Of a stretch of 64,000 nucleotides of DNA, positions 1-64,000 are shown one piece after another. Source of the DNA: Mycoplasmatota bacterium (GTDB lineage Bacteria > Bacillota_I > Bacilli_A > MAG-NZ); NCBI GenBank assembly GCA_018394315.1, contig CP074575.1:833501-897500 (forward strand). Direction: 5' to 3'. The position numbers were made by a program, and so were the translations under genes. Each line of letters opens with the position of its first letter. Position 1 is the first letter of the stretch. Under the pieces are notes generated by a model, which saw only the letters and a program-made list of their open reading frames with translations, did not search any database and was not told where the DNA came from.

Positions 1-1766
<1,766 letters not shown>

Positions 1767-1778
1767 GAGGTAATTGAT

Positions 1779-2174
1779 ATGTTAAGAGTTTCAATTGCAA
1801 CTCCAACAGGTGAAATATATTCTAGCGATATTGATATGATTTTAATTAAATCAAGTGCTGGAGAATATGCTATTTTAGAAAGTCATATTCCTATTGTAAG
1901 TACGATAGACAAAGGATATGTAAAACTTAGAACTGGCGATAATGAAAAGTTTGTAGCAATAAATAGTGGTGTAGTTGAGCAAAGTACTAATATAGTAACT
2001 GTAATTGCTCAGGAAGCTGCAGTAGCTGATTCATTAGCTGAAGCTGAAGCTAAATTGGAAGAATTACACCAAAGCATGATTGAGGAAAACAAACGAAAAG
2101 CGAGAGACTTTGCTATTAGTGAAAAAGATTTACATCAGAATATCAAGAAAGCTAAAGCAGGGGATTTAATTTAA
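1779..2174 (+). CDS. atpC: F1F0 ATP synthase epsilon subunit
   Basis: Small central-stalk subunit that couples the rotor to the c-ring and can inhibit ATP hydrolysis. 131 residues, close to the family length. The N-terminal beta-sandwich is visible (VSIATPTGEIYSSDIDMILI), with the typical SHIPIVS and INSGVVEQ stretches, and a C-terminal alanine- and charge-rich helical hairpin (residues ~85-131). It starts 12 bases after atpD with GGAGG upstream and is the last gene of the operon, closed by a terminator hairpin at 2181. Confidence 0.97.
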   Translation: MLRVSIATPTGEIYSSDIDMILIKSSAGEYAILESHIPIVSTIDKGYVKLRTGDNEKFVAINSGVVEQSTNIVTVIAQEAAVADSLAEAEAKLEELHQSMIEENKRKARDFAISEKDLHQNIKKAKAGDLI

Positions 2175-2180
2175 ATTATG

Positions 2181-2213
2181 AAAGTGGTTAATCATCTTGA
2201 TTAACCACTTTTT
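2181..2213 (+). terminator. Rho-independent terminator of the atp operon
   Basis: A perfect 14-base stem, AAAGTGGTTAATCA paired with TGATTAACCACTTT around a 3-base loop, followed by T residues, directly after the atpC stop. Confidence 0.93.
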
Positions 2214-2233
2214 AATTGCTAAAGAGTGGATGG

Positions 2234-2266
2234 TTGACATATATTGCCTTCAAAATATGGTATAAT
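2234..2266 (+). promoter_or_regulatory. Probable promoter of the acyltransferase-symporter operon
   Basis: A consensus TATAAT (2261-2266) is preceded by TG one base upstream (TGGTATAAT), an extended -10. A TTGACA lies at 2234, but the 21-base gap is longer than ideal, so the extended -10 probably carries most of the activity. Confidence 0.6.
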
Positions 2267-2295
2267 AAATCATGTGAATAAACGAAGGAGACAAT

Positions 2296-3438
2296 ATGAA
2301 AAAGATATTCGTGGATAAGACAGCAGTCTTCCTTAGTAAGATACTTAGACCGTACGCTAAGAAAAGACTTCATCAAGAGATGAACAACATTAATTATTAT
2401 AATGATGGAAATATCAATTTTAAGAGAAGAGATGCTTTTTTACTTCTTACTAACCATAGTTTTGACATTGATTCTTTAGCTATTGGTTTGGTTTTTAAAA
2501 AATTACCAATCGCTATAGCATCTAGGTCACTCTTAGTTAATAAGGCTAATAAATTTAGAATGAAGTTTTTAGCAAGGGTAATTCCTAAAGCTCAAGGTGT
2601 AAGAGATTTACGTGCAATGAAGAGAGCACTCAGATCTGTTAGAAAAGGTAGAGCTTTGATGATTATGCCTGAGGGAGAAGTTACATATTTTGGGAATACT
2701 TTACCTATAGATAAGTCTATAGCTAGTTTTGTTAAAAAATTAAACGTAGATGTTGTAACTGCAGTAGCATATGGAGGACATATTTCTAAACCTAGATGGG
2801 CGTCATATCCCAGAGAAAACCAATACGTAGAGATCCATTATGATACATTGATTCATAAAGAAAAAATTAATGAATTGTCTCTTGATGAAATATACAATTT
2901 AATAACAGATAAATTAGACGTTAAGGCGTTTGAATGGCAAAGAGAAAAGATGATAAAGGTTGGTGGACAAAACCGGGCAGAAGGACTAGCTGAATTTTTA
3001 TATAAATGTCCAGAGTGTGGTACATACCATTCTATCGAAACAAGAGGAAATGATATTATTTGTATTGAATGTAATACTAAGGGGTATTTAGATGAGTACG
3101 GTTTTATCCAAGGATTTAGGTTTGATAACACCGTGGACTGGAATGAATTTCAGAAACAGTATATTCAAGAGTTAAAAAAATGTAATTTTAAGACTACCGG
3201 TATATATGTTGATATTGATTATGATATTTTTACATCAAAAGAAGTTGGACAAGTTGTCTTGGAATATGGAGATGACCAATTAATTATTTCCGGATCAAAG
3301 AATTTAAGGATGGAGATTAAGGATATAGAATATTTCAGATTAACTCAAGGTAATGTTATAACTTTTGATTACCAGGGAAATCACTATTATATTAAAATAG
3401 ACAGCTTACATGAATCATTTCTACAAGTATGTAGTTAG
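2296..3438 (+). CDS. PlsC-type acyltransferase with C-terminal zinc ribbon (copy 1)
   Basis: Glycerophosphate/lysophosphatidate acyltransferase family (PlsC fold). The catalytic HX4D motif is at residues 54-59 (NHSFDID) and the MPEG motif that binds the phosphate is near residue 124. After the acyltransferase domain (about 1-210) comes a treble-clef or zinc-ribbon segment with two CxxC pairs near residues 238-241 and 256-259, then a beta-rich tail. The zinc ribbon is an unusual addition to PlsC. No signal peptide; probably a peripheral membrane protein on the cytosolic face. 380 residues; ATG with AAGGAG upstream. It is followed at once by a paralogue, so the pair arose by tandem duplication. 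The exact acceptor lipid cannot be told from sequence. Confidence 0.8.
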   Translation: MKKIFVDKTAVFLSKILRPYAKKRLHQEMNNINYYNDGNINFKRRDAFLLLTNHSFDIDSLAIGLVFKKLPIAIASRSLLVNKANKFRMKFLARVIPKAQGVRDLRAMKRALRSVRKGRALMIMPEGEVTYFGNTLPIDKSIASFVKKLNVDVVTAVAYGGHISKPRWASYPRENQYVEIHYDTLIHKEKINELSLDEIYNLITDKLDVKAFEWQREKMIKVGGQNRAEGLAEFLYKCPECGTYHSIETRGNDIICIECNTKGYLDEYGFIQGFRFDNTVDWNEFQKQYIQELKKCNFKTTGIYVDIDYDIFTSKEVGQVVLEYGDDQLIISGSKNLRMEIKDIEYFRLTQGNVITFDYQGNHYYIKIDSLHESFLQVCS

Positions 3439-3447
3439 GAGTAAAAT

Positions 3448-4593
3448 ATGAAGAAGACACTGAGAGACAAAATATCTGACGTAATGTTATTTGTTCTTAA
3501 ACCCTTTGTCTATATATGGATGAAGATTGATACTAAGACTAAGGTATATAATCATGGAGTTAATTTTAGGAGAAAAGAACCATTTGTCCTCTTAGGAAAT
3601 CATGTTTATACATTTGATGTTGTGAAGTTAGCTTTCTCCTGGAAAATTACACCAGTAATAGTTGCTTCGCATTTGTTGCTTACTGTACCACCACTTAAGA
3701 TCTTGCTTAAATATATTGCTAAGTGCGTACCTAAGTCAAAAGGTGAGGCAGATTTGCGTACTGCAAAATCATTAATAAGAGCAGTGAAAAAAGGATATCC
3801 AATAATGATTATGCCAGAAGGAGATTCAACTTTCTTTGGTGAAACAGGATATGTAGAAAAATCTACCGCAAAATTAATTAAGAAACTTAAACTTGATGTT
3901 ATTGTTGGCCTTTTCAAAGGAGGATATTTAGCTAAGCCTAGATGGGCCTTAGGAAAAAGACATAATCGTAGAGTAGAGCTTCATTATAAAAGAATTATTT
4001 CTAAAGAAGAGATTTCCAATTTAACAGTAGATGAAATTTATAAAATTATGTGCAAAGAACTATATAATAACGATTACGACTGGCAAAGAAATATTATGAA
4101 TAAATACCCTGGTAAGGAACTAGCAGAAGGTTTTACTAATGTCATATATGCGTGTTCTGAGTGTAGGAGTCTTAATACGTTAGCTACATTTGGTAACACA
4201 ATAAAATGTAAACACTGTAATACAGAAGGATTTATGGATGATTATGGTTTTATTCATGGATTTACTTATGATAATATGAGAGATTGGAATAAATTCCAAC
4301 TTGCTGAAGCAGATAGACTTAGGAAATCTAATTTTAGGACTACAGGATTATTATTTCATGTTGATTTTGATAATGAGCGTAGAGAACTAGTTGGGGAAGT
4401 TACGTTAGAATATGGAGATGGATTATATATAATTGATGGAGCATTGAAAAAAGAATTCAAAGCTGATGAGTTGATATATCCAGTAATCACTATGAGAAGA
4501 AACTTTTCGTTTGAGGTTGATGGAGTATATTATCTAATAAAACTCGAAGACTATGCAATGTCGTTTTTAAGAGCGTGTCAAGACAAATACTAG
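3448..4593 (+). CDS. PlsC-type acyltransferase with C-terminal zinc ribbon (copy 2)
   Basis: Paralogue of the preceding gene, with the same layout over 381 residues: HX4D motif at 52-57 (NHVYTFD), MPEG motif (IMIMPEGD), zinc-ribbon CxxC pairs near 236-239 and 254-257, followed by the shared segment GFxxDYGFIHGF and a beta-rich tail. It lies 9 bases after copy 1 with GGAG upstream of the ATG, so the two are co-transcribed, and is followed 9 bases later by a GltS-like symporter. Both copies keep their catalytic residues, so they may act on different acyl chains or acceptors (inference). Confidence 0.8.
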   Translation: MKKTLRDKISDVMLFVLKPFVYIWMKIDTKTKVYNHGVNFRRKEPFVLLGNHVYTFDVVKLAFSWKITPVIVASHLLLTVPPLKILLKYIAKCVPKSKGEADLRTAKSLIRAVKKGYPIMIMPEGDSTFFGETGYVEKSTAKLIKKLKLDVIVGLFKGGYLAKPRWALGKRHNRRVELHYKRIISKEEISNLTVDEIYKIMCKELYNNDYDWQRNIMNKYPGKELAEGFTNVIYACSECRSLNTLATFGNTIKCKHCNTEGFMDDYGFIHGFTYDNMRDWNKFQLAEADRLRKSNFRTTGLLFHVDFDNERRELVGEVTLEYGDGLYIIDGALKKEFKADELIYPVITMRRNFSFEVDGVYYLIKLEDYAMSFLRACQDKY

Positions 4594-4602
4594 GAGGAGA
4601 TT

Positions 4603-5982
4603 ATGAAAGAATTCATGTTAGAATTTATGCCGGAGTGGGTAGGCGTACTACAACTGATTTATATTGCAGTTTTATTACTGGTGGCTAAGCTATTTAAAGA
4701 AAAGTTACCAATACTTAATAAGGTTATCTTACCTTCATCATTACTTGCTGGTTTTATCGGTTGGGTTTTATCTGACCAAGCACTAGGACTATTTACAGTT
4801 GATGTTAAGTTTTTAGAGGTAATAATCTATAATGCAATGGGACTAGGATTTATTGCTTTAGCCCTTAAAACAACTGCTGGAAGTAAAAAAAATAAACCAT
4901 TTACTACCGGAGCAGTAATAGCTTCTGGATACTTATTTCAAGCATTTATAGGTGCTTTAATTGTTGTATTATTATTTAGTGAGTATTTTCTAGGTACTGG
5001 TTTTATTTTAGCATTAGGGTTTAGTCAAGGTCCCTCACTAGCTTATAATATTGGTCATGGGTGGGAAACTCAAGGATTCTTAACTTTAGGAGGAGGATTA
5101 GGCGTTACGATAGCGGCAATTGGATTCCTATGGGGTGGTATCATGGGTGTTATTATTAATAACTACTATGCTAGAAAAAACAAAATAGATATTTTATATA
5201 AAAAGGATGAATTAGTAAAAACTAATATAGAGATTGAATCACACAGTAAAGTTACGTTCTTTGATGCACTTACTACTCAAGTTGTTTTAATAATGTTAAT
5301 TTATGGAGTTGTCTTTATATTGTTATTCTTTACTAAGACATACCTTCCAAAATTAGGTGGGTTAGGAGATACATTCGCAGGACTATTCTATGGATTAAAC
5401 TTCTTAATAGGTATTGTAATAGCCTTCGGATTTAAGAAGATTCAAAGAAGAGTAACTGAAAAAGGTAAAGATGTTAAATTCTTAACTAATAATTATATAT
5501 TACAAAGTATTTCAAGTTTTTTATTCAACATAATGATAACTGCTAGTGTGTTAGTAGTTTCGAGTGCATCGGTTAGAGAATACTTACCATTCATTTTAAT
5601 TGCTACTACAATCGGTGGTGTTATAACTTACTTTTACTTTAAGTTTTTAGTAAGATGGTTATATCCAGAATATCATCATGAATACACAGTTGGATTATAC
5701 GGAAATGGTACTGGAACAGTATCAACTGGTATTGCTTTAGTCAAAATGATTGATCCAAATTTAGAGAAACCCGTTGTTGAGGACCTAGTGGTAGGAAGCG
5801 GAACAGCTCTTTTCTTCGCTATTCCACTCTTTGGAATACTAGCATTACCTGAAATTGCTTTTAAAAAAGAAGAACCAATATGGATTTTATTAACATTTGT
5901 AGCTATTATAGGTTACTTCATAGTTCTACTAACAGGGTTAGCACTTTCAAAAAGAAGAATAGAAAGAAAACGTAGAGCGTAG
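4603..5982 (+). CDS. Sodium/glutamate symporter-like membrane protein (GltS/ESS family)
   Basis: A 459-residue polytopic membrane protein with about ten or more hydrophobic segments. The N-terminal part, with LPSSLLAGFIGWVLSD and GFIALALKT, and the glycine-rich stretches (GFSQGPSLAYNIGHGWE near 140, GNGTGTVSTGIALVKMIDP near 367) are the re-entrant-loop style signatures of GltS-type sodium:glutamate symporters. It would take up glutamate or a related acid with Na+, although related proteins have other substrates. Last gene of the acyltransferase operon: 9-base spacing from the previous gene, AGGAGG at the start, and a terminator directly after. Confidence 0.75.
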   Translation: MKEFMLEFMPEWVGVLQLIYIAVLLLVAKLFKEKLPILNKVILPSSLLAGFIGWVLSDQALGLFTVDVKFLEVIIYNAMGLGFIALALKTTAGSKKNKPFTTGAVIASGYLFQAFIGALIVVLLFSEYFLGTGFILALGFSQGPSLAYNIGHGWETQGFLTLGGGLGVTIAAIGFLWGGIMGVIINNYYARKNKIDILYKKDELVKTNIEIESHSKVTFFDALTTQVVLIMLIYGVVFILLFFTKTYLPKLGGLGDTFAGLFYGLNFLIGIVIAFGFKKIQRRVTEKGKDVKFLTNNYILQSISSFLFNIMITASVLVVSSASVREYLPFILIATTIGGVITYFYFKFLVRWLYPEYHHEYTVGLYGNGTGTVSTGIALVKMIDPNLEKPVVEDLVVGSGTALFFAIPLFGILALPEIAFKKEEPIWILLTFVAIIGYFIVLLTGLALSKRRIERKRRA

Positions 5983-5998
5983 TTATACGCTCTTTTGT
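5974..5998 (+). terminator. Terminator after the symporter
   Basis: Stem AGAGCGTA / TACGCTCT with a 4-base loop overlapping the symporter stop codon, followed by TTTTGTTTT. Confidence 0.85.
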
Positions 5999-6035
5999 TT
6001 TGTGATATAATAGTAGTAGGAATTAGGAGGCACAT

Positions 6036-6257
6036 ATGAATGAAAAATATATAATGTTTTATAATTTTGGAATATTTATTATCATGATACCAATACTATT
6101 TAAAGCATTTATGGCCTTTGATTTAGATAAGTTTTTTAAAAAGAGATATACTTGGGAGAAGCAAGTCATCTATTTTACTTTTGTTGTCATATTTGCTAAA
6201 TTATTTGCTGATGTTTTTTCTAGTTTAGGAACAATGTTTCTTAATATGAGTGGTTAA
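6036..6257 (+). CDS. DUF1146 family small membrane protein
   Basis: A 73-residue protein with two hydrophobic segments (about 8-27 and 44-68) and a short charged loop between them (DKFFKKRYTWEKQ). It matches the DUF1146 (YwzB-like) family, a small membrane protein that in many Bacilli sits between the ATP synthase operon and spoIID, which is where it is here. Good ribosome site (AGGAGG) 7 bases before the ATG and a TATAAT at 6006. Its function is unknown. spoIID begins directly after the stop. Confidence 0.8.
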   Translation: MNEKYIMFYNFGIFIIMIPILFKAFMAFDLDKFFKKRYTWEKQVIYFTFVVIFAKLFADVFSSLGTMFLNMSG

Positions 6258-7310
6258 ATGAAAAATTTATTATTGAGATTTTTAATTATAGCATTAATGA
6301 CGTATATGATTCCTGGGATTATATACGTCTTTTTCGGCGAAGACCAAGTTGAAGAAGTTATTGACGAACAAATAATCACTGCTTCTTTACTCGAACCATA
6401 TGAAAATGTTACACCAGATATAGAAATTGAAGTACCTGTTGGTGTTTTTGAAGAGGACTACTGTAATTATGATTTGCGTTCAGAAGAGATAGATAATTCC
6501 GTAGAAATAACACTTTTGGACGATGGAATTGAAATCTTAGGACTAGACACCTATATAATCGGAGTTTTAGCAGAGGAAATGGACCCGACTTGGCCGTGCG
6601 AAGCTTTAAAGGCTCAGTCTATTGCAGCAAGAACTTATGTTCTAAAACAACTAGATAGAAGTGGATACATTATGAACTCAACTTTACATCAAGTATATAA
6701 GTCTAAGGAGGAAATGCATGAGGACTGGGGAACTAATTATGATGCCTATTACAATAGGTTAAGAAATGTTGTTTTGTCGACTAAATATGATGTGCTCGCC
6801 TATAAAAATGATTACATTGATGCTGTTTATTTTTCTAGTAGTAATGGATATACCCAAAATGCTGAGTATGTTTGGAAAAATGAGATACCATATTTAAAGA
6901 GTGTTCCATCTCCTTGGGATGATAAATTAACTAATATTGAAAAAGAATATAGATTCACTGTCGGTGAATTTATAAGTATATTTAACAAACATTTTTCGAC
7001 TGATATTGAGTATCTATCCGATATAAAAGTTGTTAGAAGTAGTTCAGGAATTTTTTCATCAGTTGAATATAAAAATCAAGTGATATCAAGTGAACAATTG
7101 AGAAATGCATTTGGTTTAAGGTCGCCCGTTTTTGGTTTAGAACATAGAGGTAATTTGCTTTATGTTACTACATATGGATATGGTCATTTAGTTGGTTTAA
7201 GCCAATATGGTGCATATGGAATGGCTCTTGAAGGGTTTTCATATTATCAAATATTAAATCATTACTATAAGGATGTCGAAATTGTAGACTATAATTATAT
7301 AAAATTTTGA
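6258..7310 (+). CDS. spoIID: Stage II sporulation protein D, peptidoglycan lytic transglycosylase
   Basis: SpoIID is a membrane-anchored lytic transglycosylase of the mother cell that, with SpoIIP and SpoIIM, removes septal peptidoglycan and drives engulfment. 350 residues. The N-terminal signal-anchor (about 5-24) includes the motif MIPGIIYVFFG. The SpoIID/LytB domain follows, with GLDTYIIGVLAEEMDPTWPCEALKAQ and SIAARTYVLK around residues 95-130, and the C-terminal GYGHLVGLSQYGAYGMA signature near 310-326. The ATG follows the previous stop with no gap (TAAATG), implying translational coupling. spoIIQ and spoIIID follow, the order known in Bacillus. Confidence 0.95.
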   Translation: MKNLLLRFLIIALMTYMIPGIIYVFFGEDQVEEVIDEQIITASLLEPYENVTPDIEIEVPVGVFEEDYCNYDLRSEEIDNSVEITLLDDGIEILGLDTYIIGVLAEEMDPTWPCEALKAQSIAARTYVLKQLDRSGYIMNSTLHQVYKSKEEMHEDWGTNYDAYYNRLRNVVLSTKYDVLAYKNDYIDAVYFSSSNGYTQNAEYVWKNEIPYLKSVPSPWDDKLTNIEKEYRFTVGEFISIFNKHFSTDIEYLSDIKVVRSSSGIFSSVEYKNQVISSEQLRNAFGLRSPVFGLEHRGNLLYVTTYGYGHLVGLSQYGAYGMALEGFSYYQILNHYYKDVEIVDYNYIKF

Positions 7311-7355
7311 ATAAAGTTATTTTACCTTGAGATACTAAAAAAGAGGTGATATAAC

Positions 7356-8048
7356 TTGAAAGATTTTTTGCTAAAGACTTTTAAAGATAAAAAACAAGTA
7401 TTTATCTTTGTAACGATTTTACTAGTTGCTTTCACAACGTTCTCTTTGCTTAATGCTTTACTCACTGAAGAAGGTGTAGAAGAACCAGTAGATATGGTTA
7501 ATTCAAATCCTACCGTTCCTCCAGGATATAGATATGACCCAGTAACGGGAGACATATACCCTGTTTCACCAGATACAGAACCTGATATAGAGGAAGAAGA
7601 GGAAATGATCGCTCCTTTAGAAGATTATACAATAATTTCTAAATTCTATGATATGAATGCATCAGAAGAGGAAAGATTGAATTCTTTAATTGTTTATAAT
7701 AACATGATACAGAATAATGTGACAACAAACTTTAAATCTACTACTGATGAAGTATTTGATGTATTAGCAGTATTCAGTGGAACAGTATCTAAGGTGAATT
7801 CAACTTTACTTTATGGTAATATGATTGAAATGATACATGATAATGGTGTAACTACTACTTATTATAGTTTAGGTGACTTAATGGTAGAAGTAGATGATGA
7901 AATTGAACAAGGCGATGTAATAGCAACAGCAGGAACGTGTGAAATTGACGCAGAAAATGGAATTCAAGTAAGGTTAAGAGTTCAAAAGGATGGAAAGAAT
8001 GTAAATCCTGAAACTTACTTGGGTACTAAAATCAGCGAAATTAATTAG
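7356..8048 (+). CDS. spoIIQ: Stage II sporulation protein Q-like LytM (M23) protein
   Basis: SpoIIQ is a forespore membrane protein that binds SpoIIIAH across the intermembrane space and helps engulfment and sigma-G activation. 230 residues: N-terminal TM anchor (about 13-32), a proline/acidic linker, and a C-terminal LytM-like domain (about 120-225: VLAVFSGTVSKV, TTTYYSLGDL, EIEQGDVIATAG). The zinc-binding His residues of active M23 peptidases are not visible, as in SpoIIQ proteins that bind rather than cut. Starts at TTG, with GAGGTGAT upstream. Placement between spoIID and spoIIID supports the call. Confidence 0.88.
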   Translation: MKDFLLKTFKDKKQVFIFVTILLVAFTTFSLLNALLTEEGVEEPVDMVNSNPTVPPGYRYDPVTGDIYPVSPDTEPDIEEEEEMIAPLEDYTIISKFYDMNASEEERLNSLIVYNNMIQNNVTTNFKSTTDEVFDVLAVFSGTVSKVNSTLLYGNMIEMIHDNGVTTTYYSLGDLMVEVDDEIEQGDVIATAGTCEIDAENGIQVRLRVQKDGKNVNPETYLGTKISEIN

Positions 8049-8067
8049 AGAGCGGAGCTCTCTTTTT
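8047..8067 (+). terminator. Terminator after spoIIQ
   Basis: Perfect stem AGAGAGC/GCTCTCT with a 3-base loop and a T run, overlapping the spoIIQ stop. Confidence 0.88.
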
Positions 8068-8118
8068 AATATTTACCATATATTTTGCATAAACTATAGC
8101 AAAAGAAAGGTGATTGTT

Positions 8119-8367
8119 TTGAGGACAGATATAGATAACCGAGTATTACATTTTGCGAATATAATCTTAAAGGAAAAAAGTACTGTGCGTGATGTTGCTA
8201 GAATTGTTGGTTATTCAAAAAGCACTGTTCATAAAGATTTAACTGAAAGACTAAAAAAGATAGATGTTGAGAAATATGAAAGAGTAAGAAATCTATTAGA
8301 ATACAATAAAAACATCCGCCATATACGAGGCGGAATGAGCACAAAACATAAGTATCAAATTAGTTAA
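8119..8367 (+). CDS. spoIIID: Sporulation transcription factor SpoIIID
   Basis: Small DNA-binding regulator that acts in the mother cell with sigma-E to time later sporulation genes. 82 residues. The helix-turn-helix is very clear (STVRDVARIVGYSKSTVHKDLTERL, beginning STVRDVAR, residues ~20-45), followed by the basic C-terminal helix with IRHIRGGMSTKHKY that also contacts DNA in the family. I prefer the TTG at 8119 because AAAGGTGAT lies just upstream; an in-frame GTG at 8110 lies inside that ribosome site. The 3' end overlaps the convergent yigZ by a few bases. Confidence 0.93.
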   Translation: MRTDIDNRVLHFANIILKEKSTVRDVARIVGYSKSTVHKDLTERLKKIDVEKYERVRNLLEYNKNIRHIRGGMSTKHKYQIS

Positions 8368-8977
8368 TTTCTAAATCATAATTAATTTGCCTTAATATTT
8401 GAGAAGTAAAATGAGCATTAGTTAACTCTGTGATTAAGTGGATGAATTTATCTTGTTCACTTGGTTTGACATAAAATGTGAAGCATACTTCCTCTGAATA
8501 ATCTTTTTTAAAACATAAGTAGTTACTTGTTTTGTTATCAATGATATTCGCTACTGGGTAGCTAACTTTAATTAATACTTCATTCATTAATATTGACTCA
8601 ATAATTGTTGCTTGCTTAATTGCTTCTGAGACTGATTTTGAGTAAGCCCTTATTAATCCTCCAGCACCTAGTTTGATTCCTCCGAAATATCTAGTAACAA
8701 CTGCTACTATGTCAGATAGATTATTCTTTTTTAATGAATCAAGCATAGGTGCACCTGCAGTACCGCTAGGTTCACCATTATCACTACTACGCATGATTTC
8801 TGAATGTTTACCAATGATAAAAGCTGAACAATTGTGATTAGCACTCCAATGTTCCTTTTTTATTTTACCGATGAATTCAGTAGCTTCTTGTTCACTTTTA
8901 ACTCTTTTGATAGAACAAATAAATTTGCTTTTTTCAATAATTATAGTGTTAGTAATAGGCTCTTTAATAGTTTTCAT
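8360..8977 (-). CDS. YigZ/IMPACT family protein
   Basis: YigZ/IMPACT family (UPF0029 plus a C-terminal DUF1949-like domain). About 205 residues. The family signature is visible in HNCSAFIIG, RSSDNGEPSGTAGAPMLD (residues ~65-83) and VTRYFGGIKLGAGGLIRAYSKSV. Bacterial members may act on ribosome-associated or nucleotide substrates; the biochemical role is not settled. I chose the ATG at 8977 because GAAAGG sits 7-8 bases upstream; the ATG at 8992 has no such site. Convergent with spoIIID, whose last codons overlap its stop. Confidence 0.85.
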   Translation of the reverse strand: MKTIKEPITNTIIIEKSKFICSIKRVKSEQEATEFIGKIKKEHWSANHNCSAFIIGKHSEIMRSSDNGEPSGTAGAPMLDSLKKNNLSDIVAVVTRYFGGIKLGAGGLIRAYSKSVSEAIKQATIIESILMNEVLIKVSYPVANIIDNKTSNYLCFKKDYSEEVCFTFYVKPSEQDKFIHLITELTNAHFTSQILRQINYDLEIN

Positions 8978-9089
8978 ATGATTACCTTTCATTCTAGATG
9001 ATAATATTATACCATAAATCTCACTATTGAAATACTTTGAGTTTCAAAGTATAATAGGATAGTAGATAAAAGAAAATTAGGGGAAGCTT

Positions 9090-9937
9090 ATGAAAAAATT
9101 GGGATAATTACCGATAGTACTGCTTGTTTAAATTTTGTTGATTTTCATCATGAAAGTGTTAGAGTGATTGATTTTGTTGTTGTAATAGATGGGGTACCCC
9201 ATAAAATTAGTACTCTAGATTCAAAAGAATTTTATAAGGACATGGATGACTGTAGTGCATTGCCAACAACCGCTATTGCTTCAGTTCAAGATGTATTAGA
9301 CATTTTTAATGATTTTAAACGATTTGGCTATACTGATATTATTGTTATGACTGTTTCATCAAAGCTAAGTGGATCACTTAATAACATTACGTGTGCTGCA
9401 CAGGATGTTGAAGATATGAACATCCATGTAATTGATTCACTAACAACAGCATTTATTTTAGGGGATGTTGTGATTGAAGCATCTAAGTTGATAGATGAAG
9501 GTCAAGATATTGATAAAATATTGACTGAGATACAAAGGATGTATGATAATGACAATATTTTAATTTATGTTGATACTCTTAAAAACCTAGTGAAGGGTGG
9601 AAGAATGTCAGGAGCGATTGGAATGGTTGGTGAAGTATTTAAGATTAAACCAATTCTTGAATTAGGTCACGATGGTACAGTAAAACCGATTGCTAAAAAT
9701 AGAACAGCTAAGAAATCAATCAAGGCTATAAAGGAAATGTATTTACAAGCTACTGAAGGTAAGGAACACAAGCTATATTTGTTTTATACAGATAATAAAG
9801 AAGAAATACTTAAACTAGAAGAAGAATTGCTTAGTAATAATTCGAGTGCTGTTGATTCCAGCATTACGGGATTAAGCCCTGTCGTAAGCACCCATACTGG
9901 TGCTGGAGCATTTGGTATCGGGTGGAGATTTAAATAA
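9090..9937 (+). CDS. DegV family fatty-acid-binding protein, apparent frameshift at codons 2-4
   Basis: DegV/FakB-type protein: binds a fatty acid and, as FakB, presents it to the FakA kinase for phosphorylation. The intact frame runs from 9164, but homology begins earlier: in the third frame the bases from 9095 encode KIGIITDSTACL, the exact DegV N-terminus. The only good start, ATG 9090 with GGGGAAG upstream, is one base out of register because the following run has six A where seven would restore the frame. Later signatures are intact: TTAIASVQD, VMTVSSKLSGS, LKNLVKGGRMSG, GAGAFGIGW. With the shift corrected the protein is about 283 residues, the family norm. Either an indel or sequencing error at 9093-9098, or slippage on the A run. 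Confidence 0.8.
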
Positions 9938-9967
9938 CCTTAAGTTACTGGCTTAAGGTTTTTTTAT
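9936..9967 (+). terminator. Terminator after degV
   Basis: Stem AACCTTAAG / CTTAAGGTT with a 7-base loop and seven T residues, overlapping the stop codon. Confidence 0.9.
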
Positions 9968-9980
9968 GTTATAATTGGTT

Positions 9981-11111
9981 ATGGAAGAAACTGCTAGAAA
10001 AGTACTAAAATTGTTAATTGATAATGGTTTTGAGGCCTACTTTGTAGGTGGCTTTGTACGTGATAAGTTACTTGGAATTGATTCACAAGATATAGATATT
10101 GCGACAAGTGCAAAGTCAGAAGATGTTATTAAAATATTTAACAAAACAATTCTCACTGGTATTCGACATGGTACTGTAACAGTTATAGAAAATGATTTTC
10201 ACTTGGAAGTTACAACTTTTCGTACTGATGGTGATTACTTAGACAATAGAAGGCCTAGTAAAGTAGAATTTGTTAGTGATATTAAAGAAGACTTAGCACG
10301 AAGAGATTTTACAATCAATTCTTTTGCTATGGATTATGATGGTAAATTGATTGACCTATATAAGGGAAAGGAAGATTTAAACAATAAACTTATCAGGTGT
10401 GTTGGTGAACCCAAGAAACGGTTGAGTGAAGACGCTTTAAGAATCCTAAGAGCAATTAGGTTCGTTAGTAAACTGGGTTTTGATATTGAGGAAAATACTT
10501 ATAACGCTATTGTAGTCTTAAAAGATACTTTAATAAATATTTCTGCTGAAAGAATTAAAGCCGAGTTAAATAAAATATTTCTTGGCAATTATAGAAATGA
10601 TGCATTAAAGTTATTAGGCACACTGAAGTTAAGTGTTTTTTTAGATTTATTAGCGGGGATAATTGTTTTAAAGGATAGTAAAGATTCTTTAAGCGTACAT
10701 GAATGTTGGGCAACTTGTCACTATCTAAATAAGTTTGATCTAAAAAGATGGAAGTTTTCTAATAAGGACAGTAAACATATAACCGCTATTAGTAATGGTG
10801 TTAAGGCTATTAGAAATATTACAGACTATGATGTTTATTTATATAGTCAAGATTTATTAAGTAGTAATAGAGTTTTTAAAGTAATTTATGGTGAGGATTA
10901 TAAGGAAAAAATTGAATCTATTTATAATAGTTTAAAAATAAAATCGGTAAAAGAATTAACTATATCTGGATCGGATATCAGGAATTTAGGATTCACTGAT
11001 AGGATGATCGGTGAAATTTTACGAAAAGTAGAATATTTGGTAGTAATGAGTGAATTGAATAATGAGAAAAGTGAAATCATAAATTACATAAGGAGAAATT
11101 ATAATGATTAA
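9981..11111 (+). CDS. cca: CCA-adding enzyme / poly(A) polymerase family
   Basis: tRNA nucleotidyltransferase that adds or repairs the 3'-CCA of tRNA from CTP and ATP. 376 residues. The class II head is clear: GGFVRDKLLG near residue 22, the catalytic DIDIATSA carboxylates near 38-45, then LARRDFTINSFAMD and RLSEDALRILRAIRF (neck region), with an HD-less C-terminal body. The ATG at 9981 lies only five bases after a consensus TATAAT (9970-9975) and has no ribosome site, so the mRNA may be leaderless. The upstream TTG at 9975 also lacks a site. Overlaps the next gene by 8 bases. Confidence 0.92.
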   Translation: MEETARKVLKLLIDNGFEAYFVGGFVRDKLLGIDSQDIDIATSAKSEDVIKIFNKTILTGIRHGTVTVIENDFHLEVTTFRTDGDYLDNRRPSKVEFVSDIKEDLARRDFTINSFAMDYDGKLIDLYKGKEDLNNKLIRCVGEPKKRLSEDALRILRAIRFVSKLGFDIEENTYNAIVVLKDTLINISAERIKAELNKIFLGNYRNDALKLLGTLKLSVFLDLLAGIIVLKDSKDSLSVHECWATCHYLNKFDLKRWKFSNKDSKHITAISNGVKAIRNITDYDVYLYSQDLLSSNRVFKVIYGEDYKEKIESIYNSLKIKSVKELTISGSDIRNLGFTDRMIGEILRKVEYLVVMSELNNEKSEIINYIRRNYND

Positions 11112-12030
11112 AATTAATGAAGTAAGTATTAAAGATAATTTAGAATTAGTTGCTAAAATCAAATTAATCAACGAAGGTGTAACAAGCACCGGTAACAAAT
11201 TCTTATCTCTACAATTAGAAGATGAAACAGGAATGATAAACGCTAAGATTTGGAATGCAGAAGATGTTAAACTCAGTTTGGGTACAATATATATCTTTAG
11301 TGGTTCTGGTCAAGAGTATAGAGAAAAGACTCAATTAATTATTAATAAGTTTAGAGAAGTGAATGATGGCGATAAAATAGATATTGATAAGTTCTTCAAG
11401 ACAGCTCCGCTAAATAAACAAGATATTTATGCTGTTATTAAAGATTATGTTAATACAATTGAAAATGAAGTTATTTCTGCAATTACTAAAACAATCTTAA
11501 ATAGATATTCAACTGAGTATATGAGTTATCCTGCAGCTACACAGAATCATCATTCTTATATTTCTGGTCTTAGTTTTCACACAATGACTATGTTGAAGAT
11601 GGCAGAGAGATTATTAGATTTATATACATACCTAGACAAGGATTACTTATACGCAGGGGTTGTGCTACACGATTTTGCTAAGGTAATTGAACTTTCTAAT
11701 AGTAGAGCTCCAGAATATACCTTAGAAGGTAAATTAATTGGACATTTAGTCTTAGGGGATGAAATTATTTTGGAAGTTGCTAGGGAACTAAACTATCAAG
11801 ATACTGAAGAAGTCTTACTGCTCCGTCATATGGTTCTATCACACCACGGGAGAAAAGAGTGGGGGAGTCCACAAAGACCAATGATACCGGAAGCTGAAGC
11901 GCTACATTTTATTGATAACATTGATTCGAAGTTTGAGGCGATTAGGGAAGCATATACTCATACTGAAGTTAAAAGCTGGACTAAGAGAATTCCAGTACTA
12001 GATGGGAGAAGTGTATATAGACATAAGTGA
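11104..12030 (+). CDS. yhaM: 3'-5' exoribonuclease YhaM family
   Basis: OB-fold plus HD-domain 3'-5' exoribonuclease that trims RNA ends. 308 residues: OB-fold at about 1-90 (KIKLINEGVTSTGNKFLSLQLEDETG), then the HD domain at about 145-290 with NHHSYISGLSFHTMTML, the metal-binding VLHDFAK near 197 and LRHMVLSHHG near 240. These match YhaM closely. The ATG overlaps the end of cca, and AAGGAGA lies within cca just upstream, so the two are translationally coupled. Ends at a terminator. Confidence 0.92.
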   Translation: MIKINEVSIKDNLELVAKIKLINEGVTSTGNKFLSLQLEDETGMINAKIWNAEDVKLSLGTIYIFSGSGQEYREKTQLIINKFREVNDGDKIDIDKFFKTAPLNKQDIYAVIKDYVNTIENEVISAITKTILNRYSTEYMSYPAATQNHHSYISGLSFHTMTMLKMAERLLDLYTYLDKDYLYAGVVLHDFAKVIELSNSRAPEYTLEGKLIGHLVLGDEIILEVARELNYQDTEEVLLLRHMVLSHHGRKEWGSPQRPMIPEAEALHFIDNIDSKFEAIREAYTHTEVKSWTKRIPVLDGRSVYRHK

Positions 12031-12054
12031 GGATTACGAATAGTAATCCTTTTT
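12030..12054 (+). terminator. Terminator after yhaM
   Basis: Stem GGATTAC / GTAATCC with a 5-base loop followed by TTTTT, just after the yhaM stop. Confidence 0.85.
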
Positions 12055-12060
12055 ACATAC

Positions 12061-12093
12061 AAAAAAAGGTATCATTCTCTAGAATGATACCTT
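12061..12093 (-). terminator. Terminator of the PrsA/SurA-like lipoprotein gene
   Basis: Stem AAGGTATCATTC / GAATGATACCTT around TCTA; read on the minus strand it is followed by a run of seven T. It lies just after the minus-strand stop at 12101. Confidence 0.9.
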
Positions 12094-12100
12094 CAATATA

Positions 12101-14632
12101 TTATTGGTTTCTTTCGATTGTGTTTCTATTGCTTTCTAGTGCATTAGCATAATCGCTTTGTAATTCTGGGTCATTAAATGTAATATCTCCCATTGATAAT
12201 CTTAAATTATCATAGATTAATGTGCTACTAGTTGATAGATATTCTTCCTTTATCGGTACGAAATATTCATCAATAAATGCTTTAATTTCAGTTGATTGTT
12301 CTAGGTCACTTTGTAAGTATTTTTGAATATCATCTTTAGATGGATATAACTTATCATCATCAGGATATGCATCTAGTTTTTCTTTATAATTGTAAGAATA
12401 TAATAAATGATATCCATATCTTGTAGTAACATTATTTTCTGATACTTGATAACTTAAGTCCTCAGTTATCATATCGTTGTACATAATTTTTGCTTCATCT
12501 GTAAATGGTTGTTCAAACCCTTTAGATGTAACCTCACCTATGTCTTCAACTTTTACTATTAAACCTGCACGTTTATATTTAGCCCACTCACTATAACCTT
12601 CAGCATTAGGATCAGATTCATATGAAGCTTCGTTATATTCGCTAGCAATTTCGTTTAAAGAATCAACTGTTATTTCTTCAGTATCTATTTCTTCATATAA
12701 TCTATCTCTTAATGAGTCTATTAATTCAAGAGCCAAAGCGTGTTGATAGTCAGTCCAGTTATCGTTATCTTCTAAGTACATATCTGGTTCACTATCTTCG
12801 TTATTGTCAACATAAATTAAGAAATGCATAATATCAACACTGAATGCTTCTTTGTGATATTCAATCATTTTATCGTATAATATATCACTTACCTCAGTAT
12901 TGTTAAAGAGTTTTTCTTCAAATGCAACTCTAATTTCATTACTTATATATGTATTGTATAGCTCGATTTCACTTCTAACTCCAAACCCAGTATACATAAA
13001 TGTATCCCAACTCATACTTGTAGGATCAAACCCGTAAGTTGCATATGCACCTTGTTGGAATTGTAGTTTATGGTTTGTAATTGTTTGTTTAATCTCGTTT
13101 TCCTTCTCTTCAGTTATAACTTCATCACTCAATAACTCATCAGATAATGGGATTTTAGCATTTAATAATAATGTAGCTGTAGTAGCTCCATATCTATCTG
13201 AAAGATTTTCAAATAACTGATCGGCTGTTATATTTACTAATTCATTATCTTTATTTAGATAACTAAATATGATTGAATTATCGCCTTTGTTTGTTACAGT
13301 ATTACCAAACATAGTAGAGAAGCTCTTTTCTAAATAACTATCATATAATTTCAATTCTTTGTTTGTTCTTAATTTCGATAAATACTCATTTACTAATGAA
13401 TTATTATCAACCATTTTATCGATAATTTTATCAAGTAAAGTATCTAATAATTCAGAGTTTACACCAGCTTTAATGTCGCTTGGCTTTTTGCTTAGGAAAT
13501 CTGTATATTCCTCATCTGTCATTTCATCAAATAAATCGATAAAGGTATTTTGATTATCCCCAGATACTTTATAAATAATGAAATATCCAGTCTTACTTGC
13601 TCCCTCTTCATCAACCGAAACCGTTAATGGAACAGGTTTCTGTGTATAAGGAACATTAGATATAAATTCAGTATTAGTAGTCTCAGAACTTAGGACTCTA
13701 AAAATATAATTAGCTTGAGTTGAACTTTGTCTATATAATTCATCAAAATTAATTGTCAAATCTTCAGATCCGCATTCTAGCACAGTTCCGTTAGAATATG
13801 TAATTGCATCTCTATTTTCATATGTTTCATTATAAATAGCTACGTATGCTTCTAATATTTCAGCAGAAGTTAATTCTAGTTTAGCTAATTCTATAGGATC
13901 AGTTGGATATTCAGTCTCATTATCTGGAGAAATATATTCACCATCTTTATAATAAGCTTTTACTAGCTCCTCAGCATTATTAACATCTAAACCATGTCTA
14001 ACTAATGCATCTTCAGCCTCTTCTAATGTAGAGAACTTAATTTTGATAGCACAAGCTTGGTCGTAGTAGAAATTCTCATACTCTTCTCTTAGGTCATTTA
14101 ATGAAAATAATGGTTCATCGCTTGATGATTCCTCATATTCTATTAATAAAGCATCAATTACATATAGTTTTCTTGCATGACTTAAGTATGCTGCATCCTT
14201 AAATTCATCAATAGAATTATAACCATTAATTACTAGTGAATCATTGAAGTTTGCTTGAAGTTTACTTATTTCTTCAGTCGTGTAAATTTTTGTTGCTTCA
14301 GAAAGTGTCAATCCATTGTACATTTCTCTTTCTAAAACTTCATTAACATCAAAATCCGGATCTACTTTTGCTATTTCAACATATGTAGATAATAAATCTT
14401 CATCAACAATTGAAATCACTTCATTTGCACCGAAAGAATCAATCAATTTTTGATAAACTTCGTTGTTTGTTAATTTCATTGAACCTAATTCAGCATAAAT
14501 AGAATCTTCTGAAGAAATCTTAGGTTCAGTTTTATTTGTTTTAAAAGCACTACAACTAAATGCTAACAATAGTATCGCTACTAATGATAAGAACATTGGT
14601 AGAGCTCTTTTCAACAACTGTGTTTTTGTCAT
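12101..14632 (-). CDS. Very large PrsA/SurA-like secreted lipoprotein chaperone
   Basis: 843-residue lipoprotein. The signal peptide ends in a lipobox (LLLAFSC, Cys near residue 27), so it would be anchored on the outer face of the membrane. After it, YAELGSMKLTNNEVYQKLI resembles the start of the SurA/PrsA N-terminal chaperone domain. Further on, repeated helical blocks resemble the same fold (EEYTDFLSKKPSDI..., NVTTRYGYHLLYS near residue 755). The last phrase matches the end of a parvulin PPIC domain (typically ...YGYHLIKV), but the catalytic core looks eroded. PrsA proteins are usually ~300 residues, so this is nearly three times the norm. Likely helps exported proteins fold. Monocistronic, with its own terminator. 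Confidence 0.7.
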   Translation of the reverse strand: MTKTQLLKRALPMFLSLVAILLLAFSCSAFKTNKTEPKISSEDSIYAELGSMKLTNNEVYQKLIDSFGANEVISIVDEDLLSTYVEIAKVDPDFDVNEVLEREMYNGLTLSEATKIYTTEEISKLQANFNDSLVINGYNSIDEFKDAAYLSHARKLYVIDALLIEYEESSSDEPLFSLNDLREEYENFYYDQACAIKIKFSTLEEAEDALVRHGLDVNNAEELVKAYYKDGEYISPDNETEYPTDPIELAKLELTSAEILEAYVAIYNETYENRDAITYSNGTVLECGSEDLTINFDELYRQSSTQANYIFRVLSSETTNTEFISNVPYTQKPVPLTVSVDEEGASKTGYFIIYKVSGDNQNTFIDLFDEMTDEEYTDFLSKKPSDIKAGVNSELLDTLLDKIIDKMVDNNSLVNEYLSKLRTNKELKLYDSYLEKSFSTMFGNTVTNKGDNSIIFSYLNKDNELVNITADQLFENLSDRYGATTATLLLNAKIPLSDELLSDEVITEEKENEIKQTITNHKLQFQQGAYATYGFDPTSMSWDTFMYTGFGVRSEIELYNTYISNEIRVAFEEKLFNNTEVSDILYDKMIEYHKEAFSVDIMHFLIYVDNNEDSEPDMYLEDNDNWTDYQHALALELIDSLRDRLYEEIDTEEITVDSLNEIASEYNEASYESDPNAEGYSEWAKYKRAGLIVKVEDIGEVTSKGFEQPFTDEAKIMYNDMITEDLSYQVSENNVTTRYGYHLLYSYNYKEKLDAYPDDDKLYPSKDDIQKYLQSDLEQSTEIKAFIDEYFVPIKEEYLSTSSTLIYDNLRLSMGDITFNDPELQSDYANALESNRNTIERNQ

Positions 14633-14857
14633 TTACTTTCACTCCTTAAACTTTAAATTCGAAAGATTTTTTTATATTTCGCACTTTATATATTAACATT
14701 TTTTAAGAATAAACACAATGTTTTTGTCCTCAAAAAATACTGACAAAAATAAGAAAAATGGCTATGTTATAAAAACAAATCTTATGGGCAGTTATAATTT
14801 ATTCTTTTACACATTAAGAATACAATAAATTGAGTGCATATGAAAGGAGGTAATTTT

Positions 14858-14953
14858 ATGGGTCATTCGATACATCATGAATCTGGATATGCATTAGTTC
14901 TTGTATTGTTCATTTTACTTGTAATCATAGGCGCTGCTTGGATGTGTTGCTAA
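14858..14953 (+). CDS. YjcZ-type small sporulation membrane peptide
   Basis: A 31-residue ORF with a perfect AAAGGAGGT ribosome site 7 bases before the ATG and a terminator directly after the stop. The sequence has a short His-rich head (GHSIHHESG), then GYALVLVLFILLVIIGAAW, the pattern of the YjcZ family of tiny sporulation-associated membrane peptides, and ends CC. Expression is presumably sporulation-linked; no sigma-specific promoter was assigned. It stands alone between the divergent chaperone gene and walJ. Confidence 0.8.
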   Translation: MGHSIHHESGYALVLVLFILLVIIGAAWMCC

Positions 14954-14959
14954 TAACTG

Positions 14960-14978
14960 GGGGAGTAATCCCCTTTTT
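14960..14978 (+). terminator. Terminator after the YjcZ-type peptide
   Basis: Stem GGGGA / TCCCC with loop GTAA and a following TTTTT. Confidence 0.85.
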
Positions 14979-15035
14979 ATCATTCCATATAATATTATAA
15001 ATTATGTTATAATGATAAAATAGGGGATGATTTAG

Positions 15036-15806
15036 ATGAAGATAACTGTATTAGCAAGTGGATCTAAAGGAAATTGTACTTATATAGAGACAGAGAAGGC
15101 AAAAATAATGGTAGATTGTGGAATATCATTTAGACAAGTCCGAAATAGATTAATGCAACACGAGATAACTCTCTTCGAGTTAGACGGAGTGTTTATTACA
15201 CACGAGCATAGTGATCATGTCTCGGGACTTCCAACACTTTTATCAAGAATACCAACAAATCTTTATATCTCTGATAAAGCCTTCGGAAAAATGCATGTTA
15301 ACGCTAGAAATGGAATACCAACAGATTTAATTAAATATATTGATGGTCCGGTCCAAATTAAGGATTTAGTAATAACACCAATTAGGACAAGTCATGATGC
15401 TGCTGAACCGTATGGATATATGTTTGAATCAAACGGAAAGAAAATAGTTCATATAACAGATACAGGTTATTTACCATCGGCAATTTATAAATCAATAGAA
15501 GATGCTGATGCGTATTTGTTTGAGTCAAATTATGAACCTGAATTACTATTAGAGAGCAATCGACCATTTTTTTTGAAACAGAGAATATTTGGAAACAAAG
15601 GTCACCTATCAAATTTAGACTCAGCGTTAATTTTAAAAGAAGTAATGACAGAACGTACTAAACATATAGTATTTATTCACTTATCTCAAGAATGTAATAC
15701 CCCTTATGATGCTAAACAAGTTCATAAAGTAGAAATACCTAACTATGATAAGATTAATATTATCTATTCATCTCAAGATATTCCTACTAAAATAATAGAG
15801 GTTTAA
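15036..15806 (+). CDS. walJ: MBL-fold hydrolase WalJ/YycJ family
   Basis: Metallo-beta-lactamase-fold protein of the WalJ (YycJ) family, in Bacilli linked to the WalRK cell-wall regulon and co-ordination of division with replication; proposed 5'-3' exonuclease. 256 residues. The metal site HEHSDH is at residues 56-61, LASGSKGNCTYIE at the start is characteristic, and SHDAAEPYGYMF, HITDTGYL and IFGNKGHLSN supply further ligands. A TATAAT-like box (about 15003-15010) precedes it, and GGGGATG serves as ribosome site. Two bases separate it from rlmH, the same neighbourhood seen in Bacillus and Staphylococcus. Confidence 0.9.
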   Translation: MKITVLASGSKGNCTYIETEKAKIMVDCGISFRQVRNRLMQHEITLFELDGVFITHEHSDHVSGLPTLLSRIPTNLYISDKAFGKMHVNARNGIPTDLIKYIDGPVQIKDLVITPIRTSHDAAEPYGYMFESNGKKIVHITDTGYLPSAIYKSIEDADAYLFESNYEPELLLESNRPFFLKQRIFGNKGHLSNLDSALILKEVMTERTKHIVFIHLSQECNTPYDAKQVHKVEIPNYDKINIIYSSQDIPTKIIEV

Positions 15807-15807
15807 A

Positions 15808-16287
15808 ATGAATATAAAAATAATATCAGTTGGGAAAATAAAAGAAAGATATTTAATTGACGCAATAAAGGAGTATTCAAAAAGGATAATGCCTTATGCG
15901 AAACTATCTTTCATAGAAGTGAAAGACGAACCAACAAAAGATAATGCTTCACCCAAAGATAATTTAAAGATAAAAGAAAAAGAAGCATTGAGAATATTAA
16001 ATCATATTGACTCAAGAGAATATGTTATAGCATTAGCAATTGAAGGGAAACAGTTAAATTCAATAGAACTAGCAAATAAAATAAAAGAATTACCCACTTA
16101 TGGTAACTCTAATATTGCTTTTATTATAGGAGGATCATTAGGGTTAGATAAAGAGATTCTAGATAGATCAAACTTTAAACTATCATTCTCCAAAATGACT
16201 TTCCCCCATCAATTAATGAAGGTAATACTTTTAGAGCAATTATACAGAGCATTTAGAATAAATAATAATGCGCCGTACCATAAATAG
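15808..16287 (+). CDS. rlmH: 23S rRNA (pseudouridine1915-N3)-methyltransferase RlmH
   Basis: RlmH (OrfX) methylates pseudouridine 1915 in helix 69 of 23S rRNA as a SPOUT-fold dimer. 159 residues, the family length. IISVGKIKERYLIDAIKEY at the start and the SAM-binding knot FIIGGSLGLD near 105-115 are clear, and the C-terminus NNNAPYHK holds the conserved tyrosine and basic end. In staphylococci the last codons of rlmH are the chromosomal att site for SCC elements. Here the last 18 bases (16270-16287), including the stop, recur as direct repeats downstream. The gene itself is intact. Confidence 0.97.
   Translation: MNIKIISVGKIKERYLIDAIKEYSKRIMPYAKLSFIEVKDEPTKDNASPKDNLKIKEKEALRILNHIDSREYVIALAIEGKQLNSIELANKIKELPTYGNSNIAFIIGGSLGLDKEILDRSNFKLSFSKMTFPHQLMKVILLEQLYRAFRINNNAPYHK
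16270..16287 (+). repeat. SCC-like att core A (chromosomal, 3' end of rlmH)
   Basis: GCGCCGTACCATAAATAG is the end of rlmH and the reference copy of the direct repeat. The staphylococcal SCC core is of the form GCxTATCATAAxTAA, as I recall it. Confidence 0.85.
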
Positions 16288-16334
16288 TTGCAACCTTTGA
16301 ACGAAAAATTCGTGCATTTAGAATTATCAATCGC

Positions 16335-16352
16335 GCGCCGTACCATAAATAA
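16335..16352 (+). repeat. SCC-like att core B
   Basis: GCGCCGTACCATAAATAA matches core A at 17 of 18 bases, exactly 65 bases downstream, outside any gene. Confidence 0.88.
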
Positions 16353-16399
16353 TAGCATCACATAAACAATATTTTCGGTCTTTTCAATTACAGGTGGAT

Positions 16400-16417
16400 G
16401 AACCATATCATAATAAT
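16400..16417 (+). repeat. SCC-like att core B' (degenerate)
   Basis: GAACCATATCATAATAAT shares CCATATCATAA with core F and lies exactly 65 bases after core B. Degenerate beyond that stretch. Confidence 0.55.
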
Positions 16418-16566
16418 GAAGTTGTAATAATATATTAATATTAAGAATCCACTTGTTTTAGTAAAAGAAATAGGAATGCAACCTTTAGTTGACACATTTC
16501 CAAGTCACGTTGGTGGTGTTCAACTGGATTTACGTATATCATTTTTATGAAAGAGAGGTACTGAAA

Positions 16567-17559
16567 ATGATTTTAGCTGACAAAATAATGTGTTTGAGAA
16601 AACAAAGAGGTTGGTCTCAAGAAGAACTTGCAAATAAGATGAATGTCTCAAGACAATCTGTTTCAAAGTGGGAGAGCGAGAGTGCTATACCTGAAATGGA
16701 CAAGATAGTGATGTTAAGTGAGATATTTAATGTATCAACAGATTATCTTTTAAAGGAAGATATGAAGGATGATTGCATTGAGAAACAAGAAATAATTCAA
16801 CCCCAGAAAGAGGCCGTAGTTTTGAGGAATTATGAAGTTGAATCGTACTTAGAAAGAGTAAAGAAAAATGCAAAATTAATTGCTTTAGGTGTTTCTTTAT
16901 GTATTTTAGGAGCAACTAGTCTTGTGTTTTTATCAGTAATTGGCGAAACTACCGTGCCCAGTATGTCTGAAGAGCTGGCATTGTCTATTGGATTAGTTGT
17001 GTTGTTTGTATTAGTTGCAATAGCTGTAGCATTATTTATAAAGGCAGGTTCTTTAATGAAACAGTTTGAGTATGTCGAAAGTAAAGAAGTTATTTTAAGT
17101 GGTGCAGATAAACAACATGTAAATGAACAAAAACAATATTATACAAGTAAATATCATTTTGGTATTACATTCGGTGTAGTATTAATGATTCTCGGAGTAT
17201 TACCATTGATAATTGGTAGTTTGTACGATATTTCGGTCTATAATTTGATTCTATTATTAACTTTACTCATGGTAATAGTTACCCTAGCTGTACATATAAT
17301 AATTCGAGTAAGTATTAGAAATGATGGGTACGAAACTCTACTGAATTTAGGAGAATATACGAAAGATAACAAACAGATAGAAAAAGTAACTGAGAAAATT
17401 GGAGGTGTTTATTGGCCAATTGTTGTGGCAATTTACTTATTCTGGAGTTTCTATACGAATGATTGGGGAACTACATGGATCGTGTGGCCTGTAGCGGGTG
17501 TACTATTCGCTGTTGTACCAGGAATAAGCTCGTTCTTGATAGATAAAAACAAAGATTAA
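16567..17559 (+). CDS. Membrane-anchored XRE-family transcriptional regulator
   Basis: 330 residues. N-terminal Cro/C1-type helix-turn-helix (about 1-65): LADKIMCLRKQRGWSQEELANKMNVSRQSVSKWESES is a textbook match (begins LADKIMCLRK). After a short linker there are about five hydrophobic segments (near 105-130, 140-165, 205-230, 232-255, 290-325), so it is a membrane-tethered repressor or sensor, a layout common in Bacillota. The signal it senses is unknown. Start chosen at ATG 16567 with AGAGAGG upstream; the frame runs on to 16489 without a ribosome site. First gene of the rlmH island, between cores B' and G, with no partner gene. Confidence 0.8.
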   Translation: MILADKIMCLRKQRGWSQEELANKMNVSRQSVSKWESESAIPEMDKIVMLSEIFNVSTDYLLKEDMKDDCIEKQEIIQPQKEAVVLRNYEVESYLERVKKNAKLIALGVSLCILGATSLVFLSVIGETTVPSMSEELALSIGLVVLFVLVAIAVALFIKAGSLMKQFEYVESKEVILSGADKQHVNEQKQYYTSKYHFGITFGVVLMILGVLPLIIGSLYDISVYNLILLLTLLMVIVTLAVHIIIRVSIRNDGYETLLNLGEYTKDNKQIEKVTEKIGGVYWPIVVAIYLFWSFYTNDWGTTWIVWPVAGVLFAVVPGISSFLIDKNKD

Positions 17560-17659
17560 ATTATGACAAATGTCATAATTTTTTAATTTGACAAAGTAAT
17601 AGCAACCAATTCAAGAATAAGCCTTACGAAGAGTATATCTCAGTTAAAAACGTAATAGA

Positions 17660-17784
17660 GAATGCTATCATAAAAAATTGTAAAACATGAGCTGAAATAT
17701 CGCTCATATAGAAAACTCACAGGGTGAATATTCACTCTGTTTTAATTGGAGGAAAAAAAAATGAAGGATATAAAGAATGTTTCA
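17660..17784 (+). repeat. SCC-like core G with conserved left arm (arm copy 1)
   Basis: The degenerate core (CTATCATAAAAAA, 17665-17677) is followed by a ~105-base arm that recurs at 32023-32134: it begins TTGTAAAACATGAGC, contains AAATATCGCT and a near-palindromic hairpin (GGGTGAATATTCACTC), then a ribosome site and the first codons of the next gene. Sharing of arm plus core marks the left end of one cassette type. Confidence 0.75.
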
Positions 17785-18341
17785 AAATTAATAATAGAAG
17801 CAATAGACTTGAATTTAATTGGGAGTAGTAACCCACTGACATTTCATTATTACGAGAATGATAACTTGTGGAATGACTTGCTTTCATTCGTAAATGATGA
17901 AGATATGATGAGGACGATGATTTTCAACAATGATAAGCTTGGGATATCTCCTGTACATACCTATTGTGCAACTTTGAACTGTAATGATAAGCTAAGAGAT
18001 TTTGAAAAAAATTCAATAGGACGCTTTTGGAAATTTGTTTTTGAAACACTGGGTTATAATAATACTAGAAGGGTATATAGGGTAAAATCAGCTATAACAA
18101 ACGGAAAACTATTCACTCAGTAAGCATTTATACAATTAACGGTGTTCAGAATATCCAAATCTGTATGAGACTAGATGATTATGAGAACTATGATTGTAAA
18201 GAAGAATTTACTGCTGAATCTTTGGAACAGCTCTCAAATGTTTTAACTGAAGTTAGGTTTCAACACAATATAAATTCTCTTGATGGGTTTACACCCGAGT
18301 ACATATTAAACATAGTTACATTTAGTCCTTTTTGTTGTTAG
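17761..18341 (+). pseudogene. Att-proximal conserved gene, probably frameshifted
   Basis: Unrecognised protein. The first frame gives 120 residues from ATG 17761 (GGAGG upstream), with FHYYENDNLW, LGISPVHTYC and DFEKNSIGRFWKFVFE. It stops at 18121-18123, but another frame continues across the stop to 18341 with sensible sequence (VSIYTINGVQNIQICMRLDD, then FTAESLEQLSNVLTEV). One extra A in the run at 18105-18108 would join them into one protein of about 193 residues. Homologous remnants lie after core E (32111, first codons only) and after core H (36917-37137, with the phrase ISPVHTFC). It therefore recurs next to att sites. A hairpin in the leader may attenuate it. No function proposed. Confidence 0.55.
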
Positions 18342-18729
18342 TCTCTACAGTAAATGCCTGTTCTTCAAAGTATACTAATAAAAACAACTCCTTAAACGGA
18401 GTTTTATATGCATATGGAGAGTTATAAGAACGTTCTTCAGGAATGATACTTTTAAATACTGTTATAATACAATTAAATTGAGAGATAAAAAGGGGTATTG
18501 ACTTAACAGCTACAAATAGGGTTAAAAGGAGAGAAGTATGGAAGATATTTAGAAAACTATTCTTAAAGTTATAGAATGTTCTTGGTGGTTTTTGTCATAA
18601 ATTACCTTTATATGTCTATTATAATTTGAGTTTTGAAGTTTTAAAATGTATAATCAAAAGTAAGTATTTGATTTTTTTTGAGCAAATTTCTTGTTAGATA
18701 ATATAATATTTTGATGCTGAGGTGGTTGT
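18342..18729 (+). other. Intergenic stretch before the large helicase gene
   Basis: Contains a terminator-like hairpin (AACTCC / GGAGTT followed by TTA, about 18386-18405) that would end transcription from the preceding gene. No supported ORF. The 80 bases before 18730 are very AT-rich and should hold the helicase promoter; a TAATATAATA-like -10 lies near 18697-18708. Confidence 0.5.
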
Positions 18730-21700
18730 ATGGAAAGAAATACGTCTATAGTTGAGGCAATGATTATTAATGCTAGAAATCATTTGCTGGACACGTCTTT
18801 TAATAATAGGATGATAAACTCTAAAATTACCCAAAATAAGGGATTATCATTTAATGTTGAAAACTTGGATAAATTTTACGAACTAGTAGCCGGAAATAAC
18901 TCTTTTACTTTTCTTCCATTAGAAAACAAGAAGACTCCTGATTCTAATTTAACGTCAAGTGACAAAGTTAACTTTGAGTACAATAAGAATATTGAAAAGG
19001 TTGGAATTGTTGATGCTGTTTGTATTTTAGACACTACAAAAAAGCCTTCTATCCTTAGTCTGAAGTCGAGTATTGATGAGGGTGATTCAAAGTTAATGTA
19101 CAAAGTTAAAGGTGAAAGTGCATACATAGAATTAGTAGAAAAAATATATGAGGATATTAAAAAGAATTTTACTAAGTATGGTATTGATGAAGATAACGTA
19201 TATAACAAGGATATGTTATTTTCAGGTTTTAAAAAGAAAATTGAAAACGATATAGATAGTATAAAATTATCTCTTTATATTGCATTCTTAAGTATTCTTA
19301 AGAATGAGGGAATACCAAAGGACTATATATTTTTTGGTGGGATAAATAAAAAAAATGAGATTACTCAAGTTAGTAATCTAATTGATAAATTAATTTTTGC
19401 AGGTACTAAGGGGTTCAAGAAAGCTTTAGTTCCTAAGAAGAATAAAAAAGATATCGCAAATTTACCTTCTCAAGTCGCTGAAAATCTTGAAATTGTTTTT
19501 GTCTCTAATATAGATGAGGCAGTTTTATCTGTGTTTGATATGGTTAATTCTGTGGAACATAATGATTTAAGTAATGACTTTATATTGAATAAGAAAAATC
19601 AACCTCAAAAAATATTTTATGTAAATTATAATCAGGATGATTTAAGATCAAGAATGGAAGAAATTTATTTGAATAGTAAACGTCATATTGAGGAACAAGG
19701 AATAAATATCTTATTTCTTTCATTAGGATTTACGCAATGGAGAAGCCCAGTGAAACCAGAGGAGATTATTAACTCACCGTTAATTTTTATACCTGTGAAT
19801 ATTGAGATTAGTAACTATAAGAACATATATAAAATATCTTACTCTAATTCAGAAATAATTCTTAATAAGTCATTAATAAAAAAATTGGAACTTGAGTTTA
19901 ATATAAACTTTGATGAATTATTATTAGATGTTGTTGATGAACGTGACTTTGAAGTATCTAAATATATTGAAAAATTTATGAAAATTACTAGAGAGTCTGG
20001 GAACGATTTTGGAATGGATTCTTCCGCAGTTCACTTAAGTTTCTATTCATATAGTAAATTCTTAATGTATAACGATTTGGATCCAATAAATTGGGAGGAT
20101 GTTCTTCAAGGTGAAGAGGATAATGTATTAACTGATATTTTTGTTAATCATAAATATCACGAGGTAAGCGATGTAGATGATAAAAAATTAATAGATAGTA
20201 ATAGTGAAATAGATATGATAAACAATGTTCTTGATGCGGATTCATCACAACTACTAGCTATCTCTAAAGTAAATCGTGGGAACTCAATTATAATACAAGG
20301 ACCTCCAGGAACTGGTAAATCTCAAACAATTGTGAACTTGATTTCGGAGGGAATAATTCGAAATAAAAAAATCTTATTCATGAGCGAAAAACTTGCTGCG
20401 ATGGATGTTGTATATAGCCGATTAAGATCTCTGAATCTAAGTCACGTTGCATTACAACTTCATTCAGATAAGGTCAATAAATCGCAAGTAATTAACGAGC
20501 TGCAGAAAACATATTATATGAATAAAATAAACGTTAAGAATACGGATTATGATATCGTAAACAAATTAGATGATCTACGTCGAGAGATAAATAACTATTA
20601 TGAATTACTAAATAAAAAATCCTCGAAGTCTAAATTATCTATTGTAGAGGCTTATCGTTTAATCATTAAATTAGAAAATTACTTCAAAATTAACGACATT
20701 GATGTTTATAAACTTGACGTTCATAACGAGTATTTGATGGAGTCTAGCGAAGTTCAGTTTGATAATTTATTAAGTGATCTTGAATCGTTAGAGATTTTTT
20801 ATAACAAATATGGAACAATGAGTGATAATCCTTTAACAAGTATTTCAATTGAAAAGCCTTTATCACATCATGATATGAATAAATATAAAAGCCAAATTAA
20901 TGAGTTGATTAGTGAGCTTACTTCGGTTACTAATAAGATTGCAATTACTAAAGGGAATCAAACTATAATAGACGATTTATCGATATCAAACATTAAGAAG
21001 ATTTTGGCTGTAATAGAAGATCATTCTTCCTTATTAAATAACATTAACAATATTGATTATCCACTCCTAGCAGAAAATAGAGACTTGTTATACGATATTT
21101 TTATGAACTATTGGGATAGTTCAGAAATTAATAACTTAATAAAGAGCAATATATACAATAACTCTAGTGCTGTTGATGAATTGTTATCTTTATTAGAAGC
21201 AATATCTGAAGAAACAGAGTTTCTTAAAAGAAATAATAGTTTTTTAAAACGAAAAAGTCAAAACTTTAAAATACATAAAGATAAGATTGTTAGCAAATAT
21301 TTTAATAAAGATAATGTCAAACTAAGTGATATCGAGACTTCGCTTTCGTGGCTTTATAAAAAATTGTATGTCAAATATATGTTGATTAAAGAAGACGAGC
21401 TATTAAAGAATATTTTTGGTAAAAGAAGTAGAACTGATAACATTAAAATAATTGCTTCGTTATTTCAGTCTTTAGAAGAAATTGTTAAGTTCCTTGAAAA
21501 AGAGTTAAACTTTGAAAATGCTACAATTGAAACTTATTTCAAGTATTTAATGAATTTTGCAACAAATGATTTCAGTAACTTAAATAGTATAGTTGATATA
21601 ATAAACAATGTGACTGAATCACTTGGAATTGATTTGGAAAGTATATTCAGTTCAAATGAATTTATGACATTCAAAATAAGCGAAATAATCGGTGAGTTTG

Positions 21701-24045
21701 GCATTATCAGAGATGGTATGAATACACTTAATGATATTGTAGCCTTAAAAGAGATTAAGAATGGACTTGATGAGAATATTACTAATGAGTACTTGAGAGA
21801 AATCTTACAAAACGAACTATATTCTAAACATATTTCGAAAGTTTTTTCTTATATTAGATACAATAGTATAGTTCAGGAAATAATGAATTATAATTCTGAA
21901 CTAGAGAATTTTAATGCAATGGTTTTTGATCAAAAGATACGAGAGTTCATATATTTGGATAATAGAAATATCCAAGTGAACAATTTGCAAAATACATTGG
22001 ATGCTCATTTTTATAATGTTTACGATATAAGAAAAGATGAAACATTAAGCGTTGAAAATAAAGACGACATAATTAGCTATCTATTGCAAACTTTTAATAG
22101 AAAATACAATGTACCGACTGTAAAAGAATTATTAAAGAAAGCATTTAATCCAATAATTAAGTTGAAACCAGTTTTTATGATGTCACCAATTTCGGTTTCA
22201 CAGTATTTGGAGCCAATTGTCGGGATGTTCGATATTGTTATATTCGATGAAGCTTCACAGATAAAGCCACAGGATGCATTTGGTTCACTTTTGAGAGCCA
22301 AACAAGTTGTTGTTGTTGGAGATGAGAAACAACTTCCACCTACTAACTTTTTTGAGAGTTACTATGGTATAACAGATACGTTTGTTGAAGATGCAGTATC
22401 TAACTATGAAAGTATTCTAACTCTAATAAGAGGAACTGGGGTTCCACTTACCACTCTAAACTGGCACTACCGCAGTAAACACCATAATCTCATTGAAATA
22501 AGCAATAAACATTTTTATGGTGAAGAATTATCTATCTTCCCTTCTAAGTATAAGAGTAATCCGGATTTTGGAATTACATACGAATATGTAGATGGATCTT
22601 TTGATCGTGGAAAAAGTAGAACGAATTCACTTGAGGCAAGAAGAGTTGCCCAAGAAGTTATTAAACATGCAAGAAATAATCCGAACTTATCATTAGGTGT
22701 AGCGACGATAAACATTAACCAAAGGGATTTGATTTTGTCTGAGATTAAGAAAATGAGAGCAAAAGATCATTCGTTAGACGATTTCTTTAGTGAAGATAGG
22801 AATGAACCATTCTTCGTTAAAAACTTAGAAAGTGTTCAAGGGGATGAAAGAGAAGTTATCTTTGTTAGTATTGGATATGCTAAAGATCAAAATGGAAATA
22901 TTATTCAAAATTTTGGTGCTATTAACCATATAGGTGGGGAAAGAAGACTAAATGTTTTGATGACTAGATCAAGACAAAAATGTGTACTGTTCACGGGACT
23001 AAAAGCTGCTGACTTAGAGGTTGATTACAATACAGCAGAAGGGGTAAAGGTCCTTAAAAAATTTCTTGATTTTGCCGAGAGAACCTCAAGCAATATTGAA
23101 ACATATAAAACGAGCGATACGAAGGAATTTTCAATTGAGATTGCTGAGGAATTAAAAAAACATGGCTATAATGTTACCTTCAATGTAGGAAATTCACATT
23201 ACTTCGTTGATATAGCTGTCCATAATCCAAATGATGAATCTGAATATATTTTAGGAATTGAGTTTGATAACTCTACCTATATTCAATCTAGAACTGCAGG
23301 AGAGCGTGAAAGAATTAGAAATAATATTATGAGATCGAAGGGGTGGAATATATATAAGTTATATATCACTTCGTGGTTTAATAATAGAATAAAAGAAATT
23401 GATAACATTTTAGATTACTTATCTCAAATAGAAACTGAAAAGATCGACTATGGGGAAGTTGTTGAGTTTTATGAAGAACAGGTAAATGTAGCTACTAGAT
23501 TCGGATTCAGGCCATATAAGAAATTTGATAAAAGGATTGAGAACATTAAGAAGTTCGTTAAGGAACCAGTTCAAATTCAGAAATATGTCCTAGATCTTAT
23601 TACAGTAGAATCGCCAATCAGATTAAGTACAATAAATTCAAGAATATTAGAAAATTCTTACTTAGAAACTAAGGAGAAAGTATTCAACGGAAGTGTGAAA
23701 AAAGCTCTTTCCAAACTTCAAGAAAGTGGAGTTATCTATAAAGATGAGGGATTTTATTTCATCAGTGATAGATCTCAATTTATTCCTTTTAAAGATAGGA
23801 GAGCAATTGTTGGTTCTTTTACGTTGGAGGATGTACGTGAGGAAGAATATATTCATGCAATTAGAGAAATTACTAAAAACAGTTTTGGTATAGATACTGA
23901 AAATATTGCAACCATTATTTCAAATTATCTTGGATTTGATAACATTAACTTCGATATTCATGATAGAATCGAAAGACTTTCAATTAGATTGGTTAATTCT
24001 GAAACATTATTTATAGATAAGAACAACAATTTACAGCTTAGATAA
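18730..24045 (+). CDS. DUF4011-SF1 helicase-Vsr-like nuclease protein (probable anti-phage defence)
   Basis: 1771 residues. N-terminal DUF4011-like region (about 290-470: NILFLSLGFTQWRSPVKPEE). SF1 helicase: Walker A GPPGTGKSQTIV near 524-535; a long helical insertion (about 600-1130, coiled-coil-like); DEAS Walker B near 1173; GDEKQLPP near 1195; HYRSKHHNLI near 1245; ESVQGDERE near 1370; RLNVLMTRSRQK near 1408. Then a Vsr-like PD-(D/E)XK nuclease (about 1480-1560: FVDIAVHNP, LGIEFD, RSKGWNIYKLYITSWF) and a C-terminal DUF3320-like/winged segment (about 1600-1771). All helicase and nuclease motif residues look intact. Single-gene defence proteins with this order are known (I recall the name Hhe). 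Between island cores G and C, apparently monocistronic, ATG with GAGGTGG upstream. Confidence 0.82.
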   Translation: MERNTSIVEAMIINARNHLLDTSFNNRMINSKITQNKGLSFNVENLDKFYELVAGNNSFTFLPLENKKTPDSNLTSSDKVNFEYNKNIEKVGIVDAVCILDTTKKPSILSLKSSIDEGDSKLMYKVKGESAYIELVEKIYEDIKKNFTKYGIDEDNVYNKDMLFSGFKKKIENDIDSIKLSLYIAFLSILKNEGIPKDYIFFGGINKKNEITQVSNLIDKLIFAGTKGFKKALVPKKNKKDIANLPSQVAENLEIVFVSNIDEAVLSVFDMVNSVEHNDLSNDFILNKKNQPQKIFYVNYNQDDLRSRMEEIYLNSKRHIEEQGINILFLSLGFTQWRSPVKPEEIINSPLIFIPVNIEISNYKNIYKISYSNSEIILNKSLIKKLELEFNINFDELLLDVVDERDFEVSKYIEKFMKITRESGNDFGMDSSAVHLSFYSYSKFLMYNDLDPINWEDVLQGEEDNVLTDIFVNHKYHEVSDVDDKKLIDSNSEIDMINNVLDADSSQLLAISKVNRGNSIIIQGPPGTGKSQTIVNLISEGIIRNKKILFMSEKLAAMDVVYSRLRSLNLSHVALQLHSDKVNKSQVINELQKTYYMNKINVKNTDYDIVNKLDDLRREINNYYELLNKKSSKSKLSIVEAYRLIIKLENYFKINDIDVYKLDVHNEYLMESSEVQFDNLLSDLESLEIFYNKYGTMSDNPLTSISIEKPLSHHDMNKYKSQINELISELTSVTNKIAITKGNQTIIDDLSISNIKKILAVIEDHSSLLNNINNIDYPLLAENRDLLYDIFMNYWDSSEINNLIKSNIYNNSSAVDELLSLLEAISEETEFLKRNNSFLKRKSQNFKIHKDKIVSKYFNKDNVKLSDIETSLSWLYKKLYVKYMLIKEDELLKNIFGKRSRTDNIKIIASLFQSLEEIVKFLEKELNFENATIETYFKYLMNFATNDFSNLNSIVDIINNVTESLGIDLESIFSSNEFMTFKISEIIGEFGIIRDGMNTLNDIVALKEIKNGLDENITNEYLREILQNELYSKHISKVFSYIRYNSIVQEIMNYNSELENFNAMVFDQKIREFIYLDNRNIQVNNLQNTLDAHFYNVYDIRKDETLSVENKDDIISYLLQTFNRKYNVPTVKELLKKAFNPIIKLKPVFMMSPISVSQYLEPIVGMFDIVIFDEASQIKPQDAFGSLLRAKQVVVVGDEKQLPPTNFFESYYGITDTFVEDAVSNYESILTLIRGTGVPLTTLNWHYRSKHHNLIEISNKHFYGEELSIFPSKYKSNPDFGITYEYVDGSFDRGKSRTNSLEARRVAQEVIKHARNNPNLSLGVATININQRDLILSEIKKMRAKDHSLDDFFSEDRNEPFFVKNLESVQGDEREVIFVSIGYAKDQNGNIIQNFGAINHIGGERRLNVLMTRSRQKCVLFTGLKAADLEVDYNTAEGVKVLKKFLDFAERTSSNIETYKTSDTKEFSIEIAEELKKHGYNVTFNVGNSHYFVDIAVHNPNDESEYILGIEFDNSTYIQSRTAGERERIRNNIMRSKGWNIYKLYITSWFNNRIKEIDNILDYLSQIETEKIDYGEVVEFYEEQVNVATRFGFRPYKKFDKRIENIKKFVKEPVQIQKYVLDLITVESPIRLSTINSRILENSYLETKEKVFNGSVKKALSKLQESGVIYKDEGFYFISDRSQFIPFKDRRAIVGSFTLEDVREEEYIHAIREITKNSFGIDTENIATIISNYLGFDNINFDIHDRIERLSIRLVNSETLFIDKNNNLQLR

Positions 24046-24173
24046 GTTGATACAGATAATTCGATTGTCTCAAAACTCTAATGAAGACTCGTTTAATAGA
24101 TGAAAAGGTAGATGATTACATTTACAAAAATGTTAGAAAAATCTGAGCAACTTACAATCAAGAACGTTACAGC

Positions 24174-24191
24174 GCGCCGTATCATAAATAA
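24174..24191 (+). repeat. SCC-like att core C
   Basis: GCGCCGTATCATAAATAA: one substitution (and the last base) from the rlmH end, and closest to the staphylococcal TATCATAA form. Preceded by AACGTTAC, the right-arm motif shared with cores D and E. Confidence 0.9.
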
Positions 24192-24239
24192 CAGCTTAAC
24201 TCTAATTGATAACGCGTAACACTACATCTAGATAATTTA

Positions 24240-24434
24240 AATTATAATGTAAAGATGATTAATAATGCTATTGGTATTAACTTAGTAGGTAAAAAAAAAC
24301 CTGCAGTTCATCATCACTATATTGGAATTAATGAAGAGGAAGAAAAAGTAGTACATAAGATATATGAACTATTTAATGCTGGATACGGATATATAGCAAC
24401 TGCTATAAATTGTCAAGGATGGACTTCAAGCTGA
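24240..24434 (+). pseudogene. Remnant of a large serine recombinase (Ccr-like)
   Basis: An open stretch with no start encodes KKPAVHHHYIGINEEEEKVV followed by HKIYELFNAGYGYIATAINC and QGWTSS, ending in TGA. The pattern E-x-x-V-x-x-I-(Y/F)-E-L-(Y/F)-x-x-G-Y-G-(x)-x-x-I-A is the recombinase-domain signature of large serine recombinases (pfam Recombinase, to which CcrA/B/C belong). The catalytic resolvase domain is missing, so this is inactive. It lies 50 bases after att core C, where the recombinase of an SCC-like cassette might be expected. Confidence 0.6.
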
Positions 24435-24586
24435 TTTATAGATTGATATAGAATTTACACTGAATCGTGGTGTATGAGTATGATGGAAACATTAGTGATG
24501 TTTCCTTTTCTTGTGGTGAGGTGCTATAATTTGGTAAAGAAAGAAGAATGTTCATCGAACTTGTAAAAAAACGGGAGGAAGATATA
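24435..24586 (+). other. Short intergenic stretch with a hairpin
   Basis: Holds an imperfect stem (GGAAACATTAGTGATGTTTCC, 24484-24504, perfect 9-base arms) followed by TTTTC, a likely terminator of the decayed recombinase unit, then the promoter region of the GNAT gene. Confidence 0.5.
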
Positions 24587-25462
24587 GTGTATAGAGAAAT
24601 GAAAAAAGCAGATTTGACCTTAGTGAATGGTATGCTAGGAAGAATAAATAGCTCAGCTAAAAAGGTTTTTAATCAAGCATATGAAGATGGGAATTTAGTT
24701 AGTTGTTTAATGTACGATGATAAGAATGATAGAGGAGTCTTTACAATTGTAGAGGGTCCTAATTATTATGCTTTGCAAGTATCTTTTGACAAGGATGTTA
24801 GTAATTATAAAGTTATAAAGGTCATTCATGAAGGATTGGACAAAATTATAAAAGTTAGAGGTTCCAAAGATATATATTTAAACATTAATGGATATAATCC
24901 TTCAATAATAAATTATTTTAGAAATTACAACTTTACTCAAGATTCGTTGGGATTTGAATATAGCTTTTCCACTTCATCAGAGACTATAGATGCAATTTCT
25001 AACTTTAAGGTTGAGGAGGGGTTAACCTTCAAGGGTTTTGAAGAAGAGAATGCTCACAATTATATAGAACTTTTAGATGATGCTTTTAGGCAACTTGATA
25101 TTGATAGTAATGAAGAGCAGGATCGATATAGAAAGAGCGGTCAAAAATTTCTTTCATGGCTAAGAAAGGTAGATGAGAAAAAGAATTTTGGCGCTTTGTG
25201 GAGCAACGTTGATTTGGTTGGAGTATACATCTTAAATGATGATTGTATACATACAATAGCAGTGAATCCAAAATATGAGGGAAAGGGATTTGGAAATCAA
25301 ATAATGAAATATTGCTTAAAAAATTTGATTTTGAACAAAAAATATAAAGAGGTTTATCTACAAGTACTTTTCGAAAATAAAAGAGCTCAGAAATTTTATA
25401 TTAAAAACGGATTCGAAGTAAGAGGATATTACTGTGAGAATACATATGTGTCAAAAATGTAA
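24587..25462 (+). CDS. GNAT acetyltransferase (two-domain)
   Basis: 291 residues if started at the GTG 24587, which has GGGAGGAAG upstream; the frame opens at ATG 24548 but lacks a ribosome site. The C-terminal half (about 140-290) is a clear GNAT fold: GLTFKGFEEENAHNYIELLDDAF, AVNPKYEGKGFGNQIMKYCL (acetyl-CoA pyrophosphate loop, G-K-G-F-G-N) and VLFENKRAQKFYIKNGFEV. The N-terminal half resembles a degenerate second GNAT domain. The substrate cannot be told. The gene is the only intact cargo between island cores C and D. Confidence 0.78.
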   Translation: MYREMKKADLTLVNGMLGRINSSAKKVFNQAYEDGNLVSCLMYDDKNDRGVFTIVEGPNYYALQVSFDKDVSNYKVIKVIHEGLDKIIKVRGSKDIYLNINGYNPSIINYFRNYNFTQDSLGFEYSFSTSSETIDAISNFKVEEGLTFKGFEEENAHNYIELLDDAFRQLDIDSNEEQDRYRKSGQKFLSWLRKVDEKKNFGALWSNVDLVGVYILNDDCIHTIAVNPKYEGKGFGNQIMKYCLKNLILNKKYKEVYLQVLFENKRAQKFYIKNGFEVRGYYCENTYVSKM

Positions 25463-25489
25463 ACAAGTTGCAGCTGAAAACGTTATAAC

Positions 25490-25507
25490 GCGCCTTATCA
25501 TAAATAA
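25490..25507 (+). repeat. SCC-like att core D
   Basis: GCGCCTTATCATAAATAA, 27 bases after the GNAT stop. The upstream arm GTTGCAGCTGAAAACGTTA is nearly identical to that of core E (GTTGCACCTGAAAACGTTA). Confidence 0.88.
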
Positions 25508-25607
25508 TGGAAATATGAAGGATGATTATAAGAAAGCGGTAGTACATTAATAGCTGGCTAATCTGCTACAGTGTTGGTAAATTAGAAGGTAGTTCTTCTA
25601 CAACATC

Positions 25608-25798
25608 TTATAATGAATCATTAGCAGGTGGATTATTGTTGGTTGTGAATAGGCTTTAAAGCAGTTCTTGCTGTGGATTTGTTATCACCTACACTTAACA
25701 CATGGCAATTTAGGAAGAGAAACGTAATATCAATTTAGGGAATATTAGGAATGTCGAGTAAATTTATAAAAGATTTAACTTTACTATAAGAGGCTTTA
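25608..25798 (+). pseudogene. Decayed gene fragment also present at 41567-41732
   Basis: Shares with 41567-41732 the stretches AATGAATCATTAGC, GTGAAT-GGCTTT, GATTGTTATCACCT-like and CAATTTAG...AGGAATGTCGA. Stops occur in every frame. The parent protein is not recognised; in the other copy one frame reads AADWLSPGNLVIIRNVEGKY, which I cannot assign. Confidence 0.4.
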
Positions 25799-25915
25799 GT
25801 TATATAAGAGAATGGATGTATAATCTGTTAGATGAACTTATTGAGGAAGTAATTTAGTAACTAGTATACTGAAATTGCAACAGTTATGATACAAGTTAGG
25901 TCTAAGACGAGATGT
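25799..25915 (+). pseudogene. Duplicated 3' end of an NAD-dependent epimerase gene
   Basis: The bases encode IREWMYNLLDELIEEVI followed by a stop, then ~60 bases of shared non-coding sequence (AACTxGTATACTGAAATTGC, then GGTCTAAGACGAGAT). The intact gene at 35069-35929 ends VREWIFNLLDEIIEEVI with the same downstream bases. A truncated relic of a second copy. Confidence 0.7.
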
Positions 25916-26101
25916 TGAGGAATTTATAACATATTACAAATAAAAATGTTACGACAATCCATACCTTAAATAGAGTTAATACATGTTATAAATTCATACA
26001 ATTTTTATAAAATATTATTATAAGGAAACGCCAAGTTTTTTCTTCTTTTGTATGATAAGTCTTGTTAAAAAAATTTTGATTTGAAATAAAAAAAATTCTT
26101 G

Positions 26102-26130
26102 TTGACATTTGTACTGTTTTTATTTAAACT
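26102..26130 (+). promoter_or_regulatory. Promoter of the proline T-box operon
   Basis: TTGACA, 17-base spacer, TAAACT; begins transcription shortly before the T-box stem I. Confidence 0.8.
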
Positions 26131-26149
26131 GTAAAATATATAACATGTT

Positions 26150-26348
26150 GATGAGGACTAGTAAAATTATAATTTGTTTAGAGAGAGTTACTGTTTGGTG
26201 AAAAGTAATAACAAATTAATTTGAACCTACCTTTGAGTGATACTAATTATATCCGGATCCATATCCGTTATCAATGATAAGTGCTTATGAACTAAGGTGG
26301 TACCGCGGAATTTTTCGTCCTTTGAAAAATTCTTGCGGTACTTTTTTT
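26150..26348 (+). promoter_or_regulatory. T-box riboswitch, proline-specific (CCU specifier)
   Basis: Canonical T-box sequence AAGGTGGTACCGCGG at 26294-26308 followed by a strong terminator (GTACCGCGGAATTTTT / AAAAATTCTTGCGGTAC, then seven T). In stem I the stretch GAACCTACCTTTGAG places the specifier CCT at 26226-26228, a proline codon. Uncharged tRNA-Pro would favour the antiterminator and turn on proBAC downstream. A proS remnant follows directly, so the leader may originally have served proS. Confidence 0.92.
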
Positions 26349-26379
26349 ATTATAAAAGGAGGAAACCCTGAAGAATTAA

Positions 26380-26489
26380 AAAATAATTAGTAGAGATATT
26401 GACTTTGCTAATTGGTATGTAGATATTGTTGAAGGTTTAGAAAATATACATCAATCAAAGGTTATATGGTTATAAAACCAAACAAGTAA
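26380..26489 (+). pseudogene. Remnant of the proS (prolyl-tRNA synthetase) 5' end
   Basis: One frame reads IISRDIDFANWYVDIVEG and, after a frameshift, GYMVIKPNK. This matches the ProRS N-terminus (ITxRxxDFxxWYxDVV... RGxMVIKPYGYA). It has stops and no start, and sits behind AAAAGGAGG just after the proline T-box. Best read as the scar of a lost proS whose leader now drives proBAC. Confidence 0.65.
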
Positions 26490-26517
26490 TTAATATTTAT
26501 ACAAGGAGGAGATTACA

Positions 26518-27327
26518 ATTAGAGAACAAATAATGGCTTCAAATAGAATAGTAATAAAGGTAGGAACTTCTTCCTTGGCATATTCTAATGGCAAATTAAA
26601 TTTACGTCAAATTGAAAAACTATGTCAGGTTATAACTGACTTAAGTAATAGGGGTAAGGAAATCGTTCTAATTACTAGTGGTGCTATTGGCGCTGGAATT
26701 GGTAGATTAGGGTTAAATGATAAACCGAAAAAATTAGAGATGAAACAAGCTACCGCAGCAATAGGACAAGCTTACTTAATGCAAATATACCAACGTTTCT
26801 TTGCTAAATATAGTCAACTATGCGCTCAAATGTTATTAACTAAAGAAATTGTCGATAATCATCTTAAAAGGGAAAACGTTGTAAGAACATTTGAAGAACT
26901 ATTTAAGATAGGTGTTATACCAATAGTAAATGAAAATGATTCTGTTTCTACAGACGAAATAATTGGAGATGTTTTTTCGGATAATGATAATTTGTCGTCA
27001 GTGGTTGCTGTTATAAATAAAGCGGATTTGCTCATTATTTTAAGTAACATTGACGGTGTTTATAAAAAAGTAAATGGTAATCTAAGTAACAATGTTATTA
27101 ACAATGTTGATATTATTACTGAGGAAATATATGGTTATGTATCTAATGAAAAGTCTTCACTTGGCACAGGAGGAATGAGTTCAAAACTAAACGCGGTAAA
27201 ATATGCTATGGACAACTCAGTAGATTCAATTATATGTAATAGTAAGGATTTAAATATTATATATGATTGCTTAGAGGGAAAAATAGTTGGAACTTTTTTT
27301 AAGGCAGGAAAAGAAGATGAAAATTAA
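26518..27327 (+). CDS. proB: Glutamate 5-kinase, short form without PUA domain
   Basis: First step of proline synthesis: phosphorylates glutamate with ATP. Amino-acid-kinase fold with RIVIKVGTSSL, VLITSGAIGAGIGRLG, VNENDSVSTDEI (substrate loop), ADLLIILSNIDGVY and GTGGMSSKLNA. About 269 residues, the PUA-less form. Start: the ATG at 26533 lies ~25 bases after AAGGAGG, too far, whereas an in-frame ATT at 26518 sits 8 bases after it and gives (M)REQIMASNRIVIKVGTS, matching the usual MRE... start. I take ATT as a non-canonical start, or a decayed ATG with weak use of 26533. Overlaps proA by 11 bases. Confidence 0.88.
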   Translation: MREQIMASNRIVIKVGTSSLAYSNGKLNLRQIEKLCQVITDLSNRGKEIVLITSGAIGAGIGRLGLNDKPKKLEMKQATAAIGQAYLMQIYQRFFAKYSQLCAQMLLTKEIVDNHLKRENVVRTFEELFKIGVIPIVNENDSVSTDEIIGDVFSDNDNLSSVVAVINKADLLIILSNIDGVYKKVNGNLSNNVINNVDIITEEIYGYVSNEKSSLGTGGMSSKLNAVKYAMDNSVDSIICNSKDLNIIYDCLEGKIVGTFFKAGKEDEN

Positions 27328-28558
27328 AGATATTGGTAAAAATGCTAAAGATGCATTAAAAGATATTAGAAAGTTAAGAGAAAATGATAAAAATGGCATT
27401 CTAAAACTAGTTGCTGAGGCTTTATTAGAAAGAAAAGACGATATCATTAAAGCAAATAAAATAGATTTAGCAAATGCAAAAGAAAATGGTATGAATAAAG
27501 CTCTACTTGATAGACTACTACTAGATGATGAGAGAATCAAATCAATTGCCGATGGCTTAGTAAAAATTACTGGTTTAGAAGATCCAATTGGAAAAGTACT
27601 AGAAATGAATAAACGTCCTAATGGATTAATGATTGGAAAAAAAGTTGTTCCGATAGGAGTAATTGGAATTATTTATGAAGCACGTCCAAATGTTACAATT
27701 GATGCCTTTGGACTCTGTTTTAAAACAAGTAATTGCGTTATTTTAAGAGGTGGAAAAGAAGCTATAAATTCAAATGTTAAGTTAGTAGAAGTAGTTAATG
27801 AAGTATTTATAAACAATGGAATTAATCCAAATTGCTTACAAATACTAAGGGATACTTCTAGAGAAATAGCCAATGAAATGATGAAGATGAATGAATATTT
27901 AGATTTGTTAATCCCTAGGGGAGGTTCGGGTTTAATTAATGCCGTAATCCAAAACAGTACAATTCCAGTGATTCAAACCGGAGTTGGAAATTGTCACGTA
28001 TATATAGATAAATATGCAGATCTAGAAAAAGCTTTAAATATAGCTTATAACTCTAAAGTTCAACGACCAGGAGTTTGTAATTCCTGTGAAACAATTTTAG
28101 TTCACAAAGATATTTGTAATGATTTCTTACCAAAAATTCAGGAGTTATTTAAAAACAAAGTGGAAGTTCGTGGAGATAAAAAAGTGTTAGATTATTTTAC
28201 TGATGGGATCCCTGCAACAGAATCGGATTATTTAGAGGAATTTCATGATTATATTGTTGCGATGAAAGTGGTTGATACTTATGATGAGGCGATTTTACAT
28301 ATTCAAAAATATAGTACTGGTCATTCTGAAGCGATAGTAACTGAAAACTTTACAAATGCACAAGAGTTTCTAGAAGAAATTGATTCTGCAGCCGTATATG
28401 TGAATGCTTCAACTAGATTTACTGATGGCTTTGAATTTGGTTTTGGGGCTGAAATTGGTATAAGCACGCAAAAACTACACGCAAGAGGTCCTATGGGATT
28501 ATTAGAGTTGACAACTACAAAATATATCATTTATGGTAGTGGACAAATTAGAGAGTAG
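27317..28558 (+). CDS. proA: Glutamate-5-semialdehyde dehydrogenase (gamma-glutamyl phosphate reductase)
   Basis: Second step of proline synthesis: reduces gamma-glutamyl phosphate to glutamate semialdehyde with NADPH, probably with ProB as a channelled pair. 413 residues, normal. ALDH-fold motifs: GVIGIIYEARPNVT, NCVILRGGKEA, LIPRGGSGLI and the catalytic cysteine in RPGVCNSCET near residue 253; FTDGFEFGFGAEIGIST and HARGPMGLLELTT close the family signature. Start at ATG 27317 (AGGAAAAGAAG upstream) inside the end of proB; an earlier in-frame ATG at 27287 is unlikely. Followed 8 bases later by proC. Confidence 0.95.
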   Translation: MKIKDIGKNAKDALKDIRKLRENDKNGILKLVAEALLERKDDIIKANKIDLANAKENGMNKALLDRLLLDDERIKSIADGLVKITGLEDPIGKVLEMNKRPNGLMIGKKVVPIGVIGIIYEARPNVTIDAFGLCFKTSNCVILRGGKEAINSNVKLVEVVNEVFINNGINPNCLQILRDTSREIANEMMKMNEYLDLLIPRGGSGLINAVIQNSTIPVIQTGVGNCHVYIDKYADLEKALNIAYNSKVQRPGVCNSCETILVHKDICNDFLPKIQELFKNKVEVRGDKKVLDYFTDGIPATESDYLEEFHDYIVAMKVVDTYDEAILHIQKYSTGHSEAIVTENFTNAQEFLEEIDSAAVYVNASTRFTDGFEFGFGAEIGISTQKLHARGPMGLLELTTTKYIIYGSGQIRE

Positions 28559-28566
28559 GGAATTAA

Positions 28567-29370
28567 ATGAAAAACATTGGCTTTATCGGTTGTGGGAATA
28601 TCGCAACTGCAATGATTGCTGGTATAAGTAAATCAACTTTATTTAAAGAGATTAATATTTATGCTTATGATATTGATCAAGATAAACTTCAAATGATGAA
28701 AAATGATTATGGAATAAACCTTGCTAACAGCAATATTGATTTAGTGAAGGCGGTTGAAGTTGTTGTTCTAGCGGTTAAACCGAATATTTATGAAACAGTA
28801 ACTAACGAAATTAAGAATATTATTTCTAAAGATACAATAATAGTTGTTATTGCTGCAGGAATCTCTCTTGATAATATTAAAATGATGTTTAATAGAGAAT
28901 TAAAATATGTAAGAGCAATGCCGAATACTCCTGCACTAGTTGGAGAAGGGATGACGGCATTATGTTATTCTGAGTTACTTAAGGATAATGAAAAGAAATT
29001 AGTTGCTGACATTTTCAGTTGTTTTGGAAAATATCTAGAACTTTCTGAGGATAAATTTAGTGCATTCACATCAGTATGTGGATCGTCGCCAGCATTTGTT
29101 TATATGTTTATAGAAGCATTAGCGGATGGGGGGGTATTGCTAGGGTTACAACGACATCAAATATATGATATGGTTTCTCAAGCAATTTTAGGATCAGCGA
29201 AAATGGTTCTAGAAACTAAAGAACATCCAGGAAAACTAAAGGATAATGTTTGCTCACCTGGAGGAACAGCTATTGAAGGTGTTGCTGAACTTGAAAGAAA
29301 CAATTTTAGGAATGCTGTAATTAGTGCTGTAATTAAAACCGGAGAGAAATCAAGAACAATAAATAATTAA
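28567..29370 (+). CDS. proC: Pyrroline-5-carboxylate reductase
   Basis: Last step of proline synthesis: reduces P5C to proline with NAD(P)H. 267 residues, as expected. N-terminal Rossmann motif GFIGCGNIATAMIAGI, then AVKPNIY, RAMPNTPALVGEGMTAL and the C-terminal dimer/substrate helix with VCGSSPAFVYMFIEALADGG and CSPGGTAIEGV. With proB and proA it forms a complete operon from glutamate to proline, all under the upstream proline T-box and all inside one att-to-att segment (cores D-E). Confidence 0.96.
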   Translation: MKNIGFIGCGNIATAMIAGISKSTLFKEINIYAYDIDQDKLQMMKNDYGINLANSNIDLVKAVEVVVLAVKPNIYETVTNEIKNIISKDTIIVVIAAGISLDNIKMMFNRELKYVRAMPNTPALVGEGMTALCYSELLKDNEKKLVADIFSCFGKYLELSEDKFSAFTSVCGSSPAFVYMFIEALADGGVLLGLQRHQIYDMVSQAILGSAKMVLETKEHPGKLKDNVCSPGGTAIEGVAELERNNFRNAVISAVIKTGEKSRTINN

Positions 29371-29433
29371 AACTTATTATAATAGAACCACCTGATCTGT
29401 AAACCCTTTTATGAACTTATTTATTATAATTTA

Positions 29434-29462
29434 TTGACATTGAAGTCATGGAGTGCTAAAAT
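29434..29462 (+). promoter_or_regulatory. Promoter of the T-box/ABC importer operon
   Basis: TTGACA, 17 bases, TAAAAT: near-consensus vegetative promoter ~60 bases before T-box stem I. Confidence 0.8.
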
Positions 29463-29524
29463 CTTTTTAATTAATCATTAGTTAAAAGCTTTGATAAGAA
29501 ATAGTATTCATTTCAATTCTTAAA

Positions 29525-29768
29525 AAGAGAGTTGCCGTTTGGTGAGAGGCACATAAGAATCTATGGAGAACACATCTTTGAGCTGTGAATTCAAACGTTT
29601 ATCTAGTAGAGTTCATCGGTATCCTTGCAACCGTTATATTGCTAGAGTATAAGCATTTTGCCGTACTCGAAAAGGTTAATATCGTGAGATATTAATAAAA
29701 TAGAAGTGGGACCACGTGAGTATAGCTTTCGTCTTCTAGTATTGACTAGAGAGGGAAGCTTTTTTTAT
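29525..29768 (+). promoter_or_regulatory. T-box riboswitch, apparently histidine-specific (CAC specifier)
   Basis: The T-box core is AAGTGGGACCACGTG (29704-29718), a variant of AGGGTGGNACCGCG, followed by a terminator (AGCTTTC...CTTCTAGT / ACTAGA...GGAAGCT and seven T). In stem I, GAACACATCTTTGAG aligns with GAACCTACCTTTGAG of the proline leader, placing the specifier CAC at 29571-29573, a histidine codon. It precedes a three-gene ABC importer. Confidence 0.8.
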
Positions 29769-29812
29769 TTCCTTTTGACTCATGATTAAATAAAGAAAAG
29801 GGAGATAGAAAA

Positions 29813-30607
29813 ATGAAAAAATTATTATTAATATTATCGCTAATGTTTGTAGTTACATTAACAGCATGTTCTAAAGAGGAAAAAATCGATTTGAAAGAAA
29901 TCGAAGAAAGAGGATATATCATCATGGGATTAGATGATACATTTGCCCCAATGGGTTTCAGAGATGAGTCAAATGAAATCGTTGGTTTTGATGTAGATTT
30001 AGCTAAAGAGTTATTTGGATCTACGGGTATTAAACTTAGGTTTCAGCCAATCGACTGGGCAATGAAAGAAACTGAATTAAACAATGGTAACATTGATATG
30101 ATTTGGAATGGTTATACGATTACACAAGAGAGAAAAGAAAAGGTTAACTTTTCAACACCATATATAAGTAGCAGACAAGTGATTATCACTCTAATGGATA
30201 GTGAAATAGATAAAATTAGCGACCTTGAAGGTAAAGTATTAGCTACACAAACTGGTTCTAGTTCATTGAATGCAATTACTGAATCAGAAGAATTAATGAG
30301 TTTTGTAAGTGAAGATGAAATTATTTTGTTTGGGTCATATAACGAAGCATTTATTGATCTTAAAGCAAGAAGAATAAATGCAATTGTTGCTGATGAAATT
30401 CTAGTTCGCTATTATATGAGTTCAAATGAAGAAACTGAATATAAAATTTTAGATGATGATTTAGGTTATGATGAATTCGGAATCGGATTAAGAAAAGAGT
30501 CAACAGATTTATTAGAATTAATTAACAACTTGTTAGATGAGATGAAACAAGACAAAAGAGCTGCTAAAATTTCCGTTAAGTGGTTTGCTGAAAATATAGT
30601 CGAATGA
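29813..30607 (+). CDS. Amino acid ABC transporter, substrate-binding lipoprotein
   Basis: Extracellular substrate-binding protein of the polar amino acid family (SBP_bac_3). 264 residues. Signal peptide with lipobox LTAC (Cys about residue 19). Mature part: YIIMGLDDTFAPMGFRDESNEIVGFDVDLAKEL, DIDMIWNGYTITQERKEKVNFSTPY, LATQTGSSS and AIVADEILVRYY, all standard for His/Gln/Arg binding proteins. The preceding T-box with a CAC specifier suggests histidine (inference). First of three genes spaced 1 base and then overlapped. Confidence 0.88.
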   Translation: MKKLLLILSLMFVVTLTACSKEEKIDLKEIEERGYIIMGLDDTFAPMGFRDESNEIVGFDVDLAKELFGSTGIKLRFQPIDWAMKETELNNGNIDMIWNGYTITQERKEKVNFSTPYISSRQVIITLMDSEIDKISDLEGKVLATQTGSSSLNAITESEELMSFVSEDEIILFGSYNEAFIDLKARRINAIVADEILVRYYMSSNEETEYKILDDDLGYDEFGIGLRKESTDLLELINNLLDEMKQDKRAAKISVKWFAENIVE

Positions 30608-30608
30608 T

Positions 30609-31250
30609 ATGGATTACTATTTAACTTTAATTAATCAATTATTTCTAGGTGCATTAGTAACACTTAAGTTCTTTATCTTAATTGGAATTGTGTCACTGTT
30701 CTTTGGCCTATTAGTATCGATACTTGGTCTTGTTTCAAATAGTTTCATTAAAAGAATAATAAATATATATGTACTTATTATGAGAGGTACCCCATTACTT
30801 TTACAACTTATTACTATTTATTTTGGCTTACCTATAATTGGTTTAAGCTTAAGTAGAACTGTCGCTGTGTTAATTGCATTTGCACTAAATTACTCAGCAT
30901 ACTTTAGTGAAATATTTCGAGGTGGATTCGAAAGCATCGATAAAGGACAGTTCGAAGCTGCGTTTGTACTTGGAATGAAAAAAAGAGATACATATAAGAA
31001 AATAGTGTTACCACAAGTGATTAAGAGAGTATTACCTTCAATTTCAAATGAGATAATAACTCTTGTAAAAGATACTTCTTTAATTTATGTTGTTGGATTA
31101 GGAGAATTATTAAGAATGGGTAAAATAGCCTCAAATAGAGATGCTTCACTAGTTCCATTGTTGTTCGTTGGATTGATATATCTCTTAATTATCTATGCAT
31201 TAACTAAATTATTAAAGAGATGGGAGCGCTCGTATGGATACTTTGAGTAA
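30609..31250 (+). CDS. Amino acid ABC transporter, permease
   Basis: Membrane subunit of a His/Glu/Gln/Arg-type importer (HEQRo family), 213 residues with about five transmembrane helices. The N-terminal LTLINQLFLGALVTLKFFIL and RGTPLLLQL are family signatures. The EAA cytoplasmic loop, which docks the ATPase, is GQFEAAFVLGMKKRDTYKKIVLPQ near residues 113-136. Begins 1 base after the binding protein and overlaps the ATPase gene by 17 bases. Confidence 0.92.
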   Translation: MDYYLTLINQLFLGALVTLKFFILIGIVSLFFGLLVSILGLVSNSFIKRIINIYVLIMRGTPLLLQLITIYFGLPIIGLSLSRTVAVLIAFALNYSAYFSEIFRGGFESIDKGQFEAAFVLGMKKRDTYKKIVLPQVIKRVLPSISNEIITLVKDTSLIYVVGLGELLRMGKIASNRDASLVPLLFVGLIYLLIIYALTKLLKRWERSYGYFE

Positions 31251-31899
31251 TATTGTTGAAATAAATAACTTAACAAAAAAGTTTGGCGAAAAGATTATCT
31301 TTAAAGAGCTCTCAATCAATTTCAAGGAAAAGGAAATAACAGTTATACTTGGTCCATCAGGTATTGGTAAAACTACTCTTTTGAGGTGTATATGTGGACT
31401 AGAGACAGTAAGTGATGGAGAAATAACAATAAATAATCAACCATACATAAAGTTTGGAGAAGTAGTAGACAAAAAAAATACACAGAAAGTTTTAAATGAT
31501 GTAGGCCTTGTTTTTCAAGACTTTAATTTGTTTCCTCATTTAACAGTGTACGAAAATATTAGAATTATAGTAAAAGATGATAAACTAGTTAAATACTGGC
31601 TAACTGAACTAGGAATGTTTGAAAAAAAAGATCTATATCCATTCGAGTTATCAGGGGGACAAAAACAGCGTGTAGCAATAGCTAGAGCGTTAATATTAAA
31701 ACCAAAATTACTGTGTTTTGATGAACCAACTTCAAATCTAGACTCATCTTTAAAAATGAACATAGCAAGCATTATTAAAAAGATTTCAAAAACTGGAACT
31801 TCAGTAATTATCATTACACATGACGAGTTATTCGCTGATGCTGTTGCTGATAATATAATAAAGTTTACTGACCTTTCTACTAATGTTAGTTGTAGATGA
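31234..31899 (+). CDS. Amino acid ABC transporter, ATP-binding protein
   Basis: ATPase subunit, 221 residues, a little shorter than the ~240 typical. Walker A GPSGIGKTT near 38-46, Q-loop LVFQDFNLFPHLTV near 92, signature LSGGQKQRVAIARAL near 139, Walker B LLCFDEPTSNLD near 160, and switch His in ITHDELFA near 193. Energises the preceding permease. The three genes form one unit under the upstream T-box. Att core E lies 112 bases after its stop. Confidence 0.93.
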   Translation: MDTLSNIVEINNLTKKFGEKIIFKELSINFKEKEITVILGPSGIGKTTLLRCICGLETVSDGEITINNQPYIKFGEVVDKKNTQKVLNDVGLVFQDFNLFPHLTVYENIRIIVKDDKLVKYWLTELGMFEKKDLYPFELSGGQKQRVAIARALILKPKLLCFDEPTSNLDSSLKMNIASIIKKISKTGTSVIIITHDELFADAVADNIIKFTDLSTNVSCR

Positions 31900-32010
31900 T
31901 ATGAGATAAGGGCTTAAAATTACATGGAATTAATAAAATTAATCAGTGAAAAAGTAGTAAGTTATATTAGTATAAATTATCTGACATGTTGCACCTGAAA
32001 ACGTTACAAA

Positions 32011-32134
32011 GCGCCGTATCATAAATAATTGTAAAACATGAGCAGAAATATCGCTTGTATAGAAGAACGAACAGAGTGAATATTCACTCTGTTTTCATTG
32101 GAGGAAACAAATGAAAGATATAAAGAATGTTTCA
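32011..32134 (+). repeat. SCC-like att core E with conserved left arm (arm copy 2)
   Basis: Core GCGCCGTATCATAAATAA (32011-32028), identical to core C, then the arm TTGTAAAACATGAGC...AAATATCGCT shared with 17673-17784. It includes a perfect palindrome centred near 32081 (arms ACAGAGTGAAT / ATTCACTCTGT) followed by TTT, a ribosome site and ATGAAAGATATAAAGAATGT, after which the similarity ends. The small gene that starts here is truncated after about eight codons. Confidence 0.9.
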
Positions 32135-32266
32135 TGATATTAGAAGCCTAAATTGAGAGAACTGATGAGAACGCTTTGTCGAATTGGGTCGGTTAATAAT
32201 AATATATTAGCAACGTGCATAAATGTGAATATGCTATAATTTTATTAAGAGTGAGGTGGATTTCTT

Positions 32267-33223
32267 ATGAGAAGAATAAGTCTGTTATTGATTATATTAT
32301 TAGTGTTGCTGTTAGGGTGTAATGAACAGAGTAACAAAGATAATGATGTACTAAGTGAATATCCTACTAAAGAAGAAGTATCTATTGAAGAACTAAGAGC
32401 TGCACAATATAAGATGATAGAATACGGAGATGAACTCTTAGATCGAGGTGTGTTCATCTCTTCATCGGGGGTTGATGAGCGTAATAGTATGTTACATATA
32501 GAAGTTTTTGACTTGAATGACGATAAAGCTGAAGTGATTTATGAGTATATTGATAAAGAACTAGTGACCTTGGAGAATGTATATCATTCTGAGATTAAAA
32601 CAGTGTTGAATGTAGTTGATGGTAGAGTGTTAGTAATTGACAATGAAAATTCAGCAGATATGACCTGGTATTCATATGATGAAGAGAAACTCAATGATCT
32701 TGGATTGAAAGCAGGTAATGTTATAGAAATTATTAGTACTGGAATGATACTTACATCAGACCCAGGCCAAGGATTCGCTATGGAGATAAAATTAACTGAT
32801 GTAAAATCAATCGAACCAAAATCCATTGAAGGGAAGTTAATTGGGGTGATGCTCCCTAGTTATTCCGCTAGGTTGCTAGTAAATGATGAGTATGTTTATT
32901 TTAGATCATTTTTTAATGTTAATGCTGAATTGATAGGTGATATTGTTGAGATGTACTATATTGGAGAGCAAGAAATAGATGGAAAAAGTGTGCTAAATGT
33001 TCATCGCTTTAATGTTATAGAAGAACATGATGCTTACGAAGGATATGTTGAGTCAGTTCATGGTGATCAAATTGTATTCAATAATTCGGAAGAGCAAATT
33101 ATTTTTAATATGGGTGCTTTTAATTCTAAAGATTTTGAAGTAGGTTTGGTTGTTTATATTGAATTCCAAGAGGTTGATGGTGTAAAAACAATTACTAACT
33201 TAATTTCACCGGAAAGCAACTAA
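32267..33223 (+). CDS. Secreted lipoprotein of unknown function with two beta-barrel-like repeats
   Basis: 318 residues. Signal peptide with lipobox LLLGC (Cys near 18). Not firmly recognised. After a helical segment (EEVSIEELRAAQYKMIEYGDEL) the remainder is beta-rich, with two OB-like blocks near 175-260 (SIEGKLIGVMLPSYSARLLV) and 263-318 (YEGYVESVHGDQIVFNN). The layout is reminiscent of DUF3221-type lipoproteins, but I do not claim it. ATG with GAGGTGG upstream; single gene, first cargo after core E. Confidence 0.5.
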   Translation: MRRISLLLIILLVLLLGCNEQSNKDNDVLSEYPTKEEVSIEELRAAQYKMIEYGDELLDRGVFISSSGVDERNSMLHIEVFDLNDDKAEVIYEYIDKELVTLENVYHSEIKTVLNVVDGRVLVIDNENSADMTWYSYDEEKLNDLGLKAGNVIEIISTGMILTSDPGQGFAMEIKLTDVKSIEPKSIEGKLIGVMLPSYSARLLVNDEYVYFRSFFNVNAELIGDIVEMYYIGEQEIDGKSVLNVHRFNVIEEHDAYEGYVESVHGDQIVFNNSEEQIIFNMGAFNSKDFEVGLVVYIEFQEVDGVKTITNLISPESN

Positions 33224-33497
33224 TGATAGGGCTGATTGTATTTCTTACTTATCAATCCAAGGGAATATCAAGCGGTAAGAATTGTGCGTTATAACCCGCA
33301 CCATTGTTTTCGTTTAGGTAGATTGATAATCCGCTGATTATCACTTATGTGTTTAATTCAATAAAAATGAAAGCAAAAGTATTGTTTGTTATGTACAAAA
33401 ACGACCCTTAACATAAGTATGTGAGGATATTAAAATATGCTGAAATTTGACCTTTTTCATAGTATAATAAATACGTATTCAAGAATGGTGTGGGAAT

Positions 33498-33938
33498 ATG
33501 AACATTATGGTGGAAAAGTTAGAAAAAGTATTTGGAATGAATAATGAGTTTCTTTGTAATATTGAAGAGGTTGACCTTAAATTACGTATAGATGGAATTA
33601 GGTCAAATACTATTGCTAGTCAAATCGCTTGTGTAGCAGGGGGGCGTGATTCATATGCAAAATGTATTCTTGAAGATGAGCCTTTTAGTTGGCGCCCTGA
33701 TTTTTCATATGATGATAGATATGAATATGATAAATTAATCAATCATTTAGGAAATAGAAGTAGTTCGTTAATTGCAGCACTTAAGTCTATTAAAAATTTT
33801 TCTCTAAATCAGGAAAGTCTAATCATTGATCTTATTAGTCATGAGTATTTACATCAAGGGCAAATTATTAGATATTTTTATGCGAATGAATTAGAAATGC
33901 CTAACTCAGTGAAATCGTTTTGGCACCTTGAAGATTAA
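33498..33938 (+). CDS. DinB-like protein
   Basis: 146 residues, four-helix-bundle DinB/YfiT-type family, commonly a metal-binding thiol-transferase-like fold. Visible: LDLKLRIDGIRSNTIASQI... (helix 1), GRDSYAKCI, and the C-terminal helix HEYLHQGQIIRYFYANELEMPNS with SFWHLED at the end, which is typical. The His residues of SHEYLHQGQ are the likely metal ligands. A TATAATAAATA box at 33460-33470 precedes it. 27 bases before the radical SAM gene, perhaps co-transcribed. Confidence 0.7.
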   Translation: MNIMVEKLEKVFGMNNEFLCNIEEVDLKLRIDGIRSNTIASQIACVAGGRDSYAKCILEDEPFSWRPDFSYDDRYEYDKLINHLGNRSSSLIAALKSIKNFSLNQESLIIDLISHEYLHQGQIIRYFYANELEMPNSVKSFWHLED

Positions 33939-33965
33939 TTATATAATAGTTTGGGGAATAGTCTT

Positions 33966-34844
33966 ATGATTATTAAACAGAATGCTAAATCATTATTAAT
34001 AAAGAGTAATGGTATAGAGAGTGTGTTTGGAAATGACTTCTACATGAACATTTACAGAGGTTGTAGTCATAATTGTATTTACTGTGATTCGAGAAGTAGT
34101 TGTTATCGCGTAGAAAACTTCGATAAAGACGTCATTGTAAAAGATAATGCAGTTGAATTATTGGAGAAAGAATTAGTTAGCAAAAGAAAAAAAGGTGTAA
34201 TTAGTTTAAGTGGAGCAATGTCTGATTGTTATATGCATATTGAAAAGAAGCTTGAGTTAACTAGAGGTTGTTTAAATATACTAGATAAATATAATTATCC
34301 TGTAATGATACATACGAAAAGTGATTTGGTATTACGAGATATTGATATTTTAGAAAAAATAAACAATAAAACAAATGCAAATGTTTTGTTTACAATAACT
34401 ACAATTAATGATGAGCATGCTAGAATTATTGAACCTAATGCCCCATTACCAAGCAAGAGGTTTAAAGCATTAAAATCATTGAGTGATAAAGGAATTACCA
34501 CAGGAATTGCAATTTGGCCAATCATTCCTTTTATAACAGATCAAGAAAAAAATATTAACGAACTAATTAAGTATGCACATCTTGCGGGTTGTAAATATGT
34601 GATTTTTGGAGATGCGCTTACATTGAGAGGTAAGCAAAGAGAGTATTTTTATAAGAAGTTAGATGAAGCAGGGAGTGATTTAGCCAAAAAGTATAAACGA
34701 CTATATGGCGATAGTTATGTATGTAAATCAAAGAACATTGAAAAGATTAAAAAAATAATAAGAGATCTTTGTGAGGAATGTGGACTTGAGACTAAAGTTT
34801 CTTATTATCAGGTAAAAGAACCCAGCCAGATTAGTTTATTCTAA
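33966..34844 (+). CDS. Radical SAM protein of the SPL (spore photoproduct lyase/SplB-like) family
   Basis: About 292 residues. The radical SAM cluster is CSHNCIYCDSR (CX3CX2C spacing) near residue 30, binding a 4Fe-4S cluster and SAM. FYMNIYRGCSHNC and the later VFTITT/IEPNAPLPSKRFKALKSLSDKGI segment are typical of SPL-type DNA repair photolyase-like proteins; the latter motif fixes the subfamily. Spore photoproduct lyase itself is longer, so this is a relative of uncertain substrate. Start at ATG 33966 with TTGGGGAA upstream rather than TTG 33951. Confidence 0.75.
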   Translation: MIIKQNAKSLLIKSNGIESVFGNDFYMNIYRGCSHNCIYCDSRSSCYRVENFDKDVIVKDNAVELLEKELVSKRKKGVISLSGAMSDCYMHIEKKLELTRGCLNILDKYNYPVMIHTKSDLVLRDIDILEKINNKTNANVLFTITTINDEHARIIEPNAPLPSKRFKALKSLSDKGITTGIAIWPIIPFITDQEKNINELIKYAHLAGCKYVIFGDALTLRGKQREYFYKKLDEAGSDLAKKYKRLYGDSYVCKSKNIEKIKKIIRDLCEECGLETKVSYYQVKEPSQISLF

Positions 34845-34893
34845 ATTTGCGTTGAATTTTTGGATAAGGAGTATCAAGGGTTAAGAATACAAT

Positions 34894-34986
34894 TTGAATA
34901 CTGCTATGCCGTATTTTTTTATTTTAGATGACCCAGATGGTAATACACTTATAATTACAGGTGGACACGAGGAAAAATATAATTAA
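34894..34986 (+). pseudogene. C-terminal fragment of a VOC/glyoxalase-like gene
   Basis: Reads MPYFFILDDPDGNTLIITGG then a short tail and stop. FxxxDPDGNxxxI is the C-terminal signature of vicinal-oxygen-chelate proteins. No start or N-terminal module is present upstream. Confidence 0.65.
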
Positions 34987-35068
34987 TCTTAACTTTAAGG
35001 ATATACCATAAATGATTTCAACAATGATAGCTGAGCATAACTATAATACAGTACACTATGGAGGAAAA

Positions 35069-35929
35069 ATGAAAATTTTAGTTTTAGGAGGAACAAGATT
35101 TGTAGGTATTCATTTAGTAAATGAATTACTTAAGAAATCTTATGATATTACTATTGCTAATAGAGGAACAACAAAAGATGAGTTTGGCCATGAAGTTAAG
35201 AGAATTGTATTTGATAGGTATGATTCTAAAAGTATCAAAGATAAACTTACTGATCAATATGATGTTATTTATGACACATTAGCTTATGCATCAAATGATG
35301 TTAAAGTATTGCTTGATAATATTAAATGTAATAAATATATAATGGTATCATCTGCTGCTGTGTATGAAGATTATATAAATGTATCTGAAGATAAGTTTCA
35401 GCCAGAAAAAAACAAGTTAATATGGTGTAATCGTGGTGATTATAGTTATTCGAAAATCAAAAGACAAGCTGAGACAGCAATTTATCAAGAATATTCATCG
35501 GTAAATGCAATTACAGTTAGATATCCTTTTGTAGTAGGAAATGATGATTACACAAATCGATTAAAGTTTTATGTTGAGCACATAATAAATGGATTACCAA
35601 TGTATATTGATAACTTAAATGATCAATTGTGCTTTATTAGTTCAAATGAGTGTGGGAACGCATTAGCAGAACTAGCAAGTAAAAATTATGTTGGACCACT
35701 TAACTTTTCAAATAGTGGTGCAATTTCAATAAAAGAAATTATTAACTATATTGAAAGAAAAACAGGTAAGATAGCTGAATATGCAAAAAATGGGGACGCA
35801 GGACCTTATAATGGAAAGTATGTTAGTAGTCTGAATTTGTCAGAGTGTAATAAATTAAACATTGATTTTAGTGATGTAAGAGAATGGATATTTAATCTGT
35901 TAGATGAAATTATTGAGGAAGTAATTTAG
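35069..35929 (+). CDS. NAD-dependent epimerase/dehydratase family protein
   Basis: 286 residues, short-chain dehydrogenase/reductase (extended) fold. Dinucleotide-binding GGTRFVGIHLVNELL near residue 7; VIYDTLAYASNDVK; MVSSAAVYEDY as the Ser/catalytic region; and the YSKIKRQAE motif (Tyr-xxx-Lys active site) near 125-130. The substrate is unknown; close relatives act on nucleotide sugars or bind mRNA/NAD(P). Start ATG 35069 with GGAGGAAAA upstream rather than ATG 35012. Its last 20 codons and 60 following bases are repeated as a relic at 25799-25915. Confidence 0.78.
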   Translation: MKILVLGGTRFVGIHLVNELLKKSYDITIANRGTTKDEFGHEVKRIVFDRYDSKSIKDKLTDQYDVIYDTLAYASNDVKVLLDNIKCNKYIMVSSAAVYEDYINVSEDKFQPEKNKLIWCNRGDYSYSKIKRQAETAIYQEYSSVNAITVRYPFVVGNDDYTNRLKFYVEHIINGLPMYIDNLNDQLCFISSNECGNALAELASKNYVGPLNFSNSGAISIKEIINYIERKTGKIAEYAKNGDAGPYNGKYVSSLNLSECNKLNIDFSDVREWIFNLLDEIIEEVI

Positions 35930-36104
35930 TAACTGGTATACTGAAATTGCAATAGATATGATACAAATTAGGTCTAAGACGAGATTCAAGATGGATATTC
36001 AAGAAATTAAGAGCTTTGGGGTGAAAATTCGAGCCACCAGGTGGCGAATAGGCCTAGTTATCAGTAAATAAACAGGAGTAATACTATATTTGAAGGAGAA
36101 GTAA

Positions 36105-36677
36105 ATGATTATTTTAATTGGAGGAGCAAGTTGTACTGGGAAGACCTTAATGGCGAATAATTTAATGAAAAAGTATGCTATACCATATTTCTCACTGGAT
36201 TGGCTTAAAATGGGTCTCTATAGGAGTAATGGTGATATTAGATTTAACCCTAGTGACGATGATAAAAAGATAGAATCGTATTTAAGACCAATAGTTAGTG
36301 AGATGATTAAGACTTGTATTGAGAACAACCAAAGTTTAATTATTGAAGGTTGCTATATACTTCCATCAATATTAGATGATTTTGATGATGAGTACTTAAA
36401 TAAAATAATCTCAGTATTTCTTAACTTATCAGAGAATTACTTGATGAATAATTTTGAAGATGGAGTTATTAAAAATAGAAGTGTGATTGAATCTCGCAAC
36501 TATAAAGAAGATAGAGGTTGCAATGCTTTTGTAAAATTAAATAATGAACTTAGATTAGAGTGCGTGAAGTCCGATATAAATTTATTTGTGATAGACTCGA
36601 ATTATGAAGAAGAAATTATTGAGGTTTACAGTTATATAGAAAGAGAAATAAACAGAATTGAAAACGGAATGGATTAA
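36105..36677 (+). CDS. P-loop kinase-like protein
   Basis: 190 residues. Walker A GGASCTGKT at residues 5-13, with IIEGCYILP in the position of the Walker-B-like strand. It resembles small P-loop kinases such as 2-phosphoglycerate kinase-like and AAA_33 proteins, which phosphorylate small molecules or antibiotics. FSLDWLKMGLYRSN after the P-loop is where such kinases bind their substrate. The substrate is not known. ATG with AAGGAGAAG upstream; monocistronic. Confidence 0.6.
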   Translation: MIILIGGASCTGKTLMANNLMKKYAIPYFSLDWLKMGLYRSNGDIRFNPSDDDKKIESYLRPIVSEMIKTCIENNQSLIIEGCYILPSILDDFDDEYLNKIISVFLNLSENYLMNNFEDGVIKNRSVIESRNYKEDRGCNAFVKLNNELRLECVKSDINLFVIDSNYEEEIIEVYSYIEREINRIENGMD

Positions 36678-36780
36678 TTTATCCCTTATGAATATAGACT
36701 GTAGAATAGTACGAAAGAAAGTATGAAAGAGTAATTGTTGTACTGACTTGATATAATAGTTTTAATTAAAATGTTATAAC

Positions 36781-36798
36781 GTACAATAACATAAATAT
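36781..36798 (+). repeat. SCC-like att core H (degenerate)
   Basis: GTACAATAACATAAATAT; the upstream arm AAAATGTTATAACG differs from that of core D (AAAACGTTATAACG) by one base, which supports a decayed site. It is again followed by a remnant of the att-proximal gene. Confidence 0.5.
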
Positions 36799-36916
36799 AC
36801 GACACATAGTATTAAAATCAAAAGTAAGCGGGATAGTCAAATATGGCTAGCCTGTTTTTTCTAACTTTTAAAGATATGTGTATAGATAATAGAGACAATC
36901 TCAGAAAGAAGAAGTT

Positions 36917-37137
36917 ATGATAAAAGTATGCAATTTAGATAAATTTAGTAAGTACTATCCGGTATTATTTCATTATTATGAAAAGGACAGAATATGATAA
37001 GTTAATAAGAGCAATTGAATATGTTTATGAGGAATGTAATGTTAAGTAATGATTGCCTAAAAATATCACCTGTACACACTTTTTGTAGTTATTACTTAGA
37101 GGGTGTTAAAGGACTTACTGCTTTTGAAAAGGACTAA
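36917..37137 (+). pseudogene. Remnant of the att-proximal conserved gene (copy 3)
   Basis: Fragments parallel to the gene at 17761: LFHYYEKDR corresponds to LTFHYYENDN, then CLKISPVHTFCSYYLEG and FEKD correspond to LGISPVHTYCATLN and FEKN. Several in-frame stops. A hairpin with a T run at about 36830-36858 sits upstream, as in copy 1. Confidence 0.6.
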
Positions 37138-37198
37138 TTTGATTTGCAGTTACTTCACGGAGAATAATGGGAATTTAATTTTCCCTTATTTGATATTA

Positions 37199-37227
37199 TT
37201 GATTTGAAGTCCAGTACGGTCTATAAT
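37199..37227 (+). promoter_or_regulatory. Promoter before the truncated TetR-like ORF and ABC exporter
   Basis: TTGATT, 17 bases, TATAAT. The surrounding bases (GAAGTCCAGTAC ... GTGTACTTC, 37206-37240) form an imperfect dyad that could be an operator. Confidence 0.55.
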
Positions 37228-37252
37228 TATAGTGTACTTCTTAGAGAGTGTA

Positions 37253-37357
37253 ATGGATAATAGACTTCAAAGTCTTAAAGGGGAGAAAAGAGATAGAATT
37301 ATTAAGGTATCATTTGAAAAGATTAGGAATTCGCAAAAACTATTTAATAAGGGGTAA
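37253..37357 (+). pseudogene. Truncated N-terminus of a TetR-like regulator
   Basis: A 34-residue ORF beginning MDNRLQSLKGEKRDRIIKVS resembles the first helix of TetR-family regulators (...LxxEKRxRIIxAAxEEF...). It then diverges and stops before the recognition helix. Placed just before an ABC exporter operon, where TetR genes are common. Probably a relic. Confidence 0.4.
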
Positions 37358-37370
37358 AGGAGATTAGAGT

Positions 37371-38243
37371 ATGAATGTAATTGAGTTTAATAAATTAACC
37401 AAGTATTACGGTGATGTTAAGGGATGTAAAGATGTAGATTTTAATGTTAAGCAAGGAGAAATATTCGGATTCATTGGCCCAAATGGAGCCGGGAAAAGTA
37501 CTACAATTCGATCAATGCTATCTTTAATTTATCCTACTAGTGGTTCAGTTACTATATTCGGTAAAGATGCAATTGAGTTTGGTAGTGAGGTACGTAAAGA
37601 GATTGGTTATTTACCATCTGAAGTGTTCTACTATGACAAAATGAAAGTCATTGATTTACTAGAGTATTCAGCTAGCTTTTATGATAGGGATTGTACTGAT
37701 AGAATTAAAGAGTTAGCAGAGATAATGGAACTAAATCTTAATAGAAGAATCCAGGATTTATCTTACGGTAATAAGAAAAAAGTTGGAATTGTTCAAGGAT
37801 TACTGCATTCCCCAAAGTTACTTGTTTTAGATGAGCCAACTAGTGGATTGGATCCATTAATGCAGCAAAAGTTCTTCAAATTGATTGCTGAAGAAAATAA
37901 AAAGGGTGCAACAGTATTATTCAGTTCACATATCTTAAGTGAAGTTCAACAATTATGTGATAGAGTTGCGATTATTAAAGATGGTGAAATTGTAAGTGTT
38001 GAAGATGTTAAAGCATTACAACATGATAATTATAAAAAGTTCACAGTAAGAGGAACTGGGCTTAATAATGGTAGGTTCAATATTGATGGAGTGACACAAT
38101 TGGTTGAACGAGACGATAAAGTCAAATTTTTTTACAAAGGTGATATTAACAAAATTATTGAGATAGTTTCCAAATTAGTGCTTACCGATTTAGTAGTAGA
38201 AGAACCTACACTAGAAGAAATCTTTATGCACTATTATGAGTAG
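37371..38243 (+). CDS. ABC exporter, ATP-binding protein
   Basis: 290 residues, DRA/BcrA-type ATPase of an ABC-2 exporter. Walker A GPNGAGKSTT near 38-47, Q-loop IGYLPSEV, signature LSYGNKKKVGIVQGLL near 132 (with Y in place of the usual S-G-G), Walker B LLVLDEPTSGLDPLM near 152, switch His in FSSHILSEV near 186. A ~70-residue C-terminal extension ends EEPTLEEIFMHYYE, as in this class. Two permease genes follow at 8 and 9 bases, so all three form one transporter. Substrate (drug or lantibiotic-like) unknown. Confidence 0.9.
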   Translation: MNVIEFNKLTKYYGDVKGCKDVDFNVKQGEIFGFIGPNGAGKSTTIRSMLSLIYPTSGSVTIFGKDAIEFGSEVRKEIGYLPSEVFYYDKMKVIDLLEYSASFYDRDCTDRIKELAEIMELNLNRRIQDLSYGNKKKVGIVQGLLHSPKLLVLDEPTSGLDPLMQQKFFKLIAEENKKGATVLFSSHILSEVQQLCDRVAIIKDGEIVSVEDVKALQHDNYKKFTVRGTGLNNGRFNIDGVTQLVERDDKVKFFYKGDINKIIEIVSKLVLTDLVVEEPTLEEIFMHYYE

Positions 38244-38251
38244 GTGACTGT

Positions 38252-39055
38252 ATGAATATATATAAGTTTGAATTAAGAAATTTAAAGAAGTCTATCATGA
38301 TATGGGGACTAGCAGTACCCTTTGCCTTAGTAGGGTATATGTTATTCTATCCAATGATGTCGGGAGATACAGCGGCATTTGAAACTCTTATGGCGAATTT
38401 TCCTGAAGAATTTCTTGCAGCATTTGGTATGAATCCGAAACTACCTATTTTTAGTCTATTTGGGTATTTCTCATTAACCTTTGGGATGATTCAAATTCCT
38501 ATAGCAATCCAAGCATCAAACTATGGGTTTCATATCCTAAGTGTTGAAGAAAGGGAATTAACCGCAGATTTCTTGTTGAGTAAGCCGATTTCTAGAAGGA
38601 AAATATTCATATCGAAAATTATGGCGGCAGTTACTAGTTTAACTATTGTTAACATATTAGTATGGGTATCTTCGATTGCCGTTATTATGATCGTCAAGGG
38701 TGAGGAAGTAGTCGATTTGACGAATGTTAATATACTACTATCTACAACTGCACTTTTACAACTGACTTTCTTTGGAATTGGAATGGTTATCTCAGTATCA
38801 ATTAAAAAGGTATCAAGTGTGTTAACTTTCTCAATGGCTTTAGGATTTGGTCTTTACATAGTGGCATCGCTAGGTTCAATTTTAAGTTCTGGAATTTTCA
38901 AAATCATTTCACCATTTAGTCATTTTAATCCAGGTTTTATTTTAATAAACGGTAAATATGAGTGGAGTTTAGCGATTGTTTCTGTTATCGCGATTGTTGT
39001 TACTATACCACTGAGCTATTTCTTGTATAACAAAAGAAATATTGCTTCACTATAG
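38252..39055 (+). CDS. ABC-2 type exporter permease (first)
   Basis: 267 residues with six predicted membrane helices, in an arrangement typical of ABC-2 permeases: an N-terminal helix (MIWGLAVPFALVGYMLFY), a large external loop, then five helices to the C-terminus. The phrase ELTADFLLSKPISRRKIFISKI is the coupling motif seen in such permeases. GTG/ATG start with TAGGTGA upstream. It pairs with the next gene as a heterodimer, served by the preceding ATPase. Confidence 0.85.
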   Translation: MNIYKFELRNLKKSIMIWGLAVPFALVGYMLFYPMMSGDTAAFETLMANFPEEFLAAFGMNPKLPIFSLFGYFSLTFGMIQIPIAIQASNYGFHILSVEERELTADFLLSKPISRRKIFISKIMAAVTSLTIVNILVWVSSIAVIMIVKGEEVVDLTNVNILLSTTALLQLTFFGIGMVISVSIKKVSSVLTFSMALGFGLYIVASLGSILSSGIFKIISPFSHFNPGFILINGKYEWSLAIVSVIAIVVTIPLSYFLYNKRNIASL

Positions 39056-39064
39056 GGGGTAAAG

Positions 39065-39856
39065 ATGAATATTATTAAAAGAGAGTTAAAAGCGAACTTA
39101 AAGTCATTATTGTTTTGGATTATTCCTTTAGGAGCAGTGATGTATGCTGCGTCAGTAGAATTTAATGCCTTTGCTGGAGATTCAGCGATAGCGGATGCGA
39201 TGAAGCAATTTGAGTTTATGTTTAAAGCACTTGGAAGTTCTGTTGCTGATATGACAAAACCTGAAGGGTTTATATCAATTGTTTCTTTGTATATTTATTT
39301 ACCATTAGCGATATATTCAGGTTTATTAGGTAGTGGAATAGTTTCTAAAGAAGAAAAAGATAAAACTGCAGAATATTTGTTTACATTACCTGTTAAGAGA
39401 TATGAAGTGATAAGAGCTAAATTGATTGTAGCAGTTGTATATTCAATGGTGATTAATTTAGCAATTGTGGGTACAGTGTATTTGACTTATTTAAGATTTG
39501 AAGTTAGCGATGGATATTTTAGGTTTATGTCTAATATGTCACTAGGTGTATTCCTAACACAGCTAATTTTCCTGGGAATTGGTATGCTAATATCATCTGT
39601 TCTGAAGCAGTATAAAAAATCTGGTTCAATTACAATTGGTTTATTAATGGGAACATTTATGTTATCGATATTAATTGGAATGGTCGATGGTAAATTGGAT
39701 TTCTTGAAGTTTGTTGTACCGTTTCAGTATTTCCCATCTGCTGATATGCTTGCAGGAACGTTTAATTTTGGATACGTAATCATAACATTGGTCGTAACGC
39801 TAATTTCAGTTGTGGGAACATTCTATTTCTATAAGAATAGAGATTTACATATTTAA
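39065..39856 (+). CDS. ABC-2 type exporter permease (second)
   Basis: 263 residues, homologous in layout to the preceding permease: N-terminal helix (LLFWIIPLGAVMYAASVEF), an external loop, SKEEKDKTAEYLFTLPVKRYEVIRAKL as cytoplasmic coupling motif, then five helices. Last gene of the exporter operon; a terminator hairpin lies at 39865-39897. Confidence 0.85.
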   Translation: MNIIKRELKANLKSLLFWIIPLGAVMYAASVEFNAFAGDSAIADAMKQFEFMFKALGSSVADMTKPEGFISIVSLYIYLPLAIYSGLLGSGIVSKEEKDKTAEYLFTLPVKRYEVIRAKLIVAVVYSMVINLAIVGTVYLTYLRFEVSDGYFRFMSNMSLGVFLTQLIFLGIGMLISSVLKQYKKSGSITIGLLMGTFMLSILIGMVDGKLDFLKFVVPFQYFPSADMLAGTFNFGYVIITLVVTLISVVGTFYFYKNRDLHI

Positions 39857-39864
39857 CTATTAAG

Positions 39865-39897
39865 AGGAAGTGTTCCAAGTGAATTACTTCCTTTTCT
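39865..39897 (+). terminator. Terminator after the ABC exporter operon
   Basis: Stem AGGAAGT / ACTTCCT-like (GGAAGT with ACTTCC) followed by TTTTCT. Confidence 0.65.
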
Positions 39898-40377
39898 AAT
39901 AAATACTTATACTTATTAAATAATTTTAGTTTGAGTCAATAGAAAATCTGATGAGATTTATCTACAGGTATATTTCCAAAATAAATAATCCCTGAGATTT
40001 AGATTTAAGGGATTTGAAGCTAGGGGATTTTTTTAAAGAATCGATATGTGTAGAAAACGTGGTATGTGGACAATAGACCTAGAAAGAAGGGAACTATGAA
40101 GAAGATATCAGTATTATTACATATTACTTTGAGTGGATATAATTTAACTGAGACGTTAGTGTCATACATTAGAAAGCGAATTGGAAAAATATAATGATTT
40201 GTTGATATCTATAAGGTGTATTATTAATAGTGGTACTGCGAGTCTTAGTCAAAAATCAATTAACGAGTTGATATAGTTTAAGATAATGAATGTAATTTAG
40301 AAAAAAGAATAACGAGCATTATTAGAAATTACTGCGTATTAACGAATTTTATTTAGTATGGAAGAATGGGTGAAAAA
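39898..40377 (+). other. Gene-poor stretch with small hairpin and a doubtful 32-codon ORF
   Basis: ATCCCT / AGGGAT pairs at 39988-40014. A 32-codon ORF at 40096-40194 (AGAAGGGA upstream; begins MKKISVLLHITLSG) could be a real small peptide or a relic; I would not annotate it as a gene. Otherwise nothing recognisable. Confidence 0.4.
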
Positions 40378-40968
40378 ATGAAATATAAATATTTGGTAGT
40401 TTTTCTCATGTTTTTAGTATCAACTGTATCTCTTAGGGCAGATACAGTTAAGTATCCATATGATGAAATAGTCATTTTGCGTGCTTATACATTTAAAGTT
40501 TCTGAGGACACCGCTGAGACTAATGGGAATAATTTTTTACTCGAACTGGTTCATGAAGATAATCCTATTATCGAGGTGAAAGTAGCAAGTTTTAATTTGT
40601 ATACAGATGGTAAATTATCTGTAGGTGATGAAAGCATCATCATTGTTTCAGGAACAAACGGAACGATAAGATTCTTAAACAATGGATATTCAAAACACGA
40701 CGTTTTAGATGACTCTGATAAAGTCATTGGCTATATTGAAGAGTATCAGTTCTGGAATCACAAAATTTTAACTGATACTGGTGTAGTAAAGAGTAAAGAC
40801 ATGGATACAAAGGAATTGACTATAGTTTATGATTCTTTAAGCGAGACTTATACTCTGGAATCTTACGATGAAGAAACAAATGAGAGTACGAGTTCGGATT
40901 TTCTTGAAGAATCCTTCAAGGAAATTATTGATGAGTTTACATTTGTGTTTAATAATGAGGAGGAGTGA
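40378..40968 (+). CDS. Secreted protein of unknown function
   Basis: 196 residues. N-terminal signal peptide (YLVVFLMFLVSTVSLRADT) with a likely signal peptidase I site after LRA; no lipobox. The mature part is beta-rich (KYPYDEIVILRAYTFKVSED, VGDESIIIVSGTNGTIRF) and acidic, without Cys. I do not recognise the family. Start at ATG 40378, with GGGTG 6 bases upstream, rather than ATG 40366. A small lipoprotein gene follows 2 bases later with AGGAGG, so the two are co-expressed. Possibly surface-exposed. Confidence 0.55.
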   Translation: MKYKYLVVFLMFLVSTVSLRADTVKYPYDEIVILRAYTFKVSEDTAETNGNNFLLELVHEDNPIIEVKVASFNLYTDGKLSVGDESIIIVSGTNGTIRFLNNGYSKHDVLDDSDKVIGYIEEYQFWNHKILTDTGVVKSKDMDTKELTIVYDSLSETYTLESYDEETNESTSSDFLEESFKEIIDEFTFVFNNEEE

Positions 40969-40970
40969 TC

Positions 40971-41144
40971 ATGAAAAAAATTGTCATTATATTGTTGTTG
41001 ACTATGGTATTAGCTCTTGCTGGGTGTACAGATGAAATTAGTAAGAACAATGCTGAAACTGTTATTGAAGTTGAAGAAATATACAACGGAGATATGCTTG
41101 TAGTTATTGAAAACGCAATAGATCAAATTTTAAGCAATAATTAA
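40971..41144 (+). CDS. Small lipoprotein (57 residues)
   Basis: A short gene with ATG 7 bases after GAGGAGGAGTGA. Signal peptide with lipobox ALAGC (Cys 19), then a 38-residue acidic, helical-looking mature part (NAETVIEVEEIYNGD, VVIENAIDQIL). Downstream partner of the preceding secreted protein, two bases from its stop. Function unknown. Confidence 0.7.
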   Translation: MKKIVIILLLTMVLALAGCTDEISKNNAETVIEVEEIYNGDMLVVIENAIDQILSNN

Positions 41145-41238
41145 GCAAATTAGAGAATTATTTATAGCTCCTAAGAAATCATGATTTACATCAGGATAAA
41201 CTTTCAGAATGTAAATCAAAACAATCCAGAATCAGAAT

Positions 41239-41376
41239 ATGAGTGAGTATTTAGGTTATAGTGTTCTTGAAGAAGGAAATAAATCAGATTCTATACTACT
41301 CACTATGGGAGTAGATGATGTTGATGAATACTATAACACTCTATGTGGTAAAGGTGTTGATTTCACTTCATTATAA
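41239..41376 (+). pseudogene. Fragment of a VOC/glyoxalase-like gene
   Basis: A 45-codon stretch reading EYLGYSVLEEGN and GVDDVDEYYNTLCGKGVDFTS, then a stop. VDDVDxxYxxLxxKGVxFTS is the central part of VOC-family proteins. Its natural C-terminus would look like the 34894 fragment (FFILDDPDGNT), so the two may be split pieces of one gene family. Confidence 0.55.
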
Positions 41377-41566
41377 GGGTTTTCTTTCTTTATGCATCCC
41401 ACATCCATTTTACTCCATCCCAGTTGTGTCGAATTTGGTCGAATGAAATTGAGTGTGATAGGATGACATGTAGAAAAGTGTGATATTGTGACACATATGT
41501 CCATTTTTGAGATGATTTTGTAATAAAATAGTATTAAATAAGGGAGAAAAAATTTAGCAATATTAT

Positions 41567-41732
41567 ATTGAATCATTAGCGGATATTGTTTGATGTGAAT
41601 GGATAGGCTTTTAAGTTGCTTTGCTGCAGATTGGTTATCACCTGGCAATTTAGTGATTATCAGGAATGTCGAAGGTAAATATGCAGAAGATCTATTTATT
41701 ATAAAGGGAATTAAAGCTTTTACCACACGAGG
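41567..41732 (+). pseudogene. Second copy of the fragment at 25608-25798
   Basis: Shares its base sequence with the 25.6-kb copy but with different deletions. The longest frame reads AADWLSPGNLVIIRNVEGKY, then EDLFIIKGIKAFTTRG. Not recognised. Confidence 0.4.
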
Positions 41733-41767
41733 CATTAGTAAAATACAAGAGTGAAAGGAAGAAGATT

Positions 41768-42535
41768 ATGAAAGAGTATAGTGTATTGATTATGTATTCA
41801 AAAGAATTGGATAGAGATGTTAAAGTATATGTTTCGTTACCGAAAAGTTACTTTGAAACAGATAAATATTATCCAGTGTTGTACATGCATGATGGACAAA
41901 TCCTGTTTAATGACTTTGAAGATCATAATGGTAAGAGTTGGGGGATAATGGAAAGTTATAAAAATAATCCAAACTTACCCGAACTAATACTTGTAGGAAT
42001 AGCTTCTGGTGACACAAGAAATGATGAGCTATTACCAGTTTCTATTGATAATAATAATGGTAAATTCATCGGGGGAAAAGCAAACGACTATATGGATTTT
42101 ATTGTTAATAAATTAAAACCTGTAATTAATAAGAAATATAGAACTCTTAAATCATCAGAAAATACAGGAATATTGGGGGTTTCTCTTGGAGGAGTGTGTT
42201 CAACATATGCAGCAACTAATTATTCCGAACACTTCACAATATTTGGGTGTGTATCAAACGCATATATTCCTATACGAAAAGACATGATAGAGATAATAAA
42301 AAAATCAGATTTATCGAGAGTTAAAAAGATGTATTTAGATGTGGGAACAAAAGAATCTGAAAATGAAAAAGGTAGAATTGCATATCTAGAGTCTAATAAG
42401 GAAGTATTTGATGTTTTAAAAGAAAAACTCGGTTCAGAAAGGATAAAATTTGAAGTAATTAAAGATGCCCAACACATTGTAGCGGATTGGGAAAAAAGAT
42501 TTCCAAATATAATTTCATATCTATTTAAAGGATAA
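41768..42535 (+). CDS. Alpha/beta-hydrolase esterase (esterase D/Fes family)
   Basis: 255 residues, putative-esterase family (pfam00756-like). YPVLYMHDGQILFND near 37 is the family start, and GVSLGGVCS near 140 holds the nucleophile Ser (G-x-S-x-G). Asp in YLDVGTKES (about 198) and His in DAQHIVADW (about 240) complete the triad. No signal peptide, so cytosolic. Such enzymes hydrolyse siderophore esters, acyl-thioesters or carbohydrate esters; the substrate here is unknown. ATG with AAAGGAAGAAG upstream; monocistronic, just before att core F. Confidence 0.75.
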   Translation: MKEYSVLIMYSKELDRDVKVYVSLPKSYFETDKYYPVLYMHDGQILFNDFEDHNGKSWGIMESYKNNPNLPELILVGIASGDTRNDELLPVSIDNNNGKFIGGKANDYMDFIVNKLKPVINKKYRTLKSSENTGILGVSLGGVCSTYAATNYSEHFTIFGCVSNAYIPIRKDMIEIIKKSDLSRVKKMYLDVGTKESENEKGRIAYLESNKEVFDVLKEKLGSERIKFEVIKDAQHIVADWEKRFPNIISYLFKG

Positions 42536-42634
42536 AAACATAATAACAATACAAATTGTAAGTCAGTAATATGAATGAAAGCAAGGAAGATTATTGAACT
42601 GCACATATTATGTTGCGACTTAAAAAGTTATGAT

Positions 42635-42652
42635 GAGCCATATCATAAATAA
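42635..42652 (+). repeat. SCC-like att core F
   Basis: GAGCCATATCATAAATAA followed by TTGTAAAAC and AAATATCGCTC, a shortened form of the left arm at cores G and E. The upstream arm is decayed (GTTGCGACTTAAAAAGTTA against GTTGCACCTGAAAACGTTA). TTATGAT (42627-42633) with ATCATAA (42642-42648) forms an inverted repeat. Confidence 0.85.
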
Positions 42653-42699
42653 TTGTAAAACTAAATATCGCTCTAAAAAAATAGAAAAGCAAGGGATAT

Positions 42700-43007
42700 C
42701 AAATAGTGAATCGTGCAAAATGATATATTAAAAACAGGAGGCTTAGTTATGACTCAATTCTTGATATTGCTCTTGAATTCGAATAATCTTTTACCAAATC
42801 ATTTAAAAACTGTTTCGGACGACGCCCAGACAGTTAAGGATGAATAGATTTGAAACACATTTTTTTCGTTTAGAACCTCTTAACAGTTATAAAATTAATC
42901 ACTTAATAGGAGGATTTACAATGAAACCAGAAATCATTTATGACAAAGGTTTTATACTAGTTGGATTAGTTAATAAACATCAAAGACCAATAATAGAATT
43001 GGGCTAA
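42700..43007 (+). pseudogene. Decayed AraC-family regulator with effector-binding-like tail
   Basis: From 42748 one frame reads DSILDIALEFE, then a stop, then SFTKSFKNCFGRRPDS: the second helix-turn-helix of AraC regulators (SILDIALEFGFxSxxxFxxxFKxxFGxxP). At 42921, behind AGGAGG, a 28-codon ORF reads MKPEIIYDKGFILVGLVNKH, like the start of a GyrI-like effector-binding domain, then stops. Remnants only. Confidence 0.6.
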
Positions 43008-43809
43008 TATGGCAAAACTGGTTCAATATATTACCCACAATCAAGAATTAAACACAACCTCATTTATTAATTGGTGTAGGATAATTTATGGATCGTGCAA
43101 GTGAGAGAAAAGAATTCAATCCAAAAAATAAATGGGAAAAGTTTATACGTAATCGATAATGTAATAAACAATTTAAGAGATGGATAATCTCTAAGAGAGT
43201 TCATTGATTAAAAAAGATGTAGACCGTTTGAAGTGGATTTTCACGGTGTAGGGCTTAATTTATAGGTCTTTGTTTTAACAGGAACTTTGCATTGTGTAAG
43301 ATTTAGCAGTTGTGTTGATAAAGATCTTTAAACTATTATATAGATAAAAGTGAAGCCAAGGAATCCACCTTGCTTCATTTTTTTATGCAATACTAATAGA
43401 CTCATTCATAATCTACTAAGAGTAATTAATATCATTTTCTTCATGATAGTTGCAATATTTGCCATATGATTTTTTAAGGTTAGGAGAAGAAGTAAAAGGA
43501 AAACCTCCTATGATAAATGAATAAGGTCTGCCAATCTCTAAATCAAAGAGGTATTAACTTGAATAAAAATAGTTTACTACACAGAACATGGTATTTAAGC
43601 ATCACATAATATTCCAAGCCAAATATAGAAGCCAATGTATGTGTAGACCAAGTCCTCATACTAGTCTCGATACTGCCCAATTAAGTGAGTCATACTAAGC
43701 ATAAAACCTTATAGACCTAGTGCAAACTATCGGTTCAGTCGGTAGTTATGCTTATGTTTACCTAACTAGATTTTTTAGATAATATCCTGTATTCATGATA
43801 AAAGCCAAT
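43008..43809 (+). other. Gene-free stretch, mostly decayed sequence
   Basis: No supported ORF. A strong hairpin GAAGCCAAGG / CCTTGCTTC followed by A and seven T (about 43351-43379) is a terminator orphaned from whatever gene preceded it. The remainder shows no homology I can recognise. Confidence 0.5.
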
Positions 43810-43869
43810 TTGACATGGAAACTATAGTTTGCTAGTATATTGATACCAGATATATCGATTATCGATATA
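43810..43869 (+). promoter_or_regulatory. padR promoter and palindromic operator
   Basis: TTGACA (43810-43815), 17-base spacer, TAGTAT (43833-43838). Just downstream, TATATCGAT-T-ATCGATATA (43851-43869) is a perfect 9+1+9 inverted repeat covering the likely start point, suggesting autorepression by the encoded PadR. Confidence 0.8.
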
Positions 43870-43884
43870 GAGGGGGAGAAAATA

Positions 43885-44211
43885 ATGGCAAAAGAACAAC
43901 TAAAAACCTTAACAGAGCCTATGTACTATATACTTCTGTCTCTAACTACACCTCACCATGGATATGGAATAATGCAAAATGTTGAGAATATAACTAGTCA
44001 GAGGGTAAGAATAGGTGCTGGGACATTATATGCACTACTCTCAAGATTTGAGAAGGAAGGATTTATAGTAAGACAATCAGATGATGATAGGCGAAAAAAC
44101 TATGTACTAACTGCTAAGGGTAAGACTCTTCTATATAATGAATTTGAAAGAATAAACAAACTAGTGAGCGATGGTAAAAAAATCTTGAGAAGAGGTGATT
44201 GTGATGAATAA
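43885..44211 (+). CDS. PadR-family transcriptional regulator
   Basis: 108 residues. Winged-helix PadR domain: MYYILLSLTTPHHGYGIMQNVENIT, RVRIGAGTLYALLSRFEKEGFI, KNYVLTAKGKTLL: exact family signatures. The short form lacks the C-terminal Vir-like extension and dimerises through the last helix. Start ATG 43885 with GGGGGAG upstream. The last codons overlap the next gene, a DUF2812 membrane protein, the usual PadR partner in Bacillota; together they form a one-component regulator plus regulated membrane protein. The palindrome just upstream is the likely operator. Confidence 0.92.
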   Translation: MAKEQLKTLTEPMYYILLSLTTPHHGYGIMQNVENITSQRVRIGAGTLYALLSRFEKEGFIVRQSDDDRRKNYVLTAKGKTLLYNEFERINKLVSDGKKILRRGDCDE

Positions 44212-45487
44212 TAAAAAAAGAAAATTTTGGGGATTTTATTCTTTAGATTATAAAGCAATGGAAAAATACATTGAAGATATGGCGAGAAAAGGATGGATGT
44301 TAGAGAAAGTAAATAGATTCATTGCTACTTTTAAAAAGACAAAACCTCAAAACATTAAGTGCAGTATTGATGTTTTCCCTAAATCAAAAAGTTTGAATTT
44401 TGAACGTTTAGATGAATATAGACAATTCTGCGAAGAATCTGGGTGGAATTATATAACTGAATATGATAGCTTTCAGTTTTATTATGCTTCTCATAGTGAT
44501 AATCCTATTCCCATACAAACTGATAAAGAAATTGAGAAGACAATTGTAGAAAGTACCATTTTAAAGCGTGAAATAATTAGTAGTATTAGTTTCTTTATTA
44601 TGGTATGCTTGTATTCTTTTATGGGTGTGTTGGATTTTAGGTATACTATGCTTTATAGTAATACTAGTACAATATTGTTATTGGTTATGCCAGTTATGAT
44701 TATTATAATGCTTCTACAAAGTATATATTTAATTATAACTAAGTGGAGAATAAAAAAAGGAATTTCTTCACTTAAATCAAGTTCGAGCAATGCTGTTATA
44801 AGAAGATTTTGCTTTAGTCTCGTACCTGTAATAATCTTATTACTAACTGTAATTGTAATAGTTATTGATGTTATTCTTGGGACAAAGTTTATTGCAGCTA
44901 TTTTTGCACCTATATTTCTAATTGGTGGAACTTTATTTATTTTGAGTAAAAATAAAATCAGCAGTACAAGGATGAAAGTTATAATTGGAATTATTACTCT
45001 CATTTTTGGTACTGTAGCATCATTCTTTAGTACTCTATCATATATTAATTCGGCAATAGGTAAAGCGAACGAATATGGTAGTGACTATCCTGTTATGGAA
45101 TTAGGAGATTTTTTAGAAAGAAAGACTATAGTGGCTGTAAATAGCTTTAGTGACAATTTCAGCATAATTGTGCCTCAAAATTATGTTCATTGGGAGATAC
45201 AAAATGATGGTGTATCCATTAGAACTAAATATTTAATGGCAGCAAATATACATTTTGCAAGTATAATATTCGACGGAATGCTAAATGATGAACTTAGGAA
45301 TGGTGAAACTCAAGTTAATGCAAACAGCTACTGGAATATCGATAAAGCAATATTCATAGAAGATAAGAGTAGAGTTCTACTTCAAAATGAAAATGTTGTA
45401 GTATACATTGAAGGAGACTTTGATTTTAGCAATGATGGTGTTATTAATATAATTAAGAATAAGTTATCTTTAGAAAGTAACACTTAA
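44204..45487 (+). CDS. DUF2812 membrane protein (PadR partner)
   Basis: 427 residues. N-terminal DUF2812 domain (about 1-110): KFWGFYSLDYKAMEKYIEDM, GWMLEKVNRF, CEESGWNYI are typical. Then four transmembrane helices (about 130-155, 157-185, 205-228, 230-265), and a C-terminal extracytoplasmic or cytoplasmic soluble part. Family members are of unknown function and sit downstream of padR. Start ATG 44204 (GAGGTGATTGTG upstream) overlaps the padR stop by 8 bases, coupling translation. Confidence 0.8.
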   Translation: MNNKKRKFWGFYSLDYKAMEKYIEDMARKGWMLEKVNRFIATFKKTKPQNIKCSIDVFPKSKSLNFERLDEYRQFCEESGWNYITEYDSFQFYYASHSDNPIPIQTDKEIEKTIVESTILKREIISSISFFIMVCLYSFMGVLDFRYTMLYSNTSTILLLVMPVMIIIMLLQSIYLIITKWRIKKGISSLKSSSSNAVIRRFCFSLVPVIILLLTVIVIVIDVILGTKFIAAIFAPIFLIGGTLFILSKNKISSTRMKVIIGIITLIFGTVASFFSTLSYINSAIGKANEYGSDYPVMELGDFLERKTIVAVNSFSDNFSIIVPQNYVHWEIQNDGVSIRTKYLMAANIHFASIIFDGMLNDELRNGETQVNANSYWNIDKAIFIEDKSRVLLQNENVVVYIEGDFDFSNDGVINIIKNKLSLESNT

Positions 45488-45602
45488 TATCTCGCTTTTC
45501 TATAGATGAGATATTTTAACACTAATATACATATTTACCATTAATAGTGTAATATGCCTTGAGATGATGCTTACAAAGTGTGGTTATAGATATTATTTAT
45601 GC

Positions 45603-45859
45603 ATGGCTTATAAGGAGAATATAGAGAGTGGAGATAATCTTAATTTGGTTGATGATATTTGTCTTCCTTGTCTTATAAAGGAAATTGATAACTGTGCAAG
45701 TTGTAATGAATATATGTGAAACTATTTAGTAGAATCGTTGATTGTGATGAGAAAAATTATTTTGTAAGTAATATATTAAGTGAGGGTCATGAGAATATTG
45801 TTAAACATTATGAGTCTAAAAAAGACTTGAATCAAAAAAAACTAAAAAGGAGGGTTAAC
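45603..45859 (+). other. Possible broken small Cys-rich ORF
   Basis: ATG 45603 opens a 38-codon frame containing CLPC and CASC, ending at 45719. Another frame beginning GTG 45716 continues KLFSRIVDCDEKNYFVSNIL in frame with the following GNAT. A single frameshift would join them into one zinc-finger-like protein; not recognised. Poor confidence. Otherwise 45488-45602 holds nothing seen. Confidence 0.3.
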
Positions 45860-46399
45860 ATGAGTAGTTTAAAGACTGACCGATTATTACTTAGATCCTT
45901 GAGCATTCAAGATTCGGATAGAATTGAGGAATTAGCAGGGGAATATGATGTAGCTAAGACAACTTTGAATATTCCTCATCCTTACCCCAAAGGGTCTGCA
46001 AAAGAATTTATTAATGGTGTTTTGAACGCTGAGGAAAGTGGAAAGGTTGTTATTTTTGCAATTACTGAGAAGACAACCCATGACTTAGTTGGTATTATGA
46101 GTATACAGTTTTCTAATATTCATAAGCGCGGGGAATTAGCTTATTGGGTAGGTAAACCTTACTGGGGAATAGGATATGGGACTGAAGCAGCTAAATCTAT
46201 ATTGTCATATGGGTTTGAGGAGCTTAAACTTAACAAGATTTATGCACAAGCCTTTACTGCAAATCCAGGGTCGTGGAGAGTAATGGAGAAAATTGGACTT
46301 AAATACGAAGGTACGCTAAAACAACATGTTTTTAGATTCGGTAAATTCTACGATTTAGTTTGTTATGGGCTTACGAGTGATGCTTATTTAAAGAAATAA
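45860..46399 (+). CDS. GNAT acetyltransferase, RimJ/RimL type
   Basis: 179 residues. TDRLLLRSLSIQDSDRIEELA at the start, IGIMSI-like strand (LVGIMSIQFSNIHKRGELAYWVG), acetyl-CoA loop WGIGYGTEAAKSILSYGF and the C-terminal ANPGSWRVMEKIGLKYEGTLKQHVFRFGKFYDLVCYGL are typical of the ribosomal-protein N-acetyltransferase-like group, which also includes small-molecule acetyltransferases. Start ATG 45860 with AAGGAGGG upstream; the frame extends further upstream without a site. Ends at a terminator. Confidence 0.85.
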   Translation: MSSLKTDRLLLRSLSIQDSDRIEELAGEYDVAKTTLNIPHPYPKGSAKEFINGVLNAEESGKVVIFAITEKTTHDLVGIMSIQFSNIHKRGELAYWVGKPYWGIGYGTEAAKSILSYGFEELKLNKIYAQAFTANPGSWRVMEKIGLKYEGTLKQHVFRFGKFYDLVCYGLTSDAYLKK

Positions 46400-46402
46400 T
46401 AA

Positions 46403-46440
46403 AAATCGGAGTGGTATAAAATTACCAGTCCGATTTTTAT
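46403..46440 (+). terminator. Terminator after the GNAT gene
   Basis: Long stem AAAAATCGGA-TGGTA / TACCA-TCCGATTTTT; usable from both strands. Confidence 0.85.
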
Positions 46441-46503
46441 GTTCACTAAGAACTTGATATTATTTTTTAATTATGAAGTGATATACAGTATTTTTCTTTA
46501 TGT

Positions 46504-47379
46504 TTAAAAAATATCTAAATCATTACCTGAAACAACTTCTCCTTTGTAATTCTCTTTAATGTCTTGTAGTATCTCGTATTCCCTTTTTCTGAGTTTAAGT
46601 TTAAGATCTTTATCATCGCTCTGAAGATCTAACATAAATAATTGATGATACAATATTAAAAGATTCGGTTTAACCTTTGATGCGATTACACCAAGTTCAT
46701 AAGAAGAAGTATGAACACTGGAATGGTAATTTTTCCACTCGGTAGACCTATCTTTAATTCCAGCATTAGAGTATACTTCGTGAATTAAAATATCACAATC
46801 TTTAGCATAGCTTATAATATTCCCATTTGGTGATGTATCTCCGGAGATTACTATTGTTTTGGTTGGTGTGTAAAACTTATATCCATATGCTTCAAATGAA
46901 CCATGAGTTACCGGAAATGCTTCGACTCTTACATATTTATCTTGATAGATTGTTCCTGGACTAATTTCATTCACATCAACTTTCCAGCCTTTATCATTTG
47001 CTGGCTCGAGCCCGTTGATTCGCTCAAGTATATCTTGTTTATATGCTTTCAATATGTGTTTTGTCATTTCTTTTAATCCTTTGGGTCCATAAACCTCTAG
47101 TGATTTGTCTCTTTCTAATACCCAAGGAGAAAATATCAGATCTGGATACCCAATTGTGTGGTCTGAATGTAAGTGTGTTAAAAATGCTCGTTTTAAGTTT
47201 TTTGGTTTAAGAGCTTCGATTCCATTCCTGTATGCTTTGGCAGCTTGCCTAACGACTCCTGGTCCAAAATCAACTATATATGAGTTTTCACCTACAATAA
47301 CTGCTACAGATGGTCCAGAACGATCTGGATCGGCATTTGGAGTTCCTGTTCCTAATAAAACGACTTTTGTATTTATCAT
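46504..47379 (-). CDS. MBL-fold hydrolase (RNase Z-like)
   Basis: 291 residues, metallo-beta-lactamase fold. The metal motif THLHSDHTIGYPDL lies near residue 66 (HxHxDH), further ligands in FPVTHGS and VISGDTSPNGN (Asp) and the C-terminal LYHQLF (His). VVLLGTGTPNADP at the N-terminus resembles RNase Z/arylsulfatase-like (ElaC-type) members, but the exosite arm of tRNase Z is not visible, so activity on tRNA is uncertain. Starts 30 bases after the asnB stop with AAGGAGGAAA upstream, so probably co-transcribed with asnB on the minus strand. Confidence 0.8.
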   Translation of the reverse strand: MINTKVVLLGTGTPNADPDRSGPSVAVIVGENSYIVDFGPGVVRQAAKAYRNGIEALKPKNLKRAFLTHLHSDHTIGYPDLIFSPWVLERDKSLEVYGPKGLKEMTKHILKAYKQDILERINGLEPANDKGWKVDVNEISPGTIYQDKYVRVEAFPVTHGSFEAYGYKFYTPTKTIVISGDTSPNGNIISYAKDCDILIHEVYSNAGIKDRSTEWKNYHSSVHTSSYELGVIASKVKPNLLILYHQLFMLDLQSDDKDLKLKLRKREYEILQDIKENYKGEVVSGNDLDIF

Positions 47380-47408
47380 TGTAATTTCCTCCTTTAATAA
47401 ATTATATA

Positions 47409-48980
47409 CTATTCTCCACTTTCACCATAGTTATCTAATACTCTTGCACTCGGATCCTTTACATTACATCCGTCCCATTCCTTGTTTGGCATCCAAAAGT
47501 CAACTATTAGGCTTTCTCTATTTGAGTAATATTTTTCGAATATTTCTCTATACAATAGTGATTCCTTAGTAAATGGAGTCTTATTATTATATTTTTTTCT
47601 TCTTTCTTCAAATTCATTATCAGTAAATTTCTTTTCTGCATACTCTTTTATATAATCAACTAAAGAATGACCGACTGCATCACTAAAAGCTGCTTTTTCT
47701 CTATACAATATATTGTTTGGTAAATAATCACCTTCAAATGCTTTTCTCAATAGATATTTTCCTTGTCCATAGGAATTGATTTTTTTGCTTGGATTAATAC
47801 TCATTACATAATCAACAAAATCTAAATCTCCAAATGGTACTCTTGCTTCAAGAGAATTACCAGCTATACATCTATCGGCTCTTAGTACATCATACATAAA
47901 TATTTCTTTTATTCGTTTCATAGATTCCTTCTGGAATTCACTCTCACTAGGAGCAAAATCAGTATATTTATATCCGAAAAGCTCATCACTAATTTCTCCA
48001 GTTAAAACTACTCTAATATCCGTTTGCTCTCTAATATATTTACATATTAAGTACATTCCAATAGATGCCCTAATAGTTGTAATATCCCAGGATTCTAGTT
48101 TGTAGATTACTTCTTCAATAGAGTTTAACACATCGTCTTTTGAAATTATTACTTCTGTGTGATCACTTTTAATGAACTCCGCTACTTCTTTAGCATATTT
48201 TAAGTCTATCGCATCCTTTTCCATTCCGATTGAGAATGTTTTAATTTGCATATCTAATTTTTTAGAAGCGATAGAACATACTAGGCTTGAGTCTAAGCCG
48301 CCACTAAGTAAAAAGCCTATAGGAGCATCTGAAGGTAACATCTTTTCAATACCTTTGGTAAGTCTTTTGTTTAAACCGGTAGTTATATCTTTTAAGCTAT
48401 CATTAATATAGGTACTAGCTTTACTAGGATCGTAATATCTTATAAATTTTTCTCCGTCATAATAATGCCCTGGAGGGAATGGATAAACTTCACTACAAAG
48501 TTCATTTATAGCCTTTACTTCTGATGCGAACATAATTGAATTCGATACTTTAGAATACCCGTAAAACATAGGTCTAATTCCGATTGGGTCTCTACCGGCA
48601 ATAAACTTATTTATTCTTTTATCATACAAACAAAGAGCAAACTCACCATCAAGCATCTTAAAAAAATCTGCTTCGTATATCTTATATAATGGAAGTAATA
48701 TTTCACAATCACTTTTTGATTTATACTGAATTTCTAAATCTTTCTTTAAATCTAAATAGTTATATATTTCACCATTACAAACAATCATATTCTCCTCATA
48801 CTTAAATGGCTGCATACCTGCTTCGCTTAAGTCCATAATACTCAGTCTATGAAAACCGAAAATTCCTTTGCCTATCACAATCCTAGTCATATCGGGACCA
48901 CGGTGTTTAATCTTATAGAACTCTCTCTCGTACTCCTTTAAGTCAATATCAGTTTCTGAATAAACTAAAAATCCACACAT
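47409..48980 (-). CDS. asnB: Asparagine synthase (glutamine-hydrolysing)
   Basis: Makes asparagine from aspartate, glutamine and ATP. 523 residues. The catalytic Cys2 of the Ntn glutaminase is in MCGFLVYSETD, so I start at ATG 48980, which has AAGGAGG upstream; the longer frame would bury that Cys. RGPD, FGFHRLSIMDL and ICNGEIYNY follow. The synthetase half has the PP-loop GFLLSGGLDSSLV near 230 and SDELFGYKY near 335. A T-box leader with an Asn codon lies upstream. Confidence 0.95.
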   Translation of the reverse strand: MCGFLVYSETDIDLKEYEREFYKIKHRGPDMTRIVIGKGIFGFHRLSIMDLSEAGMQPFKYEENMIVCNGEIYNYLDLKKDLEIQYKSKSDCEILLPLYKIYEADFFKMLDGEFALCLYDKRINKFIAGRDPIGIRPMFYGYSKVSNSIMFASEVKAINELCSEVYPFPPGHYYDGEKFIRYYDPSKASTYINDSLKDITTGLNKRLTKGIEKMLPSDAPIGFLLSGGLDSSLVCSIASKKLDMQIKTFSIGMEKDAIDLKYAKEVAEFIKSDHTEVIISKDDVLNSIEEVIYKLESWDITTIRASIGMYLICKYIREQTDIRVVLTGEISDELFGYKYTDFAPSESEFQKESMKRIKEIFMYDVLRADRCIAGNSLEARVPFGDLDFVDYVMSINPSKKINSYGQGKYLLRKAFEGDYLPNNILYREKAAFSDAVGHSLVDYIKEYAEKKFTDNEFEERRKKYNNKTPFTKESLLYREIFEKYYSNRESLIVDFWMPNKEWDGCNVKDPSARVLDNYGESGE

Positions 48981-49009
48981 TCTTATATCCTCCTTATTTT
49001 TTTGGAGAA

Positions 49010-49282
49010 ATAAAAAAAACAACTACTTCCCCCATAATCATGGGACGAATAGTTGCGATATCCGCGGTGCCACCCAAATTGCCTAACTTGACCTCTTTTA
49101 AGTTCTAATAAACCTAAGCAGTATGGTAACGGACTACATCCGACTTAGTCTACTCTCATAAATGATTTCGGTAAGCAACTCGGAGGTGTTCTTCATATAA
49201 AAATTATTACTAGTCTTCCATCGTCACTAGCTTGCTGAAAATAATAGTGAATATTACTTTTCCTCGTCAAAGTATTTTCATT
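49010..49282 (-). promoter_or_regulatory. T-box riboswitch, asparagine-specific (AAC specifier)
   Basis: Minus strand. T-box core GGGTGGCACCGCGG (complement of 49062-49075), followed by a terminator (CAACTA.../TAGTTG with seven T, about 49017-49055). In stem I the stretch GAAGAACACCTCCGAG places the specifier AAC at 49188-49190 (minus strand), an asparagine codon, matching asnB. Confidence 0.92.
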
Positions 49283-49311
49283 AGTATAAATTTATTTTCC
49301 TTTGATGTCAA
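49283..49311 (-). promoter_or_regulatory. Promoter of the asnB T-box transcript
   Basis: On the minus strand: TTGACA, 17 bases, TATACT. Confidence 0.82.
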
Positions 49312-49483
49312 GAATTAAATAATGAAAGGGTTTTAACCGCTCTTTTACACAAAGTAGAAACAAATAATGATAATAAAGACTAGTAATACTGCTGACCGAC
49401 TGAATTATTATAATTTTATATAATTATTTCTTAAATTTCTAAATTCTCTTGACTTTTAAAGAAGTCTACATTAAAATGTTTAT

Positions 49484-49509
49484 AACGTTAAAAAAAGTTG
49501 AACGTTGAA
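49484..49509 (+). promoter_or_regulatory. Repeated AACGTT motif before the MFS gene
   Basis: ATAACGTTA and GAACGTTGA, two AACGTT palindromes 18 bases apart, flank the likely start of transcription and may be the operator of the ArsR-type regulator encoded downstream. A TTGACT at 49449 could serve as -35. Confidence 0.45.
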
Positions 49510-49532
49510 ATACTTTTCACGAGGAGGATAAG

Positions 49533-50846
49533 ATGGATATTGTAAAAAAAGAAAAAGGAATATTGGATTTATTTAGGAATAAAAATTATCTAAAGTTGTT
49601 AATTGCTTCTAGTGTTAGTCGATTTGGTGATGCTCTAGATGCAATAGCTTTTGGATACTTGGTTTATAAGATTACTGACAGTGCTTTGTTGATGGGGCTT
49701 TTGTTTGCATGTAATGCTATACCCAATATTATATTTGGGATTCATGCTGGGATATTTGTTGATAGACATTATAAGAAGATTATAGCTGTTAGTGCTGATA
49801 TGATAAGAGGATTGATTGTGATTACTACAGTTTATTTACTTCTGAATGGTTTATTAGAGACATGGTATTTATTTGTTGTCACTTTCATAAATTCAACAGT
49901 TGAAACATTTGCTTCGCCTGCAAAAACATCTATCTTTACCCGTGTTTTAGATGAAGATGATTACTTAACAGGAAGTTCATTAAGTAAGTCTGTAAACTCT
50001 GTAGCTGACCTACTGGGCTTGGGATTAGCGGGAGGTATTGTAGTCTTTTTAGGAACAAGTGGGGCATTACTTGTGGACTCTGCGACGTTTATAGTTAGTG
50101 CTATTTTCATCTTCGTAATGAAATTTAATGATGAACTCAAAAATGATGTGGTTAAATCAAATTATAAAGATGATTTTAACGAAGGCTATAGTTTTATTAA
50201 ACAAAATAGATTTATAATAATAATAATTTTATTATTCGCTTTAACTAATGTTGTACTAGTACCATTTAACGTATTTAGATTTATGTTTATAGAAGAATAC
50301 TTATTGGAAGAAGTAACACTAGTATCAGGAGTAGGAATTGCTATTACTATTGGAATGATTCTAGGAGGATTAATTGCAGCTAAAATTGGTAAAAGGTTTA
50401 AGGTTAATCATTTAGTAAGCGGTGGTATGAGTTCATTAGGATTTGGAGTTTTTATATTTGGTATTGCACCTTTACTTTTAAATTATCGATACTTTATGTT
50501 AATATTGATATATAGTGTAGCAATTCTTATGGGTATGGGAGTTACGATTAGTACTAGCGCTTTGGGTGCTCATTTAATGAAAATAATCCCAAAAACAATG
50601 ATTGGAAGAATTATGGCAGTTATGAATATGCTATTATTAACAGTTACTCCGGTGGCAGCTGCTATTATAGGGGCCATAGGAGAAGTAATAAGACTAGATA
50701 TTATTTTTATAGTCTGCGGTATGATTCAATTGACTGTAGCTTTATCATTGTTTTTTATAAAAGGATTCAATACAGATAGCGAGGAAATTGTACATGAAAG
50801 AAAAAATTGTATTTACAGAAATAAAAGACATAAGAACGCTCATTGA
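49533..50846 (+). CDS. MFS transporter (drug-efflux-like)
   Basis: 437 residues, major facilitator superfamily, about 12 transmembrane segments. Loop 2-3 motif FGIHAGIFVDRHYKK (G-x-x-x-D-R-x-x-R/K-K), LLIASSVSRFGDALDAIAFGYLVYK at the start and SALGAHLMKIIPKTMIGRIMAVMNML near 345 are typical of the MFS_3-type exporters related to macrolide and enterobactin efflux. The last codons overlap the downstream ArsR-type regulator by 53 bases. Cargo unknown. Confidence 0.85.
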   Translation: MDIVKKEKGILDLFRNKNYLKLLIASSVSRFGDALDAIAFGYLVYKITDSALLMGLLFACNAIPNIIFGIHAGIFVDRHYKKIIAVSADMIRGLIVITTVYLLLNGLLETWYLFVVTFINSTVETFASPAKTSIFTRVLDEDDYLTGSSLSKSVNSVADLLGLGLAGGIVVFLGTSGALLVDSATFIVSAIFIFVMKFNDELKNDVVKSNYKDDFNEGYSFIKQNRFIIIIILLFALTNVVLVPFNVFRFMFIEEYLLEEVTLVSGVGIAITIGMILGGLIAAKIGKRFKVNHLVSGGMSSLGFGVFIFGIAPLLLNYRYFMLILIYSVAILMGMGVTISTSALGAHLMKIIPKTMIGRIMAVMNMLLLTVTPVAAAIIGAIGEVIRLDIIFIVCGMIQLTVALSLFFIKGFNTDSEEIVHERKNCIYRNKRHKNAH

Positions 50847-51363
50847 CCCATACAGATTGAAGATACTAAGGACATTTACAACTGAAAACGAACAACTTAC
50901 TGCCAAGATGGTTGCTGACATTTTGGAGGAAGTACCATCTAAAGTAAGCTATCATATTAAAAAGATGGAAAAAACGGGAATTCTAGAAATCGTCAATACA
51001 AAAGTAATTAATGGAATAGTTGCTAAATACTATTCACCAACTGCAAAAGAATTTCGAGTAGAGACACTAGAAGAGGATGATTTTAAGTATTTGGAGTTAA
51101 ATAATATATACTCTGATATTATAAATGATTTCAAAAAGTCATTTATTAGAGCAACAAATAATATTAAAAATCCTACGGTAGTTTTAGGAAAACAGGTGTT
51201 CTTGAATGAGGAACAATTTAGTGAACTAAGCAAGATCATAAATGATAAAATACTTGAATTTCAGGATAGTGGTGAAGGTAAAGATAGTTACCAAGCATTC
51301 TTTACGCTATATGGAGAAAATGATTTGAAAAATATTATTAAAACAAACATGACAAAATTATAA
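50794..51363 (+). CDS. ArsR-like winged-helix transcriptional regulator
   Basis: 189 residues. N-terminal winged helix (about 10-90): LIDPYRLKILRTFTTENEQLTAKMVADIL and VSYHIKKMEKTGILEIV, typical of the ArsR/DUF2087-like helix-turn-helix group (recognition helix KVSYHIKKMEK). The C-terminal half is a helical effector/dimer region. Starts inside the MFS gene at ATG 50794 (GAGG upstream), so expressed with it and likely controls the pair, perhaps through the AACGTT boxes. Ends at a strong terminator. Confidence 0.75.
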   Translation: MKEKIVFTEIKDIRTLIDPYRLKILRTFTTENEQLTAKMVADILEEVPSKVSYHIKKMEKTGILEIVNTKVINGIVAKYYSPTAKEFRVETLEEDDFKYLELNNIYSDIINDFKKSFIRATNNIKNPTVVLGKQVFLNEEQFSELSKIINDKILEFQDSGEGKDSYQAFFTLYGENDLKNIIKTNMTKL

Positions 51364-51398
51364 GATTTCTTTTTTAAAAAGGTATATTGGGCTGAGTC

Positions 51399-51445
51399 GG
51401 TAATAAAATAAATATCCTAATAGGAGTTTATTTTATTACCTTTTT
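51399..51445 (+). terminator. Terminator after the MFS/ArsR operon
   Basis: Fourteen-base stem GGTAATAAAATAAA / TTTATTTTATTACC with a 14-base loop, then TTTTT. Confidence 0.9.
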
Positions 51446-51564
51446 ATAATCTTACCAAGATTAATTTTAATGATAACGCTTTTAAGTTGTTATTTAATCA
51501 AAAATAATATAACCTTAATAGGGTTTATGTAGAAAATGTATAAATATAAAATTTAGAGGTAATT

Positions 51565-53376
51565 ATGAGAAAAGATATTATAAATATAGCAGTGGTTGCA
51601 CACGTTGATGCAGGTAAATCCACACTAGTTGATGCACTTTTATCTCAAAGTGGATCAGAAAAAGTAGATATAGAACAAATAATGGATAGTAATGACTTAG
51701 AACGTGAAAGAGGTATTACAATCTATTCTAAGAATTGCTCAATTGAATATAAGGGCATTAAAATCAATATTGTTGATACTCCTGGTCATGCCGACTTTTC
51801 ATCGGAAGTTGAGAGAATCATTAAAACTGTAGATACTGTAGTTTTATTAGTAGATTCAAGTGAAGGGCCAATGCCGCAAACTAGGGTGGTTCTTAAGAAA
51901 GCTCTAGCAAGAGGGTTAAAACCAATTCTTTTAGTCAATAAAATCGACAAGAAAGATCAAAGAGCTGAAGAAGTCGTTGATATGACATTTGATTTATTTG
52001 TAGAACTAGGTGCAACGGATGAACAATTGGATTTTCCAATTTTATATGGAGTTGCGAAACAAGGGATTATAAAAGAAGAAATTGATGATGATAGTAACTC
52101 ATTAGAACCTTTATTTAATTTATTATTAGATCATGTAGATGTGTACCCAGATTATTCTAATGAAGACTTGCAAATGCAAGTATCTTCTTTAAGCTATAGC
52201 GAGTACCTAGGTAGACAAGGCGTGGGTAGAGTTAACAAAGGTATATTAAAAAAGGGTGCTTTTGTGACGGTTTGTAAACGAGATAAAACTGTTGTTAAAT
52301 CAAAGATCGGTACAATTTATATTAATGAAGGTTTAAGGAAAAAAGAAGTTGATGTTGCTTACTGTGGTGATATCGTAACTTTCACTGGTATTAGTGATAT
52401 CTCAATTGGTGATACAGTGTGTAAACTTGATAGTCCTAACCCTATGGATACAATCGAAATTGAAGAGCCTACTATGGCTATGAATTTCTTAGTGAATGAT
52501 TCGCCATTTGCTGGAATCTCAGGAAAATATGTTACATCAAGAGAAATTATGGAGCGTCTGGATAAAGAGTTAGAAACAAATGTTGGTTTAAGAGTTGAAC
52601 AACTAAAGGAAAGTGGCGGATTAAAGGTATCTGGTCGTGGAGAATTACATTTAAGTATTCTAATAGAAAGAATGAGAAGAGAGGGTTACGAGTTATGTGT
52701 CTCAAAACCTGAAGTGCTTTTACGTGATATAGAAGGTACTCTACATGAACCATTTGAAAAAGTGATTGTGAGCGTACCAAATCAATATTCTGGAACAATC
52801 ATTAATCAACTAAATGTTAGAAAAGGTATCATGAACTTTATGGATTCTGATGGCAGTTATACAAAACTTGAGTACCTCGTTCCAACTCGTGGACTAATAG
52901 GATACAGAAGTGAATTTATCAATAGTACTCATGGTTACGGAATTATGGAAAAGTCATTTGATAGTTATAATCCTTATGTAGGAAAAATCCAATCCAGAAT
53001 AAATGGAGTATTTATAGCAAAAGAAGATGGGAAAGCAATGACTTACTCGTTACTTGCATTAAGTGAACGCGGTGTAATGTTCGTTGAGCCAGCAACTAAA
53101 GTTTATACAGGAATGATTGTTGGAATGAACAGTCGTGATAATGACTTAGTCGTAAACCCGTGTAAAAATAAGGTACTGTCAGCAATGAGAACTGCAGGAA
53201 CTGATAATTATGTAAAATTAAAAGAAACTAGAAAGTTTACTCTAGAACAAGCCTTAGAATTTATAGAACAAGATGAATTAGTTGAAATTACACCTGATGA
53301 TATAAGATTGAGAAAAAAAATATTAAATGAAAATGAACGTAGAAGAGCTAATAAAGTAGCACGTAGTGATGCATAG
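51565..53376 (+). CDS. typA: Translational GTPase TypA/BipA
   Basis: Ribosome-binding GTPase of the EF-G family, needed for growth under stress and for 50S assembly. 603 residues. G1 AHVDAGKST at 11-19, G2/G3 RGITI and DTPGHADFSSEVER, G4 NKIDK, and the BipA-specific C-terminal domain (SEFINSTHGYGIMEKSFDSY, and MIVGMNSRDNDLVVNPCK near 515). The C-terminus ends KVARSDA. ATG with TTAGAGG upstream. Stands alone before the met riboswitch. Confidence 0.96.
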   Translation: MRKDIINIAVVAHVDAGKSTLVDALLSQSGSEKVDIEQIMDSNDLERERGITIYSKNCSIEYKGIKINIVDTPGHADFSSEVERIIKTVDTVVLLVDSSEGPMPQTRVVLKKALARGLKPILLVNKIDKKDQRAEEVVDMTFDLFVELGATDEQLDFPILYGVAKQGIIKEEIDDDSNSLEPLFNLLLDHVDVYPDYSNEDLQMQVSSLSYSEYLGRQGVGRVNKGILKKGAFVTVCKRDKTVVKSKIGTIYINEGLRKKEVDVAYCGDIVTFTGISDISIGDTVCKLDSPNPMDTIEIEEPTMAMNFLVNDSPFAGISGKYVTSREIMERLDKELETNVGLRVEQLKESGGLKVSGRGELHLSILIERMRREGYELCVSKPEVLLRDIEGTLHEPFEKVIVSVPNQYSGTIINQLNVRKGIMNFMDSDGSYTKLEYLVPTRGLIGYRSEFINSTHGYGIMEKSFDSYNPYVGKIQSRINGVFIAKEDGKAMTYSLLALSERGVMFVEPATKVYTGMIVGMNSRDNDLVVNPCKNKVLSAMRTAGTDNYVKLKETRKFTLEQALEFIEQDELVEITPDDIRLRKKILNENERRRANKVARSDA

Positions 53377-53399
53377 TATTATTTGAGTTGAATTTTGTG

Positions 53400-53428
53400 T
53401 TGACACAGTAATTTTATTATGTTAAGAT
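53400..53428 (+). promoter_or_regulatory. Promoter of the metNIQ operon
   Basis: TTGACA, 17 bases, TAAGAT, ~15 bases before the SAM riboswitch. Confidence 0.75.
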
Positions 53429-53442
53429 TTTGAAAACTAAAT

Positions 53443-53564
53443 ATTATCTAGAGCAACTGAGGGATAGGCCCTATGACGTTGCAGCAACCCTTATTATTAA
53501 GAAGGTGCTAATTCCTAAAGATAAGAATAATAAAAATATAACTTATCTTATGATAAGTTTTTTT
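53443..53564 (+). promoter_or_regulatory. SAM-I (S-box) riboswitch with terminator
   Basis: Core elements AGAGCAACTGAGGGATAGGC, CCTATGACGTTGCAGCAACC and AAGGTGCTAATTCC match the S-box consensus. A terminator (AACTTATC / GATAAGTT plus T run, 53541-53564) follows. High SAM would stop transcription before metNIQ. Confidence 0.92.
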
Positions 53565-53584
53565 AATTTCTACAGGAGGTTAAT

Positions 53585-54598
53585 ATGATTAAATTAACTA
53601 AAGTTAATAAGACTTTTAAAGATAAAACGACGCATATCAATGCAGTAGTCAATGTAGATTTAGAAGTAGAAAAAGCTGATATATTTGGTATTGTTGGTTC
53701 AAGTGGAGCAGGAAAATCTACCTTGATACGATTACTGAATAGATTAGAAACACCTGATTCTGGTCAAATTCAAATAAGTGGTGTTAATATTACCAAATTA
53801 ACAAAAGAGGAATTGAGGCATTTTCGAATGCAGACCGGCATGATCTTTCAACATTTTAATTTGCTTTGGTCGAGAACTGTGCTTCAAAATATAATGCTTC
53901 CCTTAGAAATAACTGGGTGTTCTAAAACAGAACAAATAAAAAGAGCTCGGGAATTGTTAAAATTAGTGGACTTAGAGGATAAAGCACATGTATATCCGAG
54001 TGAGTTAAGTGGTGGACAAAAGCAAAGAGTTGGTATCGCAAGAGCGTTAGCAAATAAACCCGAAGTATTACTATGTGATGAAGCAACAAGTGCACTTGAT
54101 CCAAAAACTACGGACAATATATTATCTTTATTAATGAAAATCAATAAAGAACTAGATATTACGATAGTGCTTATAACTCATGAGATGAACGTGATTAGGA
54201 AAATTTGTAATAGAGTTGCGGTAATGAATAATGGCGAGGTAATTGAGCAAGGTGATGTTCAAGAAATCTTTAATTATCCTAAACATGAAATAACTAAAGA
54301 GTTTGTTGCTAAGGAATTAGTAAGTGAAACATATGGAACAAAATTTAAAAAAGACCACTCTAAAAAACTAATTAAGCTTGTTTTCACTAATGATTCAACA
54401 CGTATACCCCTCTTAAGAAACTTAGTTGTTAACTACGGTTTGAATCCGAATATTATAGAAGCTAAAGTTAGAAGTGTTCAAGAAAGTCAAATTGGATTTT
54501 TAATAGTTGAGATTGACTCTAGTTTTAATTTAACAGAGGTTAGGGATTATCTAAAACTACAAAATGTAAAACTAGAGGTGCTTAATGATGCTAGATAA
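53585..54598 (+). CDS. metN: Methionine ABC importer, ATP-binding protein
   Basis: 337 residues. Walker A GSSGAGKST near 38-46, LSGGQKQRVGIARAL signature near 140, Walker B VLLCDEATSALDP near 161, and a switch His in ITHEMNVIRK. The C-terminal NIL domain (about 265-337: KKLIKLVFTNDSTRIPLLRNL) is specific to MetN, binding methionine for trans-inhibition. Under the SAM-I riboswitch; overlaps metI by 14 bases. Confidence 0.96.
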   Translation: MIKLTKVNKTFKDKTTHINAVVNVDLEVEKADIFGIVGSSGAGKSTLIRLLNRLETPDSGQIQISGVNITKLTKEELRHFRMQTGMIFQHFNLLWSRTVLQNIMLPLEITGCSKTEQIKRARELLKLVDLEDKAHVYPSELSGGQKQRVGIARALANKPEVLLCDEATSALDPKTTDNILSLLMKINKELDITIVLITHEMNVIRKICNRVAVMNNGEVIEQGDVQEIFNYPKHEITKEFVAKELVSETYGTKFKKDHSKKLIKLVFTNDSTRIPLLRNLVVNYGLNPNIIEAKVRSVQESQIGFLIVEIDSSFNLTEVRDYLKLQNVKLEVLNDAR

Positions 54599-55247
54599 TA
54601 TTGTTTGGGATAGAATGTTGAATTCGGTGAATGAAACATTATATATGAGCTTTTTCTCAGTGATTGTGATATTTATACTTGGTTTAACAGTGGGCTTATC
54701 TCTTTATTTGACAGATGAAGATAGGTTAATTGAGAATAAAGGAATTTATAGGTTATTGTCTATAACTGTTGATTTGTTAAGATCAATTCCTTTTATTATC
54801 CTACTTATTTTATTAGTTCCATTTACAAAACTAATTATGGGTACAATGCTTGGAAAAACTGCAGCGTTACCCGCCTTAATAATTGGAGGTACACCATTCT
54901 ATGCTAGAATGGTTGAAATCTCCTTAAGAGAAGTAGATAAAGGTACTATTGAAGCATCTCAATCTATGGGAGCTTCACTAATTCAAATAATAAGAAAAGT
55001 ATTAATTAAAGAATCTTTACCTGGTATTATATCAGGAATAACTGTAACAGCAATTTCAATTGTAAGTTATAGTGCAATGGCAGGGGTAATTGGTGCTGGA
55101 GGGCTAGGAAATTATGCTTATCTATATGGTTTTCAAAGAAACAACCAACAAGTAGTAGTAGTCTCAACAGTATTTATATTGTTAATAGTACTTGTCATTC
55201 AAAAAGTAGGAAACTACTATACACAAAAAATAGATCATCGAAAATAG
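54585..55247 (+). CDS. metI: Methionine ABC importer, permease
   Basis: 220 residues with five predicted helices, as in MetI. LDLLRSIPFIILLILLVPFTKLI and ARMVEISLREVDKGTIEASQSMGA (EAA loop, coupling to MetN) are typical. Starts with ATGATG at 54585 after AGAGGTG, overlapping the metN stop. Followed 4 bases later by metQ. Confidence 0.95.
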   Translation: MMLDNIVWDRMLNSVNETLYMSFFSVIVIFILGLTVGLSLYLTDEDRLIENKGIYRLLSITVDLLRSIPFIILLILLVPFTKLIMGTMLGKTAALPALIIGGTPFYARMVEISLREVDKGTIEASQSMGASLIQIIRKVLIKESLPGIISGITVTAISIVSYSAMAGVIGAGGLGNYAYLYGFQRNNQQVVVVSTVFILLIVLVIQKVGNYYTQKIDHRK

Positions 55248-55260
55248 GAGAATGAGACAA

Positions 55261-56058
55261 ATGAGAAAATTATTTATTGTATTAGTACTAACTATAGGGT
55301 TATTTGGTTGTGCAAATTCAAAGAGTCAAACTTTGAAAATAGCTGCAACAAGTGTCCCACATGCTGAAATATTAGAAGTAGCAAAACCAATACTAAAATC
55401 TGAGTATAATATTGATTTAGATATTGTTGTAGTACAGGATTATGTAACACCAAATAAGTTTTTAGCTAGTGGTGATGTCGATGCGAATTTCTTTCAACAT
55501 ATACCTTATTTTGAATCACAAATATCTGACTTTGGATATGATTTTACGAATGTAGGTGAAATTCATATCGAACCGATAGGAGTATATTCAAAAGAATATG
55601 ATAATATTTCTGACTTACCAGATGGAGCTACAATAATTTTTAGTAGTTCAGTAGCTGATCATGGTAGGATATTATCTTTATTAGAAGTTGCTGGGTTAAT
55701 TGAGATTGATCCAACTGTTATTAAGATTAATGCTGAAGTTAAAGATATTGTAAGTAATACAAAGAACTTTATTTTTAAAAGTGATATAGAAGCAAGTTTA
55801 CTTCCTACTGCTTTTAATAATTCAGAAGGAGATGCTGTAATCATTAATACTAATTATGCCTTACAAGCAGGTTTAAATCCTTTACAAGATGCAATTTTAA
55901 TTGAGAATGAGAAGTCACTGTATGTAAATATAATTGCAGTAACAACAGAAAATAAGGACGACGAGAATATATTAAATTTAGTAAAAGTACTACAAAGTGA
56001 AACAATTAAAGATTATATAATTAATAACTATGAGGGTGCTGTTGTTCCTGTAGATTAG
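55261..56058 (+). CDS. metQ: Methionine-binding lipoprotein
   Basis: 265 residues, NlpA/MetQ family. Lipobox LFGC (Cys about 17). Mature part: IAATSVPHAEILEVAKPILK, VQDYVTPNKFLASGDVDANFFQHIPYFESQ, GEIHIEPIGVYSKEY, and TNYALQAGLNPLQDAILIE, all family signatures for methionine binding. Start ATG 55261: GGAG lies 10 bases upstream, whereas at 55252 the spacing would be one base. Last gene of the SAM-controlled operon. Confidence 0.95.
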   Translation: MRKLFIVLVLTIGLFGCANSKSQTLKIAATSVPHAEILEVAKPILKSEYNIDLDIVVVQDYVTPNKFLASGDVDANFFQHIPYFESQISDFGYDFTNVGEIHIEPIGVYSKEYDNISDLPDGATIIFSSSVADHGRILSLLEVAGLIEIDPTVIKINAEVKDIVSNTKNFIFKSDIEASLLPTAFNNSEGDAVIINTNYALQAGLNPLQDAILIENEKSLYVNIIAVTTENKDDENILNLVKVLQSETIKDYIINNYEGAVVPVD

Positions 56059-56180
56059 TTTTTAATTGTCATAATAATGCCTCATATCCTTATCTAATTA
56101 AAACTATGCTATTTATAGAAAGTAATGTATAATATATAGGTAATAATATAAATTATTATCTAATGGAGGTGAGGCGGATT

Positions 56181-57047
56181 ATGAGTAACGCTATAAGCAT
56201 TAATGGATTAACTAAACAATATGGAAAGAAAGTTGTATTGGATAATCTTTCTTTCTCAGTTGAGAAAGGAGAGATATTTGGATTATTAGGAGCAAATGGT
56301 GCAGGGAAGACTACGACACTTGAATGTATTGAAGGTTTGAGAAAATATGATGTTGGTAAGATAGACGTTTTTGGATCTGTGGGTGTACAATTACAATCAT
56401 CCACATTACCCGAAAACATCACTGCATGGGAGGCATTTAAATTATTCTGTCTTTGGAATAATATAGAGGAAGATGATTCGCTATTTAATAGATTTTTTTC
56501 TCTAGATTTAAAAGGTAAACAGTACGGTAAAATGTCTACAGGGCAAAAAAGAAGACTTCATTTGATTTTGGCTTTAATTACTGATCCAGAAATAATTTTT
56601 TTAGATGAGCCGACTGCAGGTCTAGATGTTGAAGGAAGAGTTTCTTTACACAGTGAACTTTTAAAATTAAAGAAACAAGGTAAAACAATTGTAATAGCAA
56701 GTCATGATATGGCCGAGATAGAGAGTTTATGTGACCATATAGTTATTCTTAAATCTTCTAAGATAGTTTTTGATGGGACACCTAGTGAGTTAACGAGTAA
56801 TTTTTTAAATGATATTAATATTTATATAAAAGCAGAGGAACAAATTTCTGATTTTTCTATAAAGAAGAGTAAATACCAGGGATTTTCTAAAAACTATCAT
56901 GTTTTCAAGACAACAACACTGGATGACGCCCTGCTAGAAATTCTAAAAATATTTAAAGAGAAGAAAAATAAGATTGCTGATATAAGAATAGAACACGAAA
57001 CACTTGAAAAGCGTTTCATTGAAATTGCATCTCAGGAGGAGAATTAA
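56181..57047 (+). CDS. ABC exporter, ATP-binding protein
   Basis: 288 residues, ABC-2/DrrA type. Walker A GANGAGKTT near 40-48, Q-loop VGVQLQSSTLPENIT, signature MSTGQKRRLHLILALI (S-T-G-Q form) near 126, Walker B IIFLDEPTAGLD near 150 and switch His in IASHDMAEI near 183. Start at ATG 56181 (GGAGGTGAGG upstream); the in-frame ATG at 56163 precedes that site. A permease gene overlaps its stop by one base. Substrate not known. Confidence 0.9.
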   Translation: MSNAISINGLTKQYGKKVVLDNLSFSVEKGEIFGLLGANGAGKTTTLECIEGLRKYDVGKIDVFGSVGVQLQSSTLPENITAWEAFKLFCLWNNIEEDDSLFNRFFSLDLKGKQYGKMSTGQKRRLHLILALITDPEIIFLDEPTAGLDVEGRVSLHSELLKLKKQGKTIVIASHDMAEIESLCDHIVILKSSKIVFDGTPSELTSNFLNDINIYIKAEEQISDFSIKKSKYQGFSKNYHVFKTTTLDDALLEILKIFKEKKNKIADIRIEHETLEKRFIEIASQEEN

Positions 57048-57766
57048 TGAAGCCATTTTTATATAATATACTTATTCAGTGGAAACTAGATCTAAGAAAT
57101 AAAAATATATTGCTTACTTATTATGTGATCCCATTAGTTTTCTATGGATTTATGGGAGCAATATTCACGAACATAAATCCTGCATCAAAAGAAACATTAA
57201 TTCAGTCAATGATAGTGTTTAATGTATCGATGGGAGCATTTTTAGGAATGCCTGCGCAACTTGTTGATCTGTACTCAAGCGATATAAAGAAGGCATATCG
57301 AGTTGGAGGGATCCCTATTTGGAGTAATGCAGTGATAACGTTTATATCAGCGATGATTCACTTACTTATTACTAGTCTTATAATCTACTCAACAAGTCAT
57401 ATTCTATTTGATAGTACAATACCAGTGAATACATTCATATTCTTTATAGCTTTAATGTTATTTATCGCTACATCTTTAGGTGTGGGGACTATACTAGGAT
57501 TATTCGCAAAGGATCCATCAAAAATAGCTGTTTTTTCTCAAATAATATTTTTACCATCAATCATGTTATCAGGAATTATGTTTCCAGCTAGTTTGCTTCC
57601 AAATGCATTTGAAAAAATTGGATATATCTATCCAGCTACGTGGGGATTTAAGAATATGGTAAGTAGTGAATTTTTATTAGGTTGGATTAGTCCATTGATT
57701 GTTGTTTTTAGCATTACAATATTAGTTAATACACTAAGATTAATTAAGTTAAAGAATATTGATTAA
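57047..57766 (+). CDS. ABC-2 type exporter permease
   Basis: 239 residues, six helices, ABC-2 fold: ILLTYYVIPLVFYGFMGAIF at the N-terminus, an external segment, and FLPSIMLSGIMFPASLLP near 175-192, the signature of DrrB-like permeases. Starts at the ATG overlapping the ATPase stop (TAATG), AGGAGG upstream, so the two form a simple exporter. Confidence 0.88.
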   Translation: MKPFLYNILIQWKLDLRNKNILLTYYVIPLVFYGFMGAIFTNINPASKETLIQSMIVFNVSMGAFLGMPAQLVDLYSSDIKKAYRVGGIPIWSNAVITFISAMIHLLITSLIIYSTSHILFDSTIPVNTFIFFIALMLFIATSLGVGTILGLFAKDPSKIAVFSQIIFLPSIMLSGIMFPASLLPNAFEKIGYIYPATWGFKNMVSSEFLLGWISPLIVVFSITILVNTLRLIKLKNID

Positions 57767-57829
57767 ATATAGAAATTAGTATCATACTTGTAACTAGACG
57801 GTACTAAATATTACTATTTTGGGGGAAGT

Positions 57830-58444
57830 ATGAAAAAAGCACTATTAATATGGGGAGGTTGGGAAGGTCATCAACCAAATGTTATTGCAGAGAAATTGGG
57901 ACAAGAGTTAAATGAAAAAGGTTACAATGTGAATATTACAAGTAATTTTGGTGTCTTGCTAAGTGAGGAACTCATAAATTATGATGTAATAGTCCCCATC
58001 TGGTCATGTGGAATAAAAGGTGATATTTATTTAAACCAACTTTTAAAGGCAGTAGAAGGAGGAGTTGGCTTAGCTACATTTCACGGTGGGATTAATTGGT
58101 TTGAACAAGAAAAGTACTATGAAATGATTGGTGCCTTTTATCTTTATGATACTAAACCTGAGAAATATAACGTCACAATAACAGATAAACTGCATCCAAT
58201 TACTAAAAAAATATACGATTTTGAAATAACAAGTGAAAAGTATTTTATACAAGTAGATCTACAAAACAATATTTTAGCTAGTGCTGATTTTTCTGGAGTG
58301 AAAATCCCTATTGCATGGAGTAGGAAATATGGTAAGGGACGAGTTTTTTATACTACAATAGCACATTCTCCTAATGAATTGTTTAGTGAACCATGTAAAT
58401 CAATGATCTTAAATGGAATAGATTGGTGTTCAAGAAAAATATAA
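57830..58444 (+). CDS. ThuA-like protein
   Basis: 204 residues, ThuA-like (trehalose-utilisation) family, a class I glutamine-amidotransferase-like fold. LLIWGGWEGHQPN at the start, VPIWSCGIKG, and the core GGVGLATFHGGINWF near 75-90 with DTKPEKYNVTITDKLHPITK are diagnostic. The GRVFYTTIAHSPNE near 180 completes the family signature. Members are usually sugar-pathway proteins of uncertain activity. ATG with GGGGGAAG upstream; single gene. Confidence 0.78.
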   Translation: MKKALLIWGGWEGHQPNVIAEKLGQELNEKGYNVNITSNFGVLLSEELINYDVIVPIWSCGIKGDIYLNQLLKAVEGGVGLATFHGGINWFEQEKYYEMIGAFYLYDTKPEKYNVTITDKLHPITKKIYDFEITSEKYFIQVDLQNNILASADFSGVKIPIAWSRKYGKGRVFYTTIAHSPNELFSEPCKSMILNGIDWCSRKI

Positions 58445-58536
58445 GTATTGGAAATGGGCACTAAACAAAATTAGCATTAGTCACAAGTATAACTATTTTA
58501 TAAGTAAATTATTTTTGAAAGGAATAAGGTGGGACA

Positions 58537-59172
58537 TTGTACGAAAAAGAATTATTTAATATGTGGGCAGACAATTATGATAATGATGTAAAACTATATG
58601 AAGAATCCTCTAGTTATCCATTTGCAGGATATAAAAGTAACTTGAACAGGATATTTAATTTAGTTATGAAAAAAAAATATAGTAGAGTTTTAGATATAGG
58701 ATTTGGTACTGCAGTATTAACTTCCAAGTTATATGAAAATAATCACGATATAACAGGTATTGATTTTTCCGAAAGAATGCTTGAAATCGGACAAAAGAAG
58801 ATGCCTAGTGCTTCTTTATATTTATCTGATTTTAGAAAGGGAATAACAAATAAAATCAAATCAAGATTTGATTTTGTCTTATTAACTTATTCTATTCACC
58901 ATCTATCATTTACCGAAAAAGTGAAACTATTAAGAGAATTGAAGAACTACCTGAATGAAGATGGATTAATAATAATAGGCGATGTATTATTTGAAACATC
59001 TAGTGACCTAAGTAAGAGTAAAGAAAAGCATAGTAGAATTTGGGATGATGAAGAATTCTACATAGTTATCGAAGAATTAACAGAAGAAATTTCGAATGAT
59101 TATCAAGTATCATATCATATTGAAACTCATTGTTCAGGAGTTGTGATATTAAGAAGATTAGCTCAGACCTAA
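58537..59172 (+). CDS. Class I SAM-dependent methyltransferase
   Basis: 211 residues. LDIGFGTAVLTSKLYENNHDITGIDFSERMLE near 51-82: SAM-binding motif I (D-x-G-x-G-x) and the acidic residue of strand beta2; FDFVLLTYSIHHLS motif IV. Closest to the small-molecule methyltransferases of the ubiE/type-11 group, with an N-terminal ELFNMWADNYDNDV typical of them. Begins at a TTG behind AAGGTGGGA, a weak but plausible start. Substrate unknown. Confidence 0.82.
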   Translation: MYEKELFNMWADNYDNDVKLYEESSSYPFAGYKSNLNRIFNLVMKKKYSRVLDIGFGTAVLTSKLYENNHDITGIDFSERMLEIGQKKMPSASLYLSDFRKGITNKIKSRFDFVLLTYSIHHLSFTEKVKLLRELKNYLNEDGLIIIGDVLFETSSDLSKSKEKHSRIWDDEEFYIVIEELTEEISNDYQVSYHIETHCSGVVILRRLAQT

Positions 59173-59258
59173 AAATTAGTATGACTATAGTTTGTAAGAT
59201 TAAATTTAGTCCAGTATGATATTATATTTACAGAGATTATAAAACTAGGGAGGATATT

Positions 59259-60119
59259 ATGATTAAGACTAATAAAGAATTAATCGTTATGCAAGCAGTA
59301 CAAGGACAAGTTAGCCATCCAAAAGTAAGACAACGAGTTACTGCGGAAGGTAAAACAATTACAGTGCCTAACGTTGGTGGAATTACTTATGGGGTTCATG
59401 TTGGTGATGATGCCTTTGGGTTAATGGTGGATCATTTAGAGCCAGCTGTATCTATGAAGAATACGGATAAAGTTGATAACGTAGGACTTATGACATTAGC
59501 TTGTCCGGGTAATTATGCTAGAGTTATTAGTGGCGAAGCAAAGGGTGATGTTGGATATGTGTTAGGTACACATGGAGGAATTGATCATACTATAGTTGAG
59601 TTTGCAGAAGAGACTTTAGAAAAAATGGTTATCGGAGATAAGATTTTAGTTAAAGGTCATGGTAAAGGACTAGTATTACATGATTACCCAAATGTTGATG
59701 TTATTTCAATTGACCCAGAATTATTAGAAAAAATTGATATAGAGGAAGAAAATGGAAAAGTTGTATTTCCGGTTGTAGCTAAAATACCAGGAGCAGTAAT
59801 GGGTTCTGGTGTTGGAAGTGGTACTAGCCATAGTGGTGACTATGACATTATCACTCATGATAGAGCGTTAATGAATGAACTAGGAATTGATAAGCTTAAG
59901 TTTGGTGATTTTGTATTATTAGAAGATAGTGATAATACTTATGGTTTAGGTGGATACTTCCGTGGGGCTTCTACAATCGGTATAATTGTTCATAGTGATT
60001 GTTTAATTACAGGTCACGGGCCAGGAGTAACAGTTGTTATGACTAGTAAAAAAGGTGATATAGTTGGCAAAATTGATCCAACTGCAAATATTGGGAAATA
60101 CATAAAAGAATCTAAATAA
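59259..60119 (+). CDS. DUF4438 family protein
   Basis: 286 residues of the DUF4438 family, common in Bacillota and Thermotogae and of unknown function. Visible: NVGGITYGVHVGDDAFGLMVDHLEPAVS, LACPGNYARVISGEAKGD, GTHGGIDHTIVEF and GHGPGVTVVMTSKKGDI, glycine- and His-rich loops that suggest a metal- or phosphate-binding barrel. No signal peptide. ATG with GGGAGG upstream. Single gene ending at a terminator. Confidence 0.8.
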   Translation: MIKTNKELIVMQAVQGQVSHPKVRQRVTAEGKTITVPNVGGITYGVHVGDDAFGLMVDHLEPAVSMKNTDKVDNVGLMTLACPGNYARVISGEAKGDVGYVLGTHGGIDHTIVEFAEETLEKMVIGDKILVKGHGKGLVLHDYPNVDVISIDPELLEKIDIEEENGKVVFPVVAKIPGAVMGSGVGSGTSHSGDYDIITHDRALMNELGIDKLKFGDFVLLEDSDNTYGLGGYFRGASTIGIIVHSDCLITGHGPGVTVVMTSKKGDIVGKIDPTANIGKYIKESK

Positions 60120-60125
60120 TGTAAT

Positions 60126-60163
60126 GCACCCCAAAATCCGGAAACGGATCAGGGGTGTTTTTA
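60126..60163 (+). terminator. Terminator after the DUF4438 gene
   Basis: CACCCC-AAAATCCG / CGGAT-AGGGGTG hairpin followed by TTTTT. Confidence 0.85.
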
Positions 60164-60251
60164 AATGGCAAAATATAGTGTACATAAGTGAGTTAAAAAT
60201 ATGAGACATGTTGATTAATACCTTTTTTAATTAAGAAAGAATATTGCTGAT

Positions 60252-61151
60252 TTATACTAATATTTCCGAAATCTTCATCTTAAATTCTTTCTCAAAATCA
60301 TCTTTAAAGTGGTTGAATTTATTGTCGTTATTCTCAAGAAATAATGCATAAAAAGACTTTTTAGCTAAAGAAATCGCTTCACTCTTTTTACCAGATAATA
60401 ACTCGGCTAATGCTGCATAGTAATATAAATTACTTAAAGATTTCAATGTTTTATGTTCTAAACAGTAATCTATACCAAGCAACGATATTTCTAAAGACTT
60501 GCTATATTCTCCCGAATACCCCAACAGATGAGAAGTATTTGCATATAAACTAGCTACAATACTAGCTTCATTATGGATATCTTTATTTATATCAATAAGT
60601 TTGTTATACATCTTTATTGTTGATGCCCTAATCCCTTCTTCTGAATCAATCATTGCAACATGCATCATGACATTGAGTTCAACTAAATTTAATGATTGTT
60701 TTTTTATACAATTTTTATAATCAATAAGTTTCATTAATTCTGCTTTAGCAGAACTTCTAGTAATTATATTCAATCTATACTTCGAGACGATTCTTAAATA
60801 GGTTATTAGTTCAACATTTAAATCTGATAATAATGCATTAGGATTTATATCATTGATTATTTTGTAAACGTCACTATACCTGTACTGACTTAATAATCTA
60901 AAACAATTCATTAAATTAGATCTTTCATGATTATGTAAAATATCGTATTTTTGAAATAGGTCAACCACGTCAATTTTAAGTCTCTCTGCAAACATAATTA
61001 ATTTATCATTTGGAATGTAATATTCGCCAGATAAATATCTCTTATATTGTCTAAATGAGCATATACCTTCTATAAATATTTCCTTTGATATTTTTCTTCC
61101 TTTTCTTTCTTCGTCGATAAATATTCCAAATCTTTTCTTAAAATACTGCAA
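60252..61151 (-). CDS. PlcR-like (RRNPP family) peptide-responsive regulator
   Basis: 299 residues from TTG 61151 (LQYFKKRFGIFIDEERKG); the frame runs on to TTG 61181. An N-terminal XRE helix-turn-helix (about 1-70: KISKEIFIEGICSFRQYKRYLSGEYYIP, IMFAERLKIDVVDLFQKYD) is followed by an all-helical region with repeats of about 35 residues (e.g. SLEISLLGIDYCLEHK, LSNLYYYAALAELLSGKKSEAISLAKKSF), like the TPR domain of PlcR, PrgX and NprR, which binds a short peptide in its groove. Divergently transcribed from a 38-residue exported peptide gene 86 bases away: the PlcR/PapR layout. No enzymatic motif. Confidence 0.78.
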   Translation of the reverse strand: MQYFKKRFGIFIDEERKGRKISKEIFIEGICSFRQYKRYLSGEYYIPNDKLIMFAERLKIDVVDLFQKYDILHNHERSNLMNCFRLLSQYRYSDVYKIINDINPNALLSDLNVELITYLRIVSKYRLNIITRSSAKAELMKLIDYKNCIKKQSLNLVELNVMMHVAMIDSEEGIRASTIKMYNKLIDINKDIHNEASIVASLYANTSHLLGYSGEYSKSLEISLLGIDYCLEHKTLKSLSNLYYYAALAELLSGKKSEAISLAKKSFYALFLENNDNKFNHFKDDFEKEFKMKISEILV

Positions 61152-61237
61152 ATTAACACCCACTTCCACAAAAAGTGACAAAAATGTCCTGTTATTTCTT
61201 ATTATATCATTATAAAATACATAAAGGAGATGATTTT
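61152..61237. promoter_or_regulatory. Divergent promoter region of the regulator/peptide pair
   Basis: Contains the small inverted repeat GACA-AAAA-TGTC (61177-61188) and a TATAAA box (61211-61216) ahead of the peptide gene, whose ribosome site is AAAGGAGATG. The inverted repeat is a candidate operator. Confidence 0.5.
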
Positions 61238-61354
61238 ATGAAAAAAAATGTCATTCTATTACTACTAGCATTATTTGTTTTTACAGGTGGCTTTGATATC
61301 GGAACTATACAGCCTCTAGGGTTTGGTGACATACCACATGAAGAGATATACTAG
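61238..61354 (+). CDS. Short exported peptide, candidate PapR-like signal precursor
   Basis: 38 residues, with AAAGGAGATG upstream. Hydrophobic N-terminus (MKKNVILLLLALFVFTGG) forming a Sec signal, then FDIGTIQPLGFGDIP and a C-terminus DIPHEEIY. PapR precursors have the same size and end in a heptapeptide such as ADLPFEF or SDLPFEY, which is the active signal re-imported by Opp; DIPHEEIY resembles it at D, P and E. Divergent to the PlcR-like regulator, whose TPR domain would be its receptor (inference). Confidence 0.7.
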   Translation: MKKNVILLLLALFVFTGGFDIGTIQPLGFGDIPHEEIY

Positions 61355-61637
61355 TCATCAATTTAAGATTAACTGCTAAATCTTAGCATAAATAATTGAA
61401 CCGAAATTATTGATCGTATGTCTACTAACATGGCATAGGTATATCTGATTTGTATGAAAAGGTAAGAACTTTATTCCTCGTATTCTTTGGGAATTATAGT
61501 TCTCTTTTTCAAACAGATTAGTAAAATCTTCGACTAAAGTTTCAAAATTAAACTTATAAACTTAATAGTAATTATATAACAAAGTATTTAGGTGTCAAAT
61601 TACATGCCATATTTATTTTGAACAGGAGGTTATAACA

Positions 61638-62423
61638 ATGATATTTAATGAAAAATTTTGGGAAAAAGATAATAGCCAGTTAACTGATGGATTACTTCAA
61701 AACGAATTATTAGATGAAGAAAAATCTAGTAAACCTATTATTTTAAGTGGTTTTCCTAATTATAAAATAATTTCTAAAAAAGACAAAGTCAAAAACCCAG
61801 AATTCTTTAAAGACCTGATAAGTGCACTCTCTAAATTAAAGATAATAAGAGGTGAAGATAGTCATACACAGAAAGAAATATTAAAATCATTGATAACTGG
61901 GTTAGAGTTCCATGATAAATATACTAGTGGACATTCTGATGCGGTATCTGTTATTTCACTTAAGATTGGAAAATCGATGGGCTTAACTGATTCAAAAATA
62001 AATGATTTGCATCTAGCCGCTTTAGTACATGATATTGGAAAAATTATCATTCCAACTGATATCTTAAATAAGACTACTAAGTTAACAGAGGAAGAGTTCT
62101 CACTAATTAAAAGTCACTGTAAAGCAGGATTTGATATATTAACAAGAACAACTTCGCTTAATGATATAGCGAATTACGTACTTCATCATCATGAAAGATG
62201 GGATGGTAAAGGTTATCCTAATAGGATAAAAGGAAAACAAATACCTATAATTTCACAGATTATTGCAGTTGCAGATGCCTGGAGTGCAATGACGTCGGAT
62301 AGACCTTATAGGGGAAAACTTGATAAATGTGTTGCGCTAGAAGAACTTCTCCAAAACAGAGGGACGCAATTTTCTCCAGAAGTTGTGGATGCATACACTA
62401 GAGTCCTTAGTATTAAAAGCTAA
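61638..62423 (+). CDS. HD-GYP domain phosphohydrolase
   Basis: 261 residues. A ~95-residue N-terminal part of unknown fold, then HD-GYP: FHDKYTSGHSDAV, LVHDIGKI (HD pair) near 135, and HHERWDGKGYPNRIKG (H-H-E...G-Y-P) near 188, then IAVADAWSAMTSDRPYRGKL. These are the residues of cyclic-di-GMP phosphodiesterases, though not every member acts on c-di-GMP. No membrane segment or GGDEF. ATG with AGGAGG upstream. Closest intact gene downstream of the peptide, so it may be under the same control (inference). Confidence 0.85.
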   Translation: MIFNEKFWEKDNSQLTDGLLQNELLDEEKSSKPIILSGFPNYKIISKKDKVKNPEFFKDLISALSKLKIIRGEDSHTQKEILKSLITGLEFHDKYTSGHSDAVSVISLKIGKSMGLTDSKINDLHLAALVHDIGKIIIPTDILNKTTKLTEEEFSLIKSHCKAGFDILTRTTSLNDIANYVLHHHERWDGKGYPNRIKGKQIPIISQIIAVADAWSAMTSDRPYRGKLDKCVALEELLQNRGTQFSPEVVDAYTRVLSIKS

Positions 62424-62449
62424 AATTTCAATAAAATTATGATATGTCT

Positions 62450-62482
62450 GAAATACCCTAGAATTGAGGGGTATTTCTTTTT
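62450..62482 (+). terminator. Terminator after the HD-GYP gene
   Basis: Stem GAAATACCC / GGGTATTTC with a 10-base loop and six T. Confidence 0.9.
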
Positions 62483-62666
62483 TAATTGGTACATGTATAT
62501 TTTACTATTGAAATAGGAGTTTATTTTGTGGAAAAAATCTAATATATGTTTAGTTATTTATATAAATATTTTCTATGTCATTCTAGAAGTCTTAATTTTC
62601 TACAAGAAGAAACAAATTTAATTGTTAAAATACAATAAGTTTAGAAATAGAAAGTATGGAGAGATT

Positions 62667-63854
62667 ATGCTTAGAAGCGAACAAAGGATATCAATTTTAT
62701 TAGGAATAATTTTATTTTTTTATTTTTATCCTTTTCTATTTCCTACAGTGGATGAGTCTTTAGCACCTATAAACTTATATATTATTCCGTCATTTTGGTT
62801 AGTGTTAACTATTTATGTAAGAAGTCTTAATAAGGTAACCTTTAAGGCCAAAAGAAGATTTATGAGCAATATAATCTTATGGGTTTTTATTACAGCTTTC
62901 ATATATTTATTAGTTTTTTTTGCTGCAGGAATTATGGATGGATTTGGAAAGAATCCCTATGATACTAGACCTATTGGAATAATTAAGAATGTATTTATAT
63001 ATGGTTCTGTTTTGATTTTAAAAGAATTTGTAAGACATTATTTAATTAACTCAACTCCTAAAAGGAAGATTATACTTTATGGTACGTTGATCGTATTGGT
63101 ATACAGTGTTATAGATGTTAATATGGTCCATTTCTTGAGTTTGAAAGTTACTGAGGATATTGTCTCTTTTGCCATATCTAAATTTATGGTAGTTATTGCA
63201 CTAAATATATTCTTAACTAATATCGCTTACTTATCTGGATATATCCCCTGTATTATCTTTGTATTCTTGCTCAAATTACCATTATGGACTTTAGAAGTTA
63301 TTCCAAATCTTACATGGCTTTCAACTGCTGTGATTGGGCTGATTATTCCTGTGCTAGGTTTAAGTATAATAAATGATAATTATAAAAAGTTATCTAAAAA
63401 AGTGAAAAAAATTCATTATAAGAAACAAAACTTATACGGATGGGTAATAACAGGATTTATATCGGTATGTATTGTATGGTTTGTAGTAGGAGTATTTCCG
63501 ATTGCCCCAACCGTTATAATTACTGGTAGCATGGAACCAGCTATATATCCGGGAGACGTCAGTATTATTAGAAAAATAAATAAGAGTGATGTTGTTGAAG
63601 GAGACGTTGTTCAGTACTGGACAGGAGACTACTTCATTATCCATAGAGTGATTGATATTTATGAAGAAAATGGAACTACGTATTACGTGACTAAGGGAGA
63701 TAATAACCCAAGTAAAGATAGTAAACCTGTAGAAATAGAACAAATAAAAGGTATACTAATGTACACTATTCCTAAGATAGGAAAACCGGCGTTATTGTTG
63801 AAGTCCAAGTCGGATGAGGATATTAATGAACAGATTATGACTTCAAATGATTGA
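62667..63854 (+). CDS. Signal peptidase I, SipW type, with long membrane N-terminus
   Basis: 395 residues. The C-terminal part (from about 275) is an ER/SipW-type signal peptidase: VIITGSMEPAIYPGDVSI carries the nucleophile Ser in GSMEP, EGDVVQYW and IIHRVI (His in place of Lys, as in SipW), then TKGDNNPSKD. The preceding ~270 residues hold about seven hydrophobic segments, far more than the one or two of SipW, so a multi-pass membrane domain is fused to the peptidase. Start ATG 62667 (GGAGAGAT upstream) rather than ATG 62622. A small exported protein follows. Confidence 0.8.
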   Translation: MLRSEQRISILLGIILFFYFYPFLFPTVDESLAPINLYIIPSFWLVLTIYVRSLNKVTFKAKRRFMSNIILWVFITAFIYLLVFFAAGIMDGFGKNPYDTRPIGIIKNVFIYGSVLILKEFVRHYLINSTPKRKIILYGTLIVLVYSVIDVNMVHFLSLKVTEDIVSFAISKFMVVIALNIFLTNIAYLSGYIPCIIFVFLLKLPLWTLEVIPNLTWLSTAVIGLIIPVLGLSIINDNYKKLSKKVKKIHYKKQNLYGWVITGFISVCIVWFVVGVFPIAPTVIITGSMEPAIYPGDVSIIRKINKSDVVEGDVVQYWTGDYFIIHRVIDIYEENGTTYYVTKGDNNPSKDSKPVEIEQIKGILMYTIPKIGKPALLLKSKSDEDINEQIMTSND

Positions 63855-63870
63855 GAGTGAGGAAAATAAA

Positions 63871-64000
63871 ATGATTCAATTAAGTAAGAAAAAGAAGGTT
63901 TCAGTGATAACAGTGTTGAGTTTATTGATTTTATTGTTTGGAATACTCTCCATTTTGAGATACTTTTCTCCAAAAGAGGTGGAAACTGAAGACAGTATTT
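63871..64000 (+). CDS. Start of an exported or membrane protein, cut by the window end
   Basis: 43 codons visible, no stop before the window end. MIQLSKKKKVSVITVLSLL then a hydrophobic helix (LILLFGILSILRYF) and SPKEVETEDSI: a signal peptide or anchor followed by an acidic mature part. The ATG is preceded by GAGGAAAA. It lies 16 bases after the SipW-like peptidase gene and is a plausible substrate for it. Confidence 0.6.
   Translation, partial: MIQLSKKKKVSVITVLSLLILLFGILSILRYFSPKEVETEDSI

Follow-up and report, generated by a model that had tools for sequence, protein, structure and literature searches.

How does a row of accessory genes come to stand behind rlmH, bordered by copies of that gene's own end, in a genome without a recognisable serine recombinase? 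We analysed a stretch of 64,000 nt from a Mycoplasmatota bacterium (contig CP074575.1, positions 833,501–897,500), referred to in full as the window, together with related genomes. The original prediction had proposed that the strategy of the staphylococcal SCC elements, insertion at the end of rlmH with direct repeats left behind, exists in this lineage, and our results support this.

Repeats and cargo behind rlmH

Downstream of rlmH stand five further copies of its final 18 bases, all on one strand and intergenic. Together with rlmH's own, the six cores lie within 2 mismatches of the consensus GCGCCGTATCATAAATAA, on the + strand and none inside an accepted gene, and all six copies at this threshold in the whole genome (2.17 Mb) sit in the rlmH region. 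When the window was simulated 100 times with a first-order Markov model, expected matches averaged 0 at ≤2 and 0.04 at ≤3 mismatches, for a consensus that was picked from the very sites then tested. The core motif is TACCATAA at 16270 and 16335 and TATCATAA at 24174, 25490, 32011 and 42635.

15808–16287, + strand: rlmH, an open reading frame that ends in the 18-base core of att site 1
16270–16287, + strand: att core 1, rlmH half-site on the left and cassette left-end arm TTGCAACC on the right
16335–16352, + strand: att core 2, repeating the rlmH 3′ end at 17/18, 65 bp past the first
17660–17677, + strand: degenerate att site, both arms recognisable
24174–24191, + strand: att core, 16/18 against the rlmH end
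25490–25507, + strand: att core, 15/18; homology to the same-genus contig G001 stops at 25508
25956–25973, + strand: degenerate att site, with 13/18 in the core and a left arm ranking 5th in the window
32011–32028, + strand: att core, 16/18, arms on both sides
36781–36798, + strand: weak att-like site, uncertain, left arm 1108th
42635–42652, + strand: att core, 14/18, followed by another left-end arm

Sequence comparison within the window shows that the flanking arms common to the repeats are real. We scored 127,946 window positions with an arm model whose training set was nine sites from another family; three window sites rank 2nd, 5th and 7th, and ranks 3 and 4 fall on unrelated places. Because a model from a foreign family ranks three of them this high, the repeats probably represent att sites whose arms are shared with that family. 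The arms at 17660 (left arm 72nd of 127,946) match 31998–32064 at 82% over 67 nt, and the homology between the arms of 17660 and 32011 reaches 86% for 17666–17801 against 32017–32147. For the weak copy at 16400 the core was set at 16405; it ranked 33,053rd and is unsupported. Examined for the inverted repeats that SCC elements have at their ends, the sites show weak dyad symmetry, at 8–11 of 23 for six sites with right-end arms and 4 at rlmH (baseline mean 6.5, sd 2.2), with the best offset at 0 for 25956, 32011 and 42635; no strong palindromes were found at the att sites.

The genes and relics in the array are the following:

16573–17559, + strand: HTH_3 regulator with a membrane part; the longest open reading frame starts at 16489
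18730–24045, + strand: DUF4011/SF1 helicase/MTES_1575 protein, anti-phage type PDC-S37/Hhe/ProA, scoring under the NCBIfam cut-offs
24240–24434, + strand: probable large serine recombinase relic, 64 codons and a stop
24548–25462, + strand: GNAT acetyltransferase, homologue adjoining rlmH in G001
25795–25913, + strand: epimerase 3′ end, relic of a second copy, 92% to 35867–35985
26139–26325, + strand: T-box leader ahead of proBAC
26533–29370, + strand: proB, proA and proC
29482–29739, + strand: T-box leader ahead of the ABC transporter
29813–31899, + strand: amino-acid-type ABC transporter, its ATPase assigned by model, its permease and binding protein by eye
32267–36677, + strand: lipoprotein-like gene (by eye), 146-aa protein with no assigned family, radical SAM protein, epimerase and a weak AAA_18 match
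37371–42535, + strand: ABC transporter, its ATPase assigned by model and its two membrane proteins by eye, 200-aa protein and esterase

Remnants of 65 bp and 466 bp lie between cores. The original prediction held for its five direct repeats past rlmH and for their shared arms, single strand and intergenic position. Among its weaker copies, 17660 is backed by arms, 36781 remains weak and 16400 failed, and 25956 had been overlooked. Its island end at 42652 did not hold, as a further left-end arm follows; no right end after this arm was seen in the rest of the window, and from sequence alone we infer that the island extends past 42652, its right border not being fixed by the window. Its count of up to seven cassettes is an upper guess only: several borders depend on degenerate sites, and well supported sites at both ends exist for 24174–25490 and 25956–32011.

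Rows and recombinases in related genomes

In G001 the GNAT cassette stands directly at rlmH, with homology ending at the core, and precedes the anti-phage gene, which it follows in the window. Compared with 76% in the rlmH region, the GNAT stretch is 81% alike over 24562–25508 and the anti-phage stretch 91%. Left borders do not all match: the GNAT homology starts 371 bases inside the window cassette, and the anti-phage gene of G001 has no core visible ahead of it. In G002, from the same family, rlmH has a single core and no second at ≤4 mismatches in 18.6 kb downstream, a favourable outcome of the proposed comparison with a relative lacking the island.

RlmH was matched in 57 of 60 genomes. 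Scanning named genomes for RlmH yielded mainly Clostridia, bifidobacteria and Bacillales, which can serve as outgroups. At least nine of the 81 genomes in the Izemoplasma-type order of G014 carry rlmH with further cores downstream. Their 26 intervals, 24 of them sized 0.5–5.8 kb, contain no serine recombinase match, and none was obtained at E 0.01 in the 11–19 kb read downstream of rlmH in these nine. Four arrays with listed open reading frames include several intervals of one gene each, and 30 of the 35 frames kept share orientation. Toxin-antitoxin cargo is present in related arrays, and G036 has Thoeris and Gabija in separate intervals. Between G067 and G061, 71% alike in the rlmH region, two stretches are 93% alike and stand in reversed order, their ends lying 19 and 33 bases beyond a core, and a third, past the last G067 core, is only 76% alike. 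Exchanged stretches exceed the rlmH region in likeness and stop at a core or close to it. Cores start with GA in this order and mostly with GC in the window, and none of seven genomes of family f20 has a core match. Copies at ≤2 mismatches are confined to rlmH, against the scattering that would have refuted the original prediction; rlmH-type half-sites do occur elsewhere, one in this genome and others in several relatives, some occupied by cassettes. Second-type left ends do not mark where a recombinase gene begins: at the ten sites read, the genes that follow differ.

The models PF00239 and PF07508 have no match anywhere in the genome of the window, and the claim that an intact recombinase is lacking holds genome-wide at this level. 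The stretch at 24240–24434 is likely a recombinase relic, with the caveats that it is short, gave no informative match in Pfam, PDB or plasmids, and was placed by translated fetched loci (many of them recombinase loci) and a recombinase-only set, both biased toward this answer. Tyrosine recombinase matches (PF00589) number ten in the genome and none in the window, and no core was found at the six of these ten loci that were fetched.

A recombinase closest to CcrB/CcrC is encoded in 4 of the 81 genomes, away from rlmH, so that the search for ccr in relatives succeeded and that in this genome did not. Family models were run on three of the four (G047, G097 and G065) and gave 303–310 bits for CcrB, 297–302 for CcrC, 151–157 for XisF and 95–98 for CcrA. 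The Ccr models score best over those of other serine recombinases, our criterion for a Ccr-type enzyme, and the NCBIfam equivalog cut-off (900 bits) is not reached; the three proteins are Ccr homologues, not equivalogs. They fall inside a cluster of 9 of 59 sequences (97/91) that also holds four sequences which three named Bacillales carry at rlmH, and two of unexamined genomic place. Four other serine recombinases (G014, G025, G036) reach 91–131 bits with CcrB; those of G036 C12, G025 C4 and G014, which lie in other parts of the tree, were set aside as the cognate enzyme. By eye, the G036 C12 gene lies beside toxin-like tips.

Elements with core-flanked ends contain the Ccr-like gene in G097 (C31:14985–39571) and G065 (C20:82599–103397); for G047, Xianfuyuplasma coldseepsis zrk13, whose Ccr homologue is encoded at C1:1193026–1194612, no right end was found up to 1224000 at ≤3 mismatches. 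The relatives' Ccr element carries SSB- and RadC-type genes. At >35% identity, G047, G065, G097 and G014 share no ectopic-site neighbourhood beyond the ccr module and one gene pair. Only G047 is also among the nine row genomes, orthologue presence being judged there on fetched loci; the row genomes G014 and G067, both single contigs, show only other serine recombinases.

A mover acting in trans and its rivals

We propose that the array is a tandem row of small mobile cassettes and that a Ccr-type large serine recombinase, acting in trans, inserted them serially at the rlmH 3′ end. In this model every cassette is a circle whose single att site consists of a right-end arm (about GTTGCAnCTnAAAAnGTTAC), an rlmH-like core and a left-end arm. 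Recombination of the circle with the rlmH end would place the cassette behind rlmH and rebuild the core at both borders, so that cores end up between cassettes. The recombinase may have arrived and then left the genome, leaving at most the relic beside the GNAT gene.

We consider this explanation likely. The repeats, their arms, position and strand and a cargo order differing between species are shown, as are the missing serine recombinase match in this genome and a Ccr homologue in few related genomes. Circles, action in trans, the place of crossover and past activity in this genome are inferred from sequence alone, and precise excision and insertion are supported only indirectly, by reordered stretches whose ends fall at a core or close to one. 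Because no recombinase acts in this genome at present, function is inferred from another family. The presence of a Ccr-like gene in only one of nine row genomes lowers confidence in a trans-acting Ccr, and the CcrDE precedent (PMC10581047) raises its plausibility.

An unlikely alternative is a degraded composite SCC-like island, in which stacked ccr elements lost their recombinases by deletion and the small intervals are remnants rather than mobile units. The probable relic, the 65-bp and 466-bp remnants and the multi-repeat composites known in Bacilli and staphylococci (PMC10061031) speak for it. Against it stand the 26 recombinase-free intervals of nine related genomes, nearly all small and several with one gene, the two 93% stretches whose order changed between species, and the distinct intervals of Thoeris and Gabija in G036. 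We regard as very unlikely that homologous recombination between att repeats, or a genomic tyrosine recombinase, shuffled the cassettes instead of Ccr. This would suit a genome with ten tyrosine recombinase matches and no serine one, but the shared sites are short and diverged, the G097 and G065 elements with cores at both ends carry the Ccr-like gene, and neither the six loci fetched nor the window links PF00589 to the cores.

Dispersed or tandem repeats of REP/MITE type, unrelated to site-specific recombination, are all but excluded. The repeats are short and degenerate, and half-sites also occur away from rlmH; however, six copies within 2 mismatches all lie at rlmH on one strand, the arms are shared with another family, a shared stretch stops at a core, and G002 has no repeat beyond its single core.

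Beyond the preferred model of a tandem array moved in trans, a bolder reading sees a serine-recombinase counterpart of the chromosomal integron. Here rlmH would serve as a constant landing site for cassettes of one gene or one system, each with a single att site; a Ccr homologue, encoded in a separate element that occupies an ectopic rlmH-type half-site, would move them in trans, and Izemoplasma-type bacteria and the window's family would share a pool of defence, toxin-antitoxin and metabolic genes. Taken as a whole, we find this reading slightly easier to doubt than to accept.

Relation to known systems

In chromosomal integrons, too, cassettes of one gene each line up behind a single fixed platform, most of them oriented alike, and toxin-antitoxin genes are among the cargo. 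Integrons use attC sites and IntI, whereas the rlmH rows have rlmH-type sites and a proposed serine recombinase; a tyrosine integrase beside the array, as an integron would require, was not found (judged by PF00589, with no IntI-specific model run).

SCC elements spread methicillin resistance, and their origin is unresolved. Our results extend the hosts of rlmH cassette islands to Izemoplasma-type bacteria and a related family, and indicate that cassettes and recombinase can live apart in these bacteria too. Two cultured relatives, X. coldseepsis zrk13 and Hujiaoplasma nucleasis zrk29, suit tests of small-cassette movement, and a simple rule, looking for rlmH-type cores behind rlmH, can reveal defence and metabolic cassettes that no recombinase flags. 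The novelty of rlmH islands outside staphylococci, implied by the original prediction, had to be corrected (PMC6222049, PMC10061031, PMC10581047): such rows and a Ccr at a distant locus are already published, and what appears new are the small recombinase-free cassettes and their hosts.

With SCC and composite or pseudo-SCC islands the window array shares (i) insertion at the last codons of rlmH, (ii) direct repeats with a TATCATAA-type core at the borders, (iii) tandem stacking and (iv) defence cargo. It differs in that the array and its genome lack ccr, carriage of ccrA/ccrB or ccrC being the SCC criterion not met (no PF00239/PF07508 match, a short probable relic only), and in units of about 0.5–11 kb, often of one gene or system. 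In staphylococci, CcrDE encoded at rimL excises and transfers SCC from rlmH while itself staying, with GA as the central dinucleotide (PMC10581047), and likewise represents a ccr element off rlmH that acts in trans; CcrDE sits in rimL with other repeats, whereas the relatives' distant Ccr elements have rlmH-type cores. The enterococcal ECC uses the same rlmH 3′ end, core TATCATAA and direct repeats, with inverted repeats in attR and the circle, but has ccrAB and averages 42 ORFs (PMC6222049). Pol-SSB islands of Bacilli lie at rlmH, their second end being found via its last ~12 bp, and also include multi-repeat composites, large serine recombinases and genetic-conflict cargo; they hold recombinase, helicase and Pol-SSB genes, whereas the window array holds cargo only (PMC10061031).

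Repeats, arms and cargo at rlmH

The window is C1:833501-897500 of the single-contig genome G000 (2,165,257 bases). In window coordinates rlmH ends at 16287, and, as the original prediction had claimed, copies of its last 18 bases (the core) recur downstream as direct repeats. The left-arm model ranked alongside them was built from the 28-base left flank of the core at nine right-end sites of G014, G036 and G047, which represent another family of the same class, and was scored at all 127,946 window positions on both strands.

Copies of the rlmH end in the window and left-arm model ranks (of 127,946)
16335, + strand, rlmH-end copy, 17/18 identical
24174, + strand, rlmH-end copy, 16/18 identical; 36th
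25490, + strand, rlmH-end copy, 15/18 identical; 2nd
32011, + strand, rlmH-end copy, 16/18 identical; 7th
42635, + strand, rlmH-end copy, 14/18 identical; 31st
25956, degenerate site; 5th
17660, degenerate site; 72nd
36781, weak att-like site; 1108th

The consensus GCGCCGTATCATAAATAA gave a mean of 0 chance matches at ≤2 mismatches and 0.04 at ≤3 in 100 simulations that kept the dinucleotide make-up of the window. In the whole of G000 it matches eight places at ≤3 mismatches, and all six matches at ≤2 mismatches lie inside the rlmH stretch on the + strand; a control pattern matches the whole genome once. The eight downstream sites, weak ones included, all fall outside accepted genes (8/8), which cover 77% of the stretch, the accepted gene list being our own choice from ORF calls. 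Ranks 1 and 6 of the arm model are the reverse strand of cores 16270 and 32011, and both ends of a site are therefore inversely alike; site-by-site symmetry is weak, and the places ranked 3rd and 4th have no relation to the sites. The site at rlmH itself and that at 16335 have another kind of left arm, without a score in this model. The att site of a G014 cassette matches window 31971-32026 at 79% over 56 bases.

Cargo of the window intervals
HTH protein that includes a membrane part
Anti-phage-type protein (PDC-S37/Hhe/ProA kind) of 1771 aa
GNAT gene
proBAC behind a T-box
ABC transporter behind its own T-box
Gene group running from a lipoprotein-like gene through a weak AAA_18 match
ABC transporter and esterase

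All 20 accepted cargo genes (20/20) are on the + strand; the list excludes a 134-aa - strand ORF (41331-41735) that has no overlap with these genes. The right border of the island is open, because a further left-end arm begins after 42635 and no right end was seen after it in the window. Two relic stretches were also observed: 25795-25913 is a second copy of the 3' end of an epimerase gene (92% to 35867-35985), and 43478-43634 has copies in G000 at C1:374455-374616 (81%) and C1:1263623-1263770 (72%).

Cassette exchange and rows in related genomes

In G001, a genome of the same genus sampled through contig C98 (genome 55% complete), the GNAT gene lies directly behind rlmH and is followed by a core; beyond these, the contig breaks off within the anti-phage gene, of which it has the start, so that the order of the two is the reverse of that in the window. 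No core was seen in G001 between the second core and the anti-phage gene. The anti-phage stretch is 91% identical between the two genomes and the rlmH region 76%. GNAT homology (24562-25508, 81%) ends at the core end, and on the left it begins only after the probable recombinase relic, 371 bases into the cassette of the window. In G002, of the same family, the core at rlmH is the only one: the 18.6 kb of downstream sequence that was read contains no other at ≤4 mismatches. G067 and G061, of the order of the Izemoplasma-type genome G014, were also compared: their rlmH regions are 71% identical, and two toxin-antitoxin-type stretches, with a ParE-type toxin and with a nucleotidyltransferase and HepT-type protein, are shared at 93% in opposite order (L208 8137-8876 and 11875-12892; L209 9268-10005 and 7233-8250). 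A third shared stretch (76%) lies beyond the last core of G067.

Across the 81 genomes of this order, GAGCCGTAYCAYAARTR at ≤1 mismatch has 152 matches in 45 genomes, rlmH ends included, compared with 8 for its reversed control (totals are our own sums); family f20 has no match in 7/7 genomes. In at least nine of the 81 genomes (G014, G036, G047, G061, G063, G067, G082, G094 and G125), rlmH is followed by further cores on the same contig and strand. This count is a lower bound, and G120 is a possible tenth. We take G047 to be Xianfuyuplasma coldseepsis zrk13 (PMC8397711) and G063 to be Hujiaoplasma nucleasis zrk29 (PMC10470597); G000 is labelled as of their class, nothing closer. The nine rows contain 26 intervals, 24 of 0.5-5.8 kb and two of 8.1 and 11.0 kb, the last (G063) including two more att-like stretches. 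Several intervals hold one gene (four arrays with ORFs listed). The cargo of G014 includes a type I methyltransferase, next to which lie genes judged by eye to be HsdS- and HsdR-like, and recognisable defence sets occupy three of the four intervals at rlmH in G036:C5 (L032).

Defence intervals of G036
Thoeris: ThsA and two ThsB
Gabija and one more gene
AriA-like ATPase, DUF4435 protein and two more genes

A Ccr-like enzyme away from the rows

At E 0.01 the 11-19 kb downstream of rlmH in each of the nine rows are free of serine recombinase matches, and the whole of G000 has no PF00239 or PF07508 match; G001-G003 have no PF07508 match. What the window has is a probable relic at 24240-24434, 64 codons resembling the middle of large serine recombinases, with a top match to the G047 recombinase (E 0.001, among the loci fetched), followed by recombinases of G012, Tumebacillus, G020 and G042; Pfam and PDB returned nothing.

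PF07508 matches occur in 27/81 genomes of the order, and loci were fetched for only part of the matches. The G047 recombinase has orthologues in G097 (73%), G065 (66%) and, partially, G133 (73%). The nearest relatives of this set among 95 collected sequences (34-39%) are rlmH-linked recombinases of Bacillus kwashiorkori, Alkalihalobacterium chitinilyticum and Tumebacillus flagellatus, all Bacillales. With NCBIfam models, the G047, G097 and G065 proteins score 303-310 bits for CcrB and 297-302 for CcrC, short of the 900 bits required of an equivalog; CcrB scores of four further serine recombinases from this order are 91-131 bits. In a tree of 59 sequences the three fall in a nine-row cluster (support 97/91) with four sequences at rlmH and two of unexamined place. 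As a separate observation, in three named Bacillales (L147, L158, L123) a CcrB-like open frame on the opposite strand runs towards rlmH and extends into its 3' end.

Conserved neighbours of the gene in G047, G097 and G065 encode 94-103-aa, SSB-type, 126-aa and RadC-type proteins. The gene lies between cores 24.6 kb apart in G097 and 20.8 kb apart in G065, and both elements, which are away from rlmH, are bounded by a second-type left end, about CCTAGAAGAATACGGAATATAGC, that shares the rlmH-type core, and a second-type right end, TTCCCCTAACTGCGATAAACT. Such left ends were seen in L195, L212, L214, L216, L217, L219, L226, L254 and L038. The left border of the G065 element matches RlmH model residues 136-159, and that of G097 does so partially; for G047 the right end of the element was not found.

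Ectopic rlmH-type half-sites number four in G014 and one each in G025, G036, G047 and G000. That of G000 is at a GNAT gene behind tRNA-His, in an island at 8500-13026 of L001 (G000:C1:257000-276999), where the 22 bases that end the tRNA have an identical copy at 9540 and another, with 4 mismatches, at 12809; two rlmH-type cores (8522 and 9444) flank the GNAT gene. Because the similarity to rlmH spans only ~20-40 bases and the frame is often broken or changed, we infer, from sequence alone, that these stretches are recombinase half-sites and not gene copies.

Comparison with published cassette systems

In the 80 best-scoring rlmH loci of named genomes, out of a larger number and with ≤10 kb downstream per locus, a second copy of the locus's own rlmH end was found in 12/25 Bacillales (by title) and 0/55 others, with 1/80 for the reversed control; several of the 12 have arms unlike the window's, about AATGAGGTTTTT. 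Islands at rlmH beyond staphylococci, and Ccr acting from another locus, are already known from three papers. The ECC of Enterococcus faecium sits at rlmH, carries ccrAB and has TATCATAA cores (PMC6222049). Pol-SSB islands occupy rlmH in several Bacilli, their second ends having been located through the ~12 bp that close rlmH, and some are composites in which the repeat occurs several times (PMC10061031). Further genera with rlmH islands are catalogued in PMC10581047; there the CcrDE island sits in rimL, and, in work cited in that paper, CcrDE excises and transfers SCC from rlmH while itself staying behind, with GA as the central dinucleotide. The literature searched, with partial coverage, gave no paper joining Izemoplasma-type bacteria to cassette chromosomes and no title fitting an integron-like reading.

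The window array is inferred to be SCC-like in its working, as the original prediction had proposed; it is not a member of SCC by strict definition, because the ccr feature, which was tested, is absent. It is best described as an SCC-like row of small cassettes that lacks ccr, one of a group of similar rows for which the likely recombinase resides in a separate element in a few related genomes.
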